A DNA stretch of 64,000 nucleotides from Candidatus Sysuiplasma jiujiangense (GCA_019721075.1 JAHEAD010000001.1:124001-188000); one strand, 5' to 3'. Positions 1-64,000 are shown, numbered from the stretch's first letter. Program-made: numbers and translations. The notes: generated by a model from the letters alone, not told the origin.

Positions 1-1071
1 GACGCCCGCGTAAACAGCATGGGCGGATTCGAGCGCAGGTATTATTCCTTCGAGCTTCGAAAGGAGGCTGAAGCCTTCGAGCGCCTGGGCATCTGTGACG
101 GCAACATACCTTGCCCTGCCGGTCTGCTGAAGAAATGCATGTTCCGGTCCTACAGAAGGATAATCAAGTCCGGCGCTTATGCTTGAAGTTTCCATGATCT
201 GCCCGTCCTCATCCTGAAGGATTCTGCTTCTCGAACCGTGAAGGACTCCCGTGCTGCCGGCTATCAGGGGGGCGGAGTGCTTTCCTGTCCCGATGCCTTC
301 TCCGCCCGCCTGGGCGCCAAGCAGGGAAACACTGTTATCCTTCAGGAACGGGTAGAACGCACCGATAGCGTTGCTGCCACCGCCGACGCATGCGACAATC
401 ATGTCGGGAAGACGGCCTTCGGCAGAAAGCGACTGTTTCCTAATCTCTTTGCCTATTACGCTCTGAAAATCTCTTACTATCGTCGGATACGGATGAGGGC
501 CGACAGCGCTTCCAAGCAGATAGTGCGTATCCTCGATGTTTGTTACCCAGTCGCGAAGGGCTTCGTTTATTGCATCTTTGAGTGTCATCGAACCGGATTC
601 GACGGTATGCACCCTGGCACCGAGTATGTTCATGCGTATGAGATTCAGTCTCTGTCTTTCGGTGTCTTTTCTGCCCATGTATATTTCGGTTCTGATGCCG
701 AGAGCGGCACCGGCTATGGCAGCGGCAACGCCATGCTGCCCCGCCCCGGTTTCAGCAATTATTCTGGTCTTTCCCATCGCCTGGGTAAGCAGTGCCTGTC
801 CCATGACATTATTGAATTTATGGGCTCCCCCATGCAGCAGATCTTCCCTCTTGAGATATATCTTCGCGCCTCCGGCATAATCGGTCATCCTTTCCGCAAA
901 ATAGAGTGGTGTAGGTCTTCCGCCGAAATTGGCATAATAGTAGCTGAGTTTCGAGCGAAATTCGCTGTCATGCCTGAATTTGCGGTATGCTTTTTCCAGT
1001 TCATCGAGCGCAGTTACAAGCGTTTCAGGCACGTACCTTCCACCGAACTCACCAAACCAACCTTTAGGCAT
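1..1071 (-). CDS. trpB: Tryptophan synthase beta chain (3' end cut by the window)
   Basis: TrpB condenses indole with serine to give tryptophan, using PLP. From the ATG at 1071 the protein begins [18 protein letters not shown], the usual TrpB opening. The PLP-lysine motif HKFNN lies near the middle, and [12 protein letters not shown] is read just before the window edge. About 357 codons are present, so roughly 40 C-terminal residues are missing compared with a typical ~395-aa TrpB. The start overlaps the trpF stop by 8 nt. It is the last visible gene of the long aromatic operon; trpA would be expected next, beyond base 1. Confidence 0.95.
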
Positions 1072-1693
1072 TGTAATTCTCCCTTGCCCTTGCAATAAAC
1101 CGTCTGACCAGATCTCTAGATTTTGCACCCCGGCTTTCCACGCCGGACGAAACATCTACTGCAGCGGGTTTCACCATAGATACTGCATTAGCGACGTTTT
1201 TCTCATTCAGTCCGCCGGAAAGCATGAGCCTGGCAGGATGTATTCTTTCCCTTATCGCAGAAGTGACGTTCCAGTCATGAACTCTGCCCGTTCCGCCGCT
1301 TGTCCCGCCGGAAAAGGTATCCGCAATAACCATGTCCGATGCGGAAGCTATAACCGCTGCTTCATCAATCCGGTTGCTGTCCGGAGCAATTAGGCATATC
1401 AGGCCGGACGAAATCGTGTTCCTCAGATGAATTATTTCCTCACCGGACAGAAGCGTGTGCACCTGGATGTAATCCGGATGAAGGAGCCGGTCAATACGTT
1501 CCAGCAACTTCGCCTCAGGTGAACGGACAACCGCGACTGTCTTTGCAAAGTCTGATGCAAGTTTGAAGAGAGGCTTCGCTTCTTCAACGGTGACTGACCT
1601 GTGGGAATCGCTTACCTCGATTATGAAGCCGATGTAATCGGCAGTTCTGCATGCGCCGACATCGGCGCTTGATCGGTTTCCGCAAATCTTCAC
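1064..1693 (-). CDS. trpF: Phosphoribosylanthranilate isomerase
   Basis: Third step of tryptophan synthesis after anthranilate, an Amadori rearrangement of PRA to CdRP. The protein opens VKICGNRS, where the Cys of the KICG motif is the family's general base, and ends with [10 protein letters not shown] and VDVSSGVES, the phosphate-binding strands and catalytic-Asp region of the (beta/alpha)8 barrel. About 209 aa, a normal length. I chose the GTG at 1693 because KICG must be N-terminal and the GTG overlaps the trpC stop (GTGA); upstream ATGs in this frame lie inside trpC. Translation is probably coupled to trpC. Confidence 0.85.
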
Positions 1694-2463
1694 CTCCGTC
1701 GTTGCAGTAACACCTCCCTGATGCTTTTGAGCAACCCTGTGTCTCCGCCCATGACGGAAGTTCCGACAAGCACGGCGTCTGCGCCCGCAGCAAGAATGGA
1801 TTTCACCCTTTCCGCACTTCTTATTCCGCTCATGCCGATGACTGGCCTGTCCTTGCTGCATGACGAGAGTATTCTCTCACTCCTGCCTTCCTCAAGCTGA
1901 AGGGTACGCAGGTTCCTGTTATTGATTCCTATAATTTCAGCATCCGTTTCCTTGGCCTTCTCGAACTGTTCTGTAGAATTTACCTCGATGACCACTTCCA
2001 TACCGTAGGAATGCGCGCTTTCCATGAGAACGTCAATATTGAATCTCGTATGTTCGAATATTTCCATGATGAGCAGCACCGCATCCGCACCGGAAGCGTA
2101 CGCTGCATCAATCTGATCCGTGGCTATTACAAAGTCTTTCATCAGCACAGGCAGATCATATGATGATGCTTTCCTCAGATTATCAATAGAGCCGTCAAAC
2201 CGGTGCGGCTCTGTGAGGATCGAAAGACCGCAGACACCCGCGGAAACAAAATCGGCAAGCCTCTGATTCAGATCCACGTCGCTCGACAGTTCCCTGACGG
2301 AAGGTGTCTTTCTCTTGAATTCTGTGATAACGGGGATATTGCCCGGATCCTTCATGGAGGATTTCAGTGAATGCATTTTTCTTGTCCTCTCGCCGCGTAC
2401 CATGTAGTAGCCCGACATGACGAGCGAAAACGCGTTTTCAATGAAACCGTCAAGTTCATCCAT
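1690..2463 (-). CDS. trpC: Indole-3-glycerol-phosphate synthase
   Basis: Closes the indole ring (CdRP to IGP). The TIM-barrel motifs are in order: ITEFKRKTPS near the N-terminus (substrate-binding Glu and Lys), VLMKDFVI (catalytic Lys), ADAVLLIMEI, EVNSTEQFEKA, IGINNRNL and VIGMSGIRS, and the phosphate site VLVGTSVM near the end. 257 aa is the usual length. It overlaps trpD by 8 nt upstream and trpF by 4 nt downstream. Confidence 0.93.
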   Translation of the reverse strand: MDELDGFIENAFSLVMSGYYMVRGERTRKMHSLKSSMKDPGNIPVITEFKRKTPSVRELSSDVDLNQRLADFVSAGVCGLSILTEPHRFDGSIDNLRKASSYDLPVLMKDFVIATDQIDAAYASGADAVLLIMEIFEHTRFNIDVLMESAHSYGMEVVIEVNSTEQFEKAKETDAEIIGINNRNLRTLQLEEGRSERILSSCSKDRPVIGMSGIRSAERVKSILAAGADAVLVGTSVMGGDTGLLKSIREVLLQRRR

Positions 2464-3490
2464 TTCCGGCGCCCCCGGTTGCTTCTCTGCTGAGTGATAT
2501 GAATTCCCGGAGCTTTGCGAGTGCTCTTCCGCTCTCTATAGATTCGAGCGCCCTTTCCATACCCTGTTCAATCGAGCCGCATTTGCCGGAAACATAGAGT
2601 CCTGCAGCCGAGTTCAGCAGGACGATACTCCTTTCGCCTTCGCCTGCACGGTTGTCCAGTACCCTTGCTGCAAAATCCGCGCTCCCGGCGGAATCTGCTA
2701 CTGCAACGGGTTCCCATATGCCGGTACCGAACCGGCTGTAATCGCTTCCTTCGATTTCGTATTTTTCGATGACTCCATTCCTGACTTCCATTACTGCAGT
2801 TCTGCCGCGCGGAGAAATTTCATCCAGGCCGATGCCGCCATGTACGACCATTGCTCTCTCGCTGCCCAGCAGCATAAGGGCTGTGGCCAGCTTCTCCTGG
2901 TATTGATCGGAGAATACTCCCAGTACCTGTCTGCTCACACCGGCAGGGTTTGTAAGCGGGCCTATCAAGTTGAAAACCGTTCTGAAACTCAGCGCCCTGC
3001 GTACCGCAGCCACATTTTTTGTTGCAGGATGGTATTCAGGCGCAAAAAGGAACGTGATGCCGCACTGCGATAGCATCTTTTCAGCAGTTTTCGGCTCAAT
3101 GTTGATGTTGGCTCCAAGCTTTTCCAGAAGATCTGCGCTGCCGGACCTGCTTGTGAAAGATCTGTTTCCATGTTTTGCAACCGGGATACCCGCCGAGGCG
3201 ACAACAAATGAGCTGATGGTGGATACATTGAATGTTTTGACGGGCGCGCCACCGGTGCCGCAGAGATCTATTGTGCCCCGCGGCGCTCTGACTCTGCTGC
3301 ACTTCTCTCTCATTACCGAAGCGATTGATGCTATCTCCTCGGCTGTCTCGCCCTTCATCCTCAGGGCAGTAAGGAAGGAAGCCATTTCCGCCTCTGTGGC
3401 TCTCCCCTCCATTATCTCCGTTGCAGCGTCCCTGGCCTCACTGTCCGTCAGATTCCTGCCGTCAGCCAGCTTCCTGAGTATTTCCTTCAT
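2456..3490 (-). CDS. trpD: Anthranilate phosphoribosyltransferase
   Basis: Transfers phosphoribosyl from PRPP to anthranilate. The glycine-rich PRPP loop reads CGTGGAPVKTFNVST (residues ~80-95), followed by AKHGNRSFTSRSGSADLLE, which is diagnostic for TrpD; FLFAPEYHPA and FNLIGPLTNPA also match the family. 344 aa is typical. The start overlaps trpG by 4 nt. TrpD is separate from TrpG here, unlike the fused enterobacterial form. Confidence 0.95.
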   Translation of the reverse strand: MKEILRKLADGRNLTDSEARDAATEIMEGRATEAEMASFLTALRMKGETAEEIASIASVMREKCSRVRAPRGTIDLCGTGGAPVKTFNVSTISSFVVASAGIPVAKHGNRSFTSRSGSADLLEKLGANINIEPKTAEKMLSQCGITFLFAPEYHPATKNVAAVRRALSFRTVFNLIGPLTNPAGVSRQVLGVFSDQYQEKLATALMLLGSERAMVVHGGIGLDEISPRGRTAVMEVRNGVIEKYEIEGSDYSRFGTGIWEPVAVADSAGSADFAARVLDNRAGEGERSIVLLNSAAGLYVSGKCGSIEQGMERALESIESGRALAKLREFISLSREATGGAGNG

Positions 3491-4077
3491 AGGCTTCCTC
3501 TGACTATTTTCCTGAAATTTTTCAGTATCTGTCTCCCGCGTGGCGTCAGTATCGATTCCGGATGGAACTGTATGCCATACATTTCGTATTTGGAGTGTTT
3601 CAGAGCCATTATCTCACCGAACTCGCTCCTGGCAGTTACTTTGATGCATGCCGGCAATGTCTCCTCCTCAACAATCAGTGAGTGATAGCGTCCCCCCGTG
3701 GTTGGCGACGGCAGGCTTTCGAAGAGTCCTGAGCCTTCGTGATAAATGAGAGAGGTTTTACCGTGCATTACCCTGTTAGCATGCACGACCCGCCCACCAT
3801 ATGCGTACGCGATGCCCTGATGGCCAAGGCATACGCCAAGAACAGGTATCTCCTTTCCCATTTCCCGTATGACCTGGAGCCCTATGCCGAAATACTTTCT
3901 GCTGGACGGTATTCCAGGTCCGGGAGATATTACAATCGCATCGGGATCGATACGCCTGATACTCTTCAGCGTAAGATCGTCGTTCCTTTCCACGGAAACA
4001 TCCATTCCCATTTCGCCCAGCAATTGATACAGGTTGTATGAAAAGGAGTCATAGTTGTCTATCAGCAGCAGCATCAT
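3487..4077 (-). CDS. trpG: Anthranilate synthase component II (glutamine amidotransferase)
   Basis: Supplies ammonia from glutamine to TrpE. Class I amidotransferase: N-terminal LLIDNYDSFSYNL, oxyanion strand VISPGPGIP, nucleophile in GVCLGHQ (residue ~84) and the His-Glu pair in FHPES. About 196 aa, the normal size. The start overlaps the trpE stop by 4 nt, which fits the 1:1 partnership. Its position beside trpE favours an anthranilate rather than a p-aminobenzoate role. Confidence 0.94.
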   Translation of the reverse strand: MMLLLIDNYDSFSYNLYQLLGEMGMDVSVERNDDLTLKSIRRIDPDAIVISPGPGIPSSRKYFGIGLQVIREMGKEIPVLGVCLGHQGIAYAYGGRVVHANRVMHGKTSLIYHEGSGLFESLPSPTTGGRYHSLIVEEETLPACIKVTARSEFGEIMALKHSKYEMYGIQFHPESILTPRGRQILKNFRKIVRGSL

Positions 4078-5417
4078 TTTCCCCTCCCGTAAACGGACAT
4101 GAGGGCACCCATCTTGTTTTCAGTTTCCTGATATTCCATTTCAGGTACCGAGTCGTATACTATTCCGCCGCCCGCCTGTAGGAATGCTTTCCTGCCATTG
4201 CAGAAAAGCGTTCTTATCGATATTGCACTGTCGAGACAGCCTGTAAAGGAATAGTATCCGACTGCACCAGCATACGGACCGCGCCTGAATTTTTCCAGCT
4301 CTTCGATAATTTCCATTGCCCTGATCTTCGGTGCGCCGCTGACAGTCCCTGCCGGGAAAATTGAGAAAAGGGCGTCTACCGGTGTCCTTCCCTTGGTCAG
4401 AATACCCTCAACCCTTGAAACTATGTGCTGCACATGGCTGTATTTTTCAACTTTCATATACTCCGGGACTGAAACGGTGCCGAACCTGCAGACCCGGCCC
4501 ACATCATTCCTTGCAAGATCCACGAGCATATTGTGCTCCGCCTTTTCTTTCTCGCTTGCAAGCAGCTGCCTCCTGAGCTGCTCGTTCTCTTTCCTTGATG
4601 GGGAGGTGGGGCGTGTTCCTGCAATGGGATAAGTGGTAACCACTTTCCCCTTGACACGCACAAGCGTCTCCGGGCTTGAACCGATGACTATCCTGTCCCC
4701 GAATTTAACATAATACATGTAAGGGGAGGGATTGATGTTCCTGAGAGATTCGTAGAAATGGAGATATCCGCTCATCTTGTCGACGGACATTCTCCTCGAA
4801 AGGACGACCTGGAATATGTCGCCATCAATGATGTACTCCTTGGCTTTTTCAACAGACAGAAGATACTCCTCCTTTGAGGGTTGCGCGATTATTTTACCAA
4901 AATCCATTGCATCGTCGATTTCGTCCGCATTAGCAAGGTCCCTCTCTCTGTCATCCCCATGCGAAAAATAGAATAGGCGGTTTTTACGGTGATCATAAAT
5001 GAAACCGTCTTCAAAGAGGCCCAGCTCAGCATCCGGAAAGGCCGACTCGGCATGTATATCAGGGAGTTTTTCGAACGAGCGTATTGTGTCATAGGAGAAG
5101 TATCCCACGAACCCGCCCAGATAGGGATGAGCGAAATTACCGGGCACATGGCCGTTGCCAATATGTTCATTTAGAAAATGATCTATTCTCTGCTTTGCCG
5201 TCCTGCCGTCAAATGTGATGTGCCCGTTCCTGTATGTTGCCCTAGAAACGGGCGAAGCACCGAGAAGGCTGTATCGCGCGGAATGCGCAGGCCCTGTGGC
5301 ACTCTCAAGGAGGAAGCATTCGCTGTTTGAGGAGAGGAGCCGTGAAAAAAGTTCGAGCGGTTCCGTTCTTCTCTCACACTCTCTGAACAGCACCGTATCA
5401 CTCCCCGAAGAAAACAT
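4074..5417 (-). CDS. trpE: Anthranilate synthase component I
   Basis: Chorismate plus ammonia to anthranilate; normally the feedback-inhibited step. It has the N-terminal regulatory half with LLESA (Trp-binding type motif), then the chorismate-binding domain with [47 protein letters not shown] and [10 protein letters not shown]. Start chosen at ATG 5417, which overlaps the end of the aspartokinase gene by 20 nt; a TTG at 5444 is a weaker alternative. About 447 aa. Confidence 0.93.
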
Positions 5418-6768
5418 GATGGACGGCTTTTGCAGCCGCTGCAAGGTCGCTCATCGAGACAGTGAAATGGTAAGCCGCGGTGGAGGCTCCTGCTGACATC
5501 ATTCCGACATTGACGTCTGCTGTTGCAATTGCACCGAATACCTTTGCGGCAATTCCCCTGGTCTTTCCAAGCCCCTCTCCGACCGCACAGAGGAGGGCCA
5601 CATCGTATTCCGTCTCTATCTTATCCAGCCCCCTGGAAATGATGCCTGAGAGTGTTTCTGCCGACAGCTCCATATCCTCTGAGCGCAGCAGGAAGGCAAT
5701 ACAGGTCTGGGATGTTGTCGCGGATATTATGTTGATTCCGGCATTGCCAAGATGTCCTGAAATGCCTGAAATCGTCCCGGACGTATATCCTCCACCGGTT
5801 ACATATGCACGTATAATTCCAAGATCCTTGAGGCAGGAGACACTTTTCACAATGCCCGTCGTCTGCCTCTTGCTCGAGGTTATCAGTGTGCCTTCAGAAT
5901 CAGGATTGGCGATATTCCTGATCCTGATTGTTATGTTTCCCAGACGGACAGGGTCCACTGCCTTCGGATGAAGAACCTCGGCACCAAAATACGATAACTC
6001 CGCTGCTTCATCATAAGATATTTCATCAATAAGCTTCGCCTGGGGAACCAGTGTGGGATCGGCCGTGAGGAAGCCGTCGACATCCTTCCATATCACTAGC
6101 CTCCTCGAATCAAGCGCATAGGCTACAATCGCAGCACTGTAGTCGGTCCCATTTCTTCCGAGCAGTGTTATGTTACCCCTGGGATCCCTGCCAAAGAAAC
6201 CCGTTACCACCGGAAGATGGCCGGAGGATATGGAAGCGCGAAGCTTTCTTCCTGCGATCCTTTTTGACTGTTGCAGGTCTGCGGTTGCACTTACATAATC
6301 CGTGTTTGTTACGACACCGAGTGCGTCCGAGTCAAAGACGCGGGAGTCGCGGCCAGAATAGTTGAACGCTGAGGAGATGACGCGAGCGGAGAGTCGTTCC
6401 CCGAAACTGAGGATCAGAGCCTTTGTCCGGGGTGTCAGCTCCCTTGTATAGTATACACCATACAGAAGCCGTTCCATATTTTTGAGCAGCCGTTCTATCG
6501 CCTTCCTTCCATCCTCCATCACTGGTCCCGACGATATTTCGGACAGAAGACTGATGTGTCTTTCCCTCAGGAATGAAATAAGCGAGATGATGCTCTTTTC
6601 ACTCAGACGATTGGTGACTGTCTCCAGTATGCGGTCGGTGACGCCGGACAGAGCACTCACAACGACTGTCAATTTTTTTTCATCGTTGCTGAGATTGAGC
6701 ATTTTGTACAGCCCGTCTGCGTTTTTAAGACAGGAACCGCCGAACTTCATTACAGCTATCCCAGCCAT
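5398..6768 (-). CDS. Aspartokinase
   Basis: Phosphorylates aspartate, the first step toward aspartate semialdehyde. The amino-acid kinase domain starts AVMKFGGSCL and contains VVVSALSGVTD, FGERLSARV, GFFGRDPRGNITLLGRNGTDYSA and VWKDVDG. Two ACT-type segments follow (from about residue 310), e.g. ISGHLGNAGINIISATT, so amino-acid feedback is likely. Start at ATG 6768, one base after the asd stop and behind a GGGGAGA Shine-Dalgarno. Sitting inside an aromatic operon, it probably feeds aspartate semialdehyde to aroA'/aroB' as well as to Thr/Met/Lys synthesis. Confidence 0.93.
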   Translation of the reverse strand: MAGIAVMKFGGSCLKNADGLYKMLNLSNDEKKLTVVVSALSGVTDRILETVTNRLSEKSIISLISFLRERHISLLSEISSGPVMEDGRKAIERLLKNMERLLYGVYYTRELTPRTKALILSFGERLSARVISSAFNYSGRDSRVFDSDALGVVTNTDYVSATADLQQSKRIAGRKLRASISSGHLPVVTGFFGRDPRGNITLLGRNGTDYSAAIVAYALDSRRLVIWKDVDGFLTADPTLVPQAKLIDEISYDEAAELSYFGAEVLHPKAVDPVRLGNITIRIRNIANPDSEGTLITSSKRQTTGIVKSVSCLKDLGIIRAYVTGGGYTSGTISGISGHLGNAGINIISATTSQTCIAFLLRSEDMELSAETLSGIISRGLDKIETEYDVALLCAVGEGLGKTRGIAAKVFGAIATADVNVGMMSAGASTAAYHFTVSMSDLAAAAKAVHHVFFGE

Positions 6769-6769
6769 C

Positions 6770-7816
6770 TTACATGTCTCCCCTGGCGTGCATGATCTCG
6801 GCATTGAGGACAGATCCGCCTGCGGCTCCGCGAATCGTGTTGTGAGTGAGAATCACAAATCGCACAGTGTTGCCGTTCACCCGCACCCTTCCCACGGATG
6901 CAGCCATTCCCCTGGCTGATTCGGGTTCGCCAGCGTTTACATCAAAGAGCGGCTGAGGCCTGTTTGCTTCGCTTCGCACCACTATTGGAATAACAGGCGC
7001 TGAAGGCAGTGACAATTCCTGCGGGAGGGAGCGGAAGGATGTGAACGAGCCGACAACTTTCTCAAGAGTTACGCTTTGCCTGAGCAGAACCGTCACAGAT
7101 TCCACATGCCCTTCCCGCACCGGTACCCGGGTGCATGTTGCGTTTACTTCAATATCGGAGCTTATGACCGCACCGTTGGAAATGCTGCCAAACATCTTCG
7201 GTATTTCCTGTGATAACTTCTCCTCTTCGGATTCGATGTAGGGTATGACATTCGCTGTTGAGTCCAGGGATGGAATTCCGGGATAACCGGCGCCGCTGAG
7301 AGCCTGAAGAGTTGTCACTTCGACATTGCCAATGCCGTATTTTTCGAGTGGTTTCAATCCCAGCGCAAGGCCGATAGCACTGCAGTTTCCGTTTGCGACT
7401 ATGAATCCCTTCTTTCCGGCAACCAGTGAAAGATGTTCATGGTTTACTTCCGGAACGACAAGCGGCACATCGGACCTCATTCTGTTTGGGGATGCATTTG
7501 TAAACAGTCTGCTTCCAGATGCGGACAGCTCCGTCTCAAATTTCGCGGCCGCATTAGCCGGGAGGGCGCTGAATATTGCATCATACCTCTCCATGCAGAT
7601 ATGCCTGACGTCGATCGCCATGATCCTGCTGTCCAGCAATTCTCTCCCGATTCGGTGCTCCGGGATCTGCAGGACATCCGCCACCGTCTTTCCTTCACTC
7701 CTTTCTGTTGCATACAGATCGGGAACATCAAAAAACGGATGTCCTGAGAGCATCTCGCAAAAGCGCTGTCCCACGAGTCCGCTCGCGCCAAGGACCGCTG
7801 TCCGGAGCTTAGACAT
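6770..7816 (-). CDS. asd: Aspartate-semialdehyde dehydrogenase
   Basis: NADPH-dependent reduction of aspartyl phosphate to aspartate semialdehyde. N-terminal Rossmann motif AVLGASGLVGQRF; the catalytic Cys is in ANGNCSAIGLALGL; LQALSGAGYPGIPSLD is the archaeal/fungal-type signature; CTRVPVREGHVESV carries substrate ligands. About 348 aa. Start at ATG 7816 with GGAGG seven nt upstream; this ATG overlaps the tyrA stop. The product is an entry substrate of the ADTH route to dehydroquinate, which explains its place in this operon. Confidence 0.94.
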   Translation of the reverse strand: MSKLRTAVLGASGLVGQRFCEMLSGHPFFDVPDLYATERSEGKTVADVLQIPEHRIGRELLDSRIMAIDVRHICMERYDAIFSALPANAAAKFETELSASGSRLFTNASPNRMRSDVPLVVPEVNHEHLSLVAGKKGFIVANGNCSAIGLALGLKPLEKYGIGNVEVTTLQALSGAGYPGIPSLDSTANVIPYIESEEEKLSQEIPKMFGSISNGAVISSDIEVNATCTRVPVREGHVESVTVLLRQSVTLEKVVGSFTSFRSLPQELSLPSAPVIPIVVRSEANRPQPLFDVNAGEPESARGMAASVGRVRVNGNTVRFVILTHNTIRGAAGGSVLNAEIMHARGDM

Positions 7817-8909
7817 CTGTCCTGCCTCCGAAATATTCCATTCCTCTTCGCATAATTTCAACAAAATCGTCTCCGCTGGAACTGAAAGATGCGCGCCGTA
7901 CTTTCTCCAGGGAAGAACGCAGAGAAGAGAATATCACTTCCCTGTGTTCGTTGAGATTCTGTATCTCGTAGTACAATATAGGATTCTCTGAAGCGACATC
8001 GATTGCAGTTGAAAGCTGCTTCCTGAGCGTAGTGCTGGCAAAGCGCTGTATCTCCGCTGCGGAAAGCCCGCTGCCTGCCAGCATATCGAAAAAAACGATG
8101 TTTACGGCATGGGCTGCGCCTAGTGCATATCCCATTATCTCGTCATGTTTAGAAACATCCAGGACGGTTATGTTGAGGCTTGTGTCCTTGAAAAGGGATA
8201 TCGCATCATCGACAGCCTCCTTGCTTCCGCAATTGCATACAATCAGATTCTGGTCTGCCAGCATCCTTGTCGACGGACCGAACATCGGATGAATGCTCGC
8301 TATCCGCATTTCTTTGCGGATACCCATTCCGATAGCATCGAGGAGCGGGGATTTCAGGCTGCAGCCGTCAAGAAGTGTTGCGTGACAGTTTTCATCAACG
8401 AGTTGCTGGAGTATCGGAGCTGTTACGGATATAGGGGTTGAGAGTATTACTATGTCAGCCTGCGAAGCGGCTTTCAGCATATCGGGCTCAAATTTATATG
8501 GTGACGGCTCAGCGTTGACATCGTTTATTACGACCTCGTGGCCCTGCGTACTGAAGAAGTTTGCGTACCACCGTCCCATCTTTCCGTTGCCGCCTACTAT
8601 CAGTATGCTCTTTGACTTGCCTTCGTAGACGACGACGTCGCTGGATGTCTGCACTGAGATCGATGCCATTATGAGCGATTTTGCAAGTTCTCTGCCTATG
8701 TGACGGTCGATGCCGTTTTTTTCAAATATCTTCTCAGCCCGTTCTATGACCTGGGCCTCTACCGTGAAATCTCTGACAGGGACCCTTCTGTTTCTCTTCA
8801 GCCTTCCTATTTTCTCTGCTTCCCTGATCCTTTCGCATACAAGGGACATGAGTTCTTCATCGATCTGGCTTATTCTGTTCCTGATTGTGTTCAGTTCTTC
8901 TTCCGGCAG
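7809..8909 (-). CDS. tyrA: Chorismate mutase-prephenate dehydrogenase (bifunctional TyrA), non-canonical start
   Basis: Converts chorismate to prephenate and then to 4-hydroxyphenylpyruvate. An AroQ-type mutase helix (LNTIRNRISQIDEEL) precedes the linker KIGRLKRNRRVP; the NAD domain begins LIVGGNGKMGRWYANFF, with ILSTPI, HPMFGP and an all-alpha C-terminal half. The first in-frame ATG is at 8849, inside mutase helix 1. Upstream to the in-frame TGA there is no ATG, GTG or TTG; a CTG at 8909, nine nt after GAGGAG, is the best start. A one-base indel that restores a TTG at about 8913 is the alternative. Overlaps aroC by 19 nt. Confidence 0.88.
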   Translation of the reverse strand: MPEEELNTIRNRISQIDEELMSLVCERIREAEKIGRLKRNRRVPVRDFTVEAQVIERAEKIFEKNGIDRHIGRELAKSLIMASISVQTSSDVVVYEGKSKSILIVGGNGKMGRWYANFFSTQGHEVVINDVNAEPSPYKFEPDMLKAASQADIVILSTPISVTAPILQQLVDENCHATLLDGCSLKSPLLDAIGMGIRKEMRIASIHPMFGPSTRMLADQNLIVCNCGSKEAVDDAISLFKDTSLNITVLDVSKHDEIMGYALGAAHAVNIVFFDMLAGSGLSAAEIQRFASTTLRKQLSTAIDVASENPILYYEIQNLNEHREVIFSSLRSSLEKVRRASFSSSGDDFVEIMRRGMEYFGGRTDV

Positions 8910-9985
8910 TTCAATCCACTCCTCAAATACAGATCAGCAATTGTCAGGCAGCAAACCGCTTCAACAACAATCACTGCTCGGGGCACGATACAGGGGTCAT
9001 GCCTTCCCTTCACCACAAGTTCCGTCTCCTCCATCCTCCTCAGATCAATGCTCTTCTGTTTTCTGGGGATGGAGGAGGTGGGCTTGAATGCGACCCTGAG
9101 GACAACTGGCATTCCGTTGGTTATTCCACCGTTGATGCCGCCGGAATTGTTGGTCTCCGTTACTACCTTCCTTTCACTGCCGGAGATGACAAACTGATCG
9201 TTGTTCAGGCTTCCTCTGAGTTTTGTACCGCGGAAACCAGAACCGAATTCTATACCCTTCACGGCGGGGATAGAGAAAATGAATTTCGAAAGTTCTCCCT
9301 CTACACTGTCGAAGAATGGCTCTCCGACGCCGGCAGGAATGCCCGTGCAGATGCATTCCACGATGCCTCCCACGCTGTCACCGTCCTTCCTCGCTTCGAG
9401 TATCTCAGTACGCATTTTTTCTGCAAGTGTGCTGTCTATGCATCTTATTTCATTTGAGAATCTGTTCCTCTCCACCTGTTCGAAATCATAGGCCGTGCTG
9501 TCCTCCGCATTTCCTATGCTCACAACATGACCGGCAACTCTTATTCCCGCTGTGCTTAGGAACTGCCTTGCTGCAGCCCCCGCGGCCACAATAGGAGCTG
9601 TCAGCCTGCCGCTGAACTGGCCGCCCCCTCTGAAATCAGAATACCCGGAATATTTAACATGGGCTGTGTAGTCAGCATGTCCCGGCCTGGGAACAAATGG
9701 CGTTTCTGCGTAGGATGCACTTCTGATGTCCCTGTTGTATATAAGGAAAACAAGTGGGGTTCCTGTCAGTACGCCGTCACGCAAACCTCCTGAAATCCTG
9801 ACATCGTCCGGTTCAGTTCTGGCTGTTCCTATCAGAGGGGCAGGCTTCCTCAGTTCCATCTCCGCCATTATCCGAGCGGTATCGATAACCGTGCCGGACG
9901 GGAGCCCATCCAGCACTGCACCGACCATTTCACCATGACTTTCGCCGAATATTGTCAGCATGAGCGATCTTCCGATAGTGTTCAA
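8891..9985 (-). CDS. aroC: Chorismate synthase
   Basis: Final step to chorismate, FMN-dependent 1,4-elimination of EPSP. Motifs: NTIGRSLMLTIFGESHG at the N-terminus (catalytic His in GESHG), RPGHADYT, FSGRLTAPIVAAG, GIEFGSGF, NNSGGINGGITNGMP and a C-terminal RHDPCIVPRAV with the second catalytic His. About 364 aa. I chose the TTG at 9985, which overlaps the aroA stop (TTGA) and has GAAGGTGAG upstream; any longer frame extends into aroA. Confidence 0.95.
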   Translation of the reverse strand: MNTIGRSLMLTIFGESHGEMVGAVLDGLPSGTVIDTARIMAEMELRKPAPLIGTARTEPDDVRISGGLRDGVLTGTPLVFLIYNRDIRSASYAETPFVPRPGHADYTAHVKYSGYSDFRGGGQFSGRLTAPIVAAGAAARQFLSTAGIRVAGHVVSIGNAEDSTAYDFEQVERNRFSNEIRCIDSTLAEKMRTEILEARKDGDSVGGIVECICTGIPAGVGEPFFDSVEGELSKFIFSIPAVKGIEFGSGFRGTKLRGSLNNDQFVISGSERKVVTETNNSGGINGGITNGMPVVLRVAFKPTSSIPRKQKSIDLRRMEETELVVKGRHDPCIVPRAVIVVEAVCCLTIADLYLRSGLNCRKKN

Positions 9986-11244
9986 CGCCTGCTCACCTTC
10001 CCTCCAATCCTCTTTATATCCCTCAGGAAAGACGGATAAGAGACCCTGAAGCAACCTGCGTCCTTCACCAGGACGCCTTTCGCGGATGCCAGACCCGCAA
10101 CAGCCGCTGACATCGCTATCCTGTGATCGCCGCAGGAATCAACCACTCCGCCCCTTATTTTTCCGCCATTGATTTGGATGCTGTTTCCCTTTGCCATGAA
10201 CTTGACGCCGATATTTTTCAACATCGAGCATGTGGTTTTAATGCGGTCAGTCTCCTTCATCCTGAGATTCTCAGATCCGCTGATTGTGCTTCTGCCACGG
10301 GCAGCAGATGCAATCACGCATGTTATGGGGAAAATATCTGGCGTCTCAGCGCAATCTATATCAGTTCCGGTGAGTCCCGTTGCCGAAACCGCAACCCTGT
10401 CGCCGCTTCTTTCAACATTGCAACCGAATTTTTCCGCCACACGCAGAATCACCGAATCCGCCTGAACGAAATCATCGCTCAGGGAGGAGACGGATACACT
10501 GCCCCCGGTAATGGCCGATGCTGCGATGATAAAGGATGCGGAGGAATAGTCACCCGGTATCACTATGTCCCTTGGCCCGTAGCTTCCACCTCCTTCAAAA
10601 TACATCGTGTTTCCTTCAAATCCGGCCCTTCCGCCAAAATAATCAACCATCTGGAGTGTGAGCTCCAGGTACCGCCTGGACTGCATTCCTCCCACAATCG
10701 CAACCTCTGTCTCACCGTCCTTAATCGGACATGACATGGCAAGTGAGGAGGCGAACTGTGAGCTTATGTCTCCGCGCAGGCTTGCAGATGAATTTCTCAT
10801 TGGTCCGCCGAAGACAGCAGGAAGCCTGCCATTATTCAGAGTGGAGAATGCTTCACCGCCAAGCTGCCTTATCGCATCGATCACGGGTTCCATAGGCCTG
10901 GAGCGAAGCGAACTGTCGCCTGTAATTACGGAATGGCCGGCCATCAGGGAACAAATAGAGCTCAGAAGGCGGGCCGTTGTTCCGGAATTGTTTGCATTGA
11001 TCACATCTTCAGGCTGATGCATTCCTCCTTCCATCGTAAGCGTGCTGCCGCCTGAAATATCCGAACCCATTAGCCTCGCGGCACAAATTGTGCTCACTGT
11101 ATCATCGCTCACAAGCGCATTCATGATCCGCATGGCTCCGCCCGACATGAGGCCGAAGAGTATCGCCCTGTGCGTCATGCTCTTGGAAGGTGGGGCGGCA
11201 ACTGTCCCGTGAACAGCTCCGGATTTCTCAGAAAACAACTCCAT
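9982..11244 (-). CDS. aroA: 3-phosphoshikimate 1-carboxyvinyltransferase (EPSP synthase)
   Basis: Joins PEP and shikimate-3-phosphate. Substrate-binding N-terminus AAPPSKSMTHRA, then NNSGTTARLLSSI, GDSSLRSRPMEPV, the second-domain DYSSASFI, and the PEP-site LRMKETDRI, plus DHRIAMSAAVAGL at the end. Both lobes are complete. About 420 aa; start ATG 11244, with an in-frame GTG at 11256 as an alternative. The start overlaps the shikimate kinase gene. Confidence 0.95.
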   Translation of the reverse strand: MELFSEKSGAVHGTVAAPPSKSMTHRAILFGLMSGGAMRIMNALVSDDTVSTICAARLMGSDISGGSTLTMEGGMHQPEDVINANNSGTTARLLSSICSLMAGHSVITGDSSLRSRPMEPVIDAIRQLGGEAFSTLNNGRLPAVFGGPMRNSSASLRGDISSQFASSLAMSCPIKDGETEVAIVGGMQSRRYLELTLQMVDYFGGRAGFEGNTMYFEGGGSYGPRDIVIPGDYSSASFIIAASAITGGSVSVSSLSDDFVQADSVILRVAEKFGCNVERSGDRVAVSATGLTGTDIDCAETPDIFPITCVIASAARGRSTISGSENLRMKETDRIKTTCSMLKNIGVKFMAKGNSIQINGGKIRGGVVDSCGDHRIAMSAAVAGLASAKGVLVKDAGCFRVSYPSFLRDIKRIGGKVSRR

Positions 11245-12091
11245 CCGCGGATACACCCCTGTTTCTGCATATGACAGTTTTACCGTAATCCTTCAAAGCG
11301 TTTACAACCGCCGGCAACTCATCCCTGTCGGAAAGTGCAAAGATCGCCGGACCCGTTCCGGTTATGCCGGCGATTACCGCACCCCCGGCAAGCGAGGAGA
11401 ATATCGGTGCTGGATCGATGTTAAGCACGCGGCAGAGCAGGAGGGAATTCGCAAGGGCCGCCTCCCTGTAGAGCGAAAGTTTTGCAATTCCGTAGAAACT
11501 TTCCATCGCAGCCGTATTCTTCTTCAATTCGGCAAATGGCAGTGCTTTCTTCTCGGTGCTCCGTTCAGGTATTGAGTAAACGACGCTGTACTCCTTCCCC
11601 ATTTTCATTTCCCTCTCTACCGTCATCTTTTTGTTATCGGCGAAGATGATGCCGCCATAGTGGCAGGCTGCGGCATCGTCATATGCGCCGGTCAGCGAAA
11701 CACCCGCATTCAGCGAGGCGACAGCCGACAGCTGCAGCAGCCTTGATTCCGGAATTTCGGCGCCGTATGCGCGAAGAAGCGCGGAAATTACAGCCAGTGA
11801 AACGCTGCTGCTGCTCTTCATTCCCTTGGAAGGGGGAATTTCGGATTCCACTTCGATGTACAGACCGCCTTTACCTGTTTTATTGAAAGGCTCAACAGCT
11901 CTGACACACTCATTCACCAGTCTTCCGTCCACCGGAACGCTGTTTTTGAGCTCGAAGCTGCTCTCCCTGCCACCCTCGACCCTGACCTTCGCCTTGCTGC
12001 TGAGGCTTGTGCCCAGCGTTACGCCGCTGAAGGAAACTATACCGCTCACTATTGTAGCAGCACAATATTCTGTGGCTTCCGCATCAAACAT
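11228..12091 (-). CDS. aroK: Shikimate kinase, archaeal GHMP type
   Basis: ATP-dependent phosphorylation of shikimate. This is the archaeal GHMP-kinase form, not related to bacterial AroK: N-terminal EATEYCAATIVSGI, the ATP loop SEIPPSKGMKSSSSVSLA (residues ~85-102), GAYDDAAACHYGG and the C-terminal GITGTGPAIFAL (GHMP motif 3). 287 aa. The start overlaps the aroDE stop as TGATG. Confidence 0.93.
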   Translation of the reverse strand: MFDAEATEYCAATIVSGIVSFSGVTLGTSLSSKAKVRVEGGRESSFELKNSVPVDGRLVNECVRAVEPFNKTGKGGLYIEVESEIPPSKGMKSSSSVSLAVISALLRAYGAEIPESRLLQLSAVASLNAGVSLTGAYDDAAACHYGGIIFADNKKMTVEREMKMGKEYSVVYSIPERSTEKKALPFAELKKNTAAMESFYGIAKLSLYREAALANSLLLCRVLNIDPAPIFSSLAGGAVIAGITGTGPAIFALSDRDELPAVVNALKDYGKTVICRNRGVSADGVVF

Positions 12092-13491
12092 CAGGCATCC
12101 TTCCCCCGTTCGACCAGCTCAATCATTTCTTCGACAGGCGGCTCGACTCCTGTCCACAGCCGGAAAGACTCTGCTGCCTGCAGGGCAAGAAGCTTTTCTC
12201 CGCCAACGTAGCCTATGCCTCTGCTGCGTGCCAGCTGTTCGAACAATCTGCACCCGCCCGAATAAACAAAGTCTATTATCAAATCAAAAGCACAGCCTGT
12301 TACTTTATCCGGAATTTGGTCTGATACACCATCCATTCCCAGAGGCGTACAGTTGACAAGCAGATCATACTTGGATCCCGGACTGAAGTTTCTTCTGTCT
12401 ACATTGAGACTCTTCTGCAGCATCTCGACTTTCTCGCTGCTCCGGGAATAAACCGTTATGTCCCAGCCGTCAAGCGCGGCGGCTGCTGCCCGCGCGGCGC
12501 CTCCTGCACCGAATATCAGCGCGCTTCCCTCTTCCATTCCGCTGATCACACTTCTGAATGCGTCAAAATCGGTATTATGGCCTTCCAGTTTTCCCTGCCT
12601 GTTTACAATTGTGTTGACAGCCTGTATTCGCTCAGCCTCGCCGGAAAGCGAATGAAGAAAAGGAAGGACATCCTGCTTGTACGGCATCGTAACATTGATT
12701 CCCCTTGCGCCTGAGGCAACTGCAAGTTCAAAGAAAGACTCGAGTTCCGTGCTTTCCTTCACGCTTACAGCAACATATCTTCCGGGAATCCCGCATCTCT
12801 TCATCGCATGGTTCTGTATGAGCGGGGAAAGACTGTGTTCCACCGATCGGCCGATTAAAAGAAGAAGCATGCCTTTTTCTATATCCCTCAAGTCTTCGAA
12901 TACCAGCTGGCCCTCTGCCGTCTGCTCTGCCCGGGAGAGTGAAGCATAAGCCCATGGGCTTCCGCCCTTCATCGACACGATTCTCGTCAGCACCCCTTCT
13001 CTGCCCATTGAGAAGGCAATTACCCTGTCCCTTTCCTCTGCCGGAACAGATCTGGCAATTATCGATGCCTCCCTCATCGAACCGACGATCGAGATGCACT
13101 TTGCAATTGCGTACCGCCGTAATTCCCTTTGCAGAATCGAAAGAGCTTCCTTTTCGTCCCTTATTTTCCCATGGAATGAAGCGATGATTTTCCTGCGCAG
13201 GTTTTCCGGCAGATCCATCGACTCAGCGTCACTCACATCGACGTCAATGAAATCGAAATCGGAAAATAACAGCTCCGCGTCCGGGCGGGAAAGCAGCCTG
13301 ATGGAGTCACCCTTCAGCGTCGCTATCTTCATTATCTTTACCGATGAGGAAATTTCCCTCACCGTCCGCTCTGACAGCACACCTATTGAATCCAGCCTGA
13401 ACTCGACAATGTCCGCACCGGATGATTCGGCCACCCTGGCCTTCTCCATAATTTCAGCGGCATTCTTTCCGGCTACAGAAACACATATCAT
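12091..13491 (-). CDS. aroDE: Bifunctional 3-dehydroquinate dehydratase (type I) / shikimate dehydrogenase
   Basis: Two consecutive steps in one polypeptide. Residues 1-~210 are type I dehydroquinase: EFRLDS, IIASFHG (catalytic His) and a Lys in IAKCISIVGSM as the probable Schiff-base residue. Residues ~212-466 are shikimate dehydrogenase: RSVEHSLSPLIQNHAM, INVTMPYKQDV, VNTIV, GHNTDFDAF, and the NADPH loop FGAGGAARAA. The order AroD-AroE is seen in other prokaryotes and in plants. Starts 9 nt after the upstream aroB' stop. Confidence 0.94.
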   Translation of the reverse strand: MICVSVAGKNAAEIMEKARVAESSGADIVEFRLDSIGVLSERTVREISSSVKIMKIATLKGDSIRLLSRPDAELLFSDFDFIDVDVSDAESMDLPENLRRKIIASFHGKIRDEKEALSILQRELRRYAIAKCISIVGSMREASIIARSVPAEERDRVIAFSMGREGVLTRIVSMKGGSPWAYASLSRAEQTAEGQLVFEDLRDIEKGMLLLLIGRSVEHSLSPLIQNHAMKRCGIPGRYVAVSVKESTELESFFELAVASGARGINVTMPYKQDVLPFLHSLSGEAERIQAVNTIVNRQGKLEGHNTDFDAFRSVISGMEEGSALIFGAGGAARAAAAALDGWDITVYSRSSEKVEMLQKSLNVDRRNFSPGSKYDLLVNCTPLGMDGVSDQIPDKVTGCAFDLIIDFVYSGGCRLFEQLARSRGIGYVGGEKLLALQAAESFRLWTGVEPPVEEMIELVERGKDA

Positions 13492-13499
13492 GGAAGGCG

Positions 13500-14531
13500 T
13501 TACCTCTCAAAAACAGTCTCATTCACTCTCATTCCGAAATGCCTGGCGCCTTCCTGTCTGCAAATGACTACGCTGTCACCTTTCTTAATGCCTGTAACAG
13601 GTATATGACCGGACAGAGTGCACAGATTAACCGTCTCTGCATTCTGAAGAATTATGCTGCATTCCTCTCCGTCCACTGCCGCACGAATCAGCAACAGAGG
13701 TCTTCTCTCAATCTTCACCCTTCCCACAGTCACATTTCTTGAAGTTCCGTCGGTTTTCACCGCCGGCAGCTGCATGCCTGACTTCAGCTCTGAAAGATAG
13801 CTGGTCCGTCCCCCGGGGGAAAGAATGTACGAGTGGACGGGGCCCGCGTTGACACGAAAAGGTCTCGCATTGACAAATTTGCTTTCAAGCGACTCGGAAT
13901 GTATCAGGAAGAGACACGAAGACTGTGAACCGACAAGCATTCCTTCCCCCTCAGAGAGGATGGAGCATGTGTCTATACAAACCCTGTCTCCCATGCCCGC
14001 GTGGTTCACGGAAGTTACCTCAGCCTCCTCCAGCTTGTAAACCGGATTTCCGGATCTGAGCAATCTGCCAAATTCACCTATTTCATGATGGTTTGATACG
14101 ACTGCAAGTATGCCGTCCACGCCTTTTTCCAGTGTGCTCAGAAAAAGCTCCGCTTCCCTGGCACTTTTTGCAGTTACGACAAGTTTCGCACTGTTCTTCG
14201 AGCACATTGCTATCAGATTTTCCACAGGAATGACCTTCCAGTCTGTCACTTCCACGACAAGAAAATCCAGTCTGAATCTGGAGAGGTCAGGCATGTCCCC
14301 TTCTTCGGCTATTCTGACGTAACTGCCAATTTTTTCCTCGCCATCATACAGGAATCCGTCCTTCAACTGGAGTGGCCTGAAGTAGGCACCCTGGAGGAGT
14401 TCCCTGTCCTCATCTGAAATCACAATATCTGTGAAACCACTTTCAATTGCGTCCAGAATAAGTCTCTGCCGCGCCTTCTTTTCCTTCCCTTGCGCAAGTA
14501 TCCAGAAGAACTTATCTTCAGTCAAAGTCAT
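13500..14531 (-). CDS. aroB': 3-dehydroquinate synthase II (archaeal AroB')
   Basis: NAD-dependent oxidative deamination and cyclisation of ADTH to 3-dehydroquinate; the archaeal replacement for bacterial AroB. Family marks include the N-terminal KFFWILAQGKEKKARQ, the basic/acidic central segment with DWKVIPVENLIA, GDRVCIDTCSIL, EGMLVGSQSSCLFLIHSES, ARPFRVNAGPVHSYI and GRTSYLSELKSG. 343 aa. Overlaps aroA' by 4 nt, consistent with consecutive enzymes. Confidence 0.93.
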   Translation of the reverse strand: MTLTEDKFFWILAQGKEKKARQRLILDAIESGFTDIVISDEDRELLQGAYFRPLQLKDGFLYDGEEKIGSYVRIAEEGDMPDLSRFRLDFLVVEVTDWKVIPVENLIAMCSKNSAKLVVTAKSAREAELFLSTLEKGVDGILAVVSNHHEIGEFGRLLRSGNPVYKLEEAEVTSVNHAGMGDRVCIDTCSILSEGEGMLVGSQSSCLFLIHSESLESKFVNARPFRVNAGPVHSYILSPGGRTSYLSELKSGMQLPAVKTDGTSRNVTVGRVKIERRPLLLIRAAVDGEECSIILQNAETVNLCTLSGHIPVTGIKKGDSVVICRQEGARHFGMRVNETVFER

Positions 14532-15319
14532 CCCAGCAGCTTGGCGGCTTCCTCTGCTTCCGCCCCGTCAAAGAGTATTCTTGAGATAGCCTGTGTCATT
14601 GCGGTAGGATCCTTGTGTTGCCATATATTCCGTCCGATGGATATGCCTCTTGCACCGCTGTTCATTGCGCCTTTCACCATTCGCAGCACCTCCATATCCG
14701 AGTTTAATTTCGGACCTCCTGCTATTAGTATTGGCACAGGACATCCCTTTACAACTTCCCTGAACGTCTCCTCAGATCCAGTGTAATAGACCTTAACAAC
14801 GTCAGCCCCAAGTTCGGCACCGACACGTGCAACATGCTTCAGCAAATCCACACTGTATGGATCGCGGATAGCGCTTCCCCTCGGATACATCATTGCGAGA
14901 AGCGGCATTCCCCAGTTTCTGCAGTCTCTAACAATCCTTCCTGCATCCTCAAGCATCCGGGCATCATCTTCCGCGCCCACATTGATATGAATGGAAATGC
15001 CGTCTGCGCCGAGCTGTATCCCTTCCTCAACGCTTCCGACCAGCACCTTCGTGTTGGGTGTCGGCGAAAGTTTCGTGCTCGCCGACAAATGCACTATCAG
15101 TCCTATGTCACGGCCGTATCCTCTGTGACCGGATTCCACCAGTCCTTTGTGAATGACTATCGCGGTCGCCCCACCTTGCGAAACTTTATCAATGGCATCC
15201 CTTATATCCACTATCCCCGGCAGGGGCCCTTCAGACAATCCATGGTCCATCGGAACAACAAGTGCTGCGGATGACTTTCTGTCGAATATTCGTTCCAGCC
15301 TGATGCTTTTGCCTATCAT
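14528..15319 (-). CDS. aroA': 2-amino-3,7-dideoxy-D-threo-hept-6-ulosonate (ADTH) synthase
   Basis: Class I aldolase-like enzyme that condenses a ketofructose-phosphate donor with aspartate semialdehyde, opening the archaeal shikimate route. Motifs: VVPMDHGLSEGP (conserved Asp), GISIHINVGAEDD, LLAMMYPRG, a probable Schiff-base Lys in DVVKVYYTG, and LIAGGPKLNSD. About 263 aa. I prefer ATG 15319 over GTG 15337 because the TATA-like sequence around 15353-15360 would place the transcription start near 15330. First gene of the supraoperon. Confidence 0.92.
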   Translation of the reverse strand: MIGKSIRLERIFDRKSSAALVVPMDHGLSEGPLPGIVDIRDAIDKVSQGGATAIVIHKGLVESGHRGYGRDIGLIVHLSASTKLSPTPNTKVLVGSVEEGIQLGADGISIHINVGAEDDARMLEDAGRIVRDCRNWGMPLLAMMYPRGSAIRDPYSVDLLKHVARVGAELGADVVKVYYTGSEETFREVVKGCPVPILIAGGPKLNSDMEVLRMVKGAMNSGARGISIGRNIWQHKDPTAMTQAISRILFDGAEAEEAAKLLG

Positions 15320-15352
15320 GGAGATACCGTAAGACACTTTTAATCAGACAAC

Positions 15353-15376
15353 ATATTTATACATTATTGTATAAAG
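15353..15376. promoter_or_regulatory. Palindromic operator between divergent promoters
   Basis: A perfect inverted repeat, TTTATACA-TTAT-TGTATAAA, spans 15356-15375 between aroA' (minus) and the ACT-domain regulator (plus). Each half is itself TATA-like and lies about 20-40 nt from one of the two starts, so a protein bound here would block both promoters. Inferred to be the site where the adjacent regulator controls itself and the aromatic operon; the binding partner is not shown by the sequence. Confidence 0.55.
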
Positions 15377-15392
15377 ACATACACTGAAGAGC

Positions 15393-15893
15393 ATGTGGGA
15401 AGAGATAGTGAGAGAATTTGGAATTTACCCCAGCCAGTCAAAGGTGGCAAGGGCTATGCTGCAACTAGGACTTAGTGTCAGGGAAGGGAGTATCTACTGT
15501 GGTGAAATCAGGCTCAGCGACGCGGCGATAGCCCGTGCGCTTGGCGTTGACAGGAGAGTGGTTCATGCGACAGCAAAGACAATCTCGGAGAGCAGCGAAC
15601 TTTCAAAATTCTTCGGTTTCCTGAAGCCCGTCGCCAACCTCAAGGATGCAGGACCCCAGATCGGATGGAGCACCATAGAGATCACGCCGGATGACGCAGA
15701 TAAACCAGGCATACTTGCCGATGTATCAAGGATAATAGCCGATGCGGGAATAAGCATAAGACAGGCAATTGTGGAAGATCCGGAACTCACAGAGAATCCC
15801 AGGCTGTACGTCGTCACTTCCTCCGAAGTTCCGCTTGAGCTGATTCCGCTCCTGCGCAGGGCAAGGGGAGTCAGCGAACTCACACTGAAGTGA
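15393..15893 (+). CDS. ACT-domain transcriptional regulator of amino-acid metabolism (COG2150-like)
   Basis: 166-aa cytoplasmic protein. Residues ~1-75 form a helical DNA-binding-like half (IRLSDAAIARALGVDRRVVHATAKTI resembles a helix-turn-helix); residues ~90-166 are an ACT domain (ITPDDADKPGILADVSRIIADAGISI). ACT domains bind amino acids, so the protein probably senses Trp, Tyr, Phe or an aspartate-family amino acid. It is divergent from the aromatic operon across a 20-bp palindrome, which makes it the candidate repressor. Which ligand it binds cannot be told from sequence. Confidence 0.8.
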   Translation: MWEEIVREFGIYPSQSKVARAMLQLGLSVREGSIYCGEIRLSDAAIARALGVDRRVVHATAKTISESSELSKFFGFLKPVANLKDAGPQIGWSTIEITPDDADKPGILADVSRIIADAGISIRQAIVEDPELTENPRLYVVTSSEVPLELIPLLRRARGVSELTLK

Positions 15894-15897
15894 TTGT

Positions 15898-16953
15898 TCA
15901 GAGATTCCGGGTTGACATCGAATGCATCAACCTTTCAGATGCATCGGACGCGTAAGTCCTGTTGAGTTCAAAGCCTATGCCATTCCGGCCCAGACTGGCT
16001 GAGGCTACAAGTGTTGTTCCCGAACCGAGAAAGGGGTCGAGGACAGTTTCGCCGTAGTAGCTGAACGCCCTGACGATACGCATCGGAAGTTCAACCGAGA
16101 AGGGAGAGATGTGTTTTCTTCCCCTGCCGCTCCTTTCAGGTTTCATAAGCCAGACATCGCTTTTCTTAACATTTATCCAGAAATCCTTTTCCAATATCGA
16201 CCGCTCTCTGGAATCCCTGTCGACATGAGCATATTTTCTGTATCTGCCGGGCGACGGCTTCTCAAATTCAAGTATAAACTCATGGGCATGGTTTATCAGT
16301 ATACCGCCGGGATACGGATATGTTCCGAAGTGCGCCCTGGAGGAATTTGTTTTATGCCAGACAATGTCCCGCCGGAAAACGAAACCGATACTCTCGCATA
16401 GATCTATTGTCTTTCCCGTCAGGTTCAGCGTCCTGAAGCTGCCCTTCTCCCTCAACGGCAGGTTCATTATGTTCAAAAAAAACTTCCTTCCCGGTTGAAG
16501 AACACGGTACACTTCAGACCAGACCTTTCCTATTTCGCTCAGCCATAAGCCAAGATCATGGATATTTCCAAGATCGCCCTCGTATTCTCCGTCAATCGAA
16601 TACATTTTTGTGTCAAAATACGGCGGGGATGTTATCACCAGATTTACACTGTCGCTTGGGACATAATCCATATTTTGTGAATTCCCCACTACTATTTCCT
16701 GAACAGTGCCGTTTACAGCATGGCAAAAGTGTTTGCATTCTGAGACAGATGGACCGGTGTCAATCCTTTCCGGCACAACCAGTTTCCGGAATTTTTCAAT
16801 TTCACTCATGTCGAACCTGTGCTGTCCGCTCGCAGATCTGTAGCTGCGGAGCGTGCCATTCCTGACAGAGTCGTAGATCGTATCTAGACCGATTCCAAGA
16901 ACCTTCGAAACCTCCGACGCAGACAGATAGGCCCTTTTCCTGTAATCGTCCAA
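15898..16953 (-). CDS. DNA methyltransferase (N4-cytosine/N6-adenine beta-class) with N-terminal HTH
   Basis: SAM-dependent DNA methylase. The catalytic motif ITSPPYFDT (SPPY favours N4-cytosine) comes before the SAM motif DPFLGSGTTLVAS near the C-terminus, the beta-type order. Residues ~5-55 resemble an excisionase/MerR-type helix-turn-helix (YLSASEVSKVLG, then a winged segment ending SGQHRFDMSEIEKF). Start chosen at TTG 16953 with GAGGG upstream; an in-frame TTG at 16986 is possible and no ATG lies before the HTH. No restriction enzyme gene is adjacent, so it looks like an orphan methylase. It ends 5 nt from the convergent regulator gene. Confidence 0.85.
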   Translation of the reverse strand: MDDYRKRAYLSASEVSKVLGIGLDTIYDSVRNGTLRSYRSASGQHRFDMSEIEKFRKLVVPERIDTGPSVSECKHFCHAVNGTVQEIVVGNSQNMDYVPSDSVNLVITSPPYFDTKMYSIDGEYEGDLGNIHDLGLWLSEIGKVWSEVYRVLQPGRKFFLNIMNLPLREKGSFRTLNLTGKTIDLCESIGFVFRRDIVWHKTNSSRAHFGTYPYPGGILINHAHEFILEFEKPSPGRYRKYAHVDRDSRERSILEKDFWINVKKSDVWLMKPERSGRGRKHISPFSVELPMRIVRAFSYYGETVLDPFLGSGTTLVASASLGRNGIGFELNRTYASDASERLMHSMSTRNL

Positions 16954-17058
16954 TTTTCTCCCTCTTGAGATCCGGCCGCAGTACAAACGATCACTGATTG
17001 CCGTTCTTCTATAGATTATTGTCCGTTAAAGCGCATCCTGATGGCGATTTTTTCTTCT

Positions 17059-17800
17059 CTACTGACCTTTTTTGTCCTTATCCTGTCGTTCGATCGTCTC
17101 CGGCTTCGTGGAGATGGATGTCAGGTACAGACTGATGTACGGGTAAAGCGCATAAACTATTTTGGATTCCGCCTTGCTGATGTGTTCCTGCAGGACGGAT
17201 TCGCCCAATGCAGCTGATCTCGCAAGGCGTTCAATTGAGCTTTTCTTCGGAACATCGAAATATCCTGAAGCCACGGCACGCGAGAAATGTTCCAGCTGTT
17301 TCCTGGTAAGACCCTGGAAGAGAGTGGATAATGACAGTGTGTAGGAATCGCGGAGTGCGTCGGTCGCGACAGTAGTTCTGCTCAGGATGTCCACCTCGGC
17401 AATCTTCTCAAGCTTTGCGTACAGTCTCCTGAAACTGTTTCCCTCCAGGGCAACAACAATGATTGATTCCATTCCTCCTGCATATGTGACTGGTGCTTTC
17501 CAGAGACAGTCGGACTCCTCAGCCATCCTGGCGGTTGAATTCAGCGGGCTGCACCGGCATTTGACCATTACACTCAGTCTGCCAGTGGAAAGAGATTCAT
17601 TATATCAGCTCGCTATGCAGTTCGGATACAACAGCCGGAAGTCCCTCACGGATATCGTTGAGCACTGCCCCGTCAGGAGAGCCAATCTCCAGATAATCCA
17701 CCATCGAATTGCACCATCTGCTGATCGAGGCATCGGGATAAGCGATGGAGAGATTGTTGAACGGCAAAGTGTGTTTCATCCTGAGAATAATTTCTTCCAT
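17059..17800 (-). pseudogene. Bat-type HTH_10 transcriptional regulator, interrupted by a one-base shift
   Basis: Two adjacent reading frames make one plausible regulator. Frame A (17800 down to 17600) encodes MEEIILRMKHTLPFNNLS...WCNSMVDYLEI, typical of the N-terminal domain of archaeal HTH_10 proteins, and stops at a TAA. Frame B continues with GGMESIIVVALEG and a C-terminal HTH_10 domain (GLTRKQLEHFSRAVASGYFDVPKKSSIERLARSAALGESVLQEHISKAESKI). Removing one base in ATATAA near 17602 joins them. The downstream ATG at 17568 could permit a truncated product. Real decay and assembly error are both possible. Confidence 0.7.
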
Positions 17801-17871
17801 AAGACCTACCGGTCCCCAACGGTAGTAAGTATATGCTGCACGATGCTATTTCAATCCATGGTGATACAAAA

Positions 17872-18132
17872 ATGTCGGATTTCCTAATCCAGCATGTCTG
17901 GAAGAGCGAGAATACTGAAAATGCGGTAAAAACCGTAAAGGCCATAGCGGGAATGGCAAAGGATGGCAAGCTGCCACAGGGTTTCAAACTGAAATCCATA
18001 AACGCGGTTAGCGGCGAGAACAGGGCATTCTGTACCTGGGAAGCGCCAAGCAGAAAAGCGCTCGCCGATCTCGTGGCACAGGTAAGACCACCCACTGAAG
18101 TTACGATCTTTGAACTTCAGAAAATGTACTGA
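17872..18132 (+). CDS. Small conserved-looking protein of unknown function
   Basis: 86 aa, soluble. It opens MSDFLIQHVWKSENTENAV, has a middle region rich in Lys and Gly (AGMAKDGKLPQGFKL) and ends VTIFELQKMY; the alternating pattern suggests a small alpha/beta (ferredoxin-like) fold. Start chosen at 17872 because GGTGAT lies just upstream; an in-frame ATG at 17833 would overlap the divergent promoter region. It is followed 11 nt later by a small membrane protein and is probably co-transcribed with it. I do not recognise the family. Confidence 0.7.
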   Translation: MSDFLIQHVWKSENTENAVKTVKAIAGMAKDGKLPQGFKLKSINAVSGENRAFCTWEAPSRKALADLVAQVRPPTEVTIFELQKMY

Positions 18133-18143
18133 GGCGAAACAAA

Positions 18144-18347
18144 ATGCAAAAGAATGTTGGTCCTGCTGACAGGGGGGTCAGGATCGTGGCAGGACTGCTT
18201 TTACTCGCGGCCATTTTCTACACTGGTGGCCTGTTGCAGATACTTGTGGCAGTCATAGGTCTGATTGCTCTTGTTACAGGTCTAAGCGGCTACTGCGTGC
18301 TTTATTCAATAGCCGGTATAAACAGGGTCGGAAAAAACACCCAGTGA
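18144..18347 (+). CDS. Small membrane protein, DUF2892 (YgaP transmembrane-like)
   Basis: 67 aa with the DUF2892 pattern: N-terminal MQKNVGPADRGVRIVAGLLLL, a first membrane helix, a short turn (YTGGL), a second helix, then GYCVLYSIAGIN with the family's conserved Cys. Two membrane segments. The family often occurs fused or next to rhodanese domains, but no rhodanese is adjacent here. Likely in an operon with the preceding 86-aa gene. Confidence 0.85.
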   Translation: MQKNVGPADRGVRIVAGLLLLAAIFYTGGLLQILVAVIGLIALVTGLSGYCVLYSIAGINRVGKNTQ

Positions 18348-18433
18348 GCGATCGCCTGAGGTAAACATCAGTAAACTGTTTAATCTGACAGGCAGAAATC
18401 AGCTGCCTGTTAATATTTGCAGCAGTGTCTGCG

Positions 18434-21400
18434 TCAGAGTCGTTCTATACCCGGTTTTCCGCTGATGCTGAATTCGATGGCGTCGGTTATTGCCATTGCT
18501 CCGCTTATAGTTGTTACAAGCGGTATATTCGTCTCGACTGCGAGTCGCCTCATCATTGCACCGTCCCGGAGGCTTCCGGAACTTACCCTGGGGGTATTGA
18601 TGACAAGAGATACCTTGCCGGAGCGCATCAGTCCCAGAGCGTCAGGCTTGAGATTCTCTGATATCCTGTACGCCCTGGTGGCTCCGACGCCGTTGGCTTC
18701 AAGAAATTCCTGGGTTCCCCTGGTGGCAAAGATGCCGAAGCCCATTTCTGCCAGCTTCCTTGCCACCGGGAGGAGTTTTCTCTTGTCTTCATCTCTCACG
18801 GTCAGGTAAACCGATCCTGCGGCAGGCAATTTCATTCCGGCGGATGTGAATGCCTTCCAGTATGCTTCGGCGTATGTCCTCCCGATGCCCATTACTTCGC
18901 CGGTACTCTTCATTTCAGGACCTAGGACGCTGTCAACGCCTCTGAGTTTCAGAAACGGGAAAACGGAGACCTTCACTGCAATTCTGCCAACCCGTTTCGC
19001 GTTCAGATCGAATTCATCGAGTGAGTGGCCAAGGATTACCTTCGTGGCAATTTTGGAAAGAGGTATTCCGGTTGCCTTGGACACGAAGGGGATGGTGCGG
19101 CTTCCTCTCGGATTTGCCTCAAGGACTGAAACCTTGCCATCCCTCACGGCAAACTGGTAATTTGCCAGTCCCCTCACATTTAATGCAGAGGTTAGTATTT
19201 CAGTCTGCCTTTCGATTTCTCTCAGCTCCTGCTCATGCAAAGTGTGCGGAGGCAGGACCATCGTGGCATCTCCGGAGTGAACACCGGCCTGCTCCACATG
19301 CTCCATTATACCTGCTATAAAGCACCTGCTGCCGTCGGAAATAACGTCCACGTCTACCTCCACAGCATCTGAAAGATATCTTTCAAGCAGAAGGCTGTTG
19401 CCGCCTCCCATCTTAATTCCATCGAGATACCACTCAAGCTGTTCGTCGTCGTTTACGATTTCCATTCCCCTGCCGCCTATTATATGCGATGGGCGCAGAA
19501 TGATGGGATATCCGAGTTTTCCGGCGGCCCTGATTGCGTCTGTTCTTGAAGTGACTGAAAGGGAATCCGGCTGCTCCAGACCGAGTTTTCTGACAAAATC
19601 AGAGAAATTCTTTCTGTCGCCTGCCAGAGAAAGAGATTCCGGCGGCGTTCCGAGTATTCTGACACGGCTGTCGCCGCTGAGCGACATGGCTGCGTTTAGC
19701 GCAGTCTGTCCTCCGAACTGTGTCATTATGCCAAACGGCTTTTCTCTCTCAACCACTGCCAGTATATCCTCGGAGGTAAGCGGCTCGAAATAAAGCCTGC
19801 TGCTCAGATCGAAGTCCGTTGAGACGGTCTCCGGATTGTTATTTATTATAACAGCATCGTAATTTTCTTCCCTTGTCGATATGGCAGCGTGTACGCAGCA
19901 GTAATCAAACTCTATGCCCTGCCCTATCCTGATCGGACCTCCGCCGATTATCAGAACTGTCCTGCGCTCTCCCTTGCTTACCTCATCCTCGCCGAAAGCG
20001 GTGCTGTAATAGTACGGTGTTTCAGCCTCGAATTCAGCACCGCAGGTATCCACCATTCTGAATACCCTGTTCGGCTTGATTGCCTTCTCTGATATACGGC
20101 TTATGTATGTTGAGGTAAAACCAGTCCTGGCTGCCTCGAGGACAGCTTGTTCATCGCCGGCAAGTATGCGTTTTTCAATGTCAACAAGTCCCTTCAGTTT
20201 GTTGAGGAAGAACAAATTCCAGTGGCATTTTTCATGCATATCGGCTGCTGAAAAGCCGCGACGGAATGCTTCGATCAGGCAAAAGAGCCTCCTGTCGGTG
20301 GGAATCTCTATTTCCTCCATGAGCCGGCTGTCGGTCCATTCAGATATTTCACCGCAATCCAGGTCAATGAGACCAAGTTCAAGTGAACGTAGAGCCTTGA
20401 GGATTGTTTCCTCAAATGTCCTTCCGATTGCCATTGTTTCGCCGGTGCTTTTCATCTGGGTTCCGATCTTCCTGTCCGCTAGACGGAACTTGTCGAAGGG
20501 CCAACGCGGGATCTTCACAACAACATAATCGAGTGAAGGCTCAAATGCTGCCTTTGTTTTCTTCGTTATCATGTTTTCAATCTCGTCGAGATGGAGGCCA
20601 AGAGCAATCTTTGCTGCAACCCTGGCGATAGGGTAACCGGTAGCCTTCGAAGCCAGTGCAGAACTTCTGGACACCCTGGGGTTAACCTCGACCACCCTGA
20701 ACTCTCTCGTCTTTGGGTGGACTGCGAACTGCACGTTGCATGCACCGTCTATTCCAAGAATTTCCACGATCCTGAGAGCGGCAGAGCGCAGCATCTGGTG
20801 TTCCCTGTCGCTAAGCGTCTGCGCAGGAGCTATCACAATACTTTCTCCCGTGTGGACGCCCATTGGATCCAGGTTTTCCATGCTGCACACTATGATGCTG
20901 TTCCCTGCAGCATCCCTTATGACCTCGTACTCGAACTCTTCCCAGTTGAGTATACTCTCTTCAACTATAACCTGACCTATCCTGGAACTTGCCAGTCCCG
21001 TCCCGACAATATATTCCAGCTCCTCATCATTTCTGGCTATTCCGCTGCCAGTACCGCCCAGTGTGTAGGCGGAACGGATCATTACAGGAAAACCGCCGAG
21101 TTTTTTCACATATTCCCTGGAACTCGGAATTGAGGTGCATGTGAAGCTCCTGGCAACAGGAAGGCCGCCACCGGTCATCGCCTCCCTGAACAGCTCCCGG
21201 TCCTCTGATGAAGCGATAGCCTTCGCGTTTGAACCGAGCAGTTTCACATTGTGCTTCGCGAGTATGCCTTTTTCTGAGAGTTCAGAACAGAGGTTCAGTG
21301 CCGTCTGACCTCCCATCCCGCTGAATATGCCATCTATCTTCTCCTTCTCAATGATCCTCTCAACAGTCTCAGATGTCATTGGTTCTATGTATACAATGTC

Positions 21401-21584
21401 CGCGATCTCGCGATCGCTCTGTATCGTGGCAGGATTTGAATTGAGCAGCACTACCTCGAAACCCTCTTCCCTTGCGGCTTTACATGCCTGGCTGCCGGAG
21501 AAGTCGAAATTCGGCGGCCTGTCCGATAACAATCGGACCAGAACCGATGACCAGCACTTTTTTCAACTTTGTGTTTGCTGGCAA
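18434..21584 (-). CDS. carB: Carbamoyl-phosphate synthase large subunit, with an apparent frameshift near the N-terminus
   Basis: Makes carbamoyl phosphate for pyrimidines and arginine. Two ATP-grasp synthetase halves are visible ([15 protein letters not shown], then [20 protein letters not shown] opening the second half) and a C-terminal MGS-like allosteric domain ([13 protein letters not shown]). Shine-Dalgarno GGAGGTGAG precedes a TTG at 21584 encoding [26 protein letters not shown]. The remaining ~1,030 codons, from [11 protein letters not shown], are in another frame. The shift is at about 21503-21512, where GAATTTCGACTTC would read through if one T were absent. CarA ends just upstream. 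Probably functional if the extra base is an assembly error. Confidence 0.9.
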
Positions 21585-21588
21585 AAAC

Positions 21589-22668
21589 TCACCTCCTCCC
21601 GCCCGAAACGAGTTTTCTGAAATAATCGTACACAAAGATTGTGTCCTGGGGACCCGGACCTCCCTCAGGATGATACTGTGTAGTTAAGACTGTGCCTCCC
21701 GGCAATTCCAGTCCTTCCACCGTGCCGTCATTGAGGCTGAACTGGGTGGGTTTCAAATCTGTTTCCGAAAGAGATTGTTCGTCGACTGCGAAACCATGAT
21801 TCTGGGAGGTGATGTAGACTTTCTCGCCAAGCCTTACTGGATGATTTATACCCCTGTGACCGAACTTGAGCTTGTAGGTTTTACCGCCGTATGCGAGGGA
21901 GAGTATCTGGTGTCCGAGACATACCCCGAGGACAGGCAACTCCGAAGACAGGCGCTTGACAACAGGAAGAACATTTTTCCTTATATCGGCATGGTCCGGA
22001 TCCCCGGGTCCGCTTGAAAGAACAACCCCTTCAGGCTCGAAATTCATCACTTCGTCGTACGACGATGAATATGGAAGGAGGTAAACAGAAAAATGCCTGG
22101 AAAGATCCCGTATAAGATTTCTCTTGACGCCGAAATCGAGAATGACAATTTTCTTACCCGTGCCAAACGGGCCAACCGAAGCAGAAGTGCTAACTTCGGA
22201 AACAAGATTTGTTTCCCAGATATTTTTCTCTTTTGCCAGTAACCCGAGTTTCTCCTCCAGCAACGAATTTGTCATCAGGCCAGGTATGATGAGCCCTTTC
22301 ATTGTTCCCTTTTCCCTGACGCGCCTGACAATACTTCTTGTCTCCGGGATCTCGATGCCCGGGACAGCTGAAGCGCTGAGCAACTCCTGCAGGTCCGCTG
22401 ACGGGTAGGATGTATTTTCAGATACAACGATGCCCTTGACCTGGGCACGGACGGACTGAAGCTGTTGTGCCGTAAAGCGATAATTTCCGATGAGGGGGTA
22501 GGTGAACACAAGTATCTGGCCCCGGTAGGAAGGATCGGTTATCGACTCTTCATATCCTGTCATGGAGGTACTGAAAACGACTTCGCCATATGATTCGGTA
22601 GCAGAGCCGAAAATCCTGCCCTCAAAACTTGTTCCGTCCTCGAGCAGCAGAATTCCATCGGTTTTCAA
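21589..22668 (-). CDS. carA: Carbamoyl-phosphate synthase small (glutaminase) subunit
   Basis: Hydrolyses glutamine and passes ammonia to CarB. N-terminal CarA domain ([46 protein letters not shown]) and a class I amidotransferase domain with [10 protein letters not shown], nucleophile in GVCLGHQ and [12 protein letters not shown] carrying the catalytic His. 359 aa, normal. Its stop lies 4 nt before the carB start, so the pair is co-translated. The 162 nt upstream separate it from the divergent DUF4382-like gene. Confidence 0.95.
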
Positions 22669-22810
22669 AGGGAATACCTCTGAAACATTGAGCTCTCATA
22701 CTTAATATTTTTCAGTCTGTCCGCTATTTTACCGGCTAGAAGCATCGGTTAAAATCTCTCCTTGCATTTCAGGGAAATACGGTTTATTCGATTTTTGTAA
22801 AGTAAGACAG

Positions 22811-22820
22811 TTATATATGG
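22811..22820 (+). promoter_or_regulatory. TATA box
   Basis: TTATATAT at 22811-22818 would place transcription start near 22840. This argues that the gene downstream begins at ATG 22846 rather than ATG 22831, giving a very short leader. Confidence 0.5.
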
Positions 22821-22845
22821 CCGGGGCTGAATGAAACTGATAGAT

Positions 22846-23358
22846 ATGAAGAGCAGAGCGATAATCGCAGTTGCGATAGCAGTCATTGTTGTAGGCGCTG
22901 GAGCATACTACCTGCTGAACAGCGGCGGGAGCCTGAACATACAGATCAGGGATCCTTTACCGGCCGGCTGGAGTTCGGTTTACATAAACATAACAGAAGT
23001 ATCCGTACATAACTCGACTACGGGCGGCAGTGGCGGTTATTCGAAGCCATTCAGCACTCCGGTTGAAATAAATCTGGCAAACACGACAAACAAATCGGTA
23101 TTCCTGACAAGTCTCAAGCTGCCTAACGGACACTATCAGATGATCAGGCTTGTGGTCAGCGGTTCATTTGGCGTATATGATGGAAAGACATACAGGATAT
23201 CACTCACGAGCCCGGACATTGACATAGCAGGCCAGTTCAAGATATCATCTGCTTCAACAACCACTGTTACGCTTGATTTCAACAGTGCTCAGGCAATCCA
23301 CGGTTCAACTTTCACAGGATTCACAATGACTCCTGTGGTGGCGGAAACCGTAAGCTGA
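22846..23358 (+). CDS. Membrane-anchored extracellular protein, DUF4382-like
   Basis: About 170 aa. An N-terminal membrane segment (IIAVAIAVIVVGAGAYYLL) after a short basic start acts as an uncleaved anchor or signal. The rest is Ser/Thr/Gly-rich and beta-strand-like: LNIQIRDPLPAGWSSVYINITEVSVHN fits the DUF4382 opening, and a segment with KLPNGHYQMIRLVV follows. Probably a cell-surface protein. No neighbour gives a clear job. It ends 141 nt before the convergent CBS gene; that gap is T-rich (TTTTTCCTCTTTTTC) on the plus strand and may terminate transcription. Confidence 0.65.
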   Translation: MKSRAIIAVAIAVIVVGAGAYYLLNSGGSLNIQIRDPLPAGWSSVYINITEVSVHNSTTGGSGGYSKPFSTPVEINLANTTNKSVFLTSLKLPNGHYQMIRLVVSGSFGVYDGKTYRISLTSPDIDIAGQFKISSASTTTVTLDFNSAQAIHGSTFTGFTMTPVVAETVS

Positions 23359-23499
23359 ATTAGCCTCTTCTGTTGTAGAAAATGCAGGCATCGCCTTTTC
23401 CAGCAGAAACCAGCGTTTGCCCCAAAAAAACATTTTCTAAAAATTTCACGTTTTTCCTCTTTTTCTTCTTTCAGTAAATGCAGATAACCGACATATTTG

Positions 23500-24681
23500 T
23501 CAATACTCCTCGGAAACAGCATGACGCTGGCTCTTTCTTCTCTTTCTCGACTTGATCTTGATAGACTTCATCTCTTTTACCATGCCTTCAAGCTTGGAAA
23601 GAAGATCCTGCGTGGTGCGAACCGGTTCCCAGTCGAACGATTTGGCTACAAAGAGCCTCTCGACAGTCTGAAGTTTCCCGCTGAGCGAATACTTGATGCG
23701 GCCAAACTCACTGTTGTACGAGTGAACATGAATATACAGCGATATGGGTCTTGATATATTCTCAATCTTCTTCATTGTCTTCTGTACCTCATTGTATATC
23801 ATATCAAGAACATCCGGATCTGAAATGCCTGTAATCTGCACGTAAACAGACTCCCTGACAAGCATCGACATTACAAGCTGGGCAACATCGAATTTTGAAA
23901 GTATTCCGACAGGTACCCCGTTATCAAGGACGGGGAGGGATGTCACCTCCTCTGAGGACATCAATGCCAGCGCTCTGTTCATTCTGTCCTCCTGTTTTAG
24001 ATAACTGAACTCCCGGCGAGCAATGCTGCTTACTGTTATTTCTACAGGATTTGCCCTTCCCACAAGTTCACCGGCTGTTTCACTTGATTTTCCGCGCATT
24101 ACAACTGAGACAAGATCCGATATTTTCAGGAGCGAGTTCATCTTTCCATCATTGTCTACGACGGGGACGGCTCTCACGCCAGTGGACCTGAAAGTTTCGA
24201 ACGCACTGTCGAGAAAGTCGTTCTGATTAAGCGTTATAACGGAAGGGGTCATCACATCTCTGACGCTGATTCCACCGATCTCCTTAATGCCTGAAATCAG
24301 TTTTACAAGAAAAGTTCTATCAGCGATGCCTGCAAGTTTTCCGTCATCGACTACTGGAATCTGCCTGTAACCGGTATTGATTATTGCCTCCGCCAGATCA
24401 AAAACATTGCTCCATGGGTGAAGTTCCGGAGTGCTCAGCATAATGCTTTTCACCTTTGTCGCAGGTTGTATGCTTCCCTTGAGTATCGATTTCAGCGAAA
24501 CAACTCCCACCACAGTCTTCCTGTCCATAACAGGTATTTCATCAAGATCAAATTCAATCATTTTTGAAGCAACGGCGGTCAACTCATCCTGAGGGGACGC
24601 GAACAGTATGGGCCACTTTGCCTGTGGCTTCCCTATGGAAATCTTGCCCAGCTTCCCCGAGATCACACTCACATTTCCCAT
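23500..24681 (-). CDS. Four-CBS-domain protein with C-terminal ribosome-hibernation (HPF/RaiA)-like domain
   Basis: Residues ~1-265 hold four CBS motifs in two Bateman pairs, recognisable by IPVMDRKTVVGVVSL, IPVVDDGKLAGIADR, VPVVDNDGKMNSLLKISDL and LPVLDNGVPVGILSK. CBS pairs bind adenine nucleotides. The last ~110 residues (VYVQITGISDPDVLDMIY, LYIHVHSYNSEFGRIKYSLSGKL, then a Lys/Arg-rich tail) have the length and pattern of an HPF/RaiA fold. Inference: a nucleotide-sensing ribosome-binding factor. The start could be 24681 or 24729-24735; the longer ones overlap the glyS end by about 30 nt. Confidence 0.75.
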   Translation of the reverse strand: MGNVSVISGKLGKISIGKPQAKWPILFASPQDELTAVASKMIEFDLDEIPVMDRKTVVGVVSLKSILKGSIQPATKVKSIMLSTPELHPWSNVFDLAEAIINTGYRQIPVVDDGKLAGIADRTFLVKLISGIKEIGGISVRDVMTPSVITLNQNDFLDSAFETFRSTGVRAVPVVDNDGKMNSLLKISDLVSVVMRGKSSETAGELVGRANPVEITVSSIARREFSYLKQEDRMNRALALMSSEEVTSLPVLDNGVPVGILSKFDVAQLVMSMLVRESVYVQITGISDPDVLDMIYNEVQKTMKKIENISRPISLYIHVHSYNSEFGRIKYSLSGKLQTVERLFVAKSFDWEPVRTTQDLLSKLEGMVKEMKSIKIKSRKRRKSQRHAVSEEY

Positions 24682-24697
24682 AGCGGCAAACAGATTT

Positions 24698-26455
24698 TCA
24701 TTCGTAGTCCTCGCCTCCCGCAGCTTCATCAGCAATTCCAGTTCCGATTAATGTACCTGTTTCTTCCAGCTTTCTACCAGAAATCAAATGTCTCACCTTC
24801 CCTACGATATTCCTTCGCCCAACTCGTATTTGTTTCTTTGTATCGCGATCCCTTACCGTCACAGTAGAGACGCTACCCTCAAAAGTATCGACCGTTATGC
24901 AGTAAGGAGTTCCTATCTCATCCATCCTTGCATATCTCCGGCCGATGGAGCCGGCATCATCATAATACGCCTCAATCCCCGCATTTACAAATTCCTGATA
25001 AATTTTCCTCGAGACGTCAGTCATCTTCCGTTCATTGAGCAACGGAAAAACTGCAACTTTTATGGGCGCGATTGCGGGATTCAGCCTTAGAGCATTTTTC
25101 TTTCCATCAGTTTCAAAGCTGTGCTCAAGGACAGAATAGAATACCCTGTCAAGACCCGTGGCGGGTTCAATAACATGTGGAAAGAAATGTTCTCCAGCTG
25201 GAATGCTTTCGCCTTCGACAATTCTGAAATAGTCGGTTGAAATCGTAATGCTGTCTCCATCCAGACCGATTTCAAAACTACCGTCGCGCGGTATGTCATC
25301 CGGCCTGAGCGCTTCTATTGCCCTGGCAACCGATTCACTCCTGTTCTTGAAAACGGGTCCCAGGCGGGAGCGTTCAGCCCTGACACGAAGCGTTTTTTCA
25401 ACATGTTCATCGCCCACTTTCCTGAAACAAGTCAGATCAGAACCTGAGACAGTTTGATGCGATCTCAGATCGTAATCGGATCTGTCCGCGATACCGGTTA
25501 TTTCTGTCCAGCCGCTGCTCAACAAAGCCTCCAGATCCCAGCAATCCAGTGCATAATGTGCCAGTTCATCCTTCCTGTGCTGCCTGAAACGAAGACGCTC
25601 AGGGTCTAGCCCTATGCGGAGGGCAAACTCAAACGTCAGGCCGATGAAATAGGCATGTGCCTTGCTTAGGAGAAACTTTCTTCTCAATGCATCATCCAAT
25701 GTTGTGACGACTTCCGTTCCTTCTCTGGGAACGAAAAGGTATTCCTGCCCGCGAAACGAGTTGAGGGATCCCCACTCTTTTTTCCTCGGATCAAGAAATA
25801 CTTCAGCTTCCATCAGATTGAACTCCCTGAGGCGAAGCATACCCTGCCGCGGCGAAATTTCATTTCTGAAGGCCCTCCCTGACTGAAAAACACCGAACGG
25901 AAGTTTCTCCCGGTAAAATCTTTTGAGATTCTGAAAATTGATGAATATGCCCTGAGGAGTTTCGGGTCGCAGATATCCTGGTTTACCCTGCTTCGGACCT
26001 ATCTGCGTTCTGAACATCAGGTTGAAAGGAACAGGTGTTGAAAAATCGTGCGAGCCGCATTTCGGGCACTTCAGCTTCATTTCAGCAGCCAGCTTCTCCA
26101 CATATTCTGCAGATATTGCGGATTCACCGGCATCTATCAGGTGATCGGCCCTGAAGTTCTCATGGCATGAATTGCATTCCACAACAAGGTCCGTGAATGA
26201 CTTGATGTGGCCCGATGCCTGAAAAATCTTTTCAGGGTTGATGCATGGTGTGTCTATTTCAAAAAAACCCTCTCTGAAATAAATCGAGCGCCACATATCC
26301 CGTATATTCTCCCTCAGAAGCAATCCGAGCGGACCGTAGTCATAGAAACCGGCAGATCCGCCGTAAATTTCAAACGATGGCCATATGAAACCTCTTCGCT
26401 TCATCATCGGCAGCAGTGATTTTTCCGGCTGGACTGGCTGTTTTATTGCATCCAT
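24698..26455 (-). CDS. glyS: Glycyl-tRNA synthetase (alpha2, archaeal/eukaryal type)
   Basis: Charges tRNA-Gly. Class II synthetase: motif 1 region KRRGFIWPSFEIYGGSAGFYDYGPLG, zinc-type cysteines CNSCHENF and CPKCGSHDF, motif 2 QSGRAFRNEISPRQGMLRLREF, and motif 3 near GLDRVFYSVLEHSFE. C-terminal anticodon-binding domain with APIKVAVFPLL and YYDDAGSIGRRYARMDEIGTPYC. 585 aa, typical. Confidence 0.95.
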   Translation of the reverse strand: MDAIKQPVQPEKSLLPMMKRRGFIWPSFEIYGGSAGFYDYGPLGLLLRENIRDMWRSIYFREGFFEIDTPCINPEKIFQASGHIKSFTDLVVECNSCHENFRADHLIDAGESAISAEYVEKLAAEMKLKCPKCGSHDFSTPVPFNLMFRTQIGPKQGKPGYLRPETPQGIFINFQNLKRFYREKLPFGVFQSGRAFRNEISPRQGMLRLREFNLMEAEVFLDPRKKEWGSLNSFRGQEYLFVPREGTEVVTTLDDALRRKFLLSKAHAYFIGLTFEFALRIGLDPERLRFRQHRKDELAHYALDCWDLEALLSSGWTEITGIADRSDYDLRSHQTVSGSDLTCFRKVGDEHVEKTLRVRAERSRLGPVFKNRSESVARAIEALRPDDIPRDGSFEIGLDGDSITISTDYFRIVEGESIPAGEHFFPHVIEPATGLDRVFYSVLEHSFETDGKKNALRLNPAIAPIKVAVFPLLNERKMTDVSRKIYQEFVNAGIEAYYDDAGSIGRRYARMDEIGTPYCITVDTFEGSVSTVTVRDRDTKKQIRVGRRNIVGKVRHLISGRKLEETGTLIGTGIADEAAGGEDYE

Positions 26456-26596
26456 GCAGTTTCAAATTTTCAATAGACAGCTTATTGTTATCAATGTTTC
26501 CATGGCAAGAAATGCATGTATCCGCATCGAAACGCATTGGAAGAAAGATTATTCAGCAATGCCCTGATAATCCCTATCCGGCGAAAGTGGAACAAA

Positions 26597-27283
26597 ATGA
26601 CGCTAAAGAGATTGGAAATCGAGGTGGATTTCAAGTCGATAGAGCCGTTGAACAGCCTGCTTGGCAGGTTTTTCATCAACAATGAAAGCATCACAGTCCT
26701 TCAGACACTTTTTGCGTCGGAAAAGATAATGGTGGAGCTCCTGGAGATAAGGAGGTCCGGAAGGATGCGATCTGCCGAGGACATAGAAAACAGAAGGCTG
26801 GAAATTTCTGAAAAGTACGGACTGATAGATTTTGAAATCATAAGCATGGACAGCACTGCAGCGAAATATACTGTCATCGTAAAACACAGAACTCCGGACA
26901 AGATTTCACCAATACTCAGGGAACTCGCTGAGGCGACCTTTCTTGCATCCCCGCTGAAAATAGTTGGTGACAGGGCGCTGATGACGGTTTTCGTGGAAGA
27001 GAGCAGGGTAAAGGAAATGACTGAAAAACTCAGCCAGCAGGGAATTTATTATAAAATCCATTCAATAGGGAAACCTGGCCAACTTAAATTCGAGGGAATA
27101 AGTTCTGTCCAGCTGTATATTGTAAAACTGGCGAAGGCAATGGGGTACTTCGACGTGCCGCGGAGAGCTTCTACTGCGGACGTGGCCAGAATGGCGGGCG
27201 TCACAGCACCAGCGGTCAGCAAGGCAATCAGGCGTGCTGAACGCACGCTGGTAGAGAGACTGCTTGAAGAAAAGGATTCATGA
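26597..27283 (+). CDS. HTH_10 (bacterio-opsin activator-type) transcriptional regulator
   Basis: About 228 aa. N-terminal ~160 residues are an alpha/beta sensor half (MTLKRLEIEVDFKSIEPLN...), and the C-terminal HTH_10 domain reads LYIVKLAKAMGYFDVPRRASTADVARMAGVTAPAVSKAIRRAERTL. Start chosen at ATG 26597: an upstream in-frame ATG at 26516 would add 27 residues without similarity. It is intact, unlike the related gene at 17059-17800. Ends 6 nt inside the convergent MBL gene. Target genes unknown. Confidence 0.82.
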   Translation: MTLKRLEIEVDFKSIEPLNSLLGRFFINNESITVLQTLFASEKIMVELLEIRRSGRMRSAEDIENRRLEISEKYGLIDFEIISMDSTAAKYTVIVKHRTPDKISPILRELAEATFLASPLKIVGDRALMTVFVEESRVKEMTEKLSQQGIYYKIHSIGKPGQLKFEGISSVQLYIVKLAKAMGYFDVPRRASTADVARMAGVTAPAVSKAIRRAERTLVERLLEEKDS

Positions 27284-27892
27284 TGTAATGAATTTCAGAA
27301 ATTCGTCCTTTGTCCGCTTCTCCATTGTATAGTTATTTTTCTTTTCATCGCCTATTGTTGAGAAAGGTGTGACGCCATAATCGTGGCCAGGATAGACAAC
27401 TGTTCTGTCGTCAAGGGCGCGCAGTTTAACGATTAGGCTTTCAAACATGCTTTCAGGACTGCTGTCTTCAAGATCCACACGGCCGCACTCTCCGACGAAC
27501 AGCGTGTCACCGGTAAAGAGTTTTCCATCAACCAGATAACAGCAGCTGTCTACAGTATGTCCCGGAGTGTGTATCACCTGAATTGTACTGTTTCCAAGGC
27601 TGAGATGGCTTCCATCATCGACAGCAATGTCCTTTCTGTGTGGGGAACTGGAGTGTGCGACTATTTTCGCGCCTTTTCGGAGTGCAAGTTTCTCTGCATC
27701 CTGTACATGGTCGAAATGATGATGTGTTAGCAATATGTACTTCAGTTTTACTCCACGACGCGATGCCTCGGAAACAGCCATGCTCGAGTCGAAGGAAGGA
27801 TCGACAATCGCGCCTTCCAGTTCGACTGCGTCGAAGACGAGATATGAAAAGTTCTGCATGCTGCCCACCTTGATCTGCTTCACTTCTATCAT
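27278..27892 (-). CDS. Metallo-beta-lactamase-fold hydrolase, glyoxalase II / persulfide dioxygenase-like
   Basis: 204 aa. Metal ligands: LTHHHFDHV (residues ~55-63), HTPGHTVDSC, FTGDTLF and VYPGHDYG. The segment GECGRVD after the GDTLF strand and the ending HDYGVTPFSTIGDEKKNN resemble ETHE1-type persulfide dioxygenases more than typical glyoxalase II (usually GHEYT). Persulfide oxidation to sulfite would fit the sulfur genes 3.7 kb away, but glyoxalase II or another thioesterase is not excluded. Confidence 0.75.
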   Translation of the reverse strand: MIEVKQIKVGSMQNFSYLVFDAVELEGAIVDPSFDSSMAVSEASRRGVKLKYILLTHHHFDHVQDAEKLALRKGAKIVAHSSSPHRKDIAVDDGSHLSLGNSTIQVIHTPGHTVDSCCYLVDGKLFTGDTLFVGECGRVDLEDSSPESMFESLIVKLRALDDRTVVYPGHDYGVTPFSTIGDEKKNNYTMEKRTKDEFLKFITS

Positions 27893-27982
27893 ACACTTAC
27901 CGTGTTCCAGTATTTCATTACAATACTTGGATATTTCCAGCTTTGAACTTCCGGTTGAATATCATATGCAGTGACACAGGCT

Positions 27983-29170
27983 TTACAGATTTTTCAGCTT
28001 TTTTCCGATTGTTTCAGCCAGACGCAGGACGGCAAAATCGTCGTTTCTGCTGCCGCTGATCATCAGTCCGGCCGGGAGTCCATCCATCTCGCACGCATTG
28101 ATAGAAACCGAAGGTGCAAAAACGGCATTGAACAGTTCCGTATTTCCAAGAAGAGAGTCACGGAAATGAAGTTCTCTTCCAATGACATCGGATATTTTTG
28201 GAGCTACTGTTTTCGTCGTAGGTGAAAGTATTGCGCCGATTCTTGAAAAGACGGCATCATATTCCTTGATTATACCCTTCAATAAATTCCATGCTTCGAT
28301 ATAATCGGAAGTTCCCGTTTTAAGTCCTGCCAAAAGAACTTCTCTGACGTCAGGAAAATAAAGGTCCCTTTTTGTCTCAAGCCATTTTCTGTGATAGGAG
28401 GCTCCCTCCGCCGAAGTTATCTTTCTGCGCAACGAGCCTCCTCTTTCTTCCAGTGAAGGAATTGAAATTTCGCTGATCTCATATTCACCTGCCAGGCATT
28501 CCACCTTTTTAAGAAGTTTTTTTGAAACGGGACCGTCGTCAAACAGCATTAGCCCGAGACTCTTAATATCCTTCTCGGGACGGACAATGGCTCTTGAATT
28601 TTGGGGAAGAACAGACTCAAAGACAGTTCTGATAGAGGCAACATCCTTTGCAATAATGCCGATAGCATCCATTGTTCGGCTCAGAGGTATGACACCCTCA
28701 GTCGGTATCAGACCCGTCGAAGGTTTGAAGCCCGCGACACCGCAGAGAGCTGAGGGAATCCGCACAGAACCGCCGGTATCTGTCCCGATTCCGATGTCGA
28801 CTGCACCGGAGGCTACAGCAGCGGCAGAACCGCCGCTGGAACCTCCGCTGATGCAGTCGCTGGAACATGGATTGCGCACTGCACCGAAGATAGATGAGGT
28901 GTTGGTTGTGCCGACTGCGAATTCATGGTTGTTTGTCTTACCTATTATTTCACCGCCGCTGAGTCTGATTTGCTTTACTATGAACGCATCATAATCTGGG
29001 ATAAAATCCTGGAGGATTCTCGAGCAGGCAGTCGTCCTGACGCCTCCGGTAAAAATATTATCTTTAACGGCAAAACTGAGTCCGGAAAGATTGCCGCTCT
29101 TAAACGGAGGAAGTTTAGTCGTATTCACGAATGCATTGCAGCAGTCCCTTACAAGTGTGTTTTCGCCCAT
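27983..29170 (-). CDS. Amidase-signature family hydrolase
   Basis: 395 aa. Ser-cisSer-Lys triad marks: FAVKDN (Lys), SGGSSGGSAAAVASGAVDIGIGTDTGG region with the cis-Ser and nucleophile Ser, and SVRIPSALCGVAGFKPS. It is shorter than GatA (about 480 aa) and there is no gatB or gatC beside it, so a stand-alone amidase is more likely than a Glu-tRNA amidotransferase subunit; the substrate is unknown. Divergent from the GNAT gene across ~110 nt. Confidence 0.85.
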   Translation of the reverse strand: MGENTLVRDCCNAFVNTTKLPPFKSGNLSGLSFAVKDNIFTGGVRTTACSRILQDFIPDYDAFIVKQIRLSGGEIIGKTNNHEFAVGTTNTSSIFGAVRNPCSSDCISGGSSGGSAAAVASGAVDIGIGTDTGGSVRIPSALCGVAGFKPSTGLIPTEGVIPLSRTMDAIGIIAKDVASIRTVFESVLPQNSRAIVRPEKDIKSLGLMLFDDGPVSKKLLKKVECLAGEYEISEISIPSLEERGGSLRRKITSAEGASYHRKWLETKRDLYFPDVREVLLAGLKTGTSDYIEAWNLLKGIIKEYDAVFSRIGAILSPTTKTVAPKISDVIGRELHFRDSLLGNTELFNAVFAPSVSINACEMDGLPAGLMISGSRNDDFAVLRLAETIGKKLKNL

Positions 29171-29279
29171 GACTGTGACACAAACCCAATGTCCATTACA
29201 TTATTACAGTTATTGCAGTCGCATAACCCGCTTCACATCAAACAGTTTAAGTTGCCGGCAAGCAATTGACCTGGTCATC

Positions 29280-29777
29280 ATGAGAACAGTGGCAGAAGAC
29301 GATGCCAAAAGCACCTGTGATGTCTGTCAGGATACAGACATTAACGTCAGAATGGCCAGCATAGGCGATCTTCAGGGACTTGAGAACATCGAACGGTCAT
29401 GTTTTGAATATGGAAGATACAGTTCTTCTGTTTTGAGGGGTTTTTTGCTTCATCCATTCTCCATAACTTATGTGGCAGAAATGGAAAAGCGGATTGTTGC
29501 ATCGGAAATAATTTTTTTGCATAGAAAATCAGTGGAAGTTGCATCGCTGGCAGTCATGCCTGAAGTGCGTGGCAGGGGATTTGGCACAGTACTGCTCAGG
29601 AAGGCAGAAGATATGGCCAGGCGACACGCAATCAAACTGCTCACGCTGCATGTAGACGTGAATAACCTGTCGGCAATCGGTCTGTACAAGAAGGAAGGAT
29701 ATCTCATATGCGAGCGTATAACCGAATACTATGGCAAGGGAAAGGATGCTTTTTATCTGACGAAAAACATTGAATGA
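29280..29777 (+). CDS. GNAT N-acetyltransferase, RimI-like
   Basis: About 165 aa. The acetyl-CoA motif A is clear: VASLAVMPEVRGRGFGTVLLRKAEDMA, followed by LTLHVDVNNLSAIGLYKKEGY (motif B). This is the archaeal RimI/Ard1 arrangement that acetylates protein N-termini. Start at ATG 29280; the longer open frame reaches back over the divergent amidase start and adds no family sequence. Residues ~10-20 carry a CDVC pair that the family does not need. Confidence 0.85.
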   Translation: MRTVAEDDAKSTCDVCQDTDINVRMASIGDLQGLENIERSCFEYGRYSSSVLRGFLLHPFSITYVAEMEKRIVASEIIFLHRKSVEVASLAVMPEVRGRGFGTVLLRKAEDMARRHAIKLLTLHVDVNNLSAIGLYKKEGYLICERITEYYGKGKDAFYLTKNIE

Positions 29778-29836
29778 CAGATATAGTGAAGACCGTCGGA
29801 CCAGGTTAAGCGAATTTCGAATTAACATTATAATAA

Positions 29837-29848
29837 GCTTAAATATCC
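29837..29848 (+). promoter_or_regulatory. TATA box with BRE-like flank
   Basis: GCTTAAATATCC, about 40 nt before the ATG of the 53-aa gene at 29888. Inferred promoter. Confidence 0.4.
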
Positions 29849-29887
29849 TTTGTTTTATGAGCAGTTTTAGCCAAGGAATGTGTAGAG

Positions 29888-30049
29888 ATGGAAGAATCGC
29901 TTTGCAACGTTGAATTTCTAAAGACCGATTCCAGCTACCTGGCAAGGGTCCAGAGCCAGCTCGGAGGTATTCGGGAATACAAGAGCGGCACCTTCGAAGA
30001 AGTGCTGGAACAGGTCATAATTGATCTGCAGGAAGAATTCGAAGAATGA
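29888..30049 (+). CDS. Small acidic protein of unknown function (53 aa)
   Basis: ATG at 29888 to TGA at 30047-30049. The protein starts MEESLCNVEFLKTDSSYL and ends FEEVLEQVIIDLQEEFEE; it is acidic with a helical second half. Support: an own TATA box, ATG in a normal position, high Glu content with amphipathic periodicity, and isolation between two other genes. No family recognised. Confidence 0.55.
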   Translation: MEESLCNVEFLKTDSSYLARVQSQLGGIREYKSGTFEEVLEQVIIDLQEEFEE

Positions 30050-30134
30050 ATTCAAAGCGGGCAGCCGTCTTATGAAAATAGCATGCATTCATTCTCGGCC
30101 ACGACAGGGCGGATGTTTACATCAATCTAGAGCA

Positions 30135-30908
30135 TCAACTTCGCTTCCACTTTGAAATCCACCAGTCGGCATGTGGCATCCCGCTCTTTTCCACAACGTC
30201 TGCAAGTTCACCGAAGTCATAGCCTACACATCTGAAGTCGATCGAAACGTTTTTCCCCTTAAGCTCGACTATTGCATATTCTGCAATGACTGGTCTATAA
30301 TGTTTTCCGTCTGCCTCCAACCTGTAAGGAAGGCCCACACTTCCCGGATTCACGATGTAAGACGAACCATGCCTCCTGAGCATCTGTACATGCGTGTGCC
30401 CTCCTGCAAGTAAATCCGCCGAATGATCCCTGAAAATTCCTTCCAGTTTATCACTGCCTGTATGCGCATCTATAACCTCTGTATTTGATGCGGGAGAGCC
30501 ATGGAAACAGAGCATCCGCTGTTCTTTGAATTTAACGTGCAGGAGCGGCAGGAATGACAAAATATAGGCTATATCCTGCTTGCCAAGCATACGTGCGCAC
30601 CAGGCATCTATTTCAGGAATTTCAGACCCTCTCTCCGGATTGAATTTGGTTGAATCAGGGTTTATCATTCTGTCATCCGTGTTTCCCATGACAGATGGGA
30701 TATTCAGTTTCCTGAGGATTGCGAGTGTGCTGATGGGAGCAGGACCGGTGGCTGCCACATCCCCGAGGCTGATTATGACATCAACACCCATTGTGCTGAT
30801 TTCCTCGACAACAGCATTGAGCGCAACCGAGTTTCCATGTATGTCTGAGAGTATCGCGACTCTCCTTGCATCGAAATGAAGGCCCTTTACACCTTTTTTC
30901 TTAGCCAG
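30135..30908 (-). CDS. Calcineurin-like (YfcE/MJ0936-type) metallophosphoesterase, non-canonical start
   Basis: Family metal-binding marks: VAILSDIHGN (upstream of the first ATG), ISLGDVAATGP, VMGNTDD, FHGSPAS, and GGHTHVQML with VNPGSVGLP. The first in-frame ATG is 30789-30791, after the essential SDIHGN. Between the in-frame TGA at 30930-30932 and that point there is no ATG, GTG or TTG; the CTG at 30908, six nt after GGTGG, is the best start in the sequence as given. A one-base insertion near 30868 would instead allow MQRRVAILSD. Substrate unknown. Confidence 0.82.
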   Translation of the reverse strand: MAKKKGVKGLHFDARRVAILSDIHGNSVALNAVVEEISTMGVDVIISLGDVAATGPAPISTLAILRKLNIPSVMGNTDDRMINPDSTKFNPERGSEIPEIDAWCARMLGKQDIAYILSFLPLLHVKFKEQRMLCFHGSPASNTEVIDAHTGSDKLEGIFRDHSADLLAGGHTHVQMLRRHGSSYIVNPGSVGLPYRLEADGKHYRPVIAEYAIVELKGKNVSIDFRCVGYDFGELADVVEKSGMPHADWWISKWKRS

Positions 30909-30986
30909 TTTGAACCACCGCCGGATTACTCATGATCTTACTGGTGTATGCGATGTGAGCAATAGCGCAGGGGACAAATTCCGGTA

Positions 30987-32144
30987 TCAGATGTTAATGA
31001 CATCGCCCTTCCTCAGCACTTCAGCAACTTCCGGTCTGAGAATTTCAGACGGAAGCGGTTTCCCCTCTGAAAGTAGTTTTCTTATCCTTGTTTGACTCGT
31101 GTTCTCGTGAAATTCATCTCCATGAGGGCATACTTTTCTTGAAGCCATTCCATTGCAGACTTTGCAGTAGAATGTTTCCTCATACTTGAGCGGCACAATA
31201 CCAACGTCGAAATTGTCGAATATTCTATGCCCGGCGTAAGGGTCATAATAGCTGCCCACACCGGCCTGATCCCTGCCTACAATATAATGGGAACACCCAA
31301 AATTTCTTCTCACGATAGCATAGAAAAGAACCGCTTTTGGTCCTGCATACCGCATTGATATCGAAAGTGAAGCGAGCAGCACCCTGTCGCTCCGATAATA
31401 GTGAGAGACGAATACTTCATATGCCTCCATTATGACTTCTGGCCTGTAATCACCCTTCTTGAGCTTTCCTATTACCGGCTGTATGAAAAGTGCATCTATA
31501 TCATCCCTTTCAAGTGTTGCCCTCTGAATATATTCATGAGCGGTATGCGGCGGGTTCCTTGCCTGGTAACCAGCCACATTCCTCCAGCCATTCTTCTGAA
31601 AGAGCTCCCGGGTCTCAAGCGGCGTGTATTCAAATTTAGTATGCCGAGTCATTCTGATAAGCTGAACTTTTCCTGAGATGGCGATTTCACCCATCTGTGA
31701 CAGATCAGAAACGTTCGGATGAGCTTTGTCGGTCGTTCCATATATCTTCTTTGCAATCTCCTCCCGCGATATTGTGAATTTCTCCCCAACCCTGATAATA
31801 GCAAATGGAATTCCGGACGTATCCAGGATGGACAGCATATCCGATTCGCCCGCTTCTTTCAGGACAGCTTCATTGTCCTTTCCTGCGGGCGCCAGAAATA
31901 TGGGCATTGTCCAGGGCATTCCGTTCGAAAGCATGCTTCTGTCCAAGACGTTTTTGAAATCTTCCCTCCCCATAAAGCCTTCCAGGGGACTATAGGCTCC
32001 TGTACATATTTTTTCAGCATCATATATCTGGTCTATCAACGGTTTTATCGCCGGGATCTCGGATGCTTCCTCTCTCCGCCTAAGTAATTCGTTTTCGCCG
32101 GGAATGCCGTTGACAAGTTTTCCACCATAAGGGGACGGTATCAT
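30987..32144 (-). CDS. sat: Sulfate adenylyltransferase (ATP sulfurylase)
   Basis: Interconverts APS plus pyrophosphate with ATP plus sulfate. Nucleotide motifs GYQARNPPHTAHEYIQ and GRDQAGVGSYYDPY are present, together with the catalytic-loop RPEVIMEAYEV area and a zinc-type set near the C-terminus (YCKVCNGMASRKVCPHG). 385 aa, a normal homo-oligomeric dissimilatory-type length. It is last of the minus-strand unit with aprA, aprB and a membrane gene. With AprBA in the oxidative direction it would make ATP and sulfate from APS. Confidence 0.95.
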   Translation of the reverse strand: MIPSPYGGKLVNGIPGENELLRRREEASEIPAIKPLIDQIYDAEKICTGAYSPLEGFMGREDFKNVLDRSMLSNGMPWTMPIFLAPAGKDNEAVLKEAGESDMLSILDTSGIPFAIIRVGEKFTISREEIAKKIYGTTDKAHPNVSDLSQMGEIAISGKVQLIRMTRHTKFEYTPLETRELFQKNGWRNVAGYQARNPPHTAHEYIQRATLERDDIDALFIQPVIGKLKKGDYRPEVIMEAYEVFVSHYYRSDRVLLASLSISMRYAGPKAVLFYAIVRRNFGCSHYIVGRDQAGVGSYYDPYAGHRIFDNFDVGIVPLKYEETFYCKVCNGMASRKVCPHGDEFHENTSQTRIRKLLSEGKPLPSEILRPEVAEVLRKGDVINI

Positions 32145-32158
32145 TCAGCATCATCCCG

Positions 32159-34015
32159 TCAGGGCACAATGTGATGCACCGGTTTTGCAGACATCTCCCA
32201 CTGACGTGTCAATGGGTCATAGTGTGAATCAACGAAGACATGCCAGTTCTCATCGTCCACGTGCGGATAGTCTGCCCGGTAGTAATAGCCCGGCCATCTC
32301 GTTTCCTTTCTGTGAAGTGTGTGTCTTATCACCGCCTCAGCAACCCAGATTCTGTGGCTCAGCTCCCACGTTCTCTGCAGCTGGTGAAGATCCTCCGCTC
32401 CAATGCTCTTCATGTCCTCCTTAAGCATGAGAAGCAGGTTTAATCCCTTGTTAAGGAGTTTCTCATTTGTCGAGTAGTATGATCCAACACCCCCGCAGTA
32501 TTCGTCCATTATCTTCTCGAGTCGTTGAAGACCCTGCTTGGGTGTGATGAAGAAGGGGGAAACGCTTCCCTTCACAATTACATGCTTCCCCACTTCATAA
32601 TTTTCCAGTGGCTTGTACAACTCCTCCCTCAAAGCTTCTATCTGAGATAAATCGATTTGCGGCTTGTAATCAGCATGATCTCTCAGAAACCTTACTGCGG
32701 CCTTCGCTGCAAGACGACCTTCGGTGAAAGAGCCAGATGAGAACTTGTGGGCGCTGCCGCCGACAGTATCACCTGCTCCGAAGAGGCCCTCAACGGTCGT
32801 CATCCTGTTGTATCCCCAGTTATAATCCGATGGAGCCATGTCCTCCGGCCCGCTCACCCAGGCGCCTGCACAGACAGCATGCGATCCCATTACATACGGT
32901 TCAGACATGGTGAGTTCTGACGGATCCACCTTCGGGTCTATATTCTGAGAAGCCCACATTACAGCCTGGCCTATTGTCATGTCCAGAAAATCCTCCCAGC
33001 CAAGCTCTTCCTTTTCGCGCGTGTCGAGAGAGCGTTCAGTGTGTATGTAGATTGGACCCTTTCCTGCCTTTATCTCTTCAAGCATCAGGTGATTCCTCAG
33101 GCACGTCGGCATTGGTTTTGCATCTGCATACTTGGTTCCAACATATGTCCTCAGATTATCGATGTGCGCCTTCTCATACTCCTCACCATATGCATTTGTC
33201 GCGACTGATTTGAGCATGAGAAACCATGCCCCGACCGGACCATAACCGTCCTTGAAACGTGTGACCACAATTCTGTTTTCCATCTGTATCATGTCGGCCC
33301 CGACCTGCATCAGTAGGGCATATGCAGATCCATTGTTCCAGGGTGGATACCAAGTTCTTCCCGCTCCCTCTCCCACAGATCGCGGTCTGTATATGTGTGA
33401 GGCGCCTGCAGCACAGACTATGACAGCTTTCGCCCTGAATACGTAGAATGTGCCTTCCCTGACATCCAGACCCACCGCGCCGGCTATACGCCTGGGATTC
33501 CGCATATCTGTAAGCAGATGTGTGATCATTACCCTGTTGTACACTTCATCTACCGATTTTTGAGCTGCTTCTGCAATTATTGGCTTATATGATTCGCCAT
33601 GAATCATGATTTGCCACCTTCCTTCCCTCTGGTAGTGACCATTCTCCCTGTTGTACATCATGGGAAGGCCCCACTCCTCAAACATATGGACAGTAGCATC
33701 GACGTGCCTCGCTATATCGTACAGCAGATCCTCCCTCACGAGTCCCATCAGATCGCCTCTTGCATACCTGACAAAATCTTCAGGCATGTTTTCATTCCAT
33801 CTCATTCCCATATAGCAGTTAATAGCCGATAATCCGTGTGCCACTGCTCCACTTCTCTCAATATTTGCCTTTTCGACGATAACAATGCGAAGATCCCTAC
33901 CCCAGTATCCGGCCTCGTAGGCTGCCCCGCATCCTGCAAATCCTCCTCCCACTATCAATACGTCACAGTCAACGCGCTTTACAGATTTTGTCTTTCCAAT
34001 TGACAGAGATATCAT
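32159..34015 (-). CDS. aprA: Adenylylsulfate reductase alpha subunit (flavoprotein)
   Basis: FAD subunit that interconverts sulfite/AMP and APS. FAD motif VDCDVLIVGGGFAGCGAAYEA at the N-terminus; VEKANIERSGAVAHGLSAIN, REGRWQIMIHGESYKP, CLRNHLMLEE, MSEPYVMGSHAVCAGAWV, and GLFGAGDTVGGSAHKFSSGSF are AprA-like. 618 aa, the typical length. Separated from aprB by 9 nt. The gene alone does not tell oxidation from reduction; the sHdr genes nearby and the absence of dsrAB in this window favour oxidation. Confidence 0.94.
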   Translation of the reverse strand: MISLSIGKTKSVKRVDCDVLIVGGGFAGCGAAYEAGYWGRDLRIVIVEKANIERSGAVAHGLSAINCYMGMRWNENMPEDFVRYARGDLMGLVREDLLYDIARHVDATVHMFEEWGLPMMYNRENGHYQREGRWQIMIHGESYKPIIAEAAQKSVDEVYNRVMITHLLTDMRNPRRIAGAVGLDVREGTFYVFRAKAVIVCAAGASHIYRPRSVGEGAGRTWYPPWNNGSAYALLMQVGADMIQMENRIVVTRFKDGYGPVGAWFLMLKSVATNAYGEEYEKAHIDNLRTYVGTKYADAKPMPTCLRNHLMLEEIKAGKGPIYIHTERSLDTREKEELGWEDFLDMTIGQAVMWASQNIDPKVDPSELTMSEPYVMGSHAVCAGAWVSGPEDMAPSDYNWGYNRMTTVEGLFGAGDTVGGSAHKFSSGSFTEGRLAAKAAVRFLRDHADYKPQIDLSQIEALREELYKPLENYEVGKHVIVKGSVSPFFITPKQGLQRLEKIMDEYCGGVGSYYSTNEKLLNKGLNLLLMLKEDMKSIGAEDLHQLQRTWELSHRIWVAEAVIRHTLHRKETRWPGYYYRADYPHVDDENWHVFVDSHYDPLTRQWEMSAKPVHHIVP

Positions 34016-34024
34016 CTCCCGTTT

Positions 34025-34492
34025 TCAGTTCTTACTTTTACTGCCGTCGTTCACAAATGCATGAAGTTTCGGAAGGCTTTCCACTTTTAGATAATCAGGC
34101 TCATGCGAGAGCAGCGGCGTGTGAATAGAATCTTTCTCGGGAGCAGGGTAGCTCCTTGCAGATTTGATTGATCCCCACTTAGTGGTACGGATAGGAAAAG
34201 TGAATTCCTTTATGCGGCCGTCCCTGTATTTGATCTTCCATGATACCGCTCCCTTTTCAGGTTCGCGAAGTACGGTGACACCGTGCCCGAGCGGGGCAAA
34301 GTCCGCGTATCCCCTGACATCGATGGCATGTTCCGGGCAGTATTTCACACAGGTATAGCATTCCCAACACATGTCGGGTTCCACATTGAAAGCGCGCCTG
34401 TTGATTGGGTCGATGTGCATTATGTCGCTAGGACAGAGCTCGACGCATTTACCGCATCCGTCACACATCGTCATGTAAACAAATGTTGGCAT
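34025..34492 (-). CDS. aprB: Adenylylsulfate reductase beta subunit (2x[4Fe-4S])
   Basis: Electron-transfer partner of AprA. Two ferredoxin motifs: CDGCGKCVELCPSDIM (residues ~10-25) and CWECYTCVKYCPEHAID (~42-58), then the C-terminal tail that wraps AprA (KWGSIKSARS). 155 aa, as in other AprB. It lies between aprA and a membrane-protein gene. Confidence 0.94.
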   Translation of the reverse strand: MPTFVYMTMCDGCGKCVELCPSDIMHIDPINRRAFNVEPDMCWECYTCVKYCPEHAIDVRGYADFAPLGHGVTVLREPEKGAVSWKIKYRDGRIKEFTFPIRTTKWGSIKSARSYPAPEKDSIHTPLLSHEPDYLKVESLPKLHAFVNDGSKSKN

Positions 34493-34508
34493 TCTGATTC
34501 ACGACTCC

Positions 34509-35294
34509 TCAATCTTCTTTTATGAAACTCACTTTAGAAGGCGATGGCAAATGAGAATATCCATCGGCAGAATCAATTTCCCTGTGTATTGCATAAACCG
34601 GTTTGTAGATGATATGAAGGAACTTTGACCATCCCATTGAGAGGAAGGGAAAAGCAGTGACAGGCAGATAAAATATAAGCGCTATTTCTGTCGCCACAAG
34701 CGAACCGCTAAGATCGGCAAATTCCAGTATGAATTGGAAAACCACGGCAAGCATGATTGAAAAAAGGAACATGTCAGCACGAATAGAGCGGAAAATGGAG
34801 TCCTTCTCTGATCTGACATTCACGCGCATAAAAAGCATCAGAATTCCGCCAAGGAGCAGCATAGTGTTACCTGTGTTTGTAGCAATTTCAAGCGGATTCG
34901 AGATTGGAGACGCATTGAGTGTCGGGTAAACGAACGCCTTGGAAAGCATCGATAGAGCCGATACAATGAATCCCCAGAACAGAAGCAGATGAGCGATACG
35001 TCTCGGTATGTCAACTCCTTTTTCATTGCATGAAGCAATTTCACCGGAAAAGGCGATATTTCTGAGAAGGACCCGCATTATTACCGAGGAGTGGGATACA
35101 TGCTTACCTCCAGAAACCCTTCCAAAACTCCTTTTCCAGGCCCTCTCCTGTTCATATGCCCTGATTTTTTTCCGCACGAGGGCGTCATACATAACACCGA
35201 GGATGGCTCCTAAAACCAGAATCAGTACAAACAACCGAAAGTAGTCCGATGGGAAAAACACATCTATGTTTACAGCGGCCATTCTATGAACCAT
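34509..35294 (-). CDS. Membrane electron-transfer subunit, QmoC/HdrE/NarI-like
   Basis: 261 aa with about five membrane segments (residues ~20-40, 92-113, 133-155, 174-195, 206-228). The helix following PRRIAHLLLFWGFIVS carries a His in the position of a heme b ligand in the NarI/HdrE/QmoC family, and SKFLHIIYKPVYAIHRE carries further His residues. No iron-sulfur domain is fused, so it matches only the membrane part of QmoC. By position it should couple AprBA to the quinone pool. It is distinct in family from the AprM protein of some sulfur bacteria as far as I can judge. First gene of this unit. Confidence 0.75.
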   Translation of the reverse strand: MVHRMAAVNIDVFFPSDYFRLFVLILVLGAILGVMYDALVRKKIRAYEQERAWKRSFGRVSGGKHVSHSSVIMRVLLRNIAFSGEIASCNEKGVDIPRRIAHLLLFWGFIVSALSMLSKAFVYPTLNASPISNPLEIATNTGNTMLLLGGILMLFMRVNVRSEKDSIFRSIRADMFLFSIMLAVVFQFILEFADLSGSLVATEIALIFYLPVTAFPFLSMGWSKFLHIIYKPVYAIHREIDSADGYSHLPSPSKVSFIKED

Positions 35295-35317
35295 TCAGGG
35301 CAATGAATTTTCTTTAC

Positions 35318-35330
35318 TTATACTTATTCG
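35318..35330 (-). promoter_or_regulatory. TATA-like box for the apr-sat unit
   Basis: On the minus strand AAGTATAAGTAAAG lies about 30 nt upstream of the ATG at 35294, giving a nearly leaderless transcript. The palindrome at 35348-35360 sits immediately upstream. Confidence 0.4.
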
Positions 35331-35347
35331 ATAACGACTGATTTCGA

Positions 35348-35360
35348 CTGACATTGTCAG
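35348..35360. promoter_or_regulatory. Palindromic operator candidate, site 1
   Basis: CTGACA-T-TGTCAG, a perfect 6+6 bp palindrome about 55-65 nt upstream of the apr-sat unit. Bases 35351-35362 (ACATTGTCAGGC) are identical to 37878-37889 before shdrC1, and the ACATTGTCA core recurs upstream of dsrE2/tusA. A shared regulator of the sulfur genes is inferred; the Lrp-type gene at 35525 is one candidate. Confidence 0.5.
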
Positions 35361-35524
35361 GCACATATATTTTCGTTGCTGACCGGGTAAATAATGAACC
35401 GCTTCCGTATTGAAAACACTGCATCGGGAAGCGGCTTTACTGAAAGAATATTTATGAATCTGCGGGAAGGGAGAAAGATTAATACGCATGTAAACGTAAA
35501 GCGAGAATTGAAGGTCTGCCCGGA

Positions 35525-36031
35525 ATGAACAGCAGGAAAAAAGACGAGAAAGATGCGAACGGTGGCCTAGGACTTGATTTGCTGGATGTCGGAATTATCA
35601 AGGAATTGCAGAAGAATTCCCGAACATCCTACAGGCAGATTGCCAGAAATTTCGGCGTCAGTGTGACGACAGTGAGCGAAAGAGTAAACAGGATGGTTAA
35701 GGAGGGCCTGATAAGAAGCTTTACCGTCATTGTTAACCCTGAGAAATCTGGACCAATTTTCTGCGCAGCACTTTACATCAAAGCAAGTAACGGATGTGAC
35801 CCGAGAGAGGTTGGCAGGAATGTTTCAAAGATAAAGGGGATTTGTTACACTTATCAGGCGCTCGGATTGTACGACATAATAGCTCTTGGCAGCGCCATCA
35901 GCAAGAAGGATTTTTCCACAATGATTAGGGATGTCACATCAGTTGATGGAATAAAAGAAGTCATACCGTCGATGGTCATAGACACAATAAAGGAAGAGCC
36001 CCGTCACCCGATAAGCATACCCGGAAAATAG
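35525..36031 (+). CDS. Lrp/AsnC family transcriptional regulator
   Basis: 168 aa. Winged helix-turn-helix LLDVGIIKELQKNSRTSYRQIARNFGVSVTTVSERVNRMVKEGLI (residues ~20-65), then an RAM/ACT-like ligand domain from ~75 (VIVNPEKSGPIFCAALYIKA...). Divergent from the apr-sat unit with 230 nt between them that contain a 13-bp palindrome, so it may control that unit and perhaps the other sulfur promoters. A TATA-like AATATTTATGAAT lies near 35447-35459. Confidence 0.88.
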   Translation: MNSRKKDEKDANGGLGLDLLDVGIIKELQKNSRTSYRQIARNFGVSVTTVSERVNRMVKEGLIRSFTVIVNPEKSGPIFCAALYIKASNGCDPREVGRNVSKIKGICYTYQALGLYDIIALGSAISKKDFSTMIRDVTSVDGIKEVIPSMVIDTIKEEPRHPISIPGK

Positions 36032-36060
36032 TAGCGACGTTGAATTCTTGCATGTACTTT

Positions 36061-36558
36061 TCAGAATGTCGTGTTCTTTGAAGCTCTCGCAATTATCCTT
36101 TTTGACATTTCGGCCATCTCTTCACACATGCGTCTGTACGCCTGATCGTCTACCGTTGTCATCTCACCCATGTCACTGCCGATCAACGCATACTCGGAAA
36201 AGGTGTAAATGGTCGAGTCCGGATAAAGGAACAAAAGGAAACCTTTTACTGCCATGCTCGTTGCAAGAAGCAACTCGAATTGCCGCACGATGCTGTCTGA
36301 AAGTTTTCGGCTCCTGAACTCATGAATTTCTTCCTTGTTGAAGGCTCTATCCGCAAGAAAAGAGGAAGCCCGCAAGCTCATGGGTTGTCCCTCGACTGCG
36401 GAGAGACCTGCTGATGACACGATCATATCCCTTTCACCTGCTTCCTTCTTAAGCAAATATTCCATGATCGGGCTCGCATCAGCATTTGCACTGCCTACAA
36501 CCAGAATTCGTTTAACAGGTTTGCCAAAAACAAGCCTTCTGATTATGTTTTCAGACAA
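36061..36558 (-). CDS. Low-molecular-weight phosphatase-like protein lacking the catalytic cysteine
   Basis: 165 aa. The fold of LMW protein-tyrosine phosphatase / arsenate reductase is suggested by strand-loop-helix VKRILVVGSANADASPIMEYLLK, then MIVSSAGLSA...SLRASSFL, and a C-terminal helix. The P-loop that should read CxGNxxRSP reads GSANADASP: the nucleophile Cys and the Arg are both replaced, so phosphatase activity is unlikely. Last gene of a minus-strand unit with the 94-aa gene and dsrE2. A binding or regulatory role is possible. Confidence 0.6.
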   Translation of the reverse strand: MSENIIRRLVFGKPVKRILVVGSANADASPIMEYLLKKEAGERDMIVSSAGLSAVEGQPMSLRASSFLADRAFNKEEIHEFRSRKLSDSIVRQFELLLATSMAVKGFLLFLYPDSTIYTFSEYALIGSDMGEMTTVDDQAYRRMCEEMAEMSKRIIARASKNTTF

Positions 36559-36560
36559 GT

Positions 36561-36845
36561 TTATTCCTTGACTGGTATTTCGAAATCGATTCTTTCAATT
36601 ATGTCTTCCTTTCGGATTGGCAAAATGTTCCTATAGGCAGGAAACATGTCTGAGCTGAAGCGTTCCGCTATAGCACCGTTATCTTCCTTGGCCGCCTGTT
36701 CACCTATGAGTAGAACATCATCATCTTCCCTGACGACTACTCCACCTGCCCTGAAAACAGCACGGTAAACCGTTGCATCCGCTCCTCTTCCGCCATGAGG
36801 AGAAAAAGGTTTAGGATCCGAATACTTCACGTAAACGATTTTCAC
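36561..36845 (-). CDS. Uncharacterised 94-aa protein in the sulfur island
   Basis: Begins MKIVYVKYSDPKPFSPHGG and continues with beta-strand-like segments (VYRAVFRAGGVVVREDDDVLLIGEQAA), ending IERIDFEIPVKE. Soluble, no Cys. Its stop lies 2 nt before the next start on the minus strand, and dsrE2 ends 30 nt upstream of it, so it is probably co-transcribed with dsrE2. I do not recognise a family. Confidence 0.65.
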   Translation of the reverse strand: MKIVYVKYSDPKPFSPHGGRGADATVYRAVFRAGGVVVREDDDVLLIGEQAAKEDNGAIAERFSSDMFPAYRNILPIRKEDIIERIDFEIPVKE

Positions 36846-36875
36846 CGGAAATGCACCGAGATCAATACCTGCATT

Positions 36876-37316
36876 TCAGATGAAGAGAGTTATTGCAGAA
36901 GGATCGGAAGCCCATTGAAGAAATGTGGCCGCTCCGACAACGTCTGCACCAGGCAGTGTGAGATTCTCCTTCGTTGTTCCAAAAAGCTTCATGGTTGGCG
37001 AACATGCATTTATGTGAACACCTGATTCGGCCGCCATCTGAAGCATCTGTTGCACGGATGGCATTCCGCCTTTCGATATCAGTCCCTTCAGCTGTTCAGC
37101 ATTTAGTCCGAGGTCCTTTGAAGGTTCAAGTGCATCCGCCTGACCCTTGGTCAGAAGTTTCATTCCTCCAAAGGTGAAGTACATGTATACTTCCATTCCC
37201 TGGGCCGCCGCAGTCGTGGCCAGTATCAAGGCCGGATATGCGGCATCCATGGTGCCTTTGCTCACAACTAGTACTAGCTTGTTCTTTGATTCAGATTTCT
37301 CTACCGCGTTTTGCAT
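36876..37316 (-). CDS. dsrE2: DsrE2-type sulfur carrier protein
   Basis: 146 aa. DsrE/DsrF-like alpha/beta protein: LVLVVSKGTMDAAYPALILATTAAAQGMEVYMYFTFGGMKLL opens the DsrE2 fold, and the conserved reactive Cys is in VHINACSPTMKLFG. DsrE-type proteins pass sulfane sulfur, often in a pair with TusA; a tusA gene starts 133 nt away on the other strand. Heads a minus-strand unit with the two following small genes. Confidence 0.85.
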   Translation of the reverse strand: MQNAVEKSESKNKLVLVVSKGTMDAAYPALILATTAAAQGMEVYMYFTFGGMKLLTKGQADALEPSKDLGLNAEQLKGLISKGGMPSVQQMLQMAAESGVHINACSPTMKLFGTTKENLTLPGADVVGAATFLQWASDPSAITLFI

Positions 37317-37377
37317 TTACTGTTGTCCCCGATACCTTATTCCTTACACGTTATAAGTAAATTACCAGCCACTTACA

Positions 37378-37386
37378 GACATTGTC
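37378..37386. promoter_or_regulatory. Palindromic operator candidate, site 2
   Basis: GACATTGTC within ACAGACATTGTCAAG, in the divergent dsrE2/tusA promoter region, about 65-70 nt from each start. It is the same core as sites 1 and 3. A TATA-like AAATATATATC lies at about 37418-37428 for tusA. Confidence 0.45.
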
Positions 37387-37417
37387 AAGAAGATCCGCTA
37401 AATTAGGGGTAGAACTA

Positions 37418-37428
37418 AATATATATCA
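37418..37428 (+). promoter_or_regulatory. TATA box of tusA
   Basis: AAATATATATC about 25 nt upstream of ATG 37450. Suggests a short-leader transcript. Confidence 0.5.
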
Positions 37429-37449
37429 ATACGACATGATTACACCATT

Positions 37450-37683
37450 ATGTCATCTGAAGCGAAAGTTTTTGATTTCAGGGGACTGCAGTGCCCCCTC
37501 CCCGTGTTTGAGACAAGCAAGGCTATCAAACAGATAAATGTCGGAGAAACGATTCTTGTTATGGCAAACGACCCGGCCGCAAAACCTGATCTGCAGGCAT
37601 GGTCGAAGAGAACGGGACATGAGATCGTGAATCTTGAGGAAAAAGAGGATTTTGTGAGCTTTACAATTAAGAGATCGCACTGA
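37450..37683 (+). CDS. tusA: TusA sulfur-transfer protein
   Basis: 77 aa. The signature GLQCPLPVF places the sulfur-carrying Cys at residue 15 in a CPxP motif, followed by helix ETSKAIKQI and the C-terminal strand pair, a complete SirA/TusA fold. In sulfur oxidisers TusA hands sulfane sulfur to the DsrE proteins and to the sHdr system. It is a single-gene unit between the divergent dsrE2 and the downstream sHdr operon, with a stem-loop about 50 nt after its stop. Confidence 0.93.
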   Translation: MSSEAKVFDFRGLQCPLPVFETSKAIKQINVGETILVMANDPAAKPDLQAWSKRTGHEIVNLEEKEDFVSFTIKRSH

Positions 37684-37730
37684 CATTTGAACAGTTTCTC
37701 TATCAGAAAACAAACTGGATGGATCTGAAT

Positions 37731-37771
37731 GGAGGGGGAGAGGTATCGATATCTAGTACATTTACCCCTCC
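37731..37771 (+). terminator. Inverted repeat downstream of tusA
   Basis: GGAGGGG (37731-37737) pairs with CCCCTCC (37765-37771) around a 27-nt loop, and a run of six T follows at about 37792. It could terminate tusA transcription before the sHdr promoter region, or be a regulatory structure. Confidence 0.35.
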
Positions 37772-37832
37772 TCGTTGTGTAATGACAGACATTTTTTGCA
37801 TCGGCTCAGTTCGTTGTACTATTGTCCTACCA

Positions 37833-37845
37833 AAAGTATAATTAA
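37833..37845 (+). promoter_or_regulatory. TATA-like box of the sHdr operon
   Basis: AAGTATAATTAATAA, about 85 nt upstream of the shdrC1 ATG; transcription would start near 37865, leaving a leader that contains operator site 3 and the AAGGAG ribosome site. Confidence 0.4.
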
Positions 37846-37877
37846 TAAAGTGTCCATTAGAATGTCTTAAATGATTA

Positions 37878-37889
37878 ACATTGTCAGGC
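37878..37889 (+). promoter_or_regulatory. Operator candidate, site 3
   Basis: ACATTGTCAGGC, 12 nt identical to 35351-35362 upstream of the apr-sat unit. It lies 36-47 nt before the shdrC1 start, downstream of the TATA-like box, a position suited to repression. Confidence 0.45.
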
Positions 37890-37924
37890 TGATGATTTTA
37901 AACGAACATAAAGGAGAATGACTG

Positions 37925-38704
37925 ATGTCAATCCTCAAAAATTTGCCAAAGAGAGAGGATTCGCAATCGCCATCTATGATTATTTCAGGAGCAAGGGGAC
38001 ATGGCAAACAGTCTGATGAAACAGCCAAAAGGATTTTCGCTGAAATGCGCAGTGATTTTAGATACAAAGATTTTGTTTTAGGCTGCCTTAACTGCGGTGA
38101 ATGCACTACAGGCTGTCCGGCAGCCAGATTTTACGATTTCAGCCCAAGAGAAATGCTTCAGGTGGCGATGTCTGAAGATCCCGACGTTCTGCTTGACGCC
38201 ATGCAGGAAAAAATATGGGCCTGCTGCCAGTGTTATACATGCAACATGAGATGCAGATTCGGAAATGATATAGCGGGAATAATAAGCGTAATGAGAGAAC
38301 TTGCAGTGAAAAATGGCCTTGAAAGCGCAAAGGAAGTCCTGAAACCCGCAAGCAGGAGTCTCCTCAAAGTTATGACACATGGAACCCAAGTGTCGCCGGA
38401 CATGATACAACCAGATTTCTTTATTGACTGGGATCCAAAGGCTGTATCGAAATCTGGTGATCTTCAACTGCTCCGAAAAGCGATACCGATAGATGTTCTT
38501 CAGGTAACTGACTCGTCGTGGGAGGTTTCCATGCAAACTGCACTCGAGCTTGCCCAGATTTATGAAGAGTCTGGAGTGCTCGATATGCTCAGGTCCCTTG
38601 ATCCCGACCTTGTGGAAATGATTGTTGATATAATTTCAGACTGGAAAGATGAATTCGAAGATATGAAAGAAAAATTCGGCATGAAGAGCGATGATGGAAA
38701 ATGA
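37925..38704 (+). CDS. shdrC1: Sulfur-oxidising heterodisulfide reductase-like subunit C1
   Basis: 259 aa iron-sulfur protein of the sHdr complex. Two [4Fe-4S] motifs: Cys 54, 57, 60, 64 (CLNCGECTTGCP) and Cys 100-110 (CCQCYTCNMRC). HdrC relays electrons between HdrA and HdrB. AAGGAGAATGACTG before the ATG is a good ribosome site. First gene of the shdrC1-B1-A-hyp-C2-B2 order known from sulfur-oxidising bacteria and Sulfolobales. The C-terminal ~130 residues are a family-typical helical extension ending in an acidic/basic helix. Confidence 0.9.
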   Translation: MSILKNLPKREDSQSPSMIISGARGHGKQSDETAKRIFAEMRSDFRYKDFVLGCLNCGECTTGCPAARFYDFSPREMLQVAMSEDPDVLLDAMQEKIWACCQCYTCNMRCRFGNDIAGIISVMRELAVKNGLESAKEVLKPASRSLLKVMTHGTQVSPDMIQPDFFIDWDPKAVSKSGDLQLLRKAIPIDVLQVTDSSWEVSMQTALELAQIYEESGVLDMLRSLDPDLVEMIVDIISDWKDEFEDMKEKFGMKSDDGK

Positions 38705-39990
38705 AGATGCTAAGTGCGGATCAGATAAGAGAAGTGGTTAAGGCCAGAACTGAAAACAGAGCTGTTTCTGATAAGAAGGTAGCCGACGTAAGGGAAGAAA
38801 TGTGGAACCTGCACGATAAAGGGGAGCTTATTGTAATACCAATCGAAAGTAAAAATAAGCCTATCCCGGTTCAGACATTATTTGGCTGGGAGAAAAAGAT
38901 TCCGACTGATTACCTCTGGCACCATAAATCATGCGGGCAATGCGGCAACATACCTGGTTATCCCGCATCCCTCCTTTGGTTCATGAATGAATTTGGAACA
39001 CACTATCTGAATGAACCGCATCAGACATCTTGTACTGCATGGAACTATCACGGCACAGGTACATCGAACCCGGTAGCTCTGGCAGCTGTCGCTGTGAGAA
39101 ACTGGTACAGGGCATATGAAACTGGTACATTCCCTCTCATACACTGCGGTACAAGCTACGGTGATTACAAGGAAATGAGGAAACTCCTCGTTGAGAACAA
39201 GGAAACAAGGGAAAAGGTAAGAGACATAATGCATCACATGGGAAAGGAACTCGTGATACCCGAAGAAATAGTGCATTACAGTGAGTGGGTGCATGTTATG
39301 CGGGACAGGATGGCATCCATGAAAAAGTATAATCTGTCAGACATAATTGCAACCGTCCATGAACCCTGCCATTATTACAAAATGGTTCCAGAGGATGCCA
39401 TTTACGATTTCGGTGTCAACGGGGGACAGCGGCCTGCACCTCCAACGGCGCTCATGCTTGCACTCGGCGCAAAAGTTGCGGATTACAGCACATGGTATGA
39501 CTGCTGCGGTTTCGGATTCCGGCATATTCTGACAGAGAGGGAGTTTACAAGATCATTTGCCACGCTGCGGAAAATTAAACCGATGGTGGAAGAGGCTCAT
39601 TCTGATGTTGCAATCACCACCGATACCGGCTGCGTGACAACACTGGACAAGAGCCAGTGGATAGGCAAGGTTCATGGAATGGATTTCATGGTGCCGGTAC
39701 TCGCCGACGTCCAGATTGCTGCGCTGGCAGCCGGAGCCCACCCATATAAGATCGTTCAGGTACACTGGCATGCGTCCCCAACCGAGAAGCTGATGGAGAA
39801 AATGGGAATAGACTACACCTCGTACAAAAACGATTTCATGGCTTACCTGGAGCAGATTAAGGGCGGAGGGAAGATCGAGTATCTTTACGAACCTCACAGA
39901 GAAATGGAAAAATATTTCGCAGTCAACAAAGGCCAGGTTCTTCCCGAAGATGTTCCCCGGCCCGAAGAGGCAAAAATCAGACAGGGTTAG
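38701..39990 (+). CDS. shdrB1: Sulfur-oxidising heterodisulfide reductase-like subunit B1
   Basis: 429 aa with two CCG-type domains. Cys-containing loops include KSCGQCGNIPGYP (residues ~80-92), HQTSCTAW, EPCHYYK, YDCCGFGFRH and TDTGCVTTLDKSQW; these would bind the non-cubane or related clusters at the catalytic site of HdrB. It overlaps shdrC1 by 4 nt (ATGA). It is clearly longer than the second B subunit in the same operon (304 aa). Confidence 0.9.
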   Translation: MKMLSADQIREVVKARTENRAVSDKKVADVREEMWNLHDKGELIVIPIESKNKPIPVQTLFGWEKKIPTDYLWHHKSCGQCGNIPGYPASLLWFMNEFGTHYLNEPHQTSCTAWNYHGTGTSNPVALAAVAVRNWYRAYETGTFPLIHCGTSYGDYKEMRKLLVENKETREKVRDIMHHMGKELVIPEEIVHYSEWVHVMRDRMASMKKYNLSDIIATVHEPCHYYKMVPEDAIYDFGVNGGQRPAPPTALMLALGAKVADYSTWYDCCGFGFRHILTEREFTRSFATLRKIKPMVEEAHSDVAITTDTGCVTTLDKSQWIGKVHGMDFMVPVLADVQIAALAAGAHPYKIVQVHWHASPTEKLMEKMGIDYTSYKNDFMAYLEQIKGGGKIEYLYEPHREMEKYFAVNKGQVLPEDVPRPEEAKIRQG

Positions 39991-39998
39991 GTGATATT

Positions 39999-41081
39999 CT
40001 GACCGCAGCACGCATACTTGTCATAGGAGGAGGACCAGCGGGACTGAGTGCGTCGATGGATCTTTTCGGTGCGGGAGCTGAGGTGGTTCTGGTGGAAAAG
40101 GAATCTTTTCTTGGCGGGACCCCAAAGCGCCTTCACTACAGCCTGATAGCACCGGATCTCAAACCTGTGGAGGAAGTACTCGACCCTTTGATAAAAGAGG
40201 TAAAGTCCTCAGGGATAAGGACGAAACTCGGCACAATTGTTTCATCCATCAGGAATCATGATAAGAGTGTACAGGCAACATTCAAATCAATCTCTGACGG
40301 AAAGGAGGAAAAAGACGCTTTTGACGCGGTCGTGCTGGCCACCGGATTCTCGCACTGGGATCCGCATAAGAAGTACGAATACGGCTACGGCCTCTATCCA
40401 GATGTCATTGACTTCAAGGATTTTGAACAGATGCTTTCGGAGGACCGCCTCATCAGACCATCCAATGGTCAGATGCCTAAACGGATAGGGTGGCTTCTCT
40501 GCGTAGGTTCGCGGGACAGGCAGGTTGGAAAATTCTACTGCTGCAGGCTTGGCTGCGCAGTATCGATAAAACAGGCAATGGAGGTGAAGAAGAAGCATCC
40601 GGAAATTGACACTTACATCTATTACATGGACATTAGGACATATGGCTTTTGGGAAGACCAGCTGTACTGGAAATCCATGGAGGAAATGAATGTCAAATAC
40701 ATACGCGGACGTATAGGGGCCATCAGCAAGGGAGAAGACGGCAGTCTTATTGCAATGGCCGAAGATACAATTCTACAGAGACCCAGTGAAGTTCCGTTCG
40801 ACATGCTTGTGCTTGCCACAGGAATGGAGGCAAGCGAGGGAACTGTCGAAATGGCCAAAATGCTTGGACTGGAAATGGAAGAGCATGGCTTTGTTAGGCC
40901 GCTTCAGGCAGACAGCCTTCCCGTGCATACTACAGTTGAAAACGTGTTTGTAGCCGGCACAGCTACGGGCCCAAAAGCGATACCCGATGCCATAACAGAG
41001 GGCTCGGCAGCCGCGATAAAGGTACTCAATTACGTGAGGAAGAGGTCGATAAAAACAAATGCCAGAGCTTATGCTGAATAG
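39999..41081 (+). CDS. shdrA: Sulfur-oxidising heterodisulfide reductase-like subunit A, non-canonical start
   Basis: FAD flavoprotein that would bifurcate or relay electrons in the sHdr complex. Dinucleotide motif ARILVIGGGPAGLSASMD, VVLVEKESFLGGTP, LATGFSHWDP, the [4Fe-4S]-type segment FYCCRLGCAVS, VLATGMEAS and VFVAGTATGPKAIPDAI. About 360 aa. The first in-frame ATG (40056) is after GGGPAG, so it cannot be the start; the CTG at 39999 follows AGGTGA by 4 nt and is the best available start. A one-base shift would allow the GTG at 39991 instead. Overlaps the next gene by 23 nt. Confidence 0.88.
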   Translation: MTAARILVIGGGPAGLSASMDLFGAGAEVVLVEKESFLGGTPKRLHYSLIAPDLKPVEEVLDPLIKEVKSSGIRTKLGTIVSSIRNHDKSVQATFKSISDGKEEKDAFDAVVLATGFSHWDPHKKYEYGYGLYPDVIDFKDFEQMLSEDRLIRPSNGQMPKRIGWLLCVGSRDRQVGKFYCCRLGCAVSIKQAMEVKKKHPEIDTYIYYMDIRTYGFWEDQLYWKSMEEMNVKYIRGRIGAISKGEDGSLIAMAEDTILQRPSEVPFDMLVLATGMEASEGTVEMAKMLGLEMEEHGFVRPLQADSLPVHTTVENVFVAGTATGPKAIPDAITEGSAAAIKVLNYVRKRSIKTNARAYAE

Positions 41082-41769
41082 TTACCGCATGCGTGAAATT
41101 GCGGATGCGACAATAGGACATGAATGGGAGGCGGAGCTCAGAGCTTACGTTGAACTTCTCAGGCGTAAATCCGAAATTGTCACTTCAATGACACGGGAAA
41201 GAGACAGGAGTGAAGAATTCAGGAAAGACTTCATAAGAATGTGTTTCACATCGAGGAGGTATGCTGACTCCATTCTCTCACACAACACGCCTGGTGGGAT
41301 TGATATGGCCATTGAGTCCCTCGCGTCGGCAGACGATGAACCGGAGGCATGCATTGCCATATTTGCCGGCCTGCATGGTGCACCTGCTGAAGTGATAAGA
41401 GATCTTGCCTTTGAAATGATTCACTTTTCATTTCCGGAAAAATACGGACTGGCGACAAGATGGGTCTGGAATCCTGCACGAGGCACTGGTGCTCTTAGGG
41501 AGGCAATAATGGCCGATAGGATGGAAATGAATTTCACCCAGATACAGAAAGTAATGAGAAACATATACTCGTCTCTCATTGTTCATGGATACAGATTTCA
41601 TGATTTTTTTCCACTTGACCTCATAAGCGCTCTCCATTATTCACAGGATGTCATAGGAGCAAAGGACAACTCAATGAACGCTGGTGGAATGGAGGCTCTT
41701 TTCCCGAACCATGGAGTGATTTCGATAATGATACTCGGACTGAAGGAGATACGTTATGCCAATCCATGA
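41059..41769 (+). CDS. Conserved sHdr-cluster protein of unknown function (hyp)
   Basis: 236 aa, soluble and helical, only two or three Cys, no motif I recognise. In other organisms with this cluster a protein of unknown function sits exactly between shdrA and shdrC2, and this gene occupies that place. Overlaps shdrA by 23 nt and shdrC2 by 14 nt, so it is translated with them. Its constant position suggests a structural or assembly role in the complex; this is inference. Confidence 0.8.
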   Translation: MPELMLNSYRMREIADATIGHEWEAELRAYVELLRRKSEIVTSMTRERDRSEEFRKDFIRMCFTSRRYADSILSHNTPGGIDMAIESLASADDEPEACIAIFAGLHGAPAEVIRDLAFEMIHFSFPEKYGLATRWVWNPARGTGALREAIMADRMEMNFTQIQKVMRNIYSSLIVHGYRFHDFFPLDLISALHYSQDVIGAKDNSMNAGGMEALFPNHGVISIMILGLKEIRYANP

Positions 41770-42463
41770 GAAGCACTTGATTGCAAAAGAAAAAATACTG
41801 CAGAAGGACAGGGCAGAACTTGAAGGGAGGGATGTTTCAGGACAGTGGAACATTTTCATACAGCAGAGAATCCTGTCACAATATGAGCCGTCCATTGCAG
41901 AGGATATTGCATCGACGCATGAAGGGAGAACCATCAACAGATGCTGGCAATGCGGTACTTGCACATCCGGTTGCTGTATGCATACTGATTTCGGCCTTCG
42001 GGAGTTCAATCCCCGATACTTCATTTATCTTGCAAGGATTGGGGATGAGGAAGAACTGAAGAAACAGAAGGATGTTATCTGGCGCTGCCTATCATGCAAC
42101 AAGTGCGTTGAAAGATGCCCGAAGGATGTGAGGGTTGAAGAGGTCATACATGCCATTGACGGGTACATGAGGAAGAAGGGATGGATGACTGATACTCCCG
42201 CAAGCAGGTGGGACAGGGAGTATGTCAACAATGTCCTGGAGACTGGAATACTTGATGAAATAATGCTCCTCAGGAACTATATCAAGAAGGAGGAACTGAA
42301 GGAATTTGACTCCGGCTACATGATGAGGATGGGGATGCGCCTTGCCAGAACTGGTAGACTGAGAACCGGTCCCGTCAGGCACAGGACAAAAGGCTGGAAG
42401 AAGATCAAAAAAGTCGCTGAAGAAATACTGGAAAAGGATGGATATGAACTACCAAAAAGGTGA
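41756..42463 (+). CDS. shdrC2: Sulfur-oxidising heterodisulfide reductase-like subunit C2
   Basis: 235 aa. Two [4Fe-4S] motifs: CWQCGTCTSGCCMH (residues ~63-76) and CLSCNKCVERCPKDV (~106-120). Starts inside the hyp gene and ends inside shdrB2. Paralogue of shdrC1 with a Cys-rich first motif (CTSGCC). Expected to work with shdrB2 as the second C-B module. Confidence 0.9.
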   Translation: MPIHEKHLIAKEKILQKDRAELEGRDVSGQWNIFIQQRILSQYEPSIAEDIASTHEGRTINRCWQCGTCTSGCCMHTDFGLREFNPRYFIYLARIGDEEELKKQKDVIWRCLSCNKCVERCPKDVRVEEVIHAIDGYMRKKGWMTDTPASRWDREYVNNVLETGILDEIMLLRNYIKKEELKEFDSGYMMRMGMRLARTGRLRTGPVRHRTKGWKKIKKVAEEILEKDGYELPKR

Positions 42464-43355
42464 TATTGCTTTTTACCCTGGCTGTTCGCTAGACGGACTC
42501 GGAAAAGCTTACAGGAAGAGCTCGGAGCTTGTAACAAAGGATCTGGGCATTCAGATGGAAGAGATTGTGAACTATAACTGCTGTGGAGCGGCGGAAGTCA
42601 AGACCGTGAGCTACGATCTGTCCGTTTTTCTCCCCGGAAGAAATCTCGCACTTGCAAAAGAAATGGGTTCAAAGACAGTCGTTGCGCCTTGCAATGGATG
42701 TGTCTTTTCTCTGGGAAGAGCAAATAAAGCGATAGCTGAAGACACCGCGACCAAAGAAAGGGTTAACGAATATCTTGAAAGGGCCGGTGCACCATCATAT
42801 AATGGTGAAGTGGAGGTAAAGCACATAATAGAAGTCATATACCAGCAGGCCGGACTCGATACAATCCGCAACATGGTCAGGAGACCACTGAAAGGCATAA
42901 AAGTTGCCTGTTACTACGGTTGCCTGTACACCAGGCCAAAGATTTACACAGGAGCTGGTTCCTGGGATAAAGACAACCCGGAACACCCCCACTTCATGGA
43001 CGACATCATGGAAGCAATAGGGGCAGAAGTGGTCGACTACCCTCTGAAAACGGTATGCTGCGGTGGCGGCCATGCAATAGCCGATCGTGAGGTATCTGTT
43101 GGCTTCAGCGCTTCAATACTTAATGAAGCGGCAAGAGCAGGGGCTGATTTTGTAGTAACAATGTGTCCTCTGGGGCAGATGAATATCGAGGCAAACATAC
43201 CAATGATTGTAAAGCAATATGGTCAGCAGATAGTGAGGCCGGTCGTTTATTTCACTCAGCTAATGGCGCTTGCATTCGGCCACAGCCGGAGAGATGTGCG
43301 ACTTGGAGACAATTTTTCCGATGGTGGAAAGATTTTACGCCAGAAGGGATTCTAG
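42444..43355 (+). CDS. shdrB2: Sulfur-oxidising heterodisulfide reductase-like subunit B2
   Basis: About 303 aa. Starts with FYPGCSLDGLGKAYR; two CCG domains are present: NYNCCGAAEVK with APCNGCVF, and CYYGCLYTRPK with TVCCGGGHAIADRE and TMCPLGQM. These are the complete canonical HdrB cysteine sets, unlike the more divergent shdrB1. Start ATG 42444 (an in-frame ATG at 42438 is also possible); it overlaps shdrC2 by 20 nt. Confidence 0.9.
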   Translation: MNYQKGDIAFYPGCSLDGLGKAYRKSSELVTKDLGIQMEEIVNYNCCGAAEVKTVSYDLSVFLPGRNLALAKEMGSKTVVAPCNGCVFSLGRANKAIAEDTATKERVNEYLERAGAPSYNGEVEVKHIIEVIYQQAGLDTIRNMVRRPLKGIKVACYYGCLYTRPKIYTGAGSWDKDNPEHPHFMDDIMEAIGAEVVDYPLKTVCCGGGHAIADREVSVGFSASILNEAARAGADFVVTMCPLGQMNIEANIPMIVKQYGQQIVRPVVYFTQLMALAFGHSRRDVRLGDNFSDGGKILRQKGF

Positions 43356-43370
43356 TCAAGGGAGGTAGGA

Positions 43371-43823
43371 ATGATGACGTTCATAAATGGATGTGAACTG
43401 CCCGACAACCTGCTCTACTTTGTGGAAGGAAACCAGATGTCGTGGATAAGACTGGAAGAAGATGAGGCTGTCATAGGACTGACGGATCCCGCCCAGACAA
43501 GGGCCGGAAAGATAGTTGTTATCAGGGTGAAGGGGGAGGGCACAAGCAGACCAAAGGGAAAGCCACTGGCAACAATTGAAAGCGGAAAGTGGGCAGGTGC
43601 TGTTCTGTCACCGTTAACAGGCGTAGTCGTGAAACCCAATGAGGAACTCACCGCCCATCCTGAACTGATTAACAACGATCCTTACGGTAAAGGATGGATT
43701 GTCAGGGTGAAAATGATCAATCGGGAGGAAAGCAGTTCTCTCCTCCGGGGTGAACAGGCCATGGAAAAATACAGAGAACTGATAGGCAGGGACAACATAC
43801 GCTGCATCAGATGCCAGCAGTGA
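43371..43823 (+). CDS. lbpA: Lipoate-binding protein of the sHdr pathway (LbpA, GcvH-like)
   Basis: 150 aa, GcvH-type lipoyl domain. The modified lysine is K73 in IESGKWAGAVLSP, matching the lipoyl hairpin of LbpA. The N-terminus has GLTDPAQ and AGKIVVIRV as in GcvH, and the C-terminal CIRCQQ contains two Cys. The lipoyl arm carries sulfur intermediates to sHdr in other organisms. It lies 15 nt after shdrB2, behind GGGAGGTAGGA, and the lipoate ligase gene is two genes downstream. No glycine cleavage genes are near, so a GcvH role is unlikely. Confidence 0.92.
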   Translation: MMTFINGCELPDNLLYFVEGNQMSWIRLEEDEAVIGLTDPAQTRAGKIVVIRVKGEGTSRPKGKPLATIESGKWAGAVLSPLTGVVVKPNEELTAHPELINNDPYGKGWIVRVKMINREESSSLLRGEQAMEKYRELIGRDNIRCIRCQQ

Positions 43824-43833
43824 GGTGGCAAAT

Positions 43834-44211
43834 ATGGTTGAAGTTGAAGGAAAGAAGTTGCTTATTGTGATGACAACAGGCCCGGAAGATCCTGAGAAGA
43901 CATATGCCCCATTCTATACAGCAGCACTCTCTGCTGCGATGGAGGTGGATACATCAATGTACTTCCTCATGCACGCGCCAAAGCTTCTGAAAAATGGCTC
44001 CGCGGAACAGGTCAGACTGAAGAAAGGCGGAACACTGAAGCAGTTCATTAACATGGCGCTGGAGGGAGGAGTGAAATTCTATGCCTGCGAGGAAAGCTTG
44101 CGCGATCTTTGCGACATAGATCCGAAGGATGTAATAGAAGGGGTTAAAGTTGTCGGCTCCTCCACACTGGCTGATCTTGCACTTGACTCAGATTCGGTTC
44201 TAAGTTTTTGA
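43834..44211 (+). CDS. DsrE-family protein
   Basis: About 125 aa. The fold is that of DsrE/peroxiredoxin-like small proteins: LLIVMTTGPEDPEKTYAPFYTAALSAAM, MYFLMHAPKLL, and a single conserved Cys in VKFYACEES. Start at ATG 43834 with GAGGTGG upstream. Placed between lbpA and the lipoate ligase, it probably carries sulfane sulfur to or from LbpA/sHdr. Confidence 0.85.
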   Translation: MVEVEGKKLLIVMTTGPEDPEKTYAPFYTAALSAAMEVDTSMYFLMHAPKLLKNGSAEQVRLKKGGTLKQFINMALEGGVKFYACEESLRDLCDIDPKDVIEGVKVVGSSTLADLALDSDSVLSF

Positions 44212-44218
44212 GGTGAAG

Positions 44219-45340
44219 ATGACGGACCTTGAGATAATAAATCTCGGTCCCGTAGACGGTTATGTAATGACAAACGTGTTTGTTGCTCTTTCGTACGCAG
44301 TCAGCGAGGAAAGGCGCAATGATGTGCTTGTCTTATGCCACCCTGAAAAGCCATTTGCGAACGTAGGGTTCCATCAGGAGACGCTCAGGGAGATTGACAT
44401 TGACTATTGCACAAGACATTCCATACCCGTTGTCAGAAGGGTTATCGGAGGGGGGGCGATAGCAGACGGACCATGGGAGGAAGATTACTTCCTAATAAGC
44501 AGGATCGGTTCTAAGTCGACACGGGGAACGTTAAAGGAATATTACGGCAGGATGCTTGAACCAGTTTCATCCGCATTGCACAGACTGGGGCTGAACGCAA
44601 CCAGACAGGGGCTGAACGACCTTGCAGTGGATGGCAGAAAGATTAGCGCAAACGGGGCTGTGGACATAGAAGGGGCAAGGGTTCTTACAGGCGATATTCT
44701 TCTAGACCTGAACATCGACATCATGGCAGGCATACTGAAGGTCCCGGAAGAAAAATTCAGGGATAAAATAGCAAAAACGATGATGGAGCATCTAACGGGA
44801 ATCAGACAGACTCTTGGACGGGAAATCGAACGGGGAGAAATTGACAAACTGCTTGCAGAGGAGTTTGGAAGACTCTACGACGGCGTGAAAAGTTCTGATA
44901 TAACAGAACATGAGAAAAAGCGTCTTGACCTGTTGGTAGAGGAAAGGAAAAGACAGGAGTGGATTTTCTCTCGGGACAGTGATAGGAGCGAGCTATTTGC
45001 AGATCGCAGGATAGTCAAGATCAATGAGGGTACTTTTCTTTGCAAGGCAGACTACAAAGCACAGAAGCTGATACGAGTTACAATGCTTGTTGAGTCAGGG
45101 AGGATTAAAAATATAGCCATTTCGGGGGACTTTTTTACCGTGCCCGTAAGCTGGAAGCTGGAAAGACTTGAAAGACGCCTTGAGGGAACTCCTCTGAATC
45201 ATGAAGATATCAAATCCATTGTTGACACTTTGATTTCTCAGGATGGCGTAACAGTGCTCGGCGCGGAGCCAGAAGATTTCGCATCTGCAATAATGGATGC
45301 CGCCAGGCATCCGGAAATTTCGAATGAAAACAGAGGCTGA
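44219..45340 (+). CDS. Lipoate-protein ligase (sLpl-like), probable LbpA modifier
   Basis: About 373 aa. Catalytic half: biotin/lipoate ligase fold with VVRRVIGGGAI (RRxxGGG motif) and the substrate Lys in GRKISANGAV. A C-terminal accessory domain with VTMLVESGRIKNIAISGDFF resembles LplB/Lpl accessory domains, so both parts are in one chain. Its position beside lbpA makes LbpA the likely acceptor. Start ATG 44219 follows GAGGTGA. The radical-SAM partners LipS1/LipS2 and LipT known from some bacterial sHdr clusters are not in this window. Confidence 0.88.
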   Translation: MTDLEIINLGPVDGYVMTNVFVALSYAVSEERRNDVLVLCHPEKPFANVGFHQETLREIDIDYCTRHSIPVVRRVIGGGAIADGPWEEDYFLISRIGSKSTRGTLKEYYGRMLEPVSSALHRLGLNATRQGLNDLAVDGRKISANGAVDIEGARVLTGDILLDLNIDIMAGILKVPEEKFRDKIAKTMMEHLTGIRQTLGREIERGEIDKLLAEEFGRLYDGVKSSDITEHEKKRLDLLVEERKRQEWIFSRDSDRSELFADRRIVKINEGTFLCKADYKAQKLIRVTMLVESGRIKNIAISGDFFTVPVSWKLERLERRLEGTPLNHEDIKSIVDTLISQDGVTVLGAEPEDFASAIMDAARHPEISNENRG

Positions 45341-46427
45341 AAGTTTGAAAAGCGAACTGAGGGAAATTCTGTCGACAGTTCCGCATCCTGAAAGGCGTTC
45401 CTCCCTGATAGAGCTGGGTATGATATCTTCGATTAATGCAGAAGGAAAAAGAGTCAGGGTCGTTGCCTCCATACCTGAAGGATACCAACTGGCAGACATC
45501 ATAAAATCAGACATAGAAACGGTGTTGAAGGATGCTGGATACGACTGCGCAGTTGAATTCACAATCAAAGGGAAGACCGTGCCGGATGAAAGGAAGTCAA
45601 GGAAACTTCCCATAATTGTCACAGGAACCAGAGAAAGAACAGGCATAGACGCACTTCCACGGAACGACATAGGAAATATCATCGCCGTGGCATCCGGCAA
45701 GGGAGGAGTGGGAAAGAGCTTTATTACGACCGCGATAGCGACGCATCTTACCTCACTGGGATACAGGACAGGCATACTGGACGCAGACATCACTGGTCCG
45801 TGTATTTCTCGAATGCTTGGACTGAGGGACCTTCCTGAACTCGGGGAAAATAACAGAATGAAGCCGCTGGTGTCAAGAATGGGCATCAGGGTGATGTCCA
45901 TTGACCTGATAATGGACAAATTCAAAACACCACTGGTGTGGAGAGGACCTCTGATAAACAGCGCGATCAGAGGGTTGTTTTCGGAAACTGAATGGGGTGA
46001 TTTACACTACCTGCTGGTAGATCTGCCTCCCGGCACATCAGATGCACCGCTGACTGTATTCCAGTCGTTGACTCCGGATGGCGTGCTTTTCGTCACCAGT
46101 CCGATGGAAGTTGCGAGATCCGTAGTTGCCCGTTCAATAGCCATGGCGAGTGAGATGCATGTACCTGTTATAGGAGTGGTTGAGAATATGGCATTTCTCA
46201 GGCTTCCAGACGGTTCGCGCATAAATGTATTTGGAAGAGAGGAAGGCAAAAAAGTTGCTGAGGAGTTTGGTGTTCCATACATTGGATCTGTTCAGCTCGA
46301 TCCTGCCGTTAGCGCGCTGTCAGATCGTGGGGAGATTGAACTTTACAGCAACAGTCAATTCTTCAGGATAATCAGGAATTTGAGATTCAGCCTTCTGCGC
46401 ATTTCACCGGACACAAGAAGGGGATGA
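45324..46427 (+). CDS. Mrp/NBP35-family P-loop ATPase with N-terminal DUF59 domain
   Basis: About 367 aa. Residues 1-~85 resemble the MIP18/DUF59 domain; the P-loop follows at AVASGKGGVGKSFITTA, then LDADITGPCI and LLVDLPPGTSDAP (Walker B region). Mrp proteins help to assemble or carry iron-sulfur clusters. The family's usual Cys-x-x-Cys after ENM is absent: here ENMAFLRLPDGSRINVFG has no Cys. Start at ATG 45324 inside the ligase end. In this operon it may load clusters onto sHdr or act by another mechanism. Confidence 0.88.
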   Translation: MKTEAESLKSELREILSTVPHPERRSSLIELGMISSINAEGKRVRVVASIPEGYQLADIIKSDIETVLKDAGYDCAVEFTIKGKTVPDERKSRKLPIIVTGTRERTGIDALPRNDIGNIIAVASGKGGVGKSFITTAIATHLTSLGYRTGILDADITGPCISRMLGLRDLPELGENNRMKPLVSRMGIRVMSIDLIMDKFKTPLVWRGPLINSAIRGLFSETEWGDLHYLLVDLPPGTSDAPLTVFQSLTPDGVLFVTSPMEVARSVVARSIAMASEMHVPVIGVVENMAFLRLPDGSRINVFGREEGKKVAEEFGVPYIGSVQLDPAVSALSDRGEIELYSNSQFFRIIRNLRFSLLRISPDTRRG

Positions 46428-46430
46428 CTA

Positions 46431-46634
46431 ATGCCCAGAATACGCGTTATATCCAGAATCGGGAATCCATTCTTTTCCGGGGTAACAGGAAAGACCGCAA
46501 AGACTGTGCCGCCGGAACATCTTGAGATTCTAAACAGTCTCTTCTTTGAAGGTGAAGTGGATAAAGGAGGCACTGTGGAAATCGACGGGCGGAGATATGT
46601 GTGCACCTCGTACGGATGGGCATGTGAGGAATAA
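46431..46634 (+). CDS. 67-aa protein of the sHdr operon, unknown function
   Basis: Starts MPRIRVISRIGNPFFSGVTGKTAKTV; the second half (VEIDGRRYVCTSYGWACEE) has two Cys near the C-terminus. Small and slightly basic, without a membrane segment. Begins 3 nt after the Mrp-like gene and ends 1 nt before the next DsrE-type gene, so it is surely co-transcribed. No family recognised. Confidence 0.7.
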   Translation: MPRIRVISRIGNPFFSGVTGKTAKTVPPEHLEILNSLFFEGEVDKGGTVEIDGRRYVCTSYGWACEE

Positions 46635-46635
46635 T

Positions 46636-46986
46636 ATGGAGTCACAGTTCCTTATAATTCTTTTTTCATCTCCAGTGCAGCACAGGGAAGCTGAATCGGC
46701 AAGGGACAGGGCACAGTCACTCATGGCGGCAGGCAAAAAGGTGTCAATATTCCTTCTGGGAGATGGTGTTTACAATGCTTCTGAAGAGCTAATTCAGCCT
46801 GGCAATCCGGGTGTTGTTTCATCTTTTGCTCAGATGGAAGAGGCAGACATTGTTTGCTGTTCGACATGTTTGGCTATGAGGGGAGTGAACAGGCTCATTG
46901 GAACGGCGAGGAAAGGGAGCCTGGAAGATCTTGTGGATAAAATGGAAAAGGCGGATATCATACTGAATTACACGGCGGAGGAATGA
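46636..46986 (+). CDS. dsrE: DsrE/TusD-like sulfur-transfer protein
   Basis: 116 aa. Strand-helix opening QFLIILFSSPVQHREAESA, then KVSIFLLGDGVYNA, and the Cys-rich loop IVCCSTCLAMRGVNRL, where DsrE/TusD keep their reactive Cys. First of a three-gene dsrE-dsrF-dsrH-like block. Start ATG 46636 after AGGAATAAT; the longer frame upstream overlaps the 67-aa gene. The three together would form a DsrEFH-type hexamer that receives sulfur from TusA. Confidence 0.8.
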   Translation: MESQFLIILFSSPVQHREAESARDRAQSLMAAGKKVSIFLLGDGVYNASEELIQPGNPGVVSSFAQMEEADIVCCSTCLAMRGVNRLIGTARKGSLEDLVDKMEKADIILNYTAEE

Positions 46987-47318
46987 TGAGAGTTACTGTT
47001 TTGCTGACACGACCTCCCCTATCCACCGCACACGTGACGGAGGCATTGCGCGTCTCCTTAATGCTCGCTGCTCTAGGGCACGACGTATCTCTGGTTCTAA
47101 TTGACGATGGAGTATTCATGCTTCTGGAAAATATGGGAGCCTCATTCGGGCTCGAAACACTGAAAAGGGCGGATGGTGCTGACGGCCTTCATCTGTGTGT
47201 TCACGGTGATTCCGTCAGAAAATTACTGCCTGATATGAAAATACCAGCAACTTACAGCATGCTTGAGACCAGAGACATTGCATCAATGATTCTCTCAGAG
47301 AAAGTGCTGGTGTTCTGA
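46983..47318 (+). CDS. dsrF: DsrF/TusC-like protein
   Basis: 111 aa. Begins MRVTVLLTRPPLSTAHVTEALRV, with VSLVLIDDGVFMLL, the family's second strand and helix. One Cys (LHLCVHG). Overlaps dsrE by 4 nt (ATGATGAG) and the next gene by 1 nt. Assigned by fold pattern, size and place between dsrE- and dsrH-like genes. Confidence 0.72.
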   Translation: MMRVTVLLTRPPLSTAHVTEALRVSLMLAALGHDVSLVLIDDGVFMLLENMGASFGLETLKRADGADGLHLCVHGDSVRKLLPDMKIPATYSMLETRDIASMILSEKVLVF

Positions 47319-47602
47319 TGCAGGTGCTAATCCACATGCACAGAAGAATTCAAATGAAATCCGGAATTATAGAGGTGGTATCCGAAATCTGCAGGAGAAC
47401 GGAAACAACAATTGTCCTCGGGGGCGCTGCAGTATTTTCCGCCGGTAATTTGCAGCATACGCTCAATTCCTGTCGGGCACAGTATAGATTGTGTGTGGAG
47501 AATGTGGCCGAAAGCCATCCGCTCCCAGCTGATGTTGAGCGTTTGAGCACTGATGAAGTGACAAAGCTTATTGCTGTGACAGAGCGGGTAATACTGTTCT
47601 GA
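47318..47602 (+). CDS. dsrH: DsrH/TusB-like protein
   Basis: 94 aa. Pattern of TusB/DsrH: short N-terminal strand, TIVLGGAAVFSAGN, two Cys at NSCRAQYRLCVEN, and a C-terminal strand ending VILF. Overlaps dsrF. Last gene of the 37.9-47.6 kb operon; 43 nt then precede the PEP carboxylase start. Confidence 0.65.
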   Translation: MQVLIHMHRRIQMKSGIIEVVSEICRRTETTIVLGGAAVFSAGNLQHTLNSCRAQYRLCVENVAESHPLPADVERLSTDEVTKLIAVTERVILF

Positions 47603-47645
47603 GAAGGTGGCGGCATCAGATCATGCATAGCTGCCACCCGGGCAA

Positions 47646-50390
47646 ATGATAAAAAGTAGCAAACTCTTTAGCATCCTCCAAAAATCAGGGAGAATGCAAT
47701 TGAAAGGGTGTAAACCCGTGTCCGGCAGAACGGAGCTGAGAAGAAACGTCAGCCTTCTGGCCGAAATCCTCGGTGACACAATAAGGCACTTGGAAGGAAA
47801 AGATTCATTCGAAATAGTAGAAAGGGTCAGAAGACTTTCGGTAGACGCAAGACACGGAAATTCATTCGCAGCAGCGGAACTTCAGAGACTCATAGAAGGA
47901 TTCGACGAAAGAAAACTTCTACTGCTTGTAAGGGCGTTCACCGCCTATTTTCATATTACCAATGTTGCTGAGGATGTATACAGGATACGTTCAGTCCGAG
48001 CCGATTCGGGTACGGAAAGAAACAGAGGTTCGGTTGTTGAAATACTGTCAAAACTGAAAGAAGAAGGTCTTAAACCGCTTGAAGTCCAAAACTTTTTCAA
48101 CTCATTGAGCCTTGAATTTGTAGTCACACCTCATCCCACCGAGGTCAGAAGAAAAACAGTAGTTGAGAAGATAAAGAGAGTTGAGGAAGCGCTACTGATA
48201 TCGCATGAATCGGAAACCGCACGACAAAGGAGCAGAGCGCTTGAGGATATCAGGGAGGAAATTACGGGTCTCTGGCTCACTGACGAGCTCAGGGAACGCA
48301 AGCCGGGAATTGAAGATGAGCTGAAGTACGGGCTTTATTTTTTCGATATAAACATAATCGAAATGATTCCGCTTTTTTACAGGCGTCTTGCTTTTGCCTT
48401 TGAGAGCGTGTTTCGGGGAACACAATACCGTTTTCCCACATTTCTGCGCTATACATCATGGATCGGTTCTGATGCCGACGGTAATCCATACACCAGCGGA
48501 AACACACTTCTGACAGCGCTGAAAATGCAGCAGAGGCTCCTCTTTTCAAAATACAAGAGGAAGGTAACAGATCTGATTTCAAGGCTTTCGATATCGACAA
48601 TATATTCGAAAGTTGATCCGGTTATGCTTGATCTCGCTGAAAGATACAGGAAACAGTTCCCTCAAGCGTGGAGCGAAATATCGTCTGTTAACGAGAATGA
48701 ACCTTACAGGGCGTTGTGCAGTTTCATAATAGCTCGGATGGAAGAAACTGAGCTGGGTTCGCGGAATGGCTATCATTCTGGAGAAGAAATGCTTTCTGAT
48801 CTTTTGATTATGCAAAAGAGCTTATCTGACAGCGGTGCCAAGGCAATTGCTGCGGGCGCGCTCGAAGATTTGATAAGAATGGTTGAGACGTTTTCGATTC
48901 ATCTTGCATCACTTGATCTTCGTTTTCATTCAACTGAACAGAAAGAAGCTGTTTGTGATGTTATCAGAGGAATTGGAATTGATATTGAATACAGCAAACT
49001 TGAAGAGATGGAAAGGAAAGAACTGCTCGAAAGTGTTCTTTCTTCAGGAGTCGCCAGTGCAACCAGAACGAAAGCCATGATGCGGCCAAACAGAATTTCC
49101 TCCATGCTCTTGGCGGCGAAGGAGGCACAGCTCAGATTTGGACCAGAGGCAATTGGAAGCTACATTGTAAGCAACACTGATTCAGTAATACAGATTCTTG
49201 AAGCGCTGATTCTGCAGAACTTCGCAGGTCTTGGAGAAAACGGAACGGAAGCACTCCCAATTGTGCCGCTGTTCGAAACATACGAGGACCTGAAGCGATG
49301 TAATGTGATAATGTCTGAGGCGTTCGAAAATTCTCACTACAGGAAGTTTCTGATGCGTAAAGGGAAAATACAGGAAATAATGCTTGGTTATTCAGATAGC
49401 AACAAAGATGCCGGCTACATGACATCCAGATGGCTGATATTCCGCTCCCAGATGGAACTTCTCAAAACAGCCGCAAAGCATGGGATAGGCTTGAAGTTTT
49501 TCCATGGACGTGGTGGTTCCATAAGCAGAGGAGGTGGCCCGGCACGTCTTGCTATCCTGTCCCAGCCAATAGAATCTGCGGAGTGCAGACTCAAGTTTAC
49601 CGAACAGGGAGAGGTGCTCTGGAGCAGATACTTCGACAGCAGCATAACATTCAGAGAATACGAGCAGACAGTAAGCGCTTTGCTAGAGTTGAGTAAGAAA
49701 GGTATTCGGCCACGCGATGACTGGTTCAGAGAAATGGAACGAATTTCTGAAAGTTCACATGAGGCATATCGCAGCCTCCTAAATGACAGGAGACTGCCAG
49801 GATACTTGGAAGAGACGACCCCACTGAGCTACCTGCCACTTTTGAATATGGGAACGCGTCCGGCTTCGAGAGGAAGCATGACTCTTTCAAACCTGAGAGC
49901 AATACCCTGGGTTTTTGCCTGGACACAGAACAGGCACATAATTTCAGGATGGTACGGAGCCGGCGAGGGTCTCTGTACCCGATCTACGTCCAGGAAAAAT
50001 ACGCAGCAGGGAATGCTATCAGAGTGGTATTTCTTCCGTTCAATAATCGACATGCTTGAAATGACGCTTGCCAAAACAGATATGAGAGTCGCTTCCACTT
50101 ATGCAGAATTTGCCTCAAAGGAGAACTCGGGCATCTATAGCAATGTAAAGAAGGAATACCTAAAGACAACAGGGTTAGTAACGTGTCTCAGAAGGGAGAA
50201 GAAACTACTCCAACACAACAGTATGCTGAGCGAGAGCATTTTTCTGAGAAACCCCTATGTTGATATAATAAACCTAGTTCAGGCGGAAACAATGAAAAGA
50301 ATAAAGGAAGGACGCAAAAGCAAGGACCTTGAAAGGATATTGCTGCTGAGCATTAAAGGAATTGCATCCGGTATGAGGAATACAGGTTGA
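47646..50390 (+). CDS. ppc: Phosphoenolpyruvate carboxylase, bacterial type
   Basis: 914 aa, complete. Catalytic marks: FVVTPHPTEVRRKTV (His of TxHPTE), GSDADGNPY, MLGYSDSNKDAGYMTSRW, KFFHGRGGSISRGGGPARLAILSQP, and RAIPWVFAWTQNRHIISGWYGAG. It forms oxaloacetate from PEP and bicarbonate. Archaea more often have the short PpcA type, so this long type is less common there. Starts 44 nt after the last dsr-like gene on the same strand and may be co-transcribed. Confidence 0.93.
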   Translation: MIKSSKLFSILQKSGRMQLKGCKPVSGRTELRRNVSLLAEILGDTIRHLEGKDSFEIVERVRRLSVDARHGNSFAAAELQRLIEGFDERKLLLLVRAFTAYFHITNVAEDVYRIRSVRADSGTERNRGSVVEILSKLKEEGLKPLEVQNFFNSLSLEFVVTPHPTEVRRKTVVEKIKRVEEALLISHESETARQRSRALEDIREEITGLWLTDELRERKPGIEDELKYGLYFFDINIIEMIPLFYRRLAFAFESVFRGTQYRFPTFLRYTSWIGSDADGNPYTSGNTLLTALKMQQRLLFSKYKRKVTDLISRLSISTIYSKVDPVMLDLAERYRKQFPQAWSEISSVNENEPYRALCSFIIARMEETELGSRNGYHSGEEMLSDLLIMQKSLSDSGAKAIAAGALEDLIRMVETFSIHLASLDLRFHSTEQKEAVCDVIRGIGIDIEYSKLEEMERKELLESVLSSGVASATRTKAMMRPNRISSMLLAAKEAQLRFGPEAIGSYIVSNTDSVIQILEALILQNFAGLGENGTEALPIVPLFETYEDLKRCNVIMSEAFENSHYRKFLMRKGKIQEIMLGYSDSNKDAGYMTSRWLIFRSQMELLKTAAKHGIGLKFFHGRGGSISRGGGPARLAILSQPIESAECRLKFTEQGEVLWSRYFDSSITFREYEQTVSALLELSKKGIRPRDDWFREMERISESSHEAYRSLLNDRRLPGYLEETTPLSYLPLLNMGTRPASRGSMTLSNLRAIPWVFAWTQNRHIISGWYGAGEGLCTRSTSRKNTQQGMLSEWYFFRSIIDMLEMTLAKTDMRVASTYAEFASKENSGIYSNVKKEYLKTTGLVTCLRREKKLLQHNSMLSESIFLRNPYVDIINLVQAETMKRIKEGRKSKDLERILLLSIKGIASGMRNTG

Positions 50391-51134
50391 ATGACTCTTC
50401 AGAAAAATTCGTAACAAGTCCTGCAATCTGAGCGAACATCACCTTGAATTGGCAATTTCGGATTACAGAATGGCTTAAGAAACACGAAGATTCATTCGAA
50501 TTAAACCGGTAAGTCCGAAAAGATTTGAGAAATTTGCTCGTCAAGGTACACAGTAGGCTGTGGAAAATATGACTATCTGCAAATTAGTACGGGCGGATCC
50601 TTTCACTTCTCATACTCATCATAATCATTCGTAAGTCCACAATAGATGCGTATTTCTCGTCGGAAAAGGTCGTCAGGATATACTTCCAGCATGACGAAGC
50701 TGAGAAGGCGTTCATGGAAGTAAAGGAGAGGAATGCGATGAGAAGGATACTTCACAGGTTCCGGAATAGAGTCAGCACATATCTGAAGGCTGTTAACCAT
50801 CCCTCATATCTGCAGCATGACGTCGCGAAATGGGGGCTGTAGCCGGGAGGCAGGAGAGAGAAGACAACGGAGATAGAGAAACTGAGGGGGCATCTATCTG
50901 GTAAGCGTCATCGGCAGCGGATCTGCAGTCACGCAGAGGGGACGTACTGACGAAGTAGAACATGAATCTCGTGAAGGATATCGATCCGGAAAAACAAGTC
51001 CACGTCCGCTAATTTGTCTATATTCAGGATGGATATTTACACTTGAAGTAACTATTGAGCCTGTCTGCGAAAGCTGTAACCTGTTGAGGTAATGCAGGAA
51101 ATCTAAAAAGATAGGGAATCTGGAGTGGCAAAAT
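50391..51134. other. Decayed intergenic stretch
   Basis: About 740 nt without an intact gene. It contains a broken transposase fragment at 50588-50842 whose reading continues past the stop for about 100 nt more, and no recognisable RNA gene. The rest has no supportable feature. Confidence 0.5.
50588..50842 (+). pseudogene. Transposase C-terminal remnant, IS1634-like
   Basis: An open frame without a start codon encodes ...STIDAYFSSEKVVRIYFQHD-type sequence followed by EAEKAFMEVKERNAMRRILHRF and NRVSTYLKA before a TAG. This resembles the C-terminal E-motif region of DDE transposases of the IS1634/IS4 group (VEKAFRxLK, then RVxxHL). N-terminal and catalytic Asp parts are absent, so it is a relic. 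Assignment is by pattern only. Confidence 0.4.
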
Positions 51135-51575
51135 TCAATTTGAAGGCGGCTGAACCACTACCTGCGACGGCTGCCATCTATTCCTCGTAGAGTCTCGTAT
51201 CTTCACGTATGCGATAATAAGTAATATCCCAGTTATGAAACCTCCAAACAGCAATTGCAGTATACCCAGCACAAGTGATGGTGTTTCAGCTTCTTCCACC
51301 TTTTCCTCGGCAAGATTCTTATACACAAGAAAATAATCAAGAAGTATCCATAAAAGGCCTATAAGAAAAATTATTCCAAATACGAGGCCGAAAAGGCCAA
51401 TTCCAAATCCAGAAGGACCCACAGTAGTGGTACCGCCCGGAGAGGTGGTTGTAACGGTACTGCTAAAAATCATAAGGCCCGCAATTAAAAATAGCCCTAC
51501 AACAAAGAAAACCGCCTGAAGAATCAAAGCAATTAATGTAAGCGTTTTTGCAGTGCTAGCATCACTGTCTAACAT
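51135..51575 (-). CDS. Small multi-pass membrane protein, unknown
   Basis: About 146 aa. Three membrane segments: residues ~10-33 (LTLIALILQAVFFVVGLFLIAG), ~53-77 (FGIGLFGLVFGIIFLIGLLWILL) and ~97-120. A Thr/Ser/Gly-rich outer loop (TTTSPGGTTTVGP) lies between the first two, and a short basic tail ends in VVVQPPSN. Start chosen at ATG 51575 because a TATA box at 51599-51606 lies 25-31 nt upstream, implying a leaderless transcript; the longer frame to 51647 would run through that box. Confidence 0.7.
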   Translation of the reverse strand: MLDSDASTAKTLTLIALILQAVFFVVGLFLIAGLMIFSSTVTTTSPGGTTTVGPSGFGIGLFGLVFGIIFLIGLLWILLDYFLVYKNLAEEKVEEAETPSLVLGILQLLFGGFITGILLIIAYVKIRDSTRNRWQPSQVVVQPPSN

Positions 51576-51598
51576 AAGAATGCATAGTTTAGAGGGAG

Positions 51599-51606
51599 TA
51601 TAAAAA
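51599..51606 (-). promoter_or_regulatory. TATA box
   Basis: Minus-strand TTTTTATA, 25-31 nt before ATG 51575. It defines the start of the membrane-protein gene. Confidence 0.5.
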
Positions 51607-51647
51607 CTTCGGGTTCCGCGCCACTTTGGGACAAAATTCAAACACAA

Positions 51648-52470
51648 GTTATGCCGATCAGTTCCGCTTCAGAGTATGTGAGCTACTAGCACTCTCTGAT
51701 ATTGTGGACATTTGGCTTAAGAAATTCTTCGATCCCCTTTCTTCCTGGCAGCTTCTTCAATATCTTTGCAGGATGGTTGTCTTCAGTAGGTACATTGCAG
51801 ATTACAGGTTCGAACAAATTTGGCAGATGTTTGGTCACTGCTGCGAGTCGAGTACGGGCGCCTGCCTGCTTGATGTGCGCCCGTGATGGAATCCCCTTGA
51901 CTCCTGAATGTGGAGTTTGATTTCGAAAGCATGACGTCACGCTATACTGTTGGGTGACCACACAGGTCGTCCTGGCTGCATATAGGACGTTGCCGGGCGT
52001 GTCGTCCATCGGCGTGAAGTTAATTATCACCATGCCCTTGAGTGTTAGCAAAACGTGAAAATTCCACCGTGCTGTGATCGTCTGTTGATGTGAACATACG
52101 TCAATTCACACGCATACCGCATTCGCGAGCTACCTGGTGGAGTTGAGCGGGTCGGCAATATCATTGAGCTGTGCAATATCGCATGATGCTGATTCTATAA
52201 ACTTGTCCGGGATTTCACCGTATGCACATATATGCCACGTCCCGACAGATGGTGCTATATACCTTGGTTCATTCAAACAGGATGCTCAGCTTTACTTTTA
52301 TCACTGCCCTTTTTCGATCGAATGAGAAATGCGCAACTCCCTTTTTCTGCTCAATGAATGATTCATTCACAGACGTTACTTTTCGAGAACATTCGTATGC
52401 TCATATCCACCATGGCATCCCAGTGGTTTAGCAGATACATGGGAATTTCTGTCCAAAGGCAGCGTATGTA
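51648..52470. other. Gene-poor stretch
   Basis: About 820 nt with only short frames. The longest (51686-52051, minus, ~121 codons) has no recognisable family and no promoter, and several stop-broken frames surround it. I see no RNA gene or repeat. It is probably old insertion-derived DNA. Confidence 0.4.
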
Positions 52471-52476
52471 GTTAAA

Positions 52477-52484
52477 TTTATATA
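52477..52484 (+). promoter_or_regulatory. TATA box of hsp20
   Basis: TTTATATA, about 30 nt before the GTG start at 52511. Confidence 0.55.
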
Positions 52485-52510
52485 GAAGTGCTAACATAAG
52501 ATATCATTCG

Positions 52511-53023
52511 GTGATAAATTTGGTTGACAACAGCACAGTAATTAAGGCGTATCCGAGAAAGAGCGGGTTGAGAACTAGAAACTTCGACGATTTCTTTGAG
52601 GACATGCCGAGAACATTCGCAGAATGGATGAGACCGTTCTTCAGGGACTTTCCGTCGCTTGGTTTCTTTGAGCCCTGGACTTCGGAGAATAGTATGGTGC
52701 CCTACATGGATATTCAGGAAGCCGACAAGGAATACAATGTTACGGTAGATCTTCCGGGTGTGATGAAGGAGGACATTGAAGTAAAGGTAACAGAGGACAA
52801 CACCATAGAGATAACAGGGAAAAGAAACGAGAAGAAAGAAGAAAGAAACGCAAACTACCTCAGACAGGAGCGAAGCAGTTATAACTTCCACAGAAGTTTC
52901 TCACTGCCTGAAGAGATTGACGGTGAAAAGGTTGAGGCAAAAGTCGAAAATGGTGTTCTGTTTCTAAGGTTGCCTAAAAAGGAAGAGGCTGCGAGAAAAG
53001 TGAAGAAAGTGGAAATCAAATAA
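52511..53023 (+). CDS. hsp20: Small heat-shock protein (Hsp20/alpha-crystallin)
   Basis: 170 aa from a GTG start. The alpha-crystallin domain runs from about residue 70: VPYMDIQEADKEYNVTVDLPGVMKEDIEVKVTEDN, EITGKRNEK, a loop, YNFHRSFSLPEEIDGEKVEAKVENGVLFLRLPK, with the final GVLxLRLPK motif. It holds unfolding proteins in the cytosol. The N-terminal ~60 residues (ending FPSLGFFEPW) are the variable arm. Starts close to its TATA box, so the leader is short. Confidence 0.92.
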   Translation: MINLVDNSTVIKAYPRKSGLRTRNFDDFFEDMPRTFAEWMRPFFRDFPSLGFFEPWTSENSMVPYMDIQEADKEYNVTVDLPGVMKEDIEVKVTEDNTIEITGKRNEKKEERNANYLRQERSSYNFHRSFSLPEEIDGEKVEAKVENGVLFLRLPKKEEAARKVKKVEIK

Positions 53024-53071
53024 ACTAAAAACCTTTTCTACTATTTATTCCAATAATTATTCTGGAGATTG

Positions 53072-55263
53072 ATGGAACGTCAGGAAAGGGAGACAGATTT
53101 TTAAAGGTTGTCGAATCTAAACCAAAAGACGTTGGCAGAGGAATCGCCCGCATAGATCCTGCAGTAATAGAAATTCTTGGAATTCAGGTAGGAGACGTCG
53201 TTCAGATTGAGGGCAAGAAGAGCACTGTTGCAATCGTATGGCCCGGTTACCCTGAAGATACCAACAGGGGAATAGTCAGAATTGACGGAAGCACCAGGAG
53301 AAATGCGGGAGCAACAATAGACGATAAGGTTTCAGTCCAGAAAGTTTCTGCCAAGAGAGCGTCAAGGCTGACTCTTGCACCAACTGAGCCCTTAAGGATA
53401 ATGGGAGGCGATGAATATCTCTCCCAGATACTGGAAGAACGAGCTGTTACAAAAGGAGATATCATTGAGATAAACATAATGGGGAGAAAGGTAGATCTAG
53501 TCATCCTGTCGTTCCAGCCTCCTGCAGAGGCTGTAATTGTCGACAGGGAAAGCGAAATAAAACTCAGTGAAAAACCGGTAAAGGAGGAGCTGGCAAAGCT
53601 TCCCAGAGTAACATATGAAGATATAGGCGGCCTCAAGGATGAGGTCAAGAAGGTCAGGGAGATGATAGAACTCCCGCTGAAACATCCTGAGCTGTTCGAG
53701 AGACTTGGAGTTGAGGCACCGAAGGGCGTTCTACTGCACGGTCCCCCAGGAACGGGAAAAACACTGCTGGCGAAGGCCGTAGTGAGTGAGACTAACGCGA
53801 ACTTTCTCAGCATTACCGGCCCGGAGATAATGAGCAAATTCTATGGCGAGAGTGAGGAACGGCTGCGTGAGATATTCAAGCAGGCTGAGGAGAATGCCCC
53901 GAGCATCATATTCATCGATGAGATAGACAGCATTGCACCCAAGAGAGACGAAGTTACAGGCGAGACGGAGAGGAGAGTGGTTGCCCAGCTGCTCGCACTC
54001 ATGGACGGGCTGGAGAGCAGAGGCAAGGTCGTCGTAATAGGGGCAACGAACAGGCCCAACGCAATCGACGCAGCACTGAGGAGACCGGGCCGTTTTGACA
54101 GGGAGATAGAAATAAACATACCAGACAGAACAGGCAGGGCAGAGATACTCAGCATTCATACCAGAGGTATGCCGCTTGACAAGGATGTCGATCTCGAGCA
54201 GATAGCCGATCTGACGCATGGTTACGCTGGAGCAGATGTGTCTGCACTTACAAAGGAGGCAGCAATGAGGGCGCTGAGGAGGATTATGCCACACCTTGAC
54301 TTGGAGCTGGACGCGATACCGGCAGAAATACTCAACACCATGAATGTTACGCAGAGCGATTTTTTTGCTGCACTGAAAGATCTGCAGCCGTCCTCAATGA
54401 GAGAGGTTCTCATTGAAAAGCCCAACGTACACTGGAGTGACATTGGCGGACTGCAATCCGCTAAACAGGAATTGAAAGAGGCCGTCGAATGGCCACTGAA
54501 ATATGCTTCACTGTTCTATCAGGTGAAGGCACGGACTCCGAGAGGCGTACTAATGTATGGTCCTCCGGGTACCGGGAAGACAATGCTGGCAAAGGCGGTT
54601 GCGACAGAAAGTCAGGCTAACTTCATCAATGTGAAGGGACCGGAATTCCTCAGCAAGTGGGTGGGTGAAAGCGAGAAGGCAGTCAGGGAAATTTTCAGAA
54701 AGGCAAGACAGGCCTCACCCTGTATTATTTTTATTGATGAAATAGACAGCATAGTTCCAAAGAGAGGGGGAGATGGAGATAACAGGGTGACTGAAAGGAT
54801 AATAAGCCAGATGCTCACAGAGATGGACGGACTGGAATCGCTTCACAATGTTGTTGTGATAGCGGCGACAAACAGGCCCGATCTTATAGATGACGCAGTT
54901 CTGCGGCCCGGGCGTTTCGACAGGGTGGTGTCGATACCGCTTCCCGACGAAGAAGCCAGAAAAGAGATAATAAGAATACAGACAAGAGAGATGCCGCTTG
55001 AGAAGGATGTGGATTTAGATGAGCTTGCGGCAAAGACAGACGGCTTTACAGGAGCAGACGTTTCAGGACTGTGCAATGAGGCAGCATTATTGAGAATAAG
55101 GAGATATGTAGAATCTGGAGGAAAACTTACAGAATCGTCTATAAAGGAACTCAAGATTGCCATGAATGACTTCAAAGCTGCAACAGAAAAGATAAGACCG
55201 ACGTCCAGAATAGAGCTCGACAAGTACGTTAAGATTGCCAGGGAGTTCCAGTATGTGGGGTAA
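53072..55263 (+). CDS. cdc48: CDC48/VCP-family AAA ATPase, apparent frameshift near the start
   Basis: Hexameric unfoldase. From ATG 53072 (GGAG upstream) the start [10 protein letters not shown] is read, then five T (53098-53102) precede AAAGG; a sixth T would continue into [20 protein letters not shown], the double-psi N-domain. The rest is open in that frame. Two AAA modules: D1 with GPPGTGKT and [13 protein letters not shown]2 with GPPGTGKT and [12 protein letters not shown], and arginine fingers in [15 protein letters not shown]. About 730 residues when joined. If the frame really is shifted, translation from ATG 53401 would lack the N-domain. Confidence 0.9.
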
Positions 55264-55265
55264 TT

Positions 55266-56252
55266 ATGCCTAGGTCACAGGGAGTTCCAAAGAGAGATGA
55301 AATCATAGCACTCACAGCAGAAGTGCTTGCAAAAGCCGGATTCTACCTGGCAGAGTGCACTGGCCTCAGGAGCATAACCTTTGATATTGTTGCCAGGAGG
55401 GACAGGGACCTGCTGCTTATCAAAATACTCAGGAACGTAGACGGTTTCAGCAGGGAAAATGCAGTGGAGATGAAAAGAGTAGCCAATGCACTTGATGGAA
55501 AACCAATAATTATCGGCCTGCATTCAGGAGGAGGATTGCTCGAAGACGGTATAGTCTATACTCGATTTGACATACCGATAATAACTCCTTCCACTCTTGA
55601 AGATGAATTTCTTGAAGGCATACCACCCTTCATAATGGCCGAACCAGGGGGACTCTATGTCAGGATTGACGGGGACATGCTCAGGACAATGAGGGAGGAG
55701 ATGAATATTTCACTGGGCGCTCTCTCCGAGATTGCAGGTGTTTCGAGGAGAGCCATTCAGATGTATGAAAGCGGAATGAAAGCCATGATTGACGTTGCCC
55801 AGCGGCTGGAAGATTTCTTTGACAGACCGTTCGTGTTGCCTTTTGAAGACTGGAGAATTAACGAGGAGGGGCAGAGGGACGAATGGGACAGGGAATTTGA
55901 CAAATTCACAGGATTCGACGGAACAGTATACAAGATGCTTTCAGAAATTGGCTATTCAGTCCTTCCAACCAGACACTCAGTATTCGACGCACTGACAAGG
56001 GACAGCAGAAGCGTCTTTATTGCATGGCTCGGAAGCGGAATAGAAGAATTCAGGGACAAACTCAGCGTCCTTGACAACATTATGAGAATCACAGAGAAGG
56101 ATGCGCTGATATTTGTCGAACATAACACTGAAAAGGTTGAATTGAAAGGTATTCCTGTTGTTGACAGGGAGTATCTTATGACACTCCAGTTTCCTGAAGA
56201 GCTTGCAGCCTATGCACAGGATAAGAGAAATACAAAAATGAGTTCTCCATAG
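55266..56252 (+). CDS. Archaeal HTH-type transcriptional regulator (COG1395)
   Basis: 328 aa. An N-terminal ~125-residue nuclease-like alpha/beta half (FDIVARRDRDLLLIKILRNVDGF) precedes an XRE-type HTH (LRTMREEMNISLGALSEIAGVSRRAIQMYESG, residues ~138-170), and a C-terminal domain follows. This arrangement is the archaeal family of COG1395. Starts 2 nt after the cdc48 stop, so it is co-transcribed. Confidence 0.85.
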   Translation: MPRSQGVPKRDEIIALTAEVLAKAGFYLAECTGLRSITFDIVARRDRDLLLIKILRNVDGFSRENAVEMKRVANALDGKPIIIGLHSGGGLLEDGIVYTRFDIPIITPSTLEDEFLEGIPPFIMAEPGGLYVRIDGDMLRTMREEMNISLGALSEIAGVSRRAIQMYESGMKAMIDVAQRLEDFFDRPFVLPFEDWRINEEGQRDEWDREFDKFTGFDGTVYKMLSEIGYSVLPTRHSVFDALTRDSRSVFIAWLGSGIEEFRDKLSVLDNIMRITEKDALIFVEHNTEKVELKGIPVVDREYLMTLQFPEELAAYAQDKRNTKMSSP

Positions 56253-56257
56253 CTACA

Positions 56258-56908
56258 ATGCAGATGGCACAGCGGGAGCTCGTACTGGACAGATCGCAGG
56301 TCAGACTGATACTAGTAGGTGTAATCAGCGGTCTGACTTCTGAAGTGGAGATAGTCAGGAGTGCGGTAGAGCGGTACAGGCCCTCTGCCATAGGTCTTTC
56401 AATTACCGGAGAAGAAATTGAAGGAATTAGAAAATGGAATGGCAATGAAAATGCGGAATTGCCTCCTTATTCAGATTTCGACAGATTCTACATAAGGGAG
56501 ATGTCTAGATTTGGCGAAGTACGGTTACCTTCACCACCGCTGGCGTTCTTAATCGAATTCGCAGGTAAAGCACGATTGCCTGTCTTTCCACTCGACATGG
56601 ACGAGGAAGAATACTCAGCTACCTATCTGAAATATGTTTCACCTGCATCGCTCTTCTTCAGTTCTCTCTTCAGGTCCAGGAGGAGGAGAAGGAACTTAAG
56701 AGGAACCGCAGAGGAAGTCGCATGTGAAATCGATAGGATAAGCATGCATCCGAAAGGAGTGGAAATCGTTGAACTCGAGAGAGACAGATACATATCACGA
56801 AAAATCCTATCCCTTGCAATGGAGAACACTCCATTTATGGCGATAATCAATTATGAAAGACTGTCACGAATACTCAGCTTCCTGAAAGAGTCCGGGGAGC
56901 ATTTCTGA
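56258..56908 (+). CDS. Protein of unknown function, distantly TraB/PrgY-like
   Basis: 216 aa. LILVGVISGLTSEVEIVRSAVERYRPSAIGLSI near the start and a C-terminal VELERDRYISRKILSLAMENTPFMAIINYERL resemble the ends of TraB/PrgY domains (an ER-x-x-Y-M helix before a strand), but the usual GH near the end is missing. A run of Arg (RSRRRRRNLRG) lies at about residue 140. Follows the COG1395 gene by 5 nt. Confidence 0.55.
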   Translation: MQMAQRELVLDRSQVRLILVGVISGLTSEVEIVRSAVERYRPSAIGLSITGEEIEGIRKWNGNENAELPPYSDFDRFYIREMSRFGEVRLPSPPLAFLIEFAGKARLPVFPLDMDEEEYSATYLKYVSPASLFFSSLFRSRRRRRNLRGTAEEVACEIDRISMHPKGVEIVELERDRYISRKILSLAMENTPFMAIINYERLSRILSFLKESGEHF

Positions 56909-57633
56909 TAGCAGTCGTATTGATTTTATGCAATGTATGCAATGGGATGGTTATAATCCAATAATACCGGCTTGATGTTGAGTTTCCTGAATCTTACGCC
57001 TCACGGCAGGGCCTCGATCCCCGAACTTCGGCACATTTGTCTATTGAGAAGGCAGACGACACCTGCACTATTCAATCCTGCAGATATGAACCTTATTCGT
57101 CAAGCATGTCCCTTTCCCTTTGACCCTCTTTACACTTACAGATGCATGCTTCCCTTTTAAAGACACGCCAGCGTATCTGAGACACCAGCTGAAGCTCCCA
57201 TTATATCCGAAATATGTGGCCAATTTTTGAACAAGTCAGCCTCAATTCACCCTCTTGCTGTTGTTTTTTGTTCGCCGTTTTTTTTTGCAGCGTGATTACG
57301 ATCGCTGGTAATTATATAGGTATCCTCAACCGGATAGTTATGAAAAATCCATCATCATTTCAATTTTCAATGCCCAAACTGCAGTATTCTGACCTGATTT
57401 CTCTAATGCTGGCGACATACATACGATAAATTCCGCAAAAAACCATTTCTTTTCAATCGAAAAGGAAAAGGATGGTCGATAGACAAATACTGGTTAATTT
57501 ACAATGGCAGGTGAAATAATGTCATCATCTACTAATAGGATGAGATTTACTAACTATCAAATAGACCGTAAAGTTGAATAGAACCAACCAGATGTTATTC
57601 AAACAGGCTGGAATCGAGGCAGTGGATTGAAAA
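56909..57633. other. Intergenic stretch
   Basis: About 720 nt. Only short unsupported frames. A pyrimidine-rich stretch with a T9 run at 57281-57289 lies downstream of the cdc48 unit and could assist termination. I see no promoter that is clearly better than others for the following gene. Confidence 0.4.
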
Positions 57634-59253
57634 ATGGTCGATGAGCAGAATACAAAGAATCCAAAAAAGGAATGCTACAATTGCTGGAGACTCATTCCTG
57701 AAGATGCAAAATTCTGCCCTTTCTGCGGTTTTGATCAGATTGAGAAGGCAGGCTTCAAACTCATATCCGAGCAGAAAGGTGTTGCAAATGCAGTTAATTC
57801 AAATGATGCGGCTCACCAGGTGCCCCAGGCAGGTGTTTCAGGTTCATTTACATCCAACAACTATTACCCCCCCGCTCAATACAATCGATACACGCAGATT
57901 AGAACAGATGCTGGATGGGGGCAGATGCCGAGGTACCATCCGGCTGCACTGAATAAACACACTTCCTGGGTAGATATCGCAAGAGTCATAGGAGCGTTTG
58001 GCGCGCTTATTTATGTTGTAGCTCTCGTGATAGAGATCGCGGCGGTCTACCTTTACACTGAATACATACCATCTATGGCTGCATATCCGCAGCCCTTTCC
58101 CTTCTATTTCGTAATACCTCCTTTTCCGACTCTCCTGATTAATGGAGTTTATTCCACGGGTTACTACATAGTGTATCCGGTAATCGCCATAATCGCTACA
58201 CTTTGCGTCATCTATTTACTCAGAGTATCAGGTCATTTCAAAAAGGAGATATCGCTTGGCTTCAGGGGATATGCAAAGAGCACGCTTTTCCTGATAGCCG
58301 GTCTGTTCATGGCCTATTTTTTTATGAGTTACGTCCTCGCAATAGCCGCCGAAGCACTTGGCCAAACCCTGCCTACTCCTGATTTTGGCGCCCTGCCGAA
58401 CTATATGCTGATATTTGATTTTGTTTTTGCACCAATATGGGAGGAAACAGTCTACAGGATGATGCTCATAGGAATACCTCTTCTCATCTACTCTTTAGCA
58501 ACTGGTAAAAGAAACAACAGGAAATTCTGGAGGTTTCTGGCTGGGGGTAACATACAGATTACGAAACCTGTGATAGTGCTCATGCTTCTATCCTCCACAA
58601 TATTCGGAGTTGCACACTGGAGTTCCGGTTCAGGATGGGGGCTCTGGAAGATCTTCCCTGCCTTTGTGGCAGGGCTGATGCTGTCATATTTGTTTGTCAA
58701 GAAGGGACTTTGGGCAAGTATGCTTTTTCATTTCAGTGTGGATGCAACAGGCATAGTAACATCTCCTGCAAACAATAATGTCTTGCTGAACTCTGCATTC
58801 GACGGTTTCTTCTTGATATGGGTTGCGATCGGGCTCATCTTTTTTATTTACTGGATTTTAATTGTCTATGGGTTCGCAAGGGGGAAGAGCGCGTTGCCCA
58901 TGTCTGTGTCGCTGAGGTACACTTCAACGACAGTTTCATCTGAAACCGAAAATTCTTCACCTGCGATGAGAAATGCGACCGTATCCGATCAGAGAATTTC
59001 CGGCATTACGGGAGAAGAAAGAGTTTCACCTTACCCGGGCGGCAATCAATACAGCAGACAATTCTTGGAAGGAGGACAGAGACCGCACGGAACACAGGAT
59101 GTACACAATGTAGAGCAGTTCGGGGGAAGAATTCCGGGTGTTCCCGGCGAGCCTGCATTCGGATATAGCTGCTCCAGTTGCGGCGGACTCGAGGCAAAAT
59201 ATGAAAATGGAAAATTCGTCTGCGTCTACTGCGGGCACGAATCTGACAGGTAA
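57634..59253 (+). CDS. CPBP-type intramembrane metalloprotease with two zinc ribbons
   Basis: 539 aa. N-terminal zinc ribbon ECYNCWRLIPEDAKFCPFCG (residues ~14-33), a polar linker, then about eight membrane segments. Protease motifs of the CPBP (CAAX/Rce1-like) family: EETVYRMMLIG (EExxxR), FGVAHWSSG and HFSVDATG, where Glu and His ligate the metal. After ~70 polar residues a second zinc ribbon ends the protein: YSCSSCGGLEA...FVCVYCGHE. The two ribbons may bind a substrate or the ribosome. No co-transcribed partner. Confidence 0.85.
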   Translation: MVDEQNTKNPKKECYNCWRLIPEDAKFCPFCGFDQIEKAGFKLISEQKGVANAVNSNDAAHQVPQAGVSGSFTSNNYYPPAQYNRYTQIRTDAGWGQMPRYHPAALNKHTSWVDIARVIGAFGALIYVVALVIEIAAVYLYTEYIPSMAAYPQPFPFYFVIPPFPTLLINGVYSTGYYIVYPVIAIIATLCVIYLLRVSGHFKKEISLGFRGYAKSTLFLIAGLFMAYFFMSYVLAIAAEALGQTLPTPDFGALPNYMLIFDFVFAPIWEETVYRMMLIGIPLLIYSLATGKRNNRKFWRFLAGGNIQITKPVIVLMLLSSTIFGVAHWSSGSGWGLWKIFPAFVAGLMLSYLFVKKGLWASMLFHFSVDATGIVTSPANNNVLLNSAFDGFFLIWVAIGLIFFIYWILIVYGFARGKSALPMSVSLRYTSTTVSSETENSSPAMRNATVSDQRISGITGEERVSPYPGGNQYSRQFLEGGQRPHGTQDVHNVEQFGGRIPGVPGEPAFGYSCSSCGGLEAKYENGKFVCVYCGHESDR

Positions 59254-59256
59254 TCG

Positions 59257-60015
59257 TCAAGGTTTTGACAGGTATTCCTTACCGCTGATAGCTTCTTTGA
59301 TGTTTTTCGCCTCTATTACTACAGGGACTTCAAGCTGGAGCGCAACCTTCATCATCTCCCCCACTGGAAGAACGCCCTTTCCGATTTGAAGGTGAGAATC
59401 AGTTTTCCCGTCATTATCACTGATGTCGACCATTTTGATGACGTTCCTGAACCTAAGAAAGGAGGTATAATCTCCATCCATAGCCGCGTGGGAAATGTCG
59501 TAACAGAACTCCGCCTGAGTTCCAGAAATAAGCTTCGCCAAGTCGGATGGTGAAGAACATGCAGCGGCACTGGTTGAAGGCATGTTCTCTACCATAAGTA
59601 CGGAATTAAGATTTCTAGCTAAAGTCGACAGCGCTGTGATTGCTTCTCTTGAGAGCAACATAGCTCTCTCCTTATCATGCATCGAAAGCACTGAAAAAAT
59701 TCCCGGATGTATCACAAATTCCTTAACTCCAAGGTCGGAGAATCTTCGAATATTTTCAGCACAATCGTTTATTGAAGCCATCCTGATACTTCTGTTCAGA
59801 CTCGCGACATTGACGTCGTTGAAAGGCAGATGTACCGAATACTTCAATTCATACGAATTTGAAATATCGGAAAATTCGCCTGCTATGTTTGAAGCAGAAT
59901 GCTTGCCTTCTGCAATTATCTGCCATCCGTCAAAGTGATCAGATAATTCATCCATGAATTCACCGAGGTGCAGAAAGCAGAGGGAGGGAGAAGATAAGTG
60001 AAAGCTGGTGCTCAA
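59257..60015 (-). CDS. Sugar-phosphate isomerase/epimerase-like (AP2Ec TIM barrel)
   Basis: 252 aa. Xylose-isomerase-like TIM barrel: YSVHLPFNDVNVASL, FVIHPGIFS, LMVENMPS, YDISHAAMDGD, MVDISDNDG and VVIEAKN place the metal ligands (His, Glu, Asp, His, Asp, Glu) in order. The substrate is unknown; endonuclease IV is the other branch of the superfamily. Start TTG 60015 overlaps the UPF0201 stop (TTGA) and has GGGGAGGA upstream. Confidence 0.8.
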   Translation of the reverse strand: MSTSFHLSSPSLCFLHLGEFMDELSDHFDGWQIIAEGKHSASNIAGEFSDISNSYELKYSVHLPFNDVNVASLNRSIRMASINDCAENIRRFSDLGVKEFVIHPGIFSVLSMHDKERAMLLSREAITALSTLARNLNSVLMVENMPSTSAAACSSPSDLAKLISGTQAEFCYDISHAAMDGDYTSFLRFRNVIKMVDISDNDGKTDSHLQIGKGVLPVGEMMKVALQLEVPVVIEAKNIKEAISGKEYLSKP

Positions 60016-60488
60016 AGCATTCCTCCCCGATCTTTTGAATTCACTGGATCAGCCTCCTTCCCCCTTCCTGATAAATTTCCCTGTATACCAAGCAGTTTTT
60101 CAAAGTAGAGAAGAGGATAATCAATATTGCCGCTAAACAGTATTTCTCCCAGGGGCTTAGGCTCATCCACTGTGTTAACTTTCCCGGCAAAGGCTGCCTG
60201 TTTATTGAGAAGTATTGAAAAACCTGAGTTAGTACAGTTCCTTTTGATTTCTTCGACGAATGAATACCGGATCTTCTGCTCGGTAACAAGCTGGATCAAA
60301 TTCTGTACGTCGGTTACTTCCCCTCTGATAATATTGCCGTCGGTAATCAGCTCGACACTGGGAAAAATAGAGAGAATTGCTGTTTTTATCTTTTCCACAT
60401 CTTCGGTTGGATAGGCTTCAGCACTAACAGCGAATTTCACCAATTTGACACCACATGCCATGTCAACGAACTTGTTTGCAATAAACAT
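60012..60488 (-). CDS. UPF0201 family RNA-binding-like protein
   Basis: About 149-158 aa. EAYPTEDVEKIKTAILSIFP near the start and SGFSILLNKQAAFAGKVN in the middle are the family marks. The family is widespread in archaea and has an RNA-binding-like fold; the role is not known. Start could be ATG 60488 or ATG 60461, the latter nearer to the family's usual N-terminus. Translation is coupled to the isomerase gene. Confidence 0.8.
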   Translation of the reverse strand: MFIANKFVDMACGVKLVKFAVSAEAYPTEDVEKIKTAILSIFPSVELITDGNIIRGEVTDVQNLIQLVTEQKIRYSFVEEIKRNCTNSGFSILLNKQAAFAGKVNTVDEPKPLGEILFSGNIDYPLLYFEKLLGIQGNLSGRGKEADPVNSKDRGGML

Positions 60489-61194
60489 TACCAGTCACTG
60501 TCATGAAAATTTGTGATAATAGTGCCAACACTTCTAAAGGGTTATAGGGACTGACGGCCCGTAATCCATATTCCAGCATGTGTGCAGGCTCTTACCTGGA
60601 TGTCTGTGAGGGGCAGTTTTCAGGACATGTGGATGACGGCCCATTACAACATGAATCTGCCTGCATCGTAACCGGCATAACCCTTCTACGGAAAAAAGGT
60701 GCCGTAAAGAGTGTTTGCCGTTGATTGGTTCTCCACTATTTGCAACATGCATAGCGAGGAGAAAGATAAGCATGTTGCCGGTTCGCGCATCCATACCCCA
60801 GCGTAAAGTGCCAAGTACAGAGACGCTCCGGCATTTCCAAGGTGTACACATCAACCGACGGTAAAACAGGCTGTTTGAAATAATCACGGACGAGGCAATC
60901 GAAGAAGTAAAATCAGCGTAACCAAGAACAGGTTAACGGTGTGCCTGTGACAGAACACCCGTCCATACCCGTCAACGCCTTGAAAGACGACACCGGTGCG
61001 AAATATAACCGAGCGTTACAAGGATCAGAGGATAGAAACTGGATAACGTAAACGACATTGAACACGGTCTTCAGATGGCGGAGAAGACCGTTCCTACATA
61101 AAATAGGCAGGAATTAAGGACACCTATACGGATGGCTGCTTCGAAACACACAGGAAACACATGGCATCTGAATATCGGCGGCATAACGCCGCAG
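60489..61194. other. Non-coding or decayed stretch left of the IS66 element
   Basis: About 700 nt. A 118-codon frame on the minus strand (60534-60887) has no recognisable family, and the plus strand has short frames broken by stops. A small perfect hairpin, GCGGC-ATAAC-GCCGC, lies at 61179-61193 just outside the inverted repeat. Nothing else is supportable. Confidence 0.35.
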
Positions 61195-61211
61195 TATTTG
61201 TATAGCTTCTT
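61195..61211 (+). repeat. Left inverted repeat of the IS66-type element
   Basis: TATTTGTATAGCTTCTT; matches 15 of 17 bases of the right copy in reverse orientation. Confidence 0.55.
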
Positions 61212-61258
61212 GGTACAATTCATTTATAATCATGTTTATATTCAATTGCAGTTACAAA

Positions 61259-61267
61259 AATTATATA
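61259..61267 (+). promoter_or_regulatory. TATA box of the transposase
   Basis: AATTATATAG about 26-34 nt upstream of the ATG at 61293. Confidence 0.45.
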
Positions 61268-61292
61268 GCTAGGCAGATAATTCCGTTCAGCG

Positions 61293-62706
61293 ATGGCTGC
61301 TGAAGGGAAGAAAGAACTGAGATCGCACGTCTCGCAGCTTGAGAAAACAACAATACATCTCACTGCAGAGCGTGATGAAGCGCTGAAGAGGGCCGATGTT
61401 CTCAGGTCGGAGAATGGAAAACTGAGATCTGAGATGGAACAGCTGCTGCACAGGCTGCTGCTTCATGAAAACCACATACCCCTTCCATCCCTGCAGAAGA
61501 ATGAGAAGAAGCAGGAAGAAAAGGCGAAGAAGAAACGTGGCGCACCCTAAGAACACATGGGCGCCACCAGGAAGATTCCCGAACACGATGGGACTGTCAC
61601 AGTCACTGCAGAGAAGTGTAACGAATGCGGCAACACCGATCTCGGAGAGCCTGTGAGAACAGAGAATAAGACAACAATAGACATTCTGCCGCCGCAGAAG
61701 GTGAAGATCACCGAGTTCATACCCGATGTGTACAGATGCAGCTGCTGCGGCAAGGAGTTCACAGCAAGACACACGGACTGCCCGCAGAAGGGTACGCTTG
61801 GCATCCACATGCTCGCCTGCATAACGATGCTCAAGTACCATCTCAGCGGGCCGATAAGGAAGATACAGGAGTTCCTCGCAGTCAACAACAACTTCAGCAT
61901 AAGCACCATGGGCATCAATAACGCACTCCTCCGTGTCGGCGACGCATGCCGCTCCGAATATGATGCGGCAATGGAGCGCATCCGCAATGCGAAATGAGTG
62001 CACATTGACGGGATCGGCATGGCAGTCAGCGGCGACAAAATGGTGTCTCTGGATATTCCGTTCGAATGAGAACGATGTGCTCGCCGTCATAACGGATTCG
62101 AGGGGAAGGAAAGCCGTCAGGGAAGACATGTGGGATGGTTTTCATGGTCCTGCAGTTGTTGACGAATGGAGCACATACGGTAATCAGACTGCAATACAGA
62201 GATGCTGGGCGCATCTGCTGAGGGAGGTCGCGCATTCAAAGAGGCATCTGAGCATGGCAGTGCGCTTTCAGAACGCATGCACACCATGTTCACCGAACTC
62301 AACCGAACTCAAGAAATTGCAGGAGAGCAATCCTCCAATGAATGCCGGGGAAGATGCGAAGCAGAAGCCCGACGGCGTCATAGAGAAACTGGTCGAGGAA
62401 TACAGTGAATACACGGAACTGTCAAAACCCGTCACTTACATACGCAACGGCCTCGGACACTGGTACACATGCCTCCTCTATCCGCGCATGGAGCCGACGA
62501 ACAATCTGGGCGAGCAGGCAATAAGGGAGCATGTCCTCATACGCAAGATCACAGGAACATTCCGTTCAGAGAACGGATCACAGAACTACCAGTACATAGC
62601 ATCGCTCCTCTCAACATGGAAACTCAAGGACATGAACATGTTCGAGGAGCTTGAGAAACTGATGAGGCAGCGGCTCTGTCTCTCGACAGGTACAGACCAT
62701 GGATGA
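61293..62706 (+). pseudogene. IS66-family transposase, broken by stops and frameshifts
   Basis: Pieces in order: a coiled-coil Leu/Lys start (61293-61550), an in-frame TAA after KKRGAP, then MGATRKIPEHDG, two zinc-ribbon pairs (CNECGNTDLG and YRCSCCGKEF), and helices of the pre-DDE domain to a TGA at 61997. Next come HIDGIGMAVSGDK and a shift in AAAATGG that restores WCLWIFRSNENDVLAVITDSRGRK. DDE-region signatures WSTYG, QRCWAHLLREV and EPTNNLGEQAIREHVLIRKITGTFRSENG are present, and compensating shifts occur between about 62250 and 62390. Not functional as read. Confidence 0.82.
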
Positions 62707-62723
62707 GATTATTGAGAAATATC

Positions 62724-62762
62724 GCGGCATATTTGATAAGGAGCTATGCAAATATATGCCGC
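62724..62762 (+). terminator. Hairpin at the right end of the IS66-type element
   Basis: GCGGCATA (62724-62731) pairs with TATGCCGC (62755-62762), extended by TTTG/CAAA inside; the right inverted repeat lies in the loop side. It may end transposase transcription. Confidence 0.4.
62738..62754 (-). repeat. Right inverted repeat of the IS66-type element
   Basis: Minus-strand TATTTGCATAGCTCCTT, the counterpart of 61195-61211. Confidence 0.55.
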
Positions 62763-62918
62763 ATTTCCACATACATGATAGACTGACACAACCCGACACA
62801 TTCCGTCATGCACCCGTATGCCCTCTACAGCTCTCACTGGAGGGATAAAGTACGCAATCGCAGTCCATTAAAAAATGACATTCGACGTAAAGACCTTGCG
62901 GCAGCATAACGGTGTAAT

Positions 62919-62928
62919 ACTATATATC
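62919..62928 (+). promoter_or_regulatory. TATA box of the glycosyltransferase gene
   Basis: ACTATATATC, about 30-38 nt before ATG 62957; it supports that start over the upstream TTG at 62936. Confidence 0.5.
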
Positions 62929-62956
62929 CATAAGATTGATCCCAAGGTCGGACAAC

Positions 62957-63883
62957 ATGGTTCGCGTTTTCACTTTGGGGATTTGCTCCGTTGACGAGTC
63001 TTCGGGGCTGGAACGACTCATTTCACTCATCAACGAGGAAACTCTTCCAGACAGCACTATAATCAGTGACATCGTGATTGTGGTTAGCGGTGATTCTGCC
63101 GATACTATCTCAGTCGCAATGAATGCCAAATCCAGATTCCAGAAAACGGTTATTGTTGAACATGAGAGGAAGGGAAAAGCAGATGCAATTAATCGGATAA
63201 TTGATGCCATGAAGGGGAAAAACCTTCTTCTGATTAATGCAGATGCTCTGCCGATGAAGGGTTCCATCGGATCAATAATGAAGGAATTTGCAGCTTCCAA
63301 TGTTGGGATGATGTGCGCAATGCCGGTGCCGGCTGATTCTGAATGCAGTTCTTTTGTCCGGGCATTATCAAGATTCACCTGGTCCCTTCACAATTCAACT
63401 ATGGAAACACTCCAGGACAGAGGCGGCATTATGCATCTCACCGACGAAATGATCGCAATAGCGGACAAGACCATAACTATGCTACCTGAAGGTACTGTGA
63501 ATGATGGAGCCTATCTCAGCACTTTGTGCCAGATTGGGGGAGAAAAGGTGTCGTATTCAAAAAGTGCCGTCGTTATGATTTCAATCCCCCGCACTGTTCA
63601 GGATTTCATTAAACAGCGAATCAGGATAATTTATGGTCACCTTCAAGTAAACAAATTGATTGGAGAATTTCCAGGAACCGCTGAGTTCGCAAGTTTGAAA
63701 AATCCCATGACTGGGGCCAGAATTCTTGTTGATTTTGCCAAGAGAAAACCACTTGAATCACTTCTTCTTCCGTCAGCCCTGTTTTTTGAATTTATTGCAA
63801 TAAAACACGCATTGAAAGAGATGAAGAGAAAGGAAAATCCACACAAAGTCTGGAAAAGGGTTTCAAGCGCCACTTGGAAGTGA
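62957..63883 (+). CDS. Family 2 glycosyltransferase
   Basis: About 308 aa. GT-A features: FTLGICSVDESSGLERLI start, nucleotide-sugar site VEHERKGKADAINRII, and the metal-binding DxD-like LLINADALPM. The segment RGGIMHLTDEMIAIADKTITMLPEGTVNDGAYLS agrees with the acceptor/catalytic region, and IPRTVQDFIKQRIRIIYGHLQV matches the Q-x-x-RW-like motif of processive or membrane GT2 enzymes. One hydrophobic segment near residue 270 (LLLPSALFFEFIAI). Probably glycan or lipid glycosylation. The next gene begins 4 nt later. Confidence 0.82.
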   Translation: MVRVFTLGICSVDESSGLERLISLINEETLPDSTIISDIVIVVSGDSADTISVAMNAKSRFQKTVIVEHERKGKADAINRIIDAMKGKNLLLINADALPMKGSIGSIMKEFAASNVGMMCAMPVPADSECSSFVRALSRFTWSLHNSTMETLQDRGGIMHLTDEMIAIADKTITMLPEGTVNDGAYLSTLCQIGGEKVSYSKSAVVMISIPRTVQDFIKQRIRIIYGHLQVNKLIGEFPGTAEFASLKNPMTGARILVDFAKRKPLESLLLPSALFFEFIAIKHALKEMKRKENPHKVWKRVSSATWK

Positions 63884-63887
63884 TAAA

Positions 63888-64000
63888 ATGACATCCGAGG
63901 CAACATTCAACCTTGAGCGGGCGAAGAATGAGGTTATGCAGGAACTGAAAAACTCGGCTTTTTGTGGATTCAGCTCAACAGTAGATTTTTTGCAGGAAAA
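63888..64000 (+). CDS. Start of an unknown protein (cut by the window)
   Basis: ATG 63888, 4 nt after the glycosyltransferase stop. The visible 37 codons begin MTSEATFNLERAKNEVMQEL and are helical and charged. Too little is visible for a family. Probably co-transcribed with the glycosyltransferase. Confidence 0.5.
   Translation, partial: MTSEATFNLERAKNEVMQELKNSAFCGFSSTVDFLQE

Follow-up and report, generated by a model that had tools for sequence, protein, structure and literature searches.

Most of what is known about sulfur oxidation by the sHdr system comes from bacteria and Sulfolobales. In Hyphomicrobium the lipoate-binding protein LbpA is essential to Hdr-like sulfur oxidation (PMC6067878), and LipS1/S2 occur in most, but not all, sHdr genomes (PMC10332631). 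Among archaea, a 2024 paper named the Sulfolobaceae as the only ones known to oxidise elemental sulfur and called the fate of their sulfite unknown (PMC11323534). The APS reductase AprBA, for its part, is thought to be bidirectional, its sequence not setting the direction, and a loop in its beta subunit (C13-G19) correlates with QmoABC (PMC2211403).

Here we analysed a 64,000-nucleotide stretch of the genome of Candidatus Sysuiplasma jiujiangense (henceforth the window), in which a first-pass annotation made from the sequence alone had described a compact sHdr-Apr-Sat island in a probably Thermoplasmatota-like archaeon. That guess about the host was right: it is an uncultured acid-mine archaeon of the Ca. 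Sysuiplasma lineage, a genus of Thermoplasmatota, and shares this genus with Ca. Sysuiplasma superficiale (NCBI ranks: Ca. Sysuiplasmataceae). Sulfur oxidation was reportedly already proposed for the order Ca. Sysuiplasmatales by Yuan and colleagues in 2021; the description of the order is attributed to Yuan et al. 2021 (doi 10.1128/aem.01065-21) in a reference given by PMC12220078. The island (30987-47602; 16.6 kb) is carried on a 332-kb contig of a 2.29-Mb genome that is 97% complete, and given this contig and the synteny seen in four species, a binning error is an unlikely source of it. ORF calls and family scans bore out all named genes with their order and coordinates (Table 1), and in the search against curated sHdr and AprA/Sat families that the annotation had suggested, Sat, AprA and AprB all scored above the curated cut-offs. 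An Rfam scan of the 64-kb stretch gave no match. The annotation's larger claim, that both modules for taking sulfur to sulfate lie within 17 kb, holds for the gene content; the oxidative direction we infer.

Table 1. Genes of the sulfur island, in window coordinates.
Feature	Coordinates	Strand	Evidence
sat, ATP sulfurylase	30987..32144	-	PF01747; PRK04149 423.7 bits, TIGR00339 326.2 bits, both above cut-off
aprA, dissimilatory APS reductase alpha	32159..34015	-	TIGR02061 960.9 bits (cut-off 641.75)
aprB, APS reductase beta	34025..34492	-	TIGR02060 178.4 bits (cut-off 135.65)
QmoC-like membrane protein	34509..35294	-	NF038018 qmoC 145-356, 50 bits (cut-off 300)
Lrp/AsnC-type regulator	35525..36031	+	HTH_24, HTH_AsnC
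low-molecular-weight phosphatase-like (weak)	36061..36558	-	PF01451 24.1 bits (cut-off 23.2)
o94, conserved protein, 94 aa, beside dsrE2/tusA	36561..36845	-	outside Pfam/NCBIfam
dsrE2-like sulfurtransferase	36876..37316	-	PF13686 95 bits; NF047629 77.6 bits, under cut-off
tusA sulfur carrier, CPLP motif	37450..37683	+	PF01206 76 bits
shdrC1	37925..38704	+	HdrC-type 4Fe-4S protein, under HdrC equivalog cut-offs
shdrB1	38701..39990	+	CCG domain
shdrA	39987..41081	+	single FAD domain, without extra HdrA parts
shdr hyp, between A and C2	41059..41769	+	homologues at same position in sHdr loci
shdrC2	41756..42463	+	Fer4 matches; HdrC under cut-off
shdrB2	42438..43355	+	two CCG domains, PF02754 twice
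lbpA, lipoate-binding protein	43371..43823	+	PF01597; TIGR00527 gcvH 83 bits (cut-off 115.85)
dsrE3-like sulfurtransferase	43825..44211	+	PF02635 58.6 bits
lipoate-protein ligase (lplA), catalytic and C-terminal domains	44213..45340	+	PF21948, PF10437
Mrp/ApbC-type (Mrp/NUBPL) Fe-S carrier ATPase	45297..46427	+	PF10609 257 bits, PF01883
o67, conserved protein, one invariant Cys (YxCTxxGW)	46431..46634	+	model A2
dsrE/tusD-like	46636..46986	+	PF02635 52.3 bits
dsrF/tusC-like	46983..47318	+	PF02635 37 bits; TIGR03010 33.3 bits, under cut-off
dsrH-position protein, 94 aa	47318..47602	+	position only

The canonical order shdrC1-B1-A-hyp-C2-B2 followed by lbpA, which the annotation had read from the sequence, is that of the sHdr-LbpA type I system of Hyphomicrobium denitrificans (PMC6067878), and the two also have DsrE/TusA proteins and a lipoate ligase in common. 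What differs here is the Thermoplasmatota host, the C-terminal domain of the ligase, the Mrp, o67 and DsrEF(H)-like genes downstream, and the nearby aprBA-sat. With the Sulfolobales locus hdrC1B1A-hyp-hdrC2B2 and its dsrE3A-dsrE2B-tusA (PMC8551704, PMC4175335) the island shares an archaeal sHdr, DsrE3, DsrE2 and TusA, whereas the dissimilatory AprBA-Sat adjoining sHdr sets it apart; for the Sulfolobaceae, sulfite is described as having no known destination (PMC11323534). The shdrA gene starts with a TTG at about 39987, some 70 bases upstream of the first ATG, and so overlaps shdrB1; dsrE starts at about 46636, directly after the o67 gene. The supposed dsrE-F-H trio stood in part: dsrE and dsrF match PF02635, while the protein at the dsrH position has no family match.

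The sHdr subunits score far below the cut-offs of methanogen Hdr (e.g., for B2, 184 bits to HdrB TIGR03288 against a cut-off of 345). Among solved structures, the best match of sHdrA was the sHdrA-type flavoprotein 6TJR of Hyphomicrobium (264 bits over nearly the full length, against 200 bits for methanogen HdrA), so that the grouping with methanogenic hdr that the annotation had named as evidence against its reading is not what we found. LbpA carries the expected lipoylatable lysine in its ESGKW motif, from which its lipoylation is predicted; it is distinct from GcvH, falling under the GcvH equivalog cut-off, and the island includes a lipoate ligase gene. Orthologues of shdrB2 in other Thermoplasmata are 57-86% identical. 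Searches of viral contigs found no relatives of AprA or sHdrB1, and those of plasmids yielded two AprA records and, for sHdrB1, a weak cyanobacterial homologue besides a lone one in Acidithiobacillus (a Hdr-related protein of A. ferrooxidans, 56.5% identical), with no full bacterial sHdr cluster.

The genes for the QmoC-like protein, AprB, AprA and Sat lie on the strand opposite to the shdr block. AprA has A. fulgidus 2FJA as its closest PDB relative and is of the dissimilatory type, with the active-site residues N74, W234, R265, R317 and H398 conserved in the alignment (Arg265 and His398 are residues named in PMC2211403). It shares these catalytic residues with the AprBA of sulfate reducers and of SOB Apr lineage II, which work with QmoABC (PMC2211403), and Sat adjoins AprBA as in a relative from lineage f26. 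Unlike the QmoABC-type enzymes, however, it belongs to a separate clade, its AprB has no Qmo-linked loop, and its neighbour corresponds to the membrane half of QmoC only. Specifically, the C13-G19 loop is missing from AprB of the island and of other Thermoplasmata, and present in the bacterial AprB aligned and in f26 AprB, which adjoins genes read as QmoA/B; the island contains neither QmoA nor QmoB. With SOB Apr lineage I, where AprBA is paired with AprM (PMC2211403), the island has in common the missing loop and a membrane-protein gene ahead of aprBA, although here the membrane gene matches QmoC. The QmoC-like gene that had been proposed proved to be half of one: the membrane part is matched and the Fe-S part is missing. 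It encodes about 4-5 hydrophobic segments, with two histidines conserved across homologues, and adjoins aprB in the f1 and FK5 lineages. A loopless AprB fits a stand-alone QmoC-like partner, which, judging from sequence, is probably the quinone-side electron partner of AprBA. The f9 islands have no QmoC-like gene beside aprB, so f9 must use another partner or encode it at a different place; this counts against the proposed route.

Taken together with a terminal oxidase gene (COX1) in the host genome, these features lead us to consider it highly probable that the island encodes cytoplasmic sulfur-to-sulfate oxidation of the sHdr-LbpA type I kind, completed by AprBA-Sat. Sulfane sulfur would reach the sHdr complex via DsrE2, DsrE3 and TusA (perhaps also DsrEFH), and sHdr together with lipoylated LbpA would oxidise it to sulfite. 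AprBA would then convert sulfite and AMP into APS, its electrons passing through the QmoC-like membrane protein to the quinone pool, and Sat would turn APS and PPi into sulfate and ATP. Maturation of LbpA and of the Fe-S subunits may fall to the ligase and Mrp. The enzymes are of known kinds in an arrangement of a known kind; the variant lies in the linked AprBA-Sat, the loopless AprB with its QmoC-like partner and the two small proteins. A second archaeal phylum with sHdr beside AprBA-Sat makes a full sulfate route with substrate-level ATP testable and bears on which organisms produce acid in mine drainage. DoxD was not found in the host genome.

The order phosphoesterase gene (30135)-sat-apr-sHdr-ppc is kept in two more genomes of the genus, and in a third up to the end of a shorter contig. 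Beyond the genus, the island genes stay close, with some reordering, in the sister genus and in two more lineages. The sister genus has its apr-sat block within 20 kb of sHdr, the FK5.bin12/YP4.bin50 lineage has dsrEF followed by qmoC-like-aprB-aprA-sat, and in f9 (17 sHdr genomes in the sample) many genomes have aprBA or sat near sHdr in other orders. All four groups, with f9 represented by many of its genomes, hold apr and/or sat within 20 kb of sHdr. This closeness is more than chance, and its persistence despite differing gene orders argues for function over frozen inheritance. Across a sample of 300 Thermoplasmata genomes (related to each other, so that Fisher values are descriptive only), we found close sHdrB2 orthologues in 24, AprA in 42 and o67 in 25, and aprA was present in 24 out of 24 sHdr genomes.

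The annotation had further held that a reductive dsrAB system, or AprA falling inside the sulfate reducers, would speak against oxidation. No dsrA was found above the cut-off in 8 genomes of the family, while in other Thermoplasmata (G213, G095, G160, G151, G251, G217, G147, G041 and G121) the same search recovered dsrA and dsrB side by side with E-values down to 1e-94, these too under the curated cut-off. A 36-bit dsrA match in the host genome was rejected as a NirA-like protein. In a tree whose reference set was without SOB lineage I (Chromatiaceae), Caldivirga/Pyrobaculum and gammaproteobacterial AprA, the island's AprA fell outside both Archaeoglobus and the bacterial sulfate reducers in the sample. 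Most Thermoplasmata AprA cluster in a single clade, separate from those of Chlorobi, Archaeoglobus and bacterial sulfate reducers, the outliers being an f26 sequence that groups with Archaeoglobus and a long-branched one (G043) standing alone. A tree constrained to unite Sysuiplasma AprA with the bacterial sequences was worse by 18.8 log units (AU p = 0.08); such a placement is disfavoured, if not strictly rejected. Within the Thermoplasmata clade, a Dsr-linked group (support 98-99) separates from a sHdr-linked one (94 in the full and 98 in the thinned tree). The sHdrB1 comparison has a matching split, between Sysuiplasma with FK5 on one side and f9 on the other. Yet the AprA of one sHdr genome (G265) falls into the Dsr-linked group, and in G160 dsrAB and sHdr are accompanied by two aprA copies on one contig, one from each group. 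Dsr-linked and sHdr-linked AprA in a single genome offer a natural contrast for enzyme direction.

There are two rival readings of AprBA-Sat. The enzymes could work reductively, activating sulfate and yielding sulfite that a NirA-like enzyme reduces for assimilation, with sHdr a separate matter. The NirA/sulfite-reductase-like gene of the host genome (604 aa) could use sulfite reductively and counts against the oxidative route, and sHdr-type AprA without a sHdrB2 orthologue or dsrA is present in six of the f9 genomes in the tree, meaning that this AprA type is not bound to sHdr. However, the NirA-like gene lies on another contig and scores far under all sulfite-reductase cut-offs, AprBA is of the dissimilatory type and above cut-off, and aprA accompanies sHdr in every sHdr genome, with several lineages holding both close together; we therefore regard the reductive reading as improbable. 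Alternatively, sHdr might only clear excess sulfane sulfur, its sulfite being exported, while AprBA-Sat serve sulfite from elsewhere, e.g., from organosulfonates. Sulfite export has been proposed for the Sulfolobaceae (PMC11323534), and AprA without sHdr in some relatives would agree with this reading, but several lineages keep the two modules physically close, and with their co-occurrence in 24 out of 24 sHdr genomes this makes the explanation very unlikely. Under the sulfur-to-sulfate reading, the stable pairing of sHdr with AprBA-Sat in several related archaea provides a testable answer to the question of where sulfite goes.

Three proteins had been put forward as candidate new parts. One, shdr hyp, is an unnamed sHdr gene already known and hence not new; the other two, o67 and o94, are conserved and have no Pfam or NCBIfam relative (o94 is separate from the second 94-aa ORF, at the dsrH position). 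AF2 models (pLDDT 84 for o94, 82 for o67) gave no match to a solved fold at E <= 0.001; weak fold matches that would make o94 Sm/Hfq-like were not taken as evidence. Among the 67 residues of o67, 13 positions are invariant, including the sole invariant cysteine; a DsrC-like reading of o67, from a Cys near the C-terminus, was dropped as the second Cys of the island protein is not conserved. The protein o94 has no cysteine. Of the 25 genomes with o67, 23 are sHdr genomes (23 out of 24), and the others are G151 and G292, where an incomplete assembly may explain the lack of sHdr. A universal presence of o67 in sHdr genomes was dismissed, since it is missing from G265 and from the FK5/YP4.bin50 loci (the FK5 island has o94). 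Searched in 31 chosen genomes (model A3), o94 was found in 7, all carriers of sHdr or o67; no Dsr-only or AprA-only genome among them had it. Both proteins thus associate with sHdr and are missing from the Dsr-type relatives tested, with one sHdr lineage lacking o67. They are concrete gene targets. We tentatively suggest, as a possibility short of even, that the Thermoplasmata AprBA branch is dedicated to sHdr-made sulfite, with a stand-alone QmoC-like protein in place of QmoABC and with o67 and o94 acting in sulfur transfer or complex assembly. The Lrp/AsnC-type gene is a possible regulator of the island, and its relatives adjoin sHdr in most f9 islands.

Roughly 45 kb of one contig in G160, a genome of the Thermoplasmata family f9, holds dsrAB, the sHdr cluster and two copies of aprBA, and of its two AprA proteins one belongs to the Dsr-linked clade and the other to the sHdr-linked clade. 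The combination of dsrAB and apr was also present in several Thermoplasmata families (genomes G147, G121, G095 and G213), with additional genes reading like QmoA/B/C in G095. Because dsrA in each of these four genomes scores under the curated cut-off, we consider their Dsr to be divergent.

In some f9 genomes that lack both dsrA and an sHdrB2 orthologue, AprA is of the sHdr type. Beside the sHdr cluster of f9 islands, the opposite strand carries a second LbpA-like gene (its protein matching the window LbpA at 29-44%) and one for a second lipoate ligase.

An unannotated 21.8 kb plasmid record named Klebsiella pneumoniae contains a full-length AprA with 53.8% identity; contamination or mislabelling is more likely here than a Klebsiella gene. 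Plasmid p1 of Acidithiobacillus ferrooxidans encodes a lone sHdrB1 homologue, the remaining sHdr cluster being absent, close to a gene annotated as GcvH and hemerythrin-domain genes.

A two-repeat membrane protein flanked by two COX1 genes resembles DoxX/DoxD by eye and had no match in Pfam or NCBIfam. Within the window, ORFs that read by eye as transposase-like (IS66-like) are apparently broken into two frames.

Locations of the features described
Feature	Record or contig	Position or locus
dsrAB, sHdr cluster, two aprBA (G160)	C12	1-60000 (L208-L210)
dsrAB and apr, G147		L211
dsrAB and apr, G121		L212
dsrAB and apr, G095		L213
dsrAB and apr, G213		L214
sHdr-type AprA only, f9		L215, L216, L219-L222
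f9 islands, second LbpA-like gene		L037-L051
AprA, plasmid record	NZ_CP061967.1	19872-21725
sHdrB1 homologue	plasmid p1	L228:12539-16242
Two-repeat membrane protein	C12	L229:418-1512
Transposase-like ORFs	window	61557-62706
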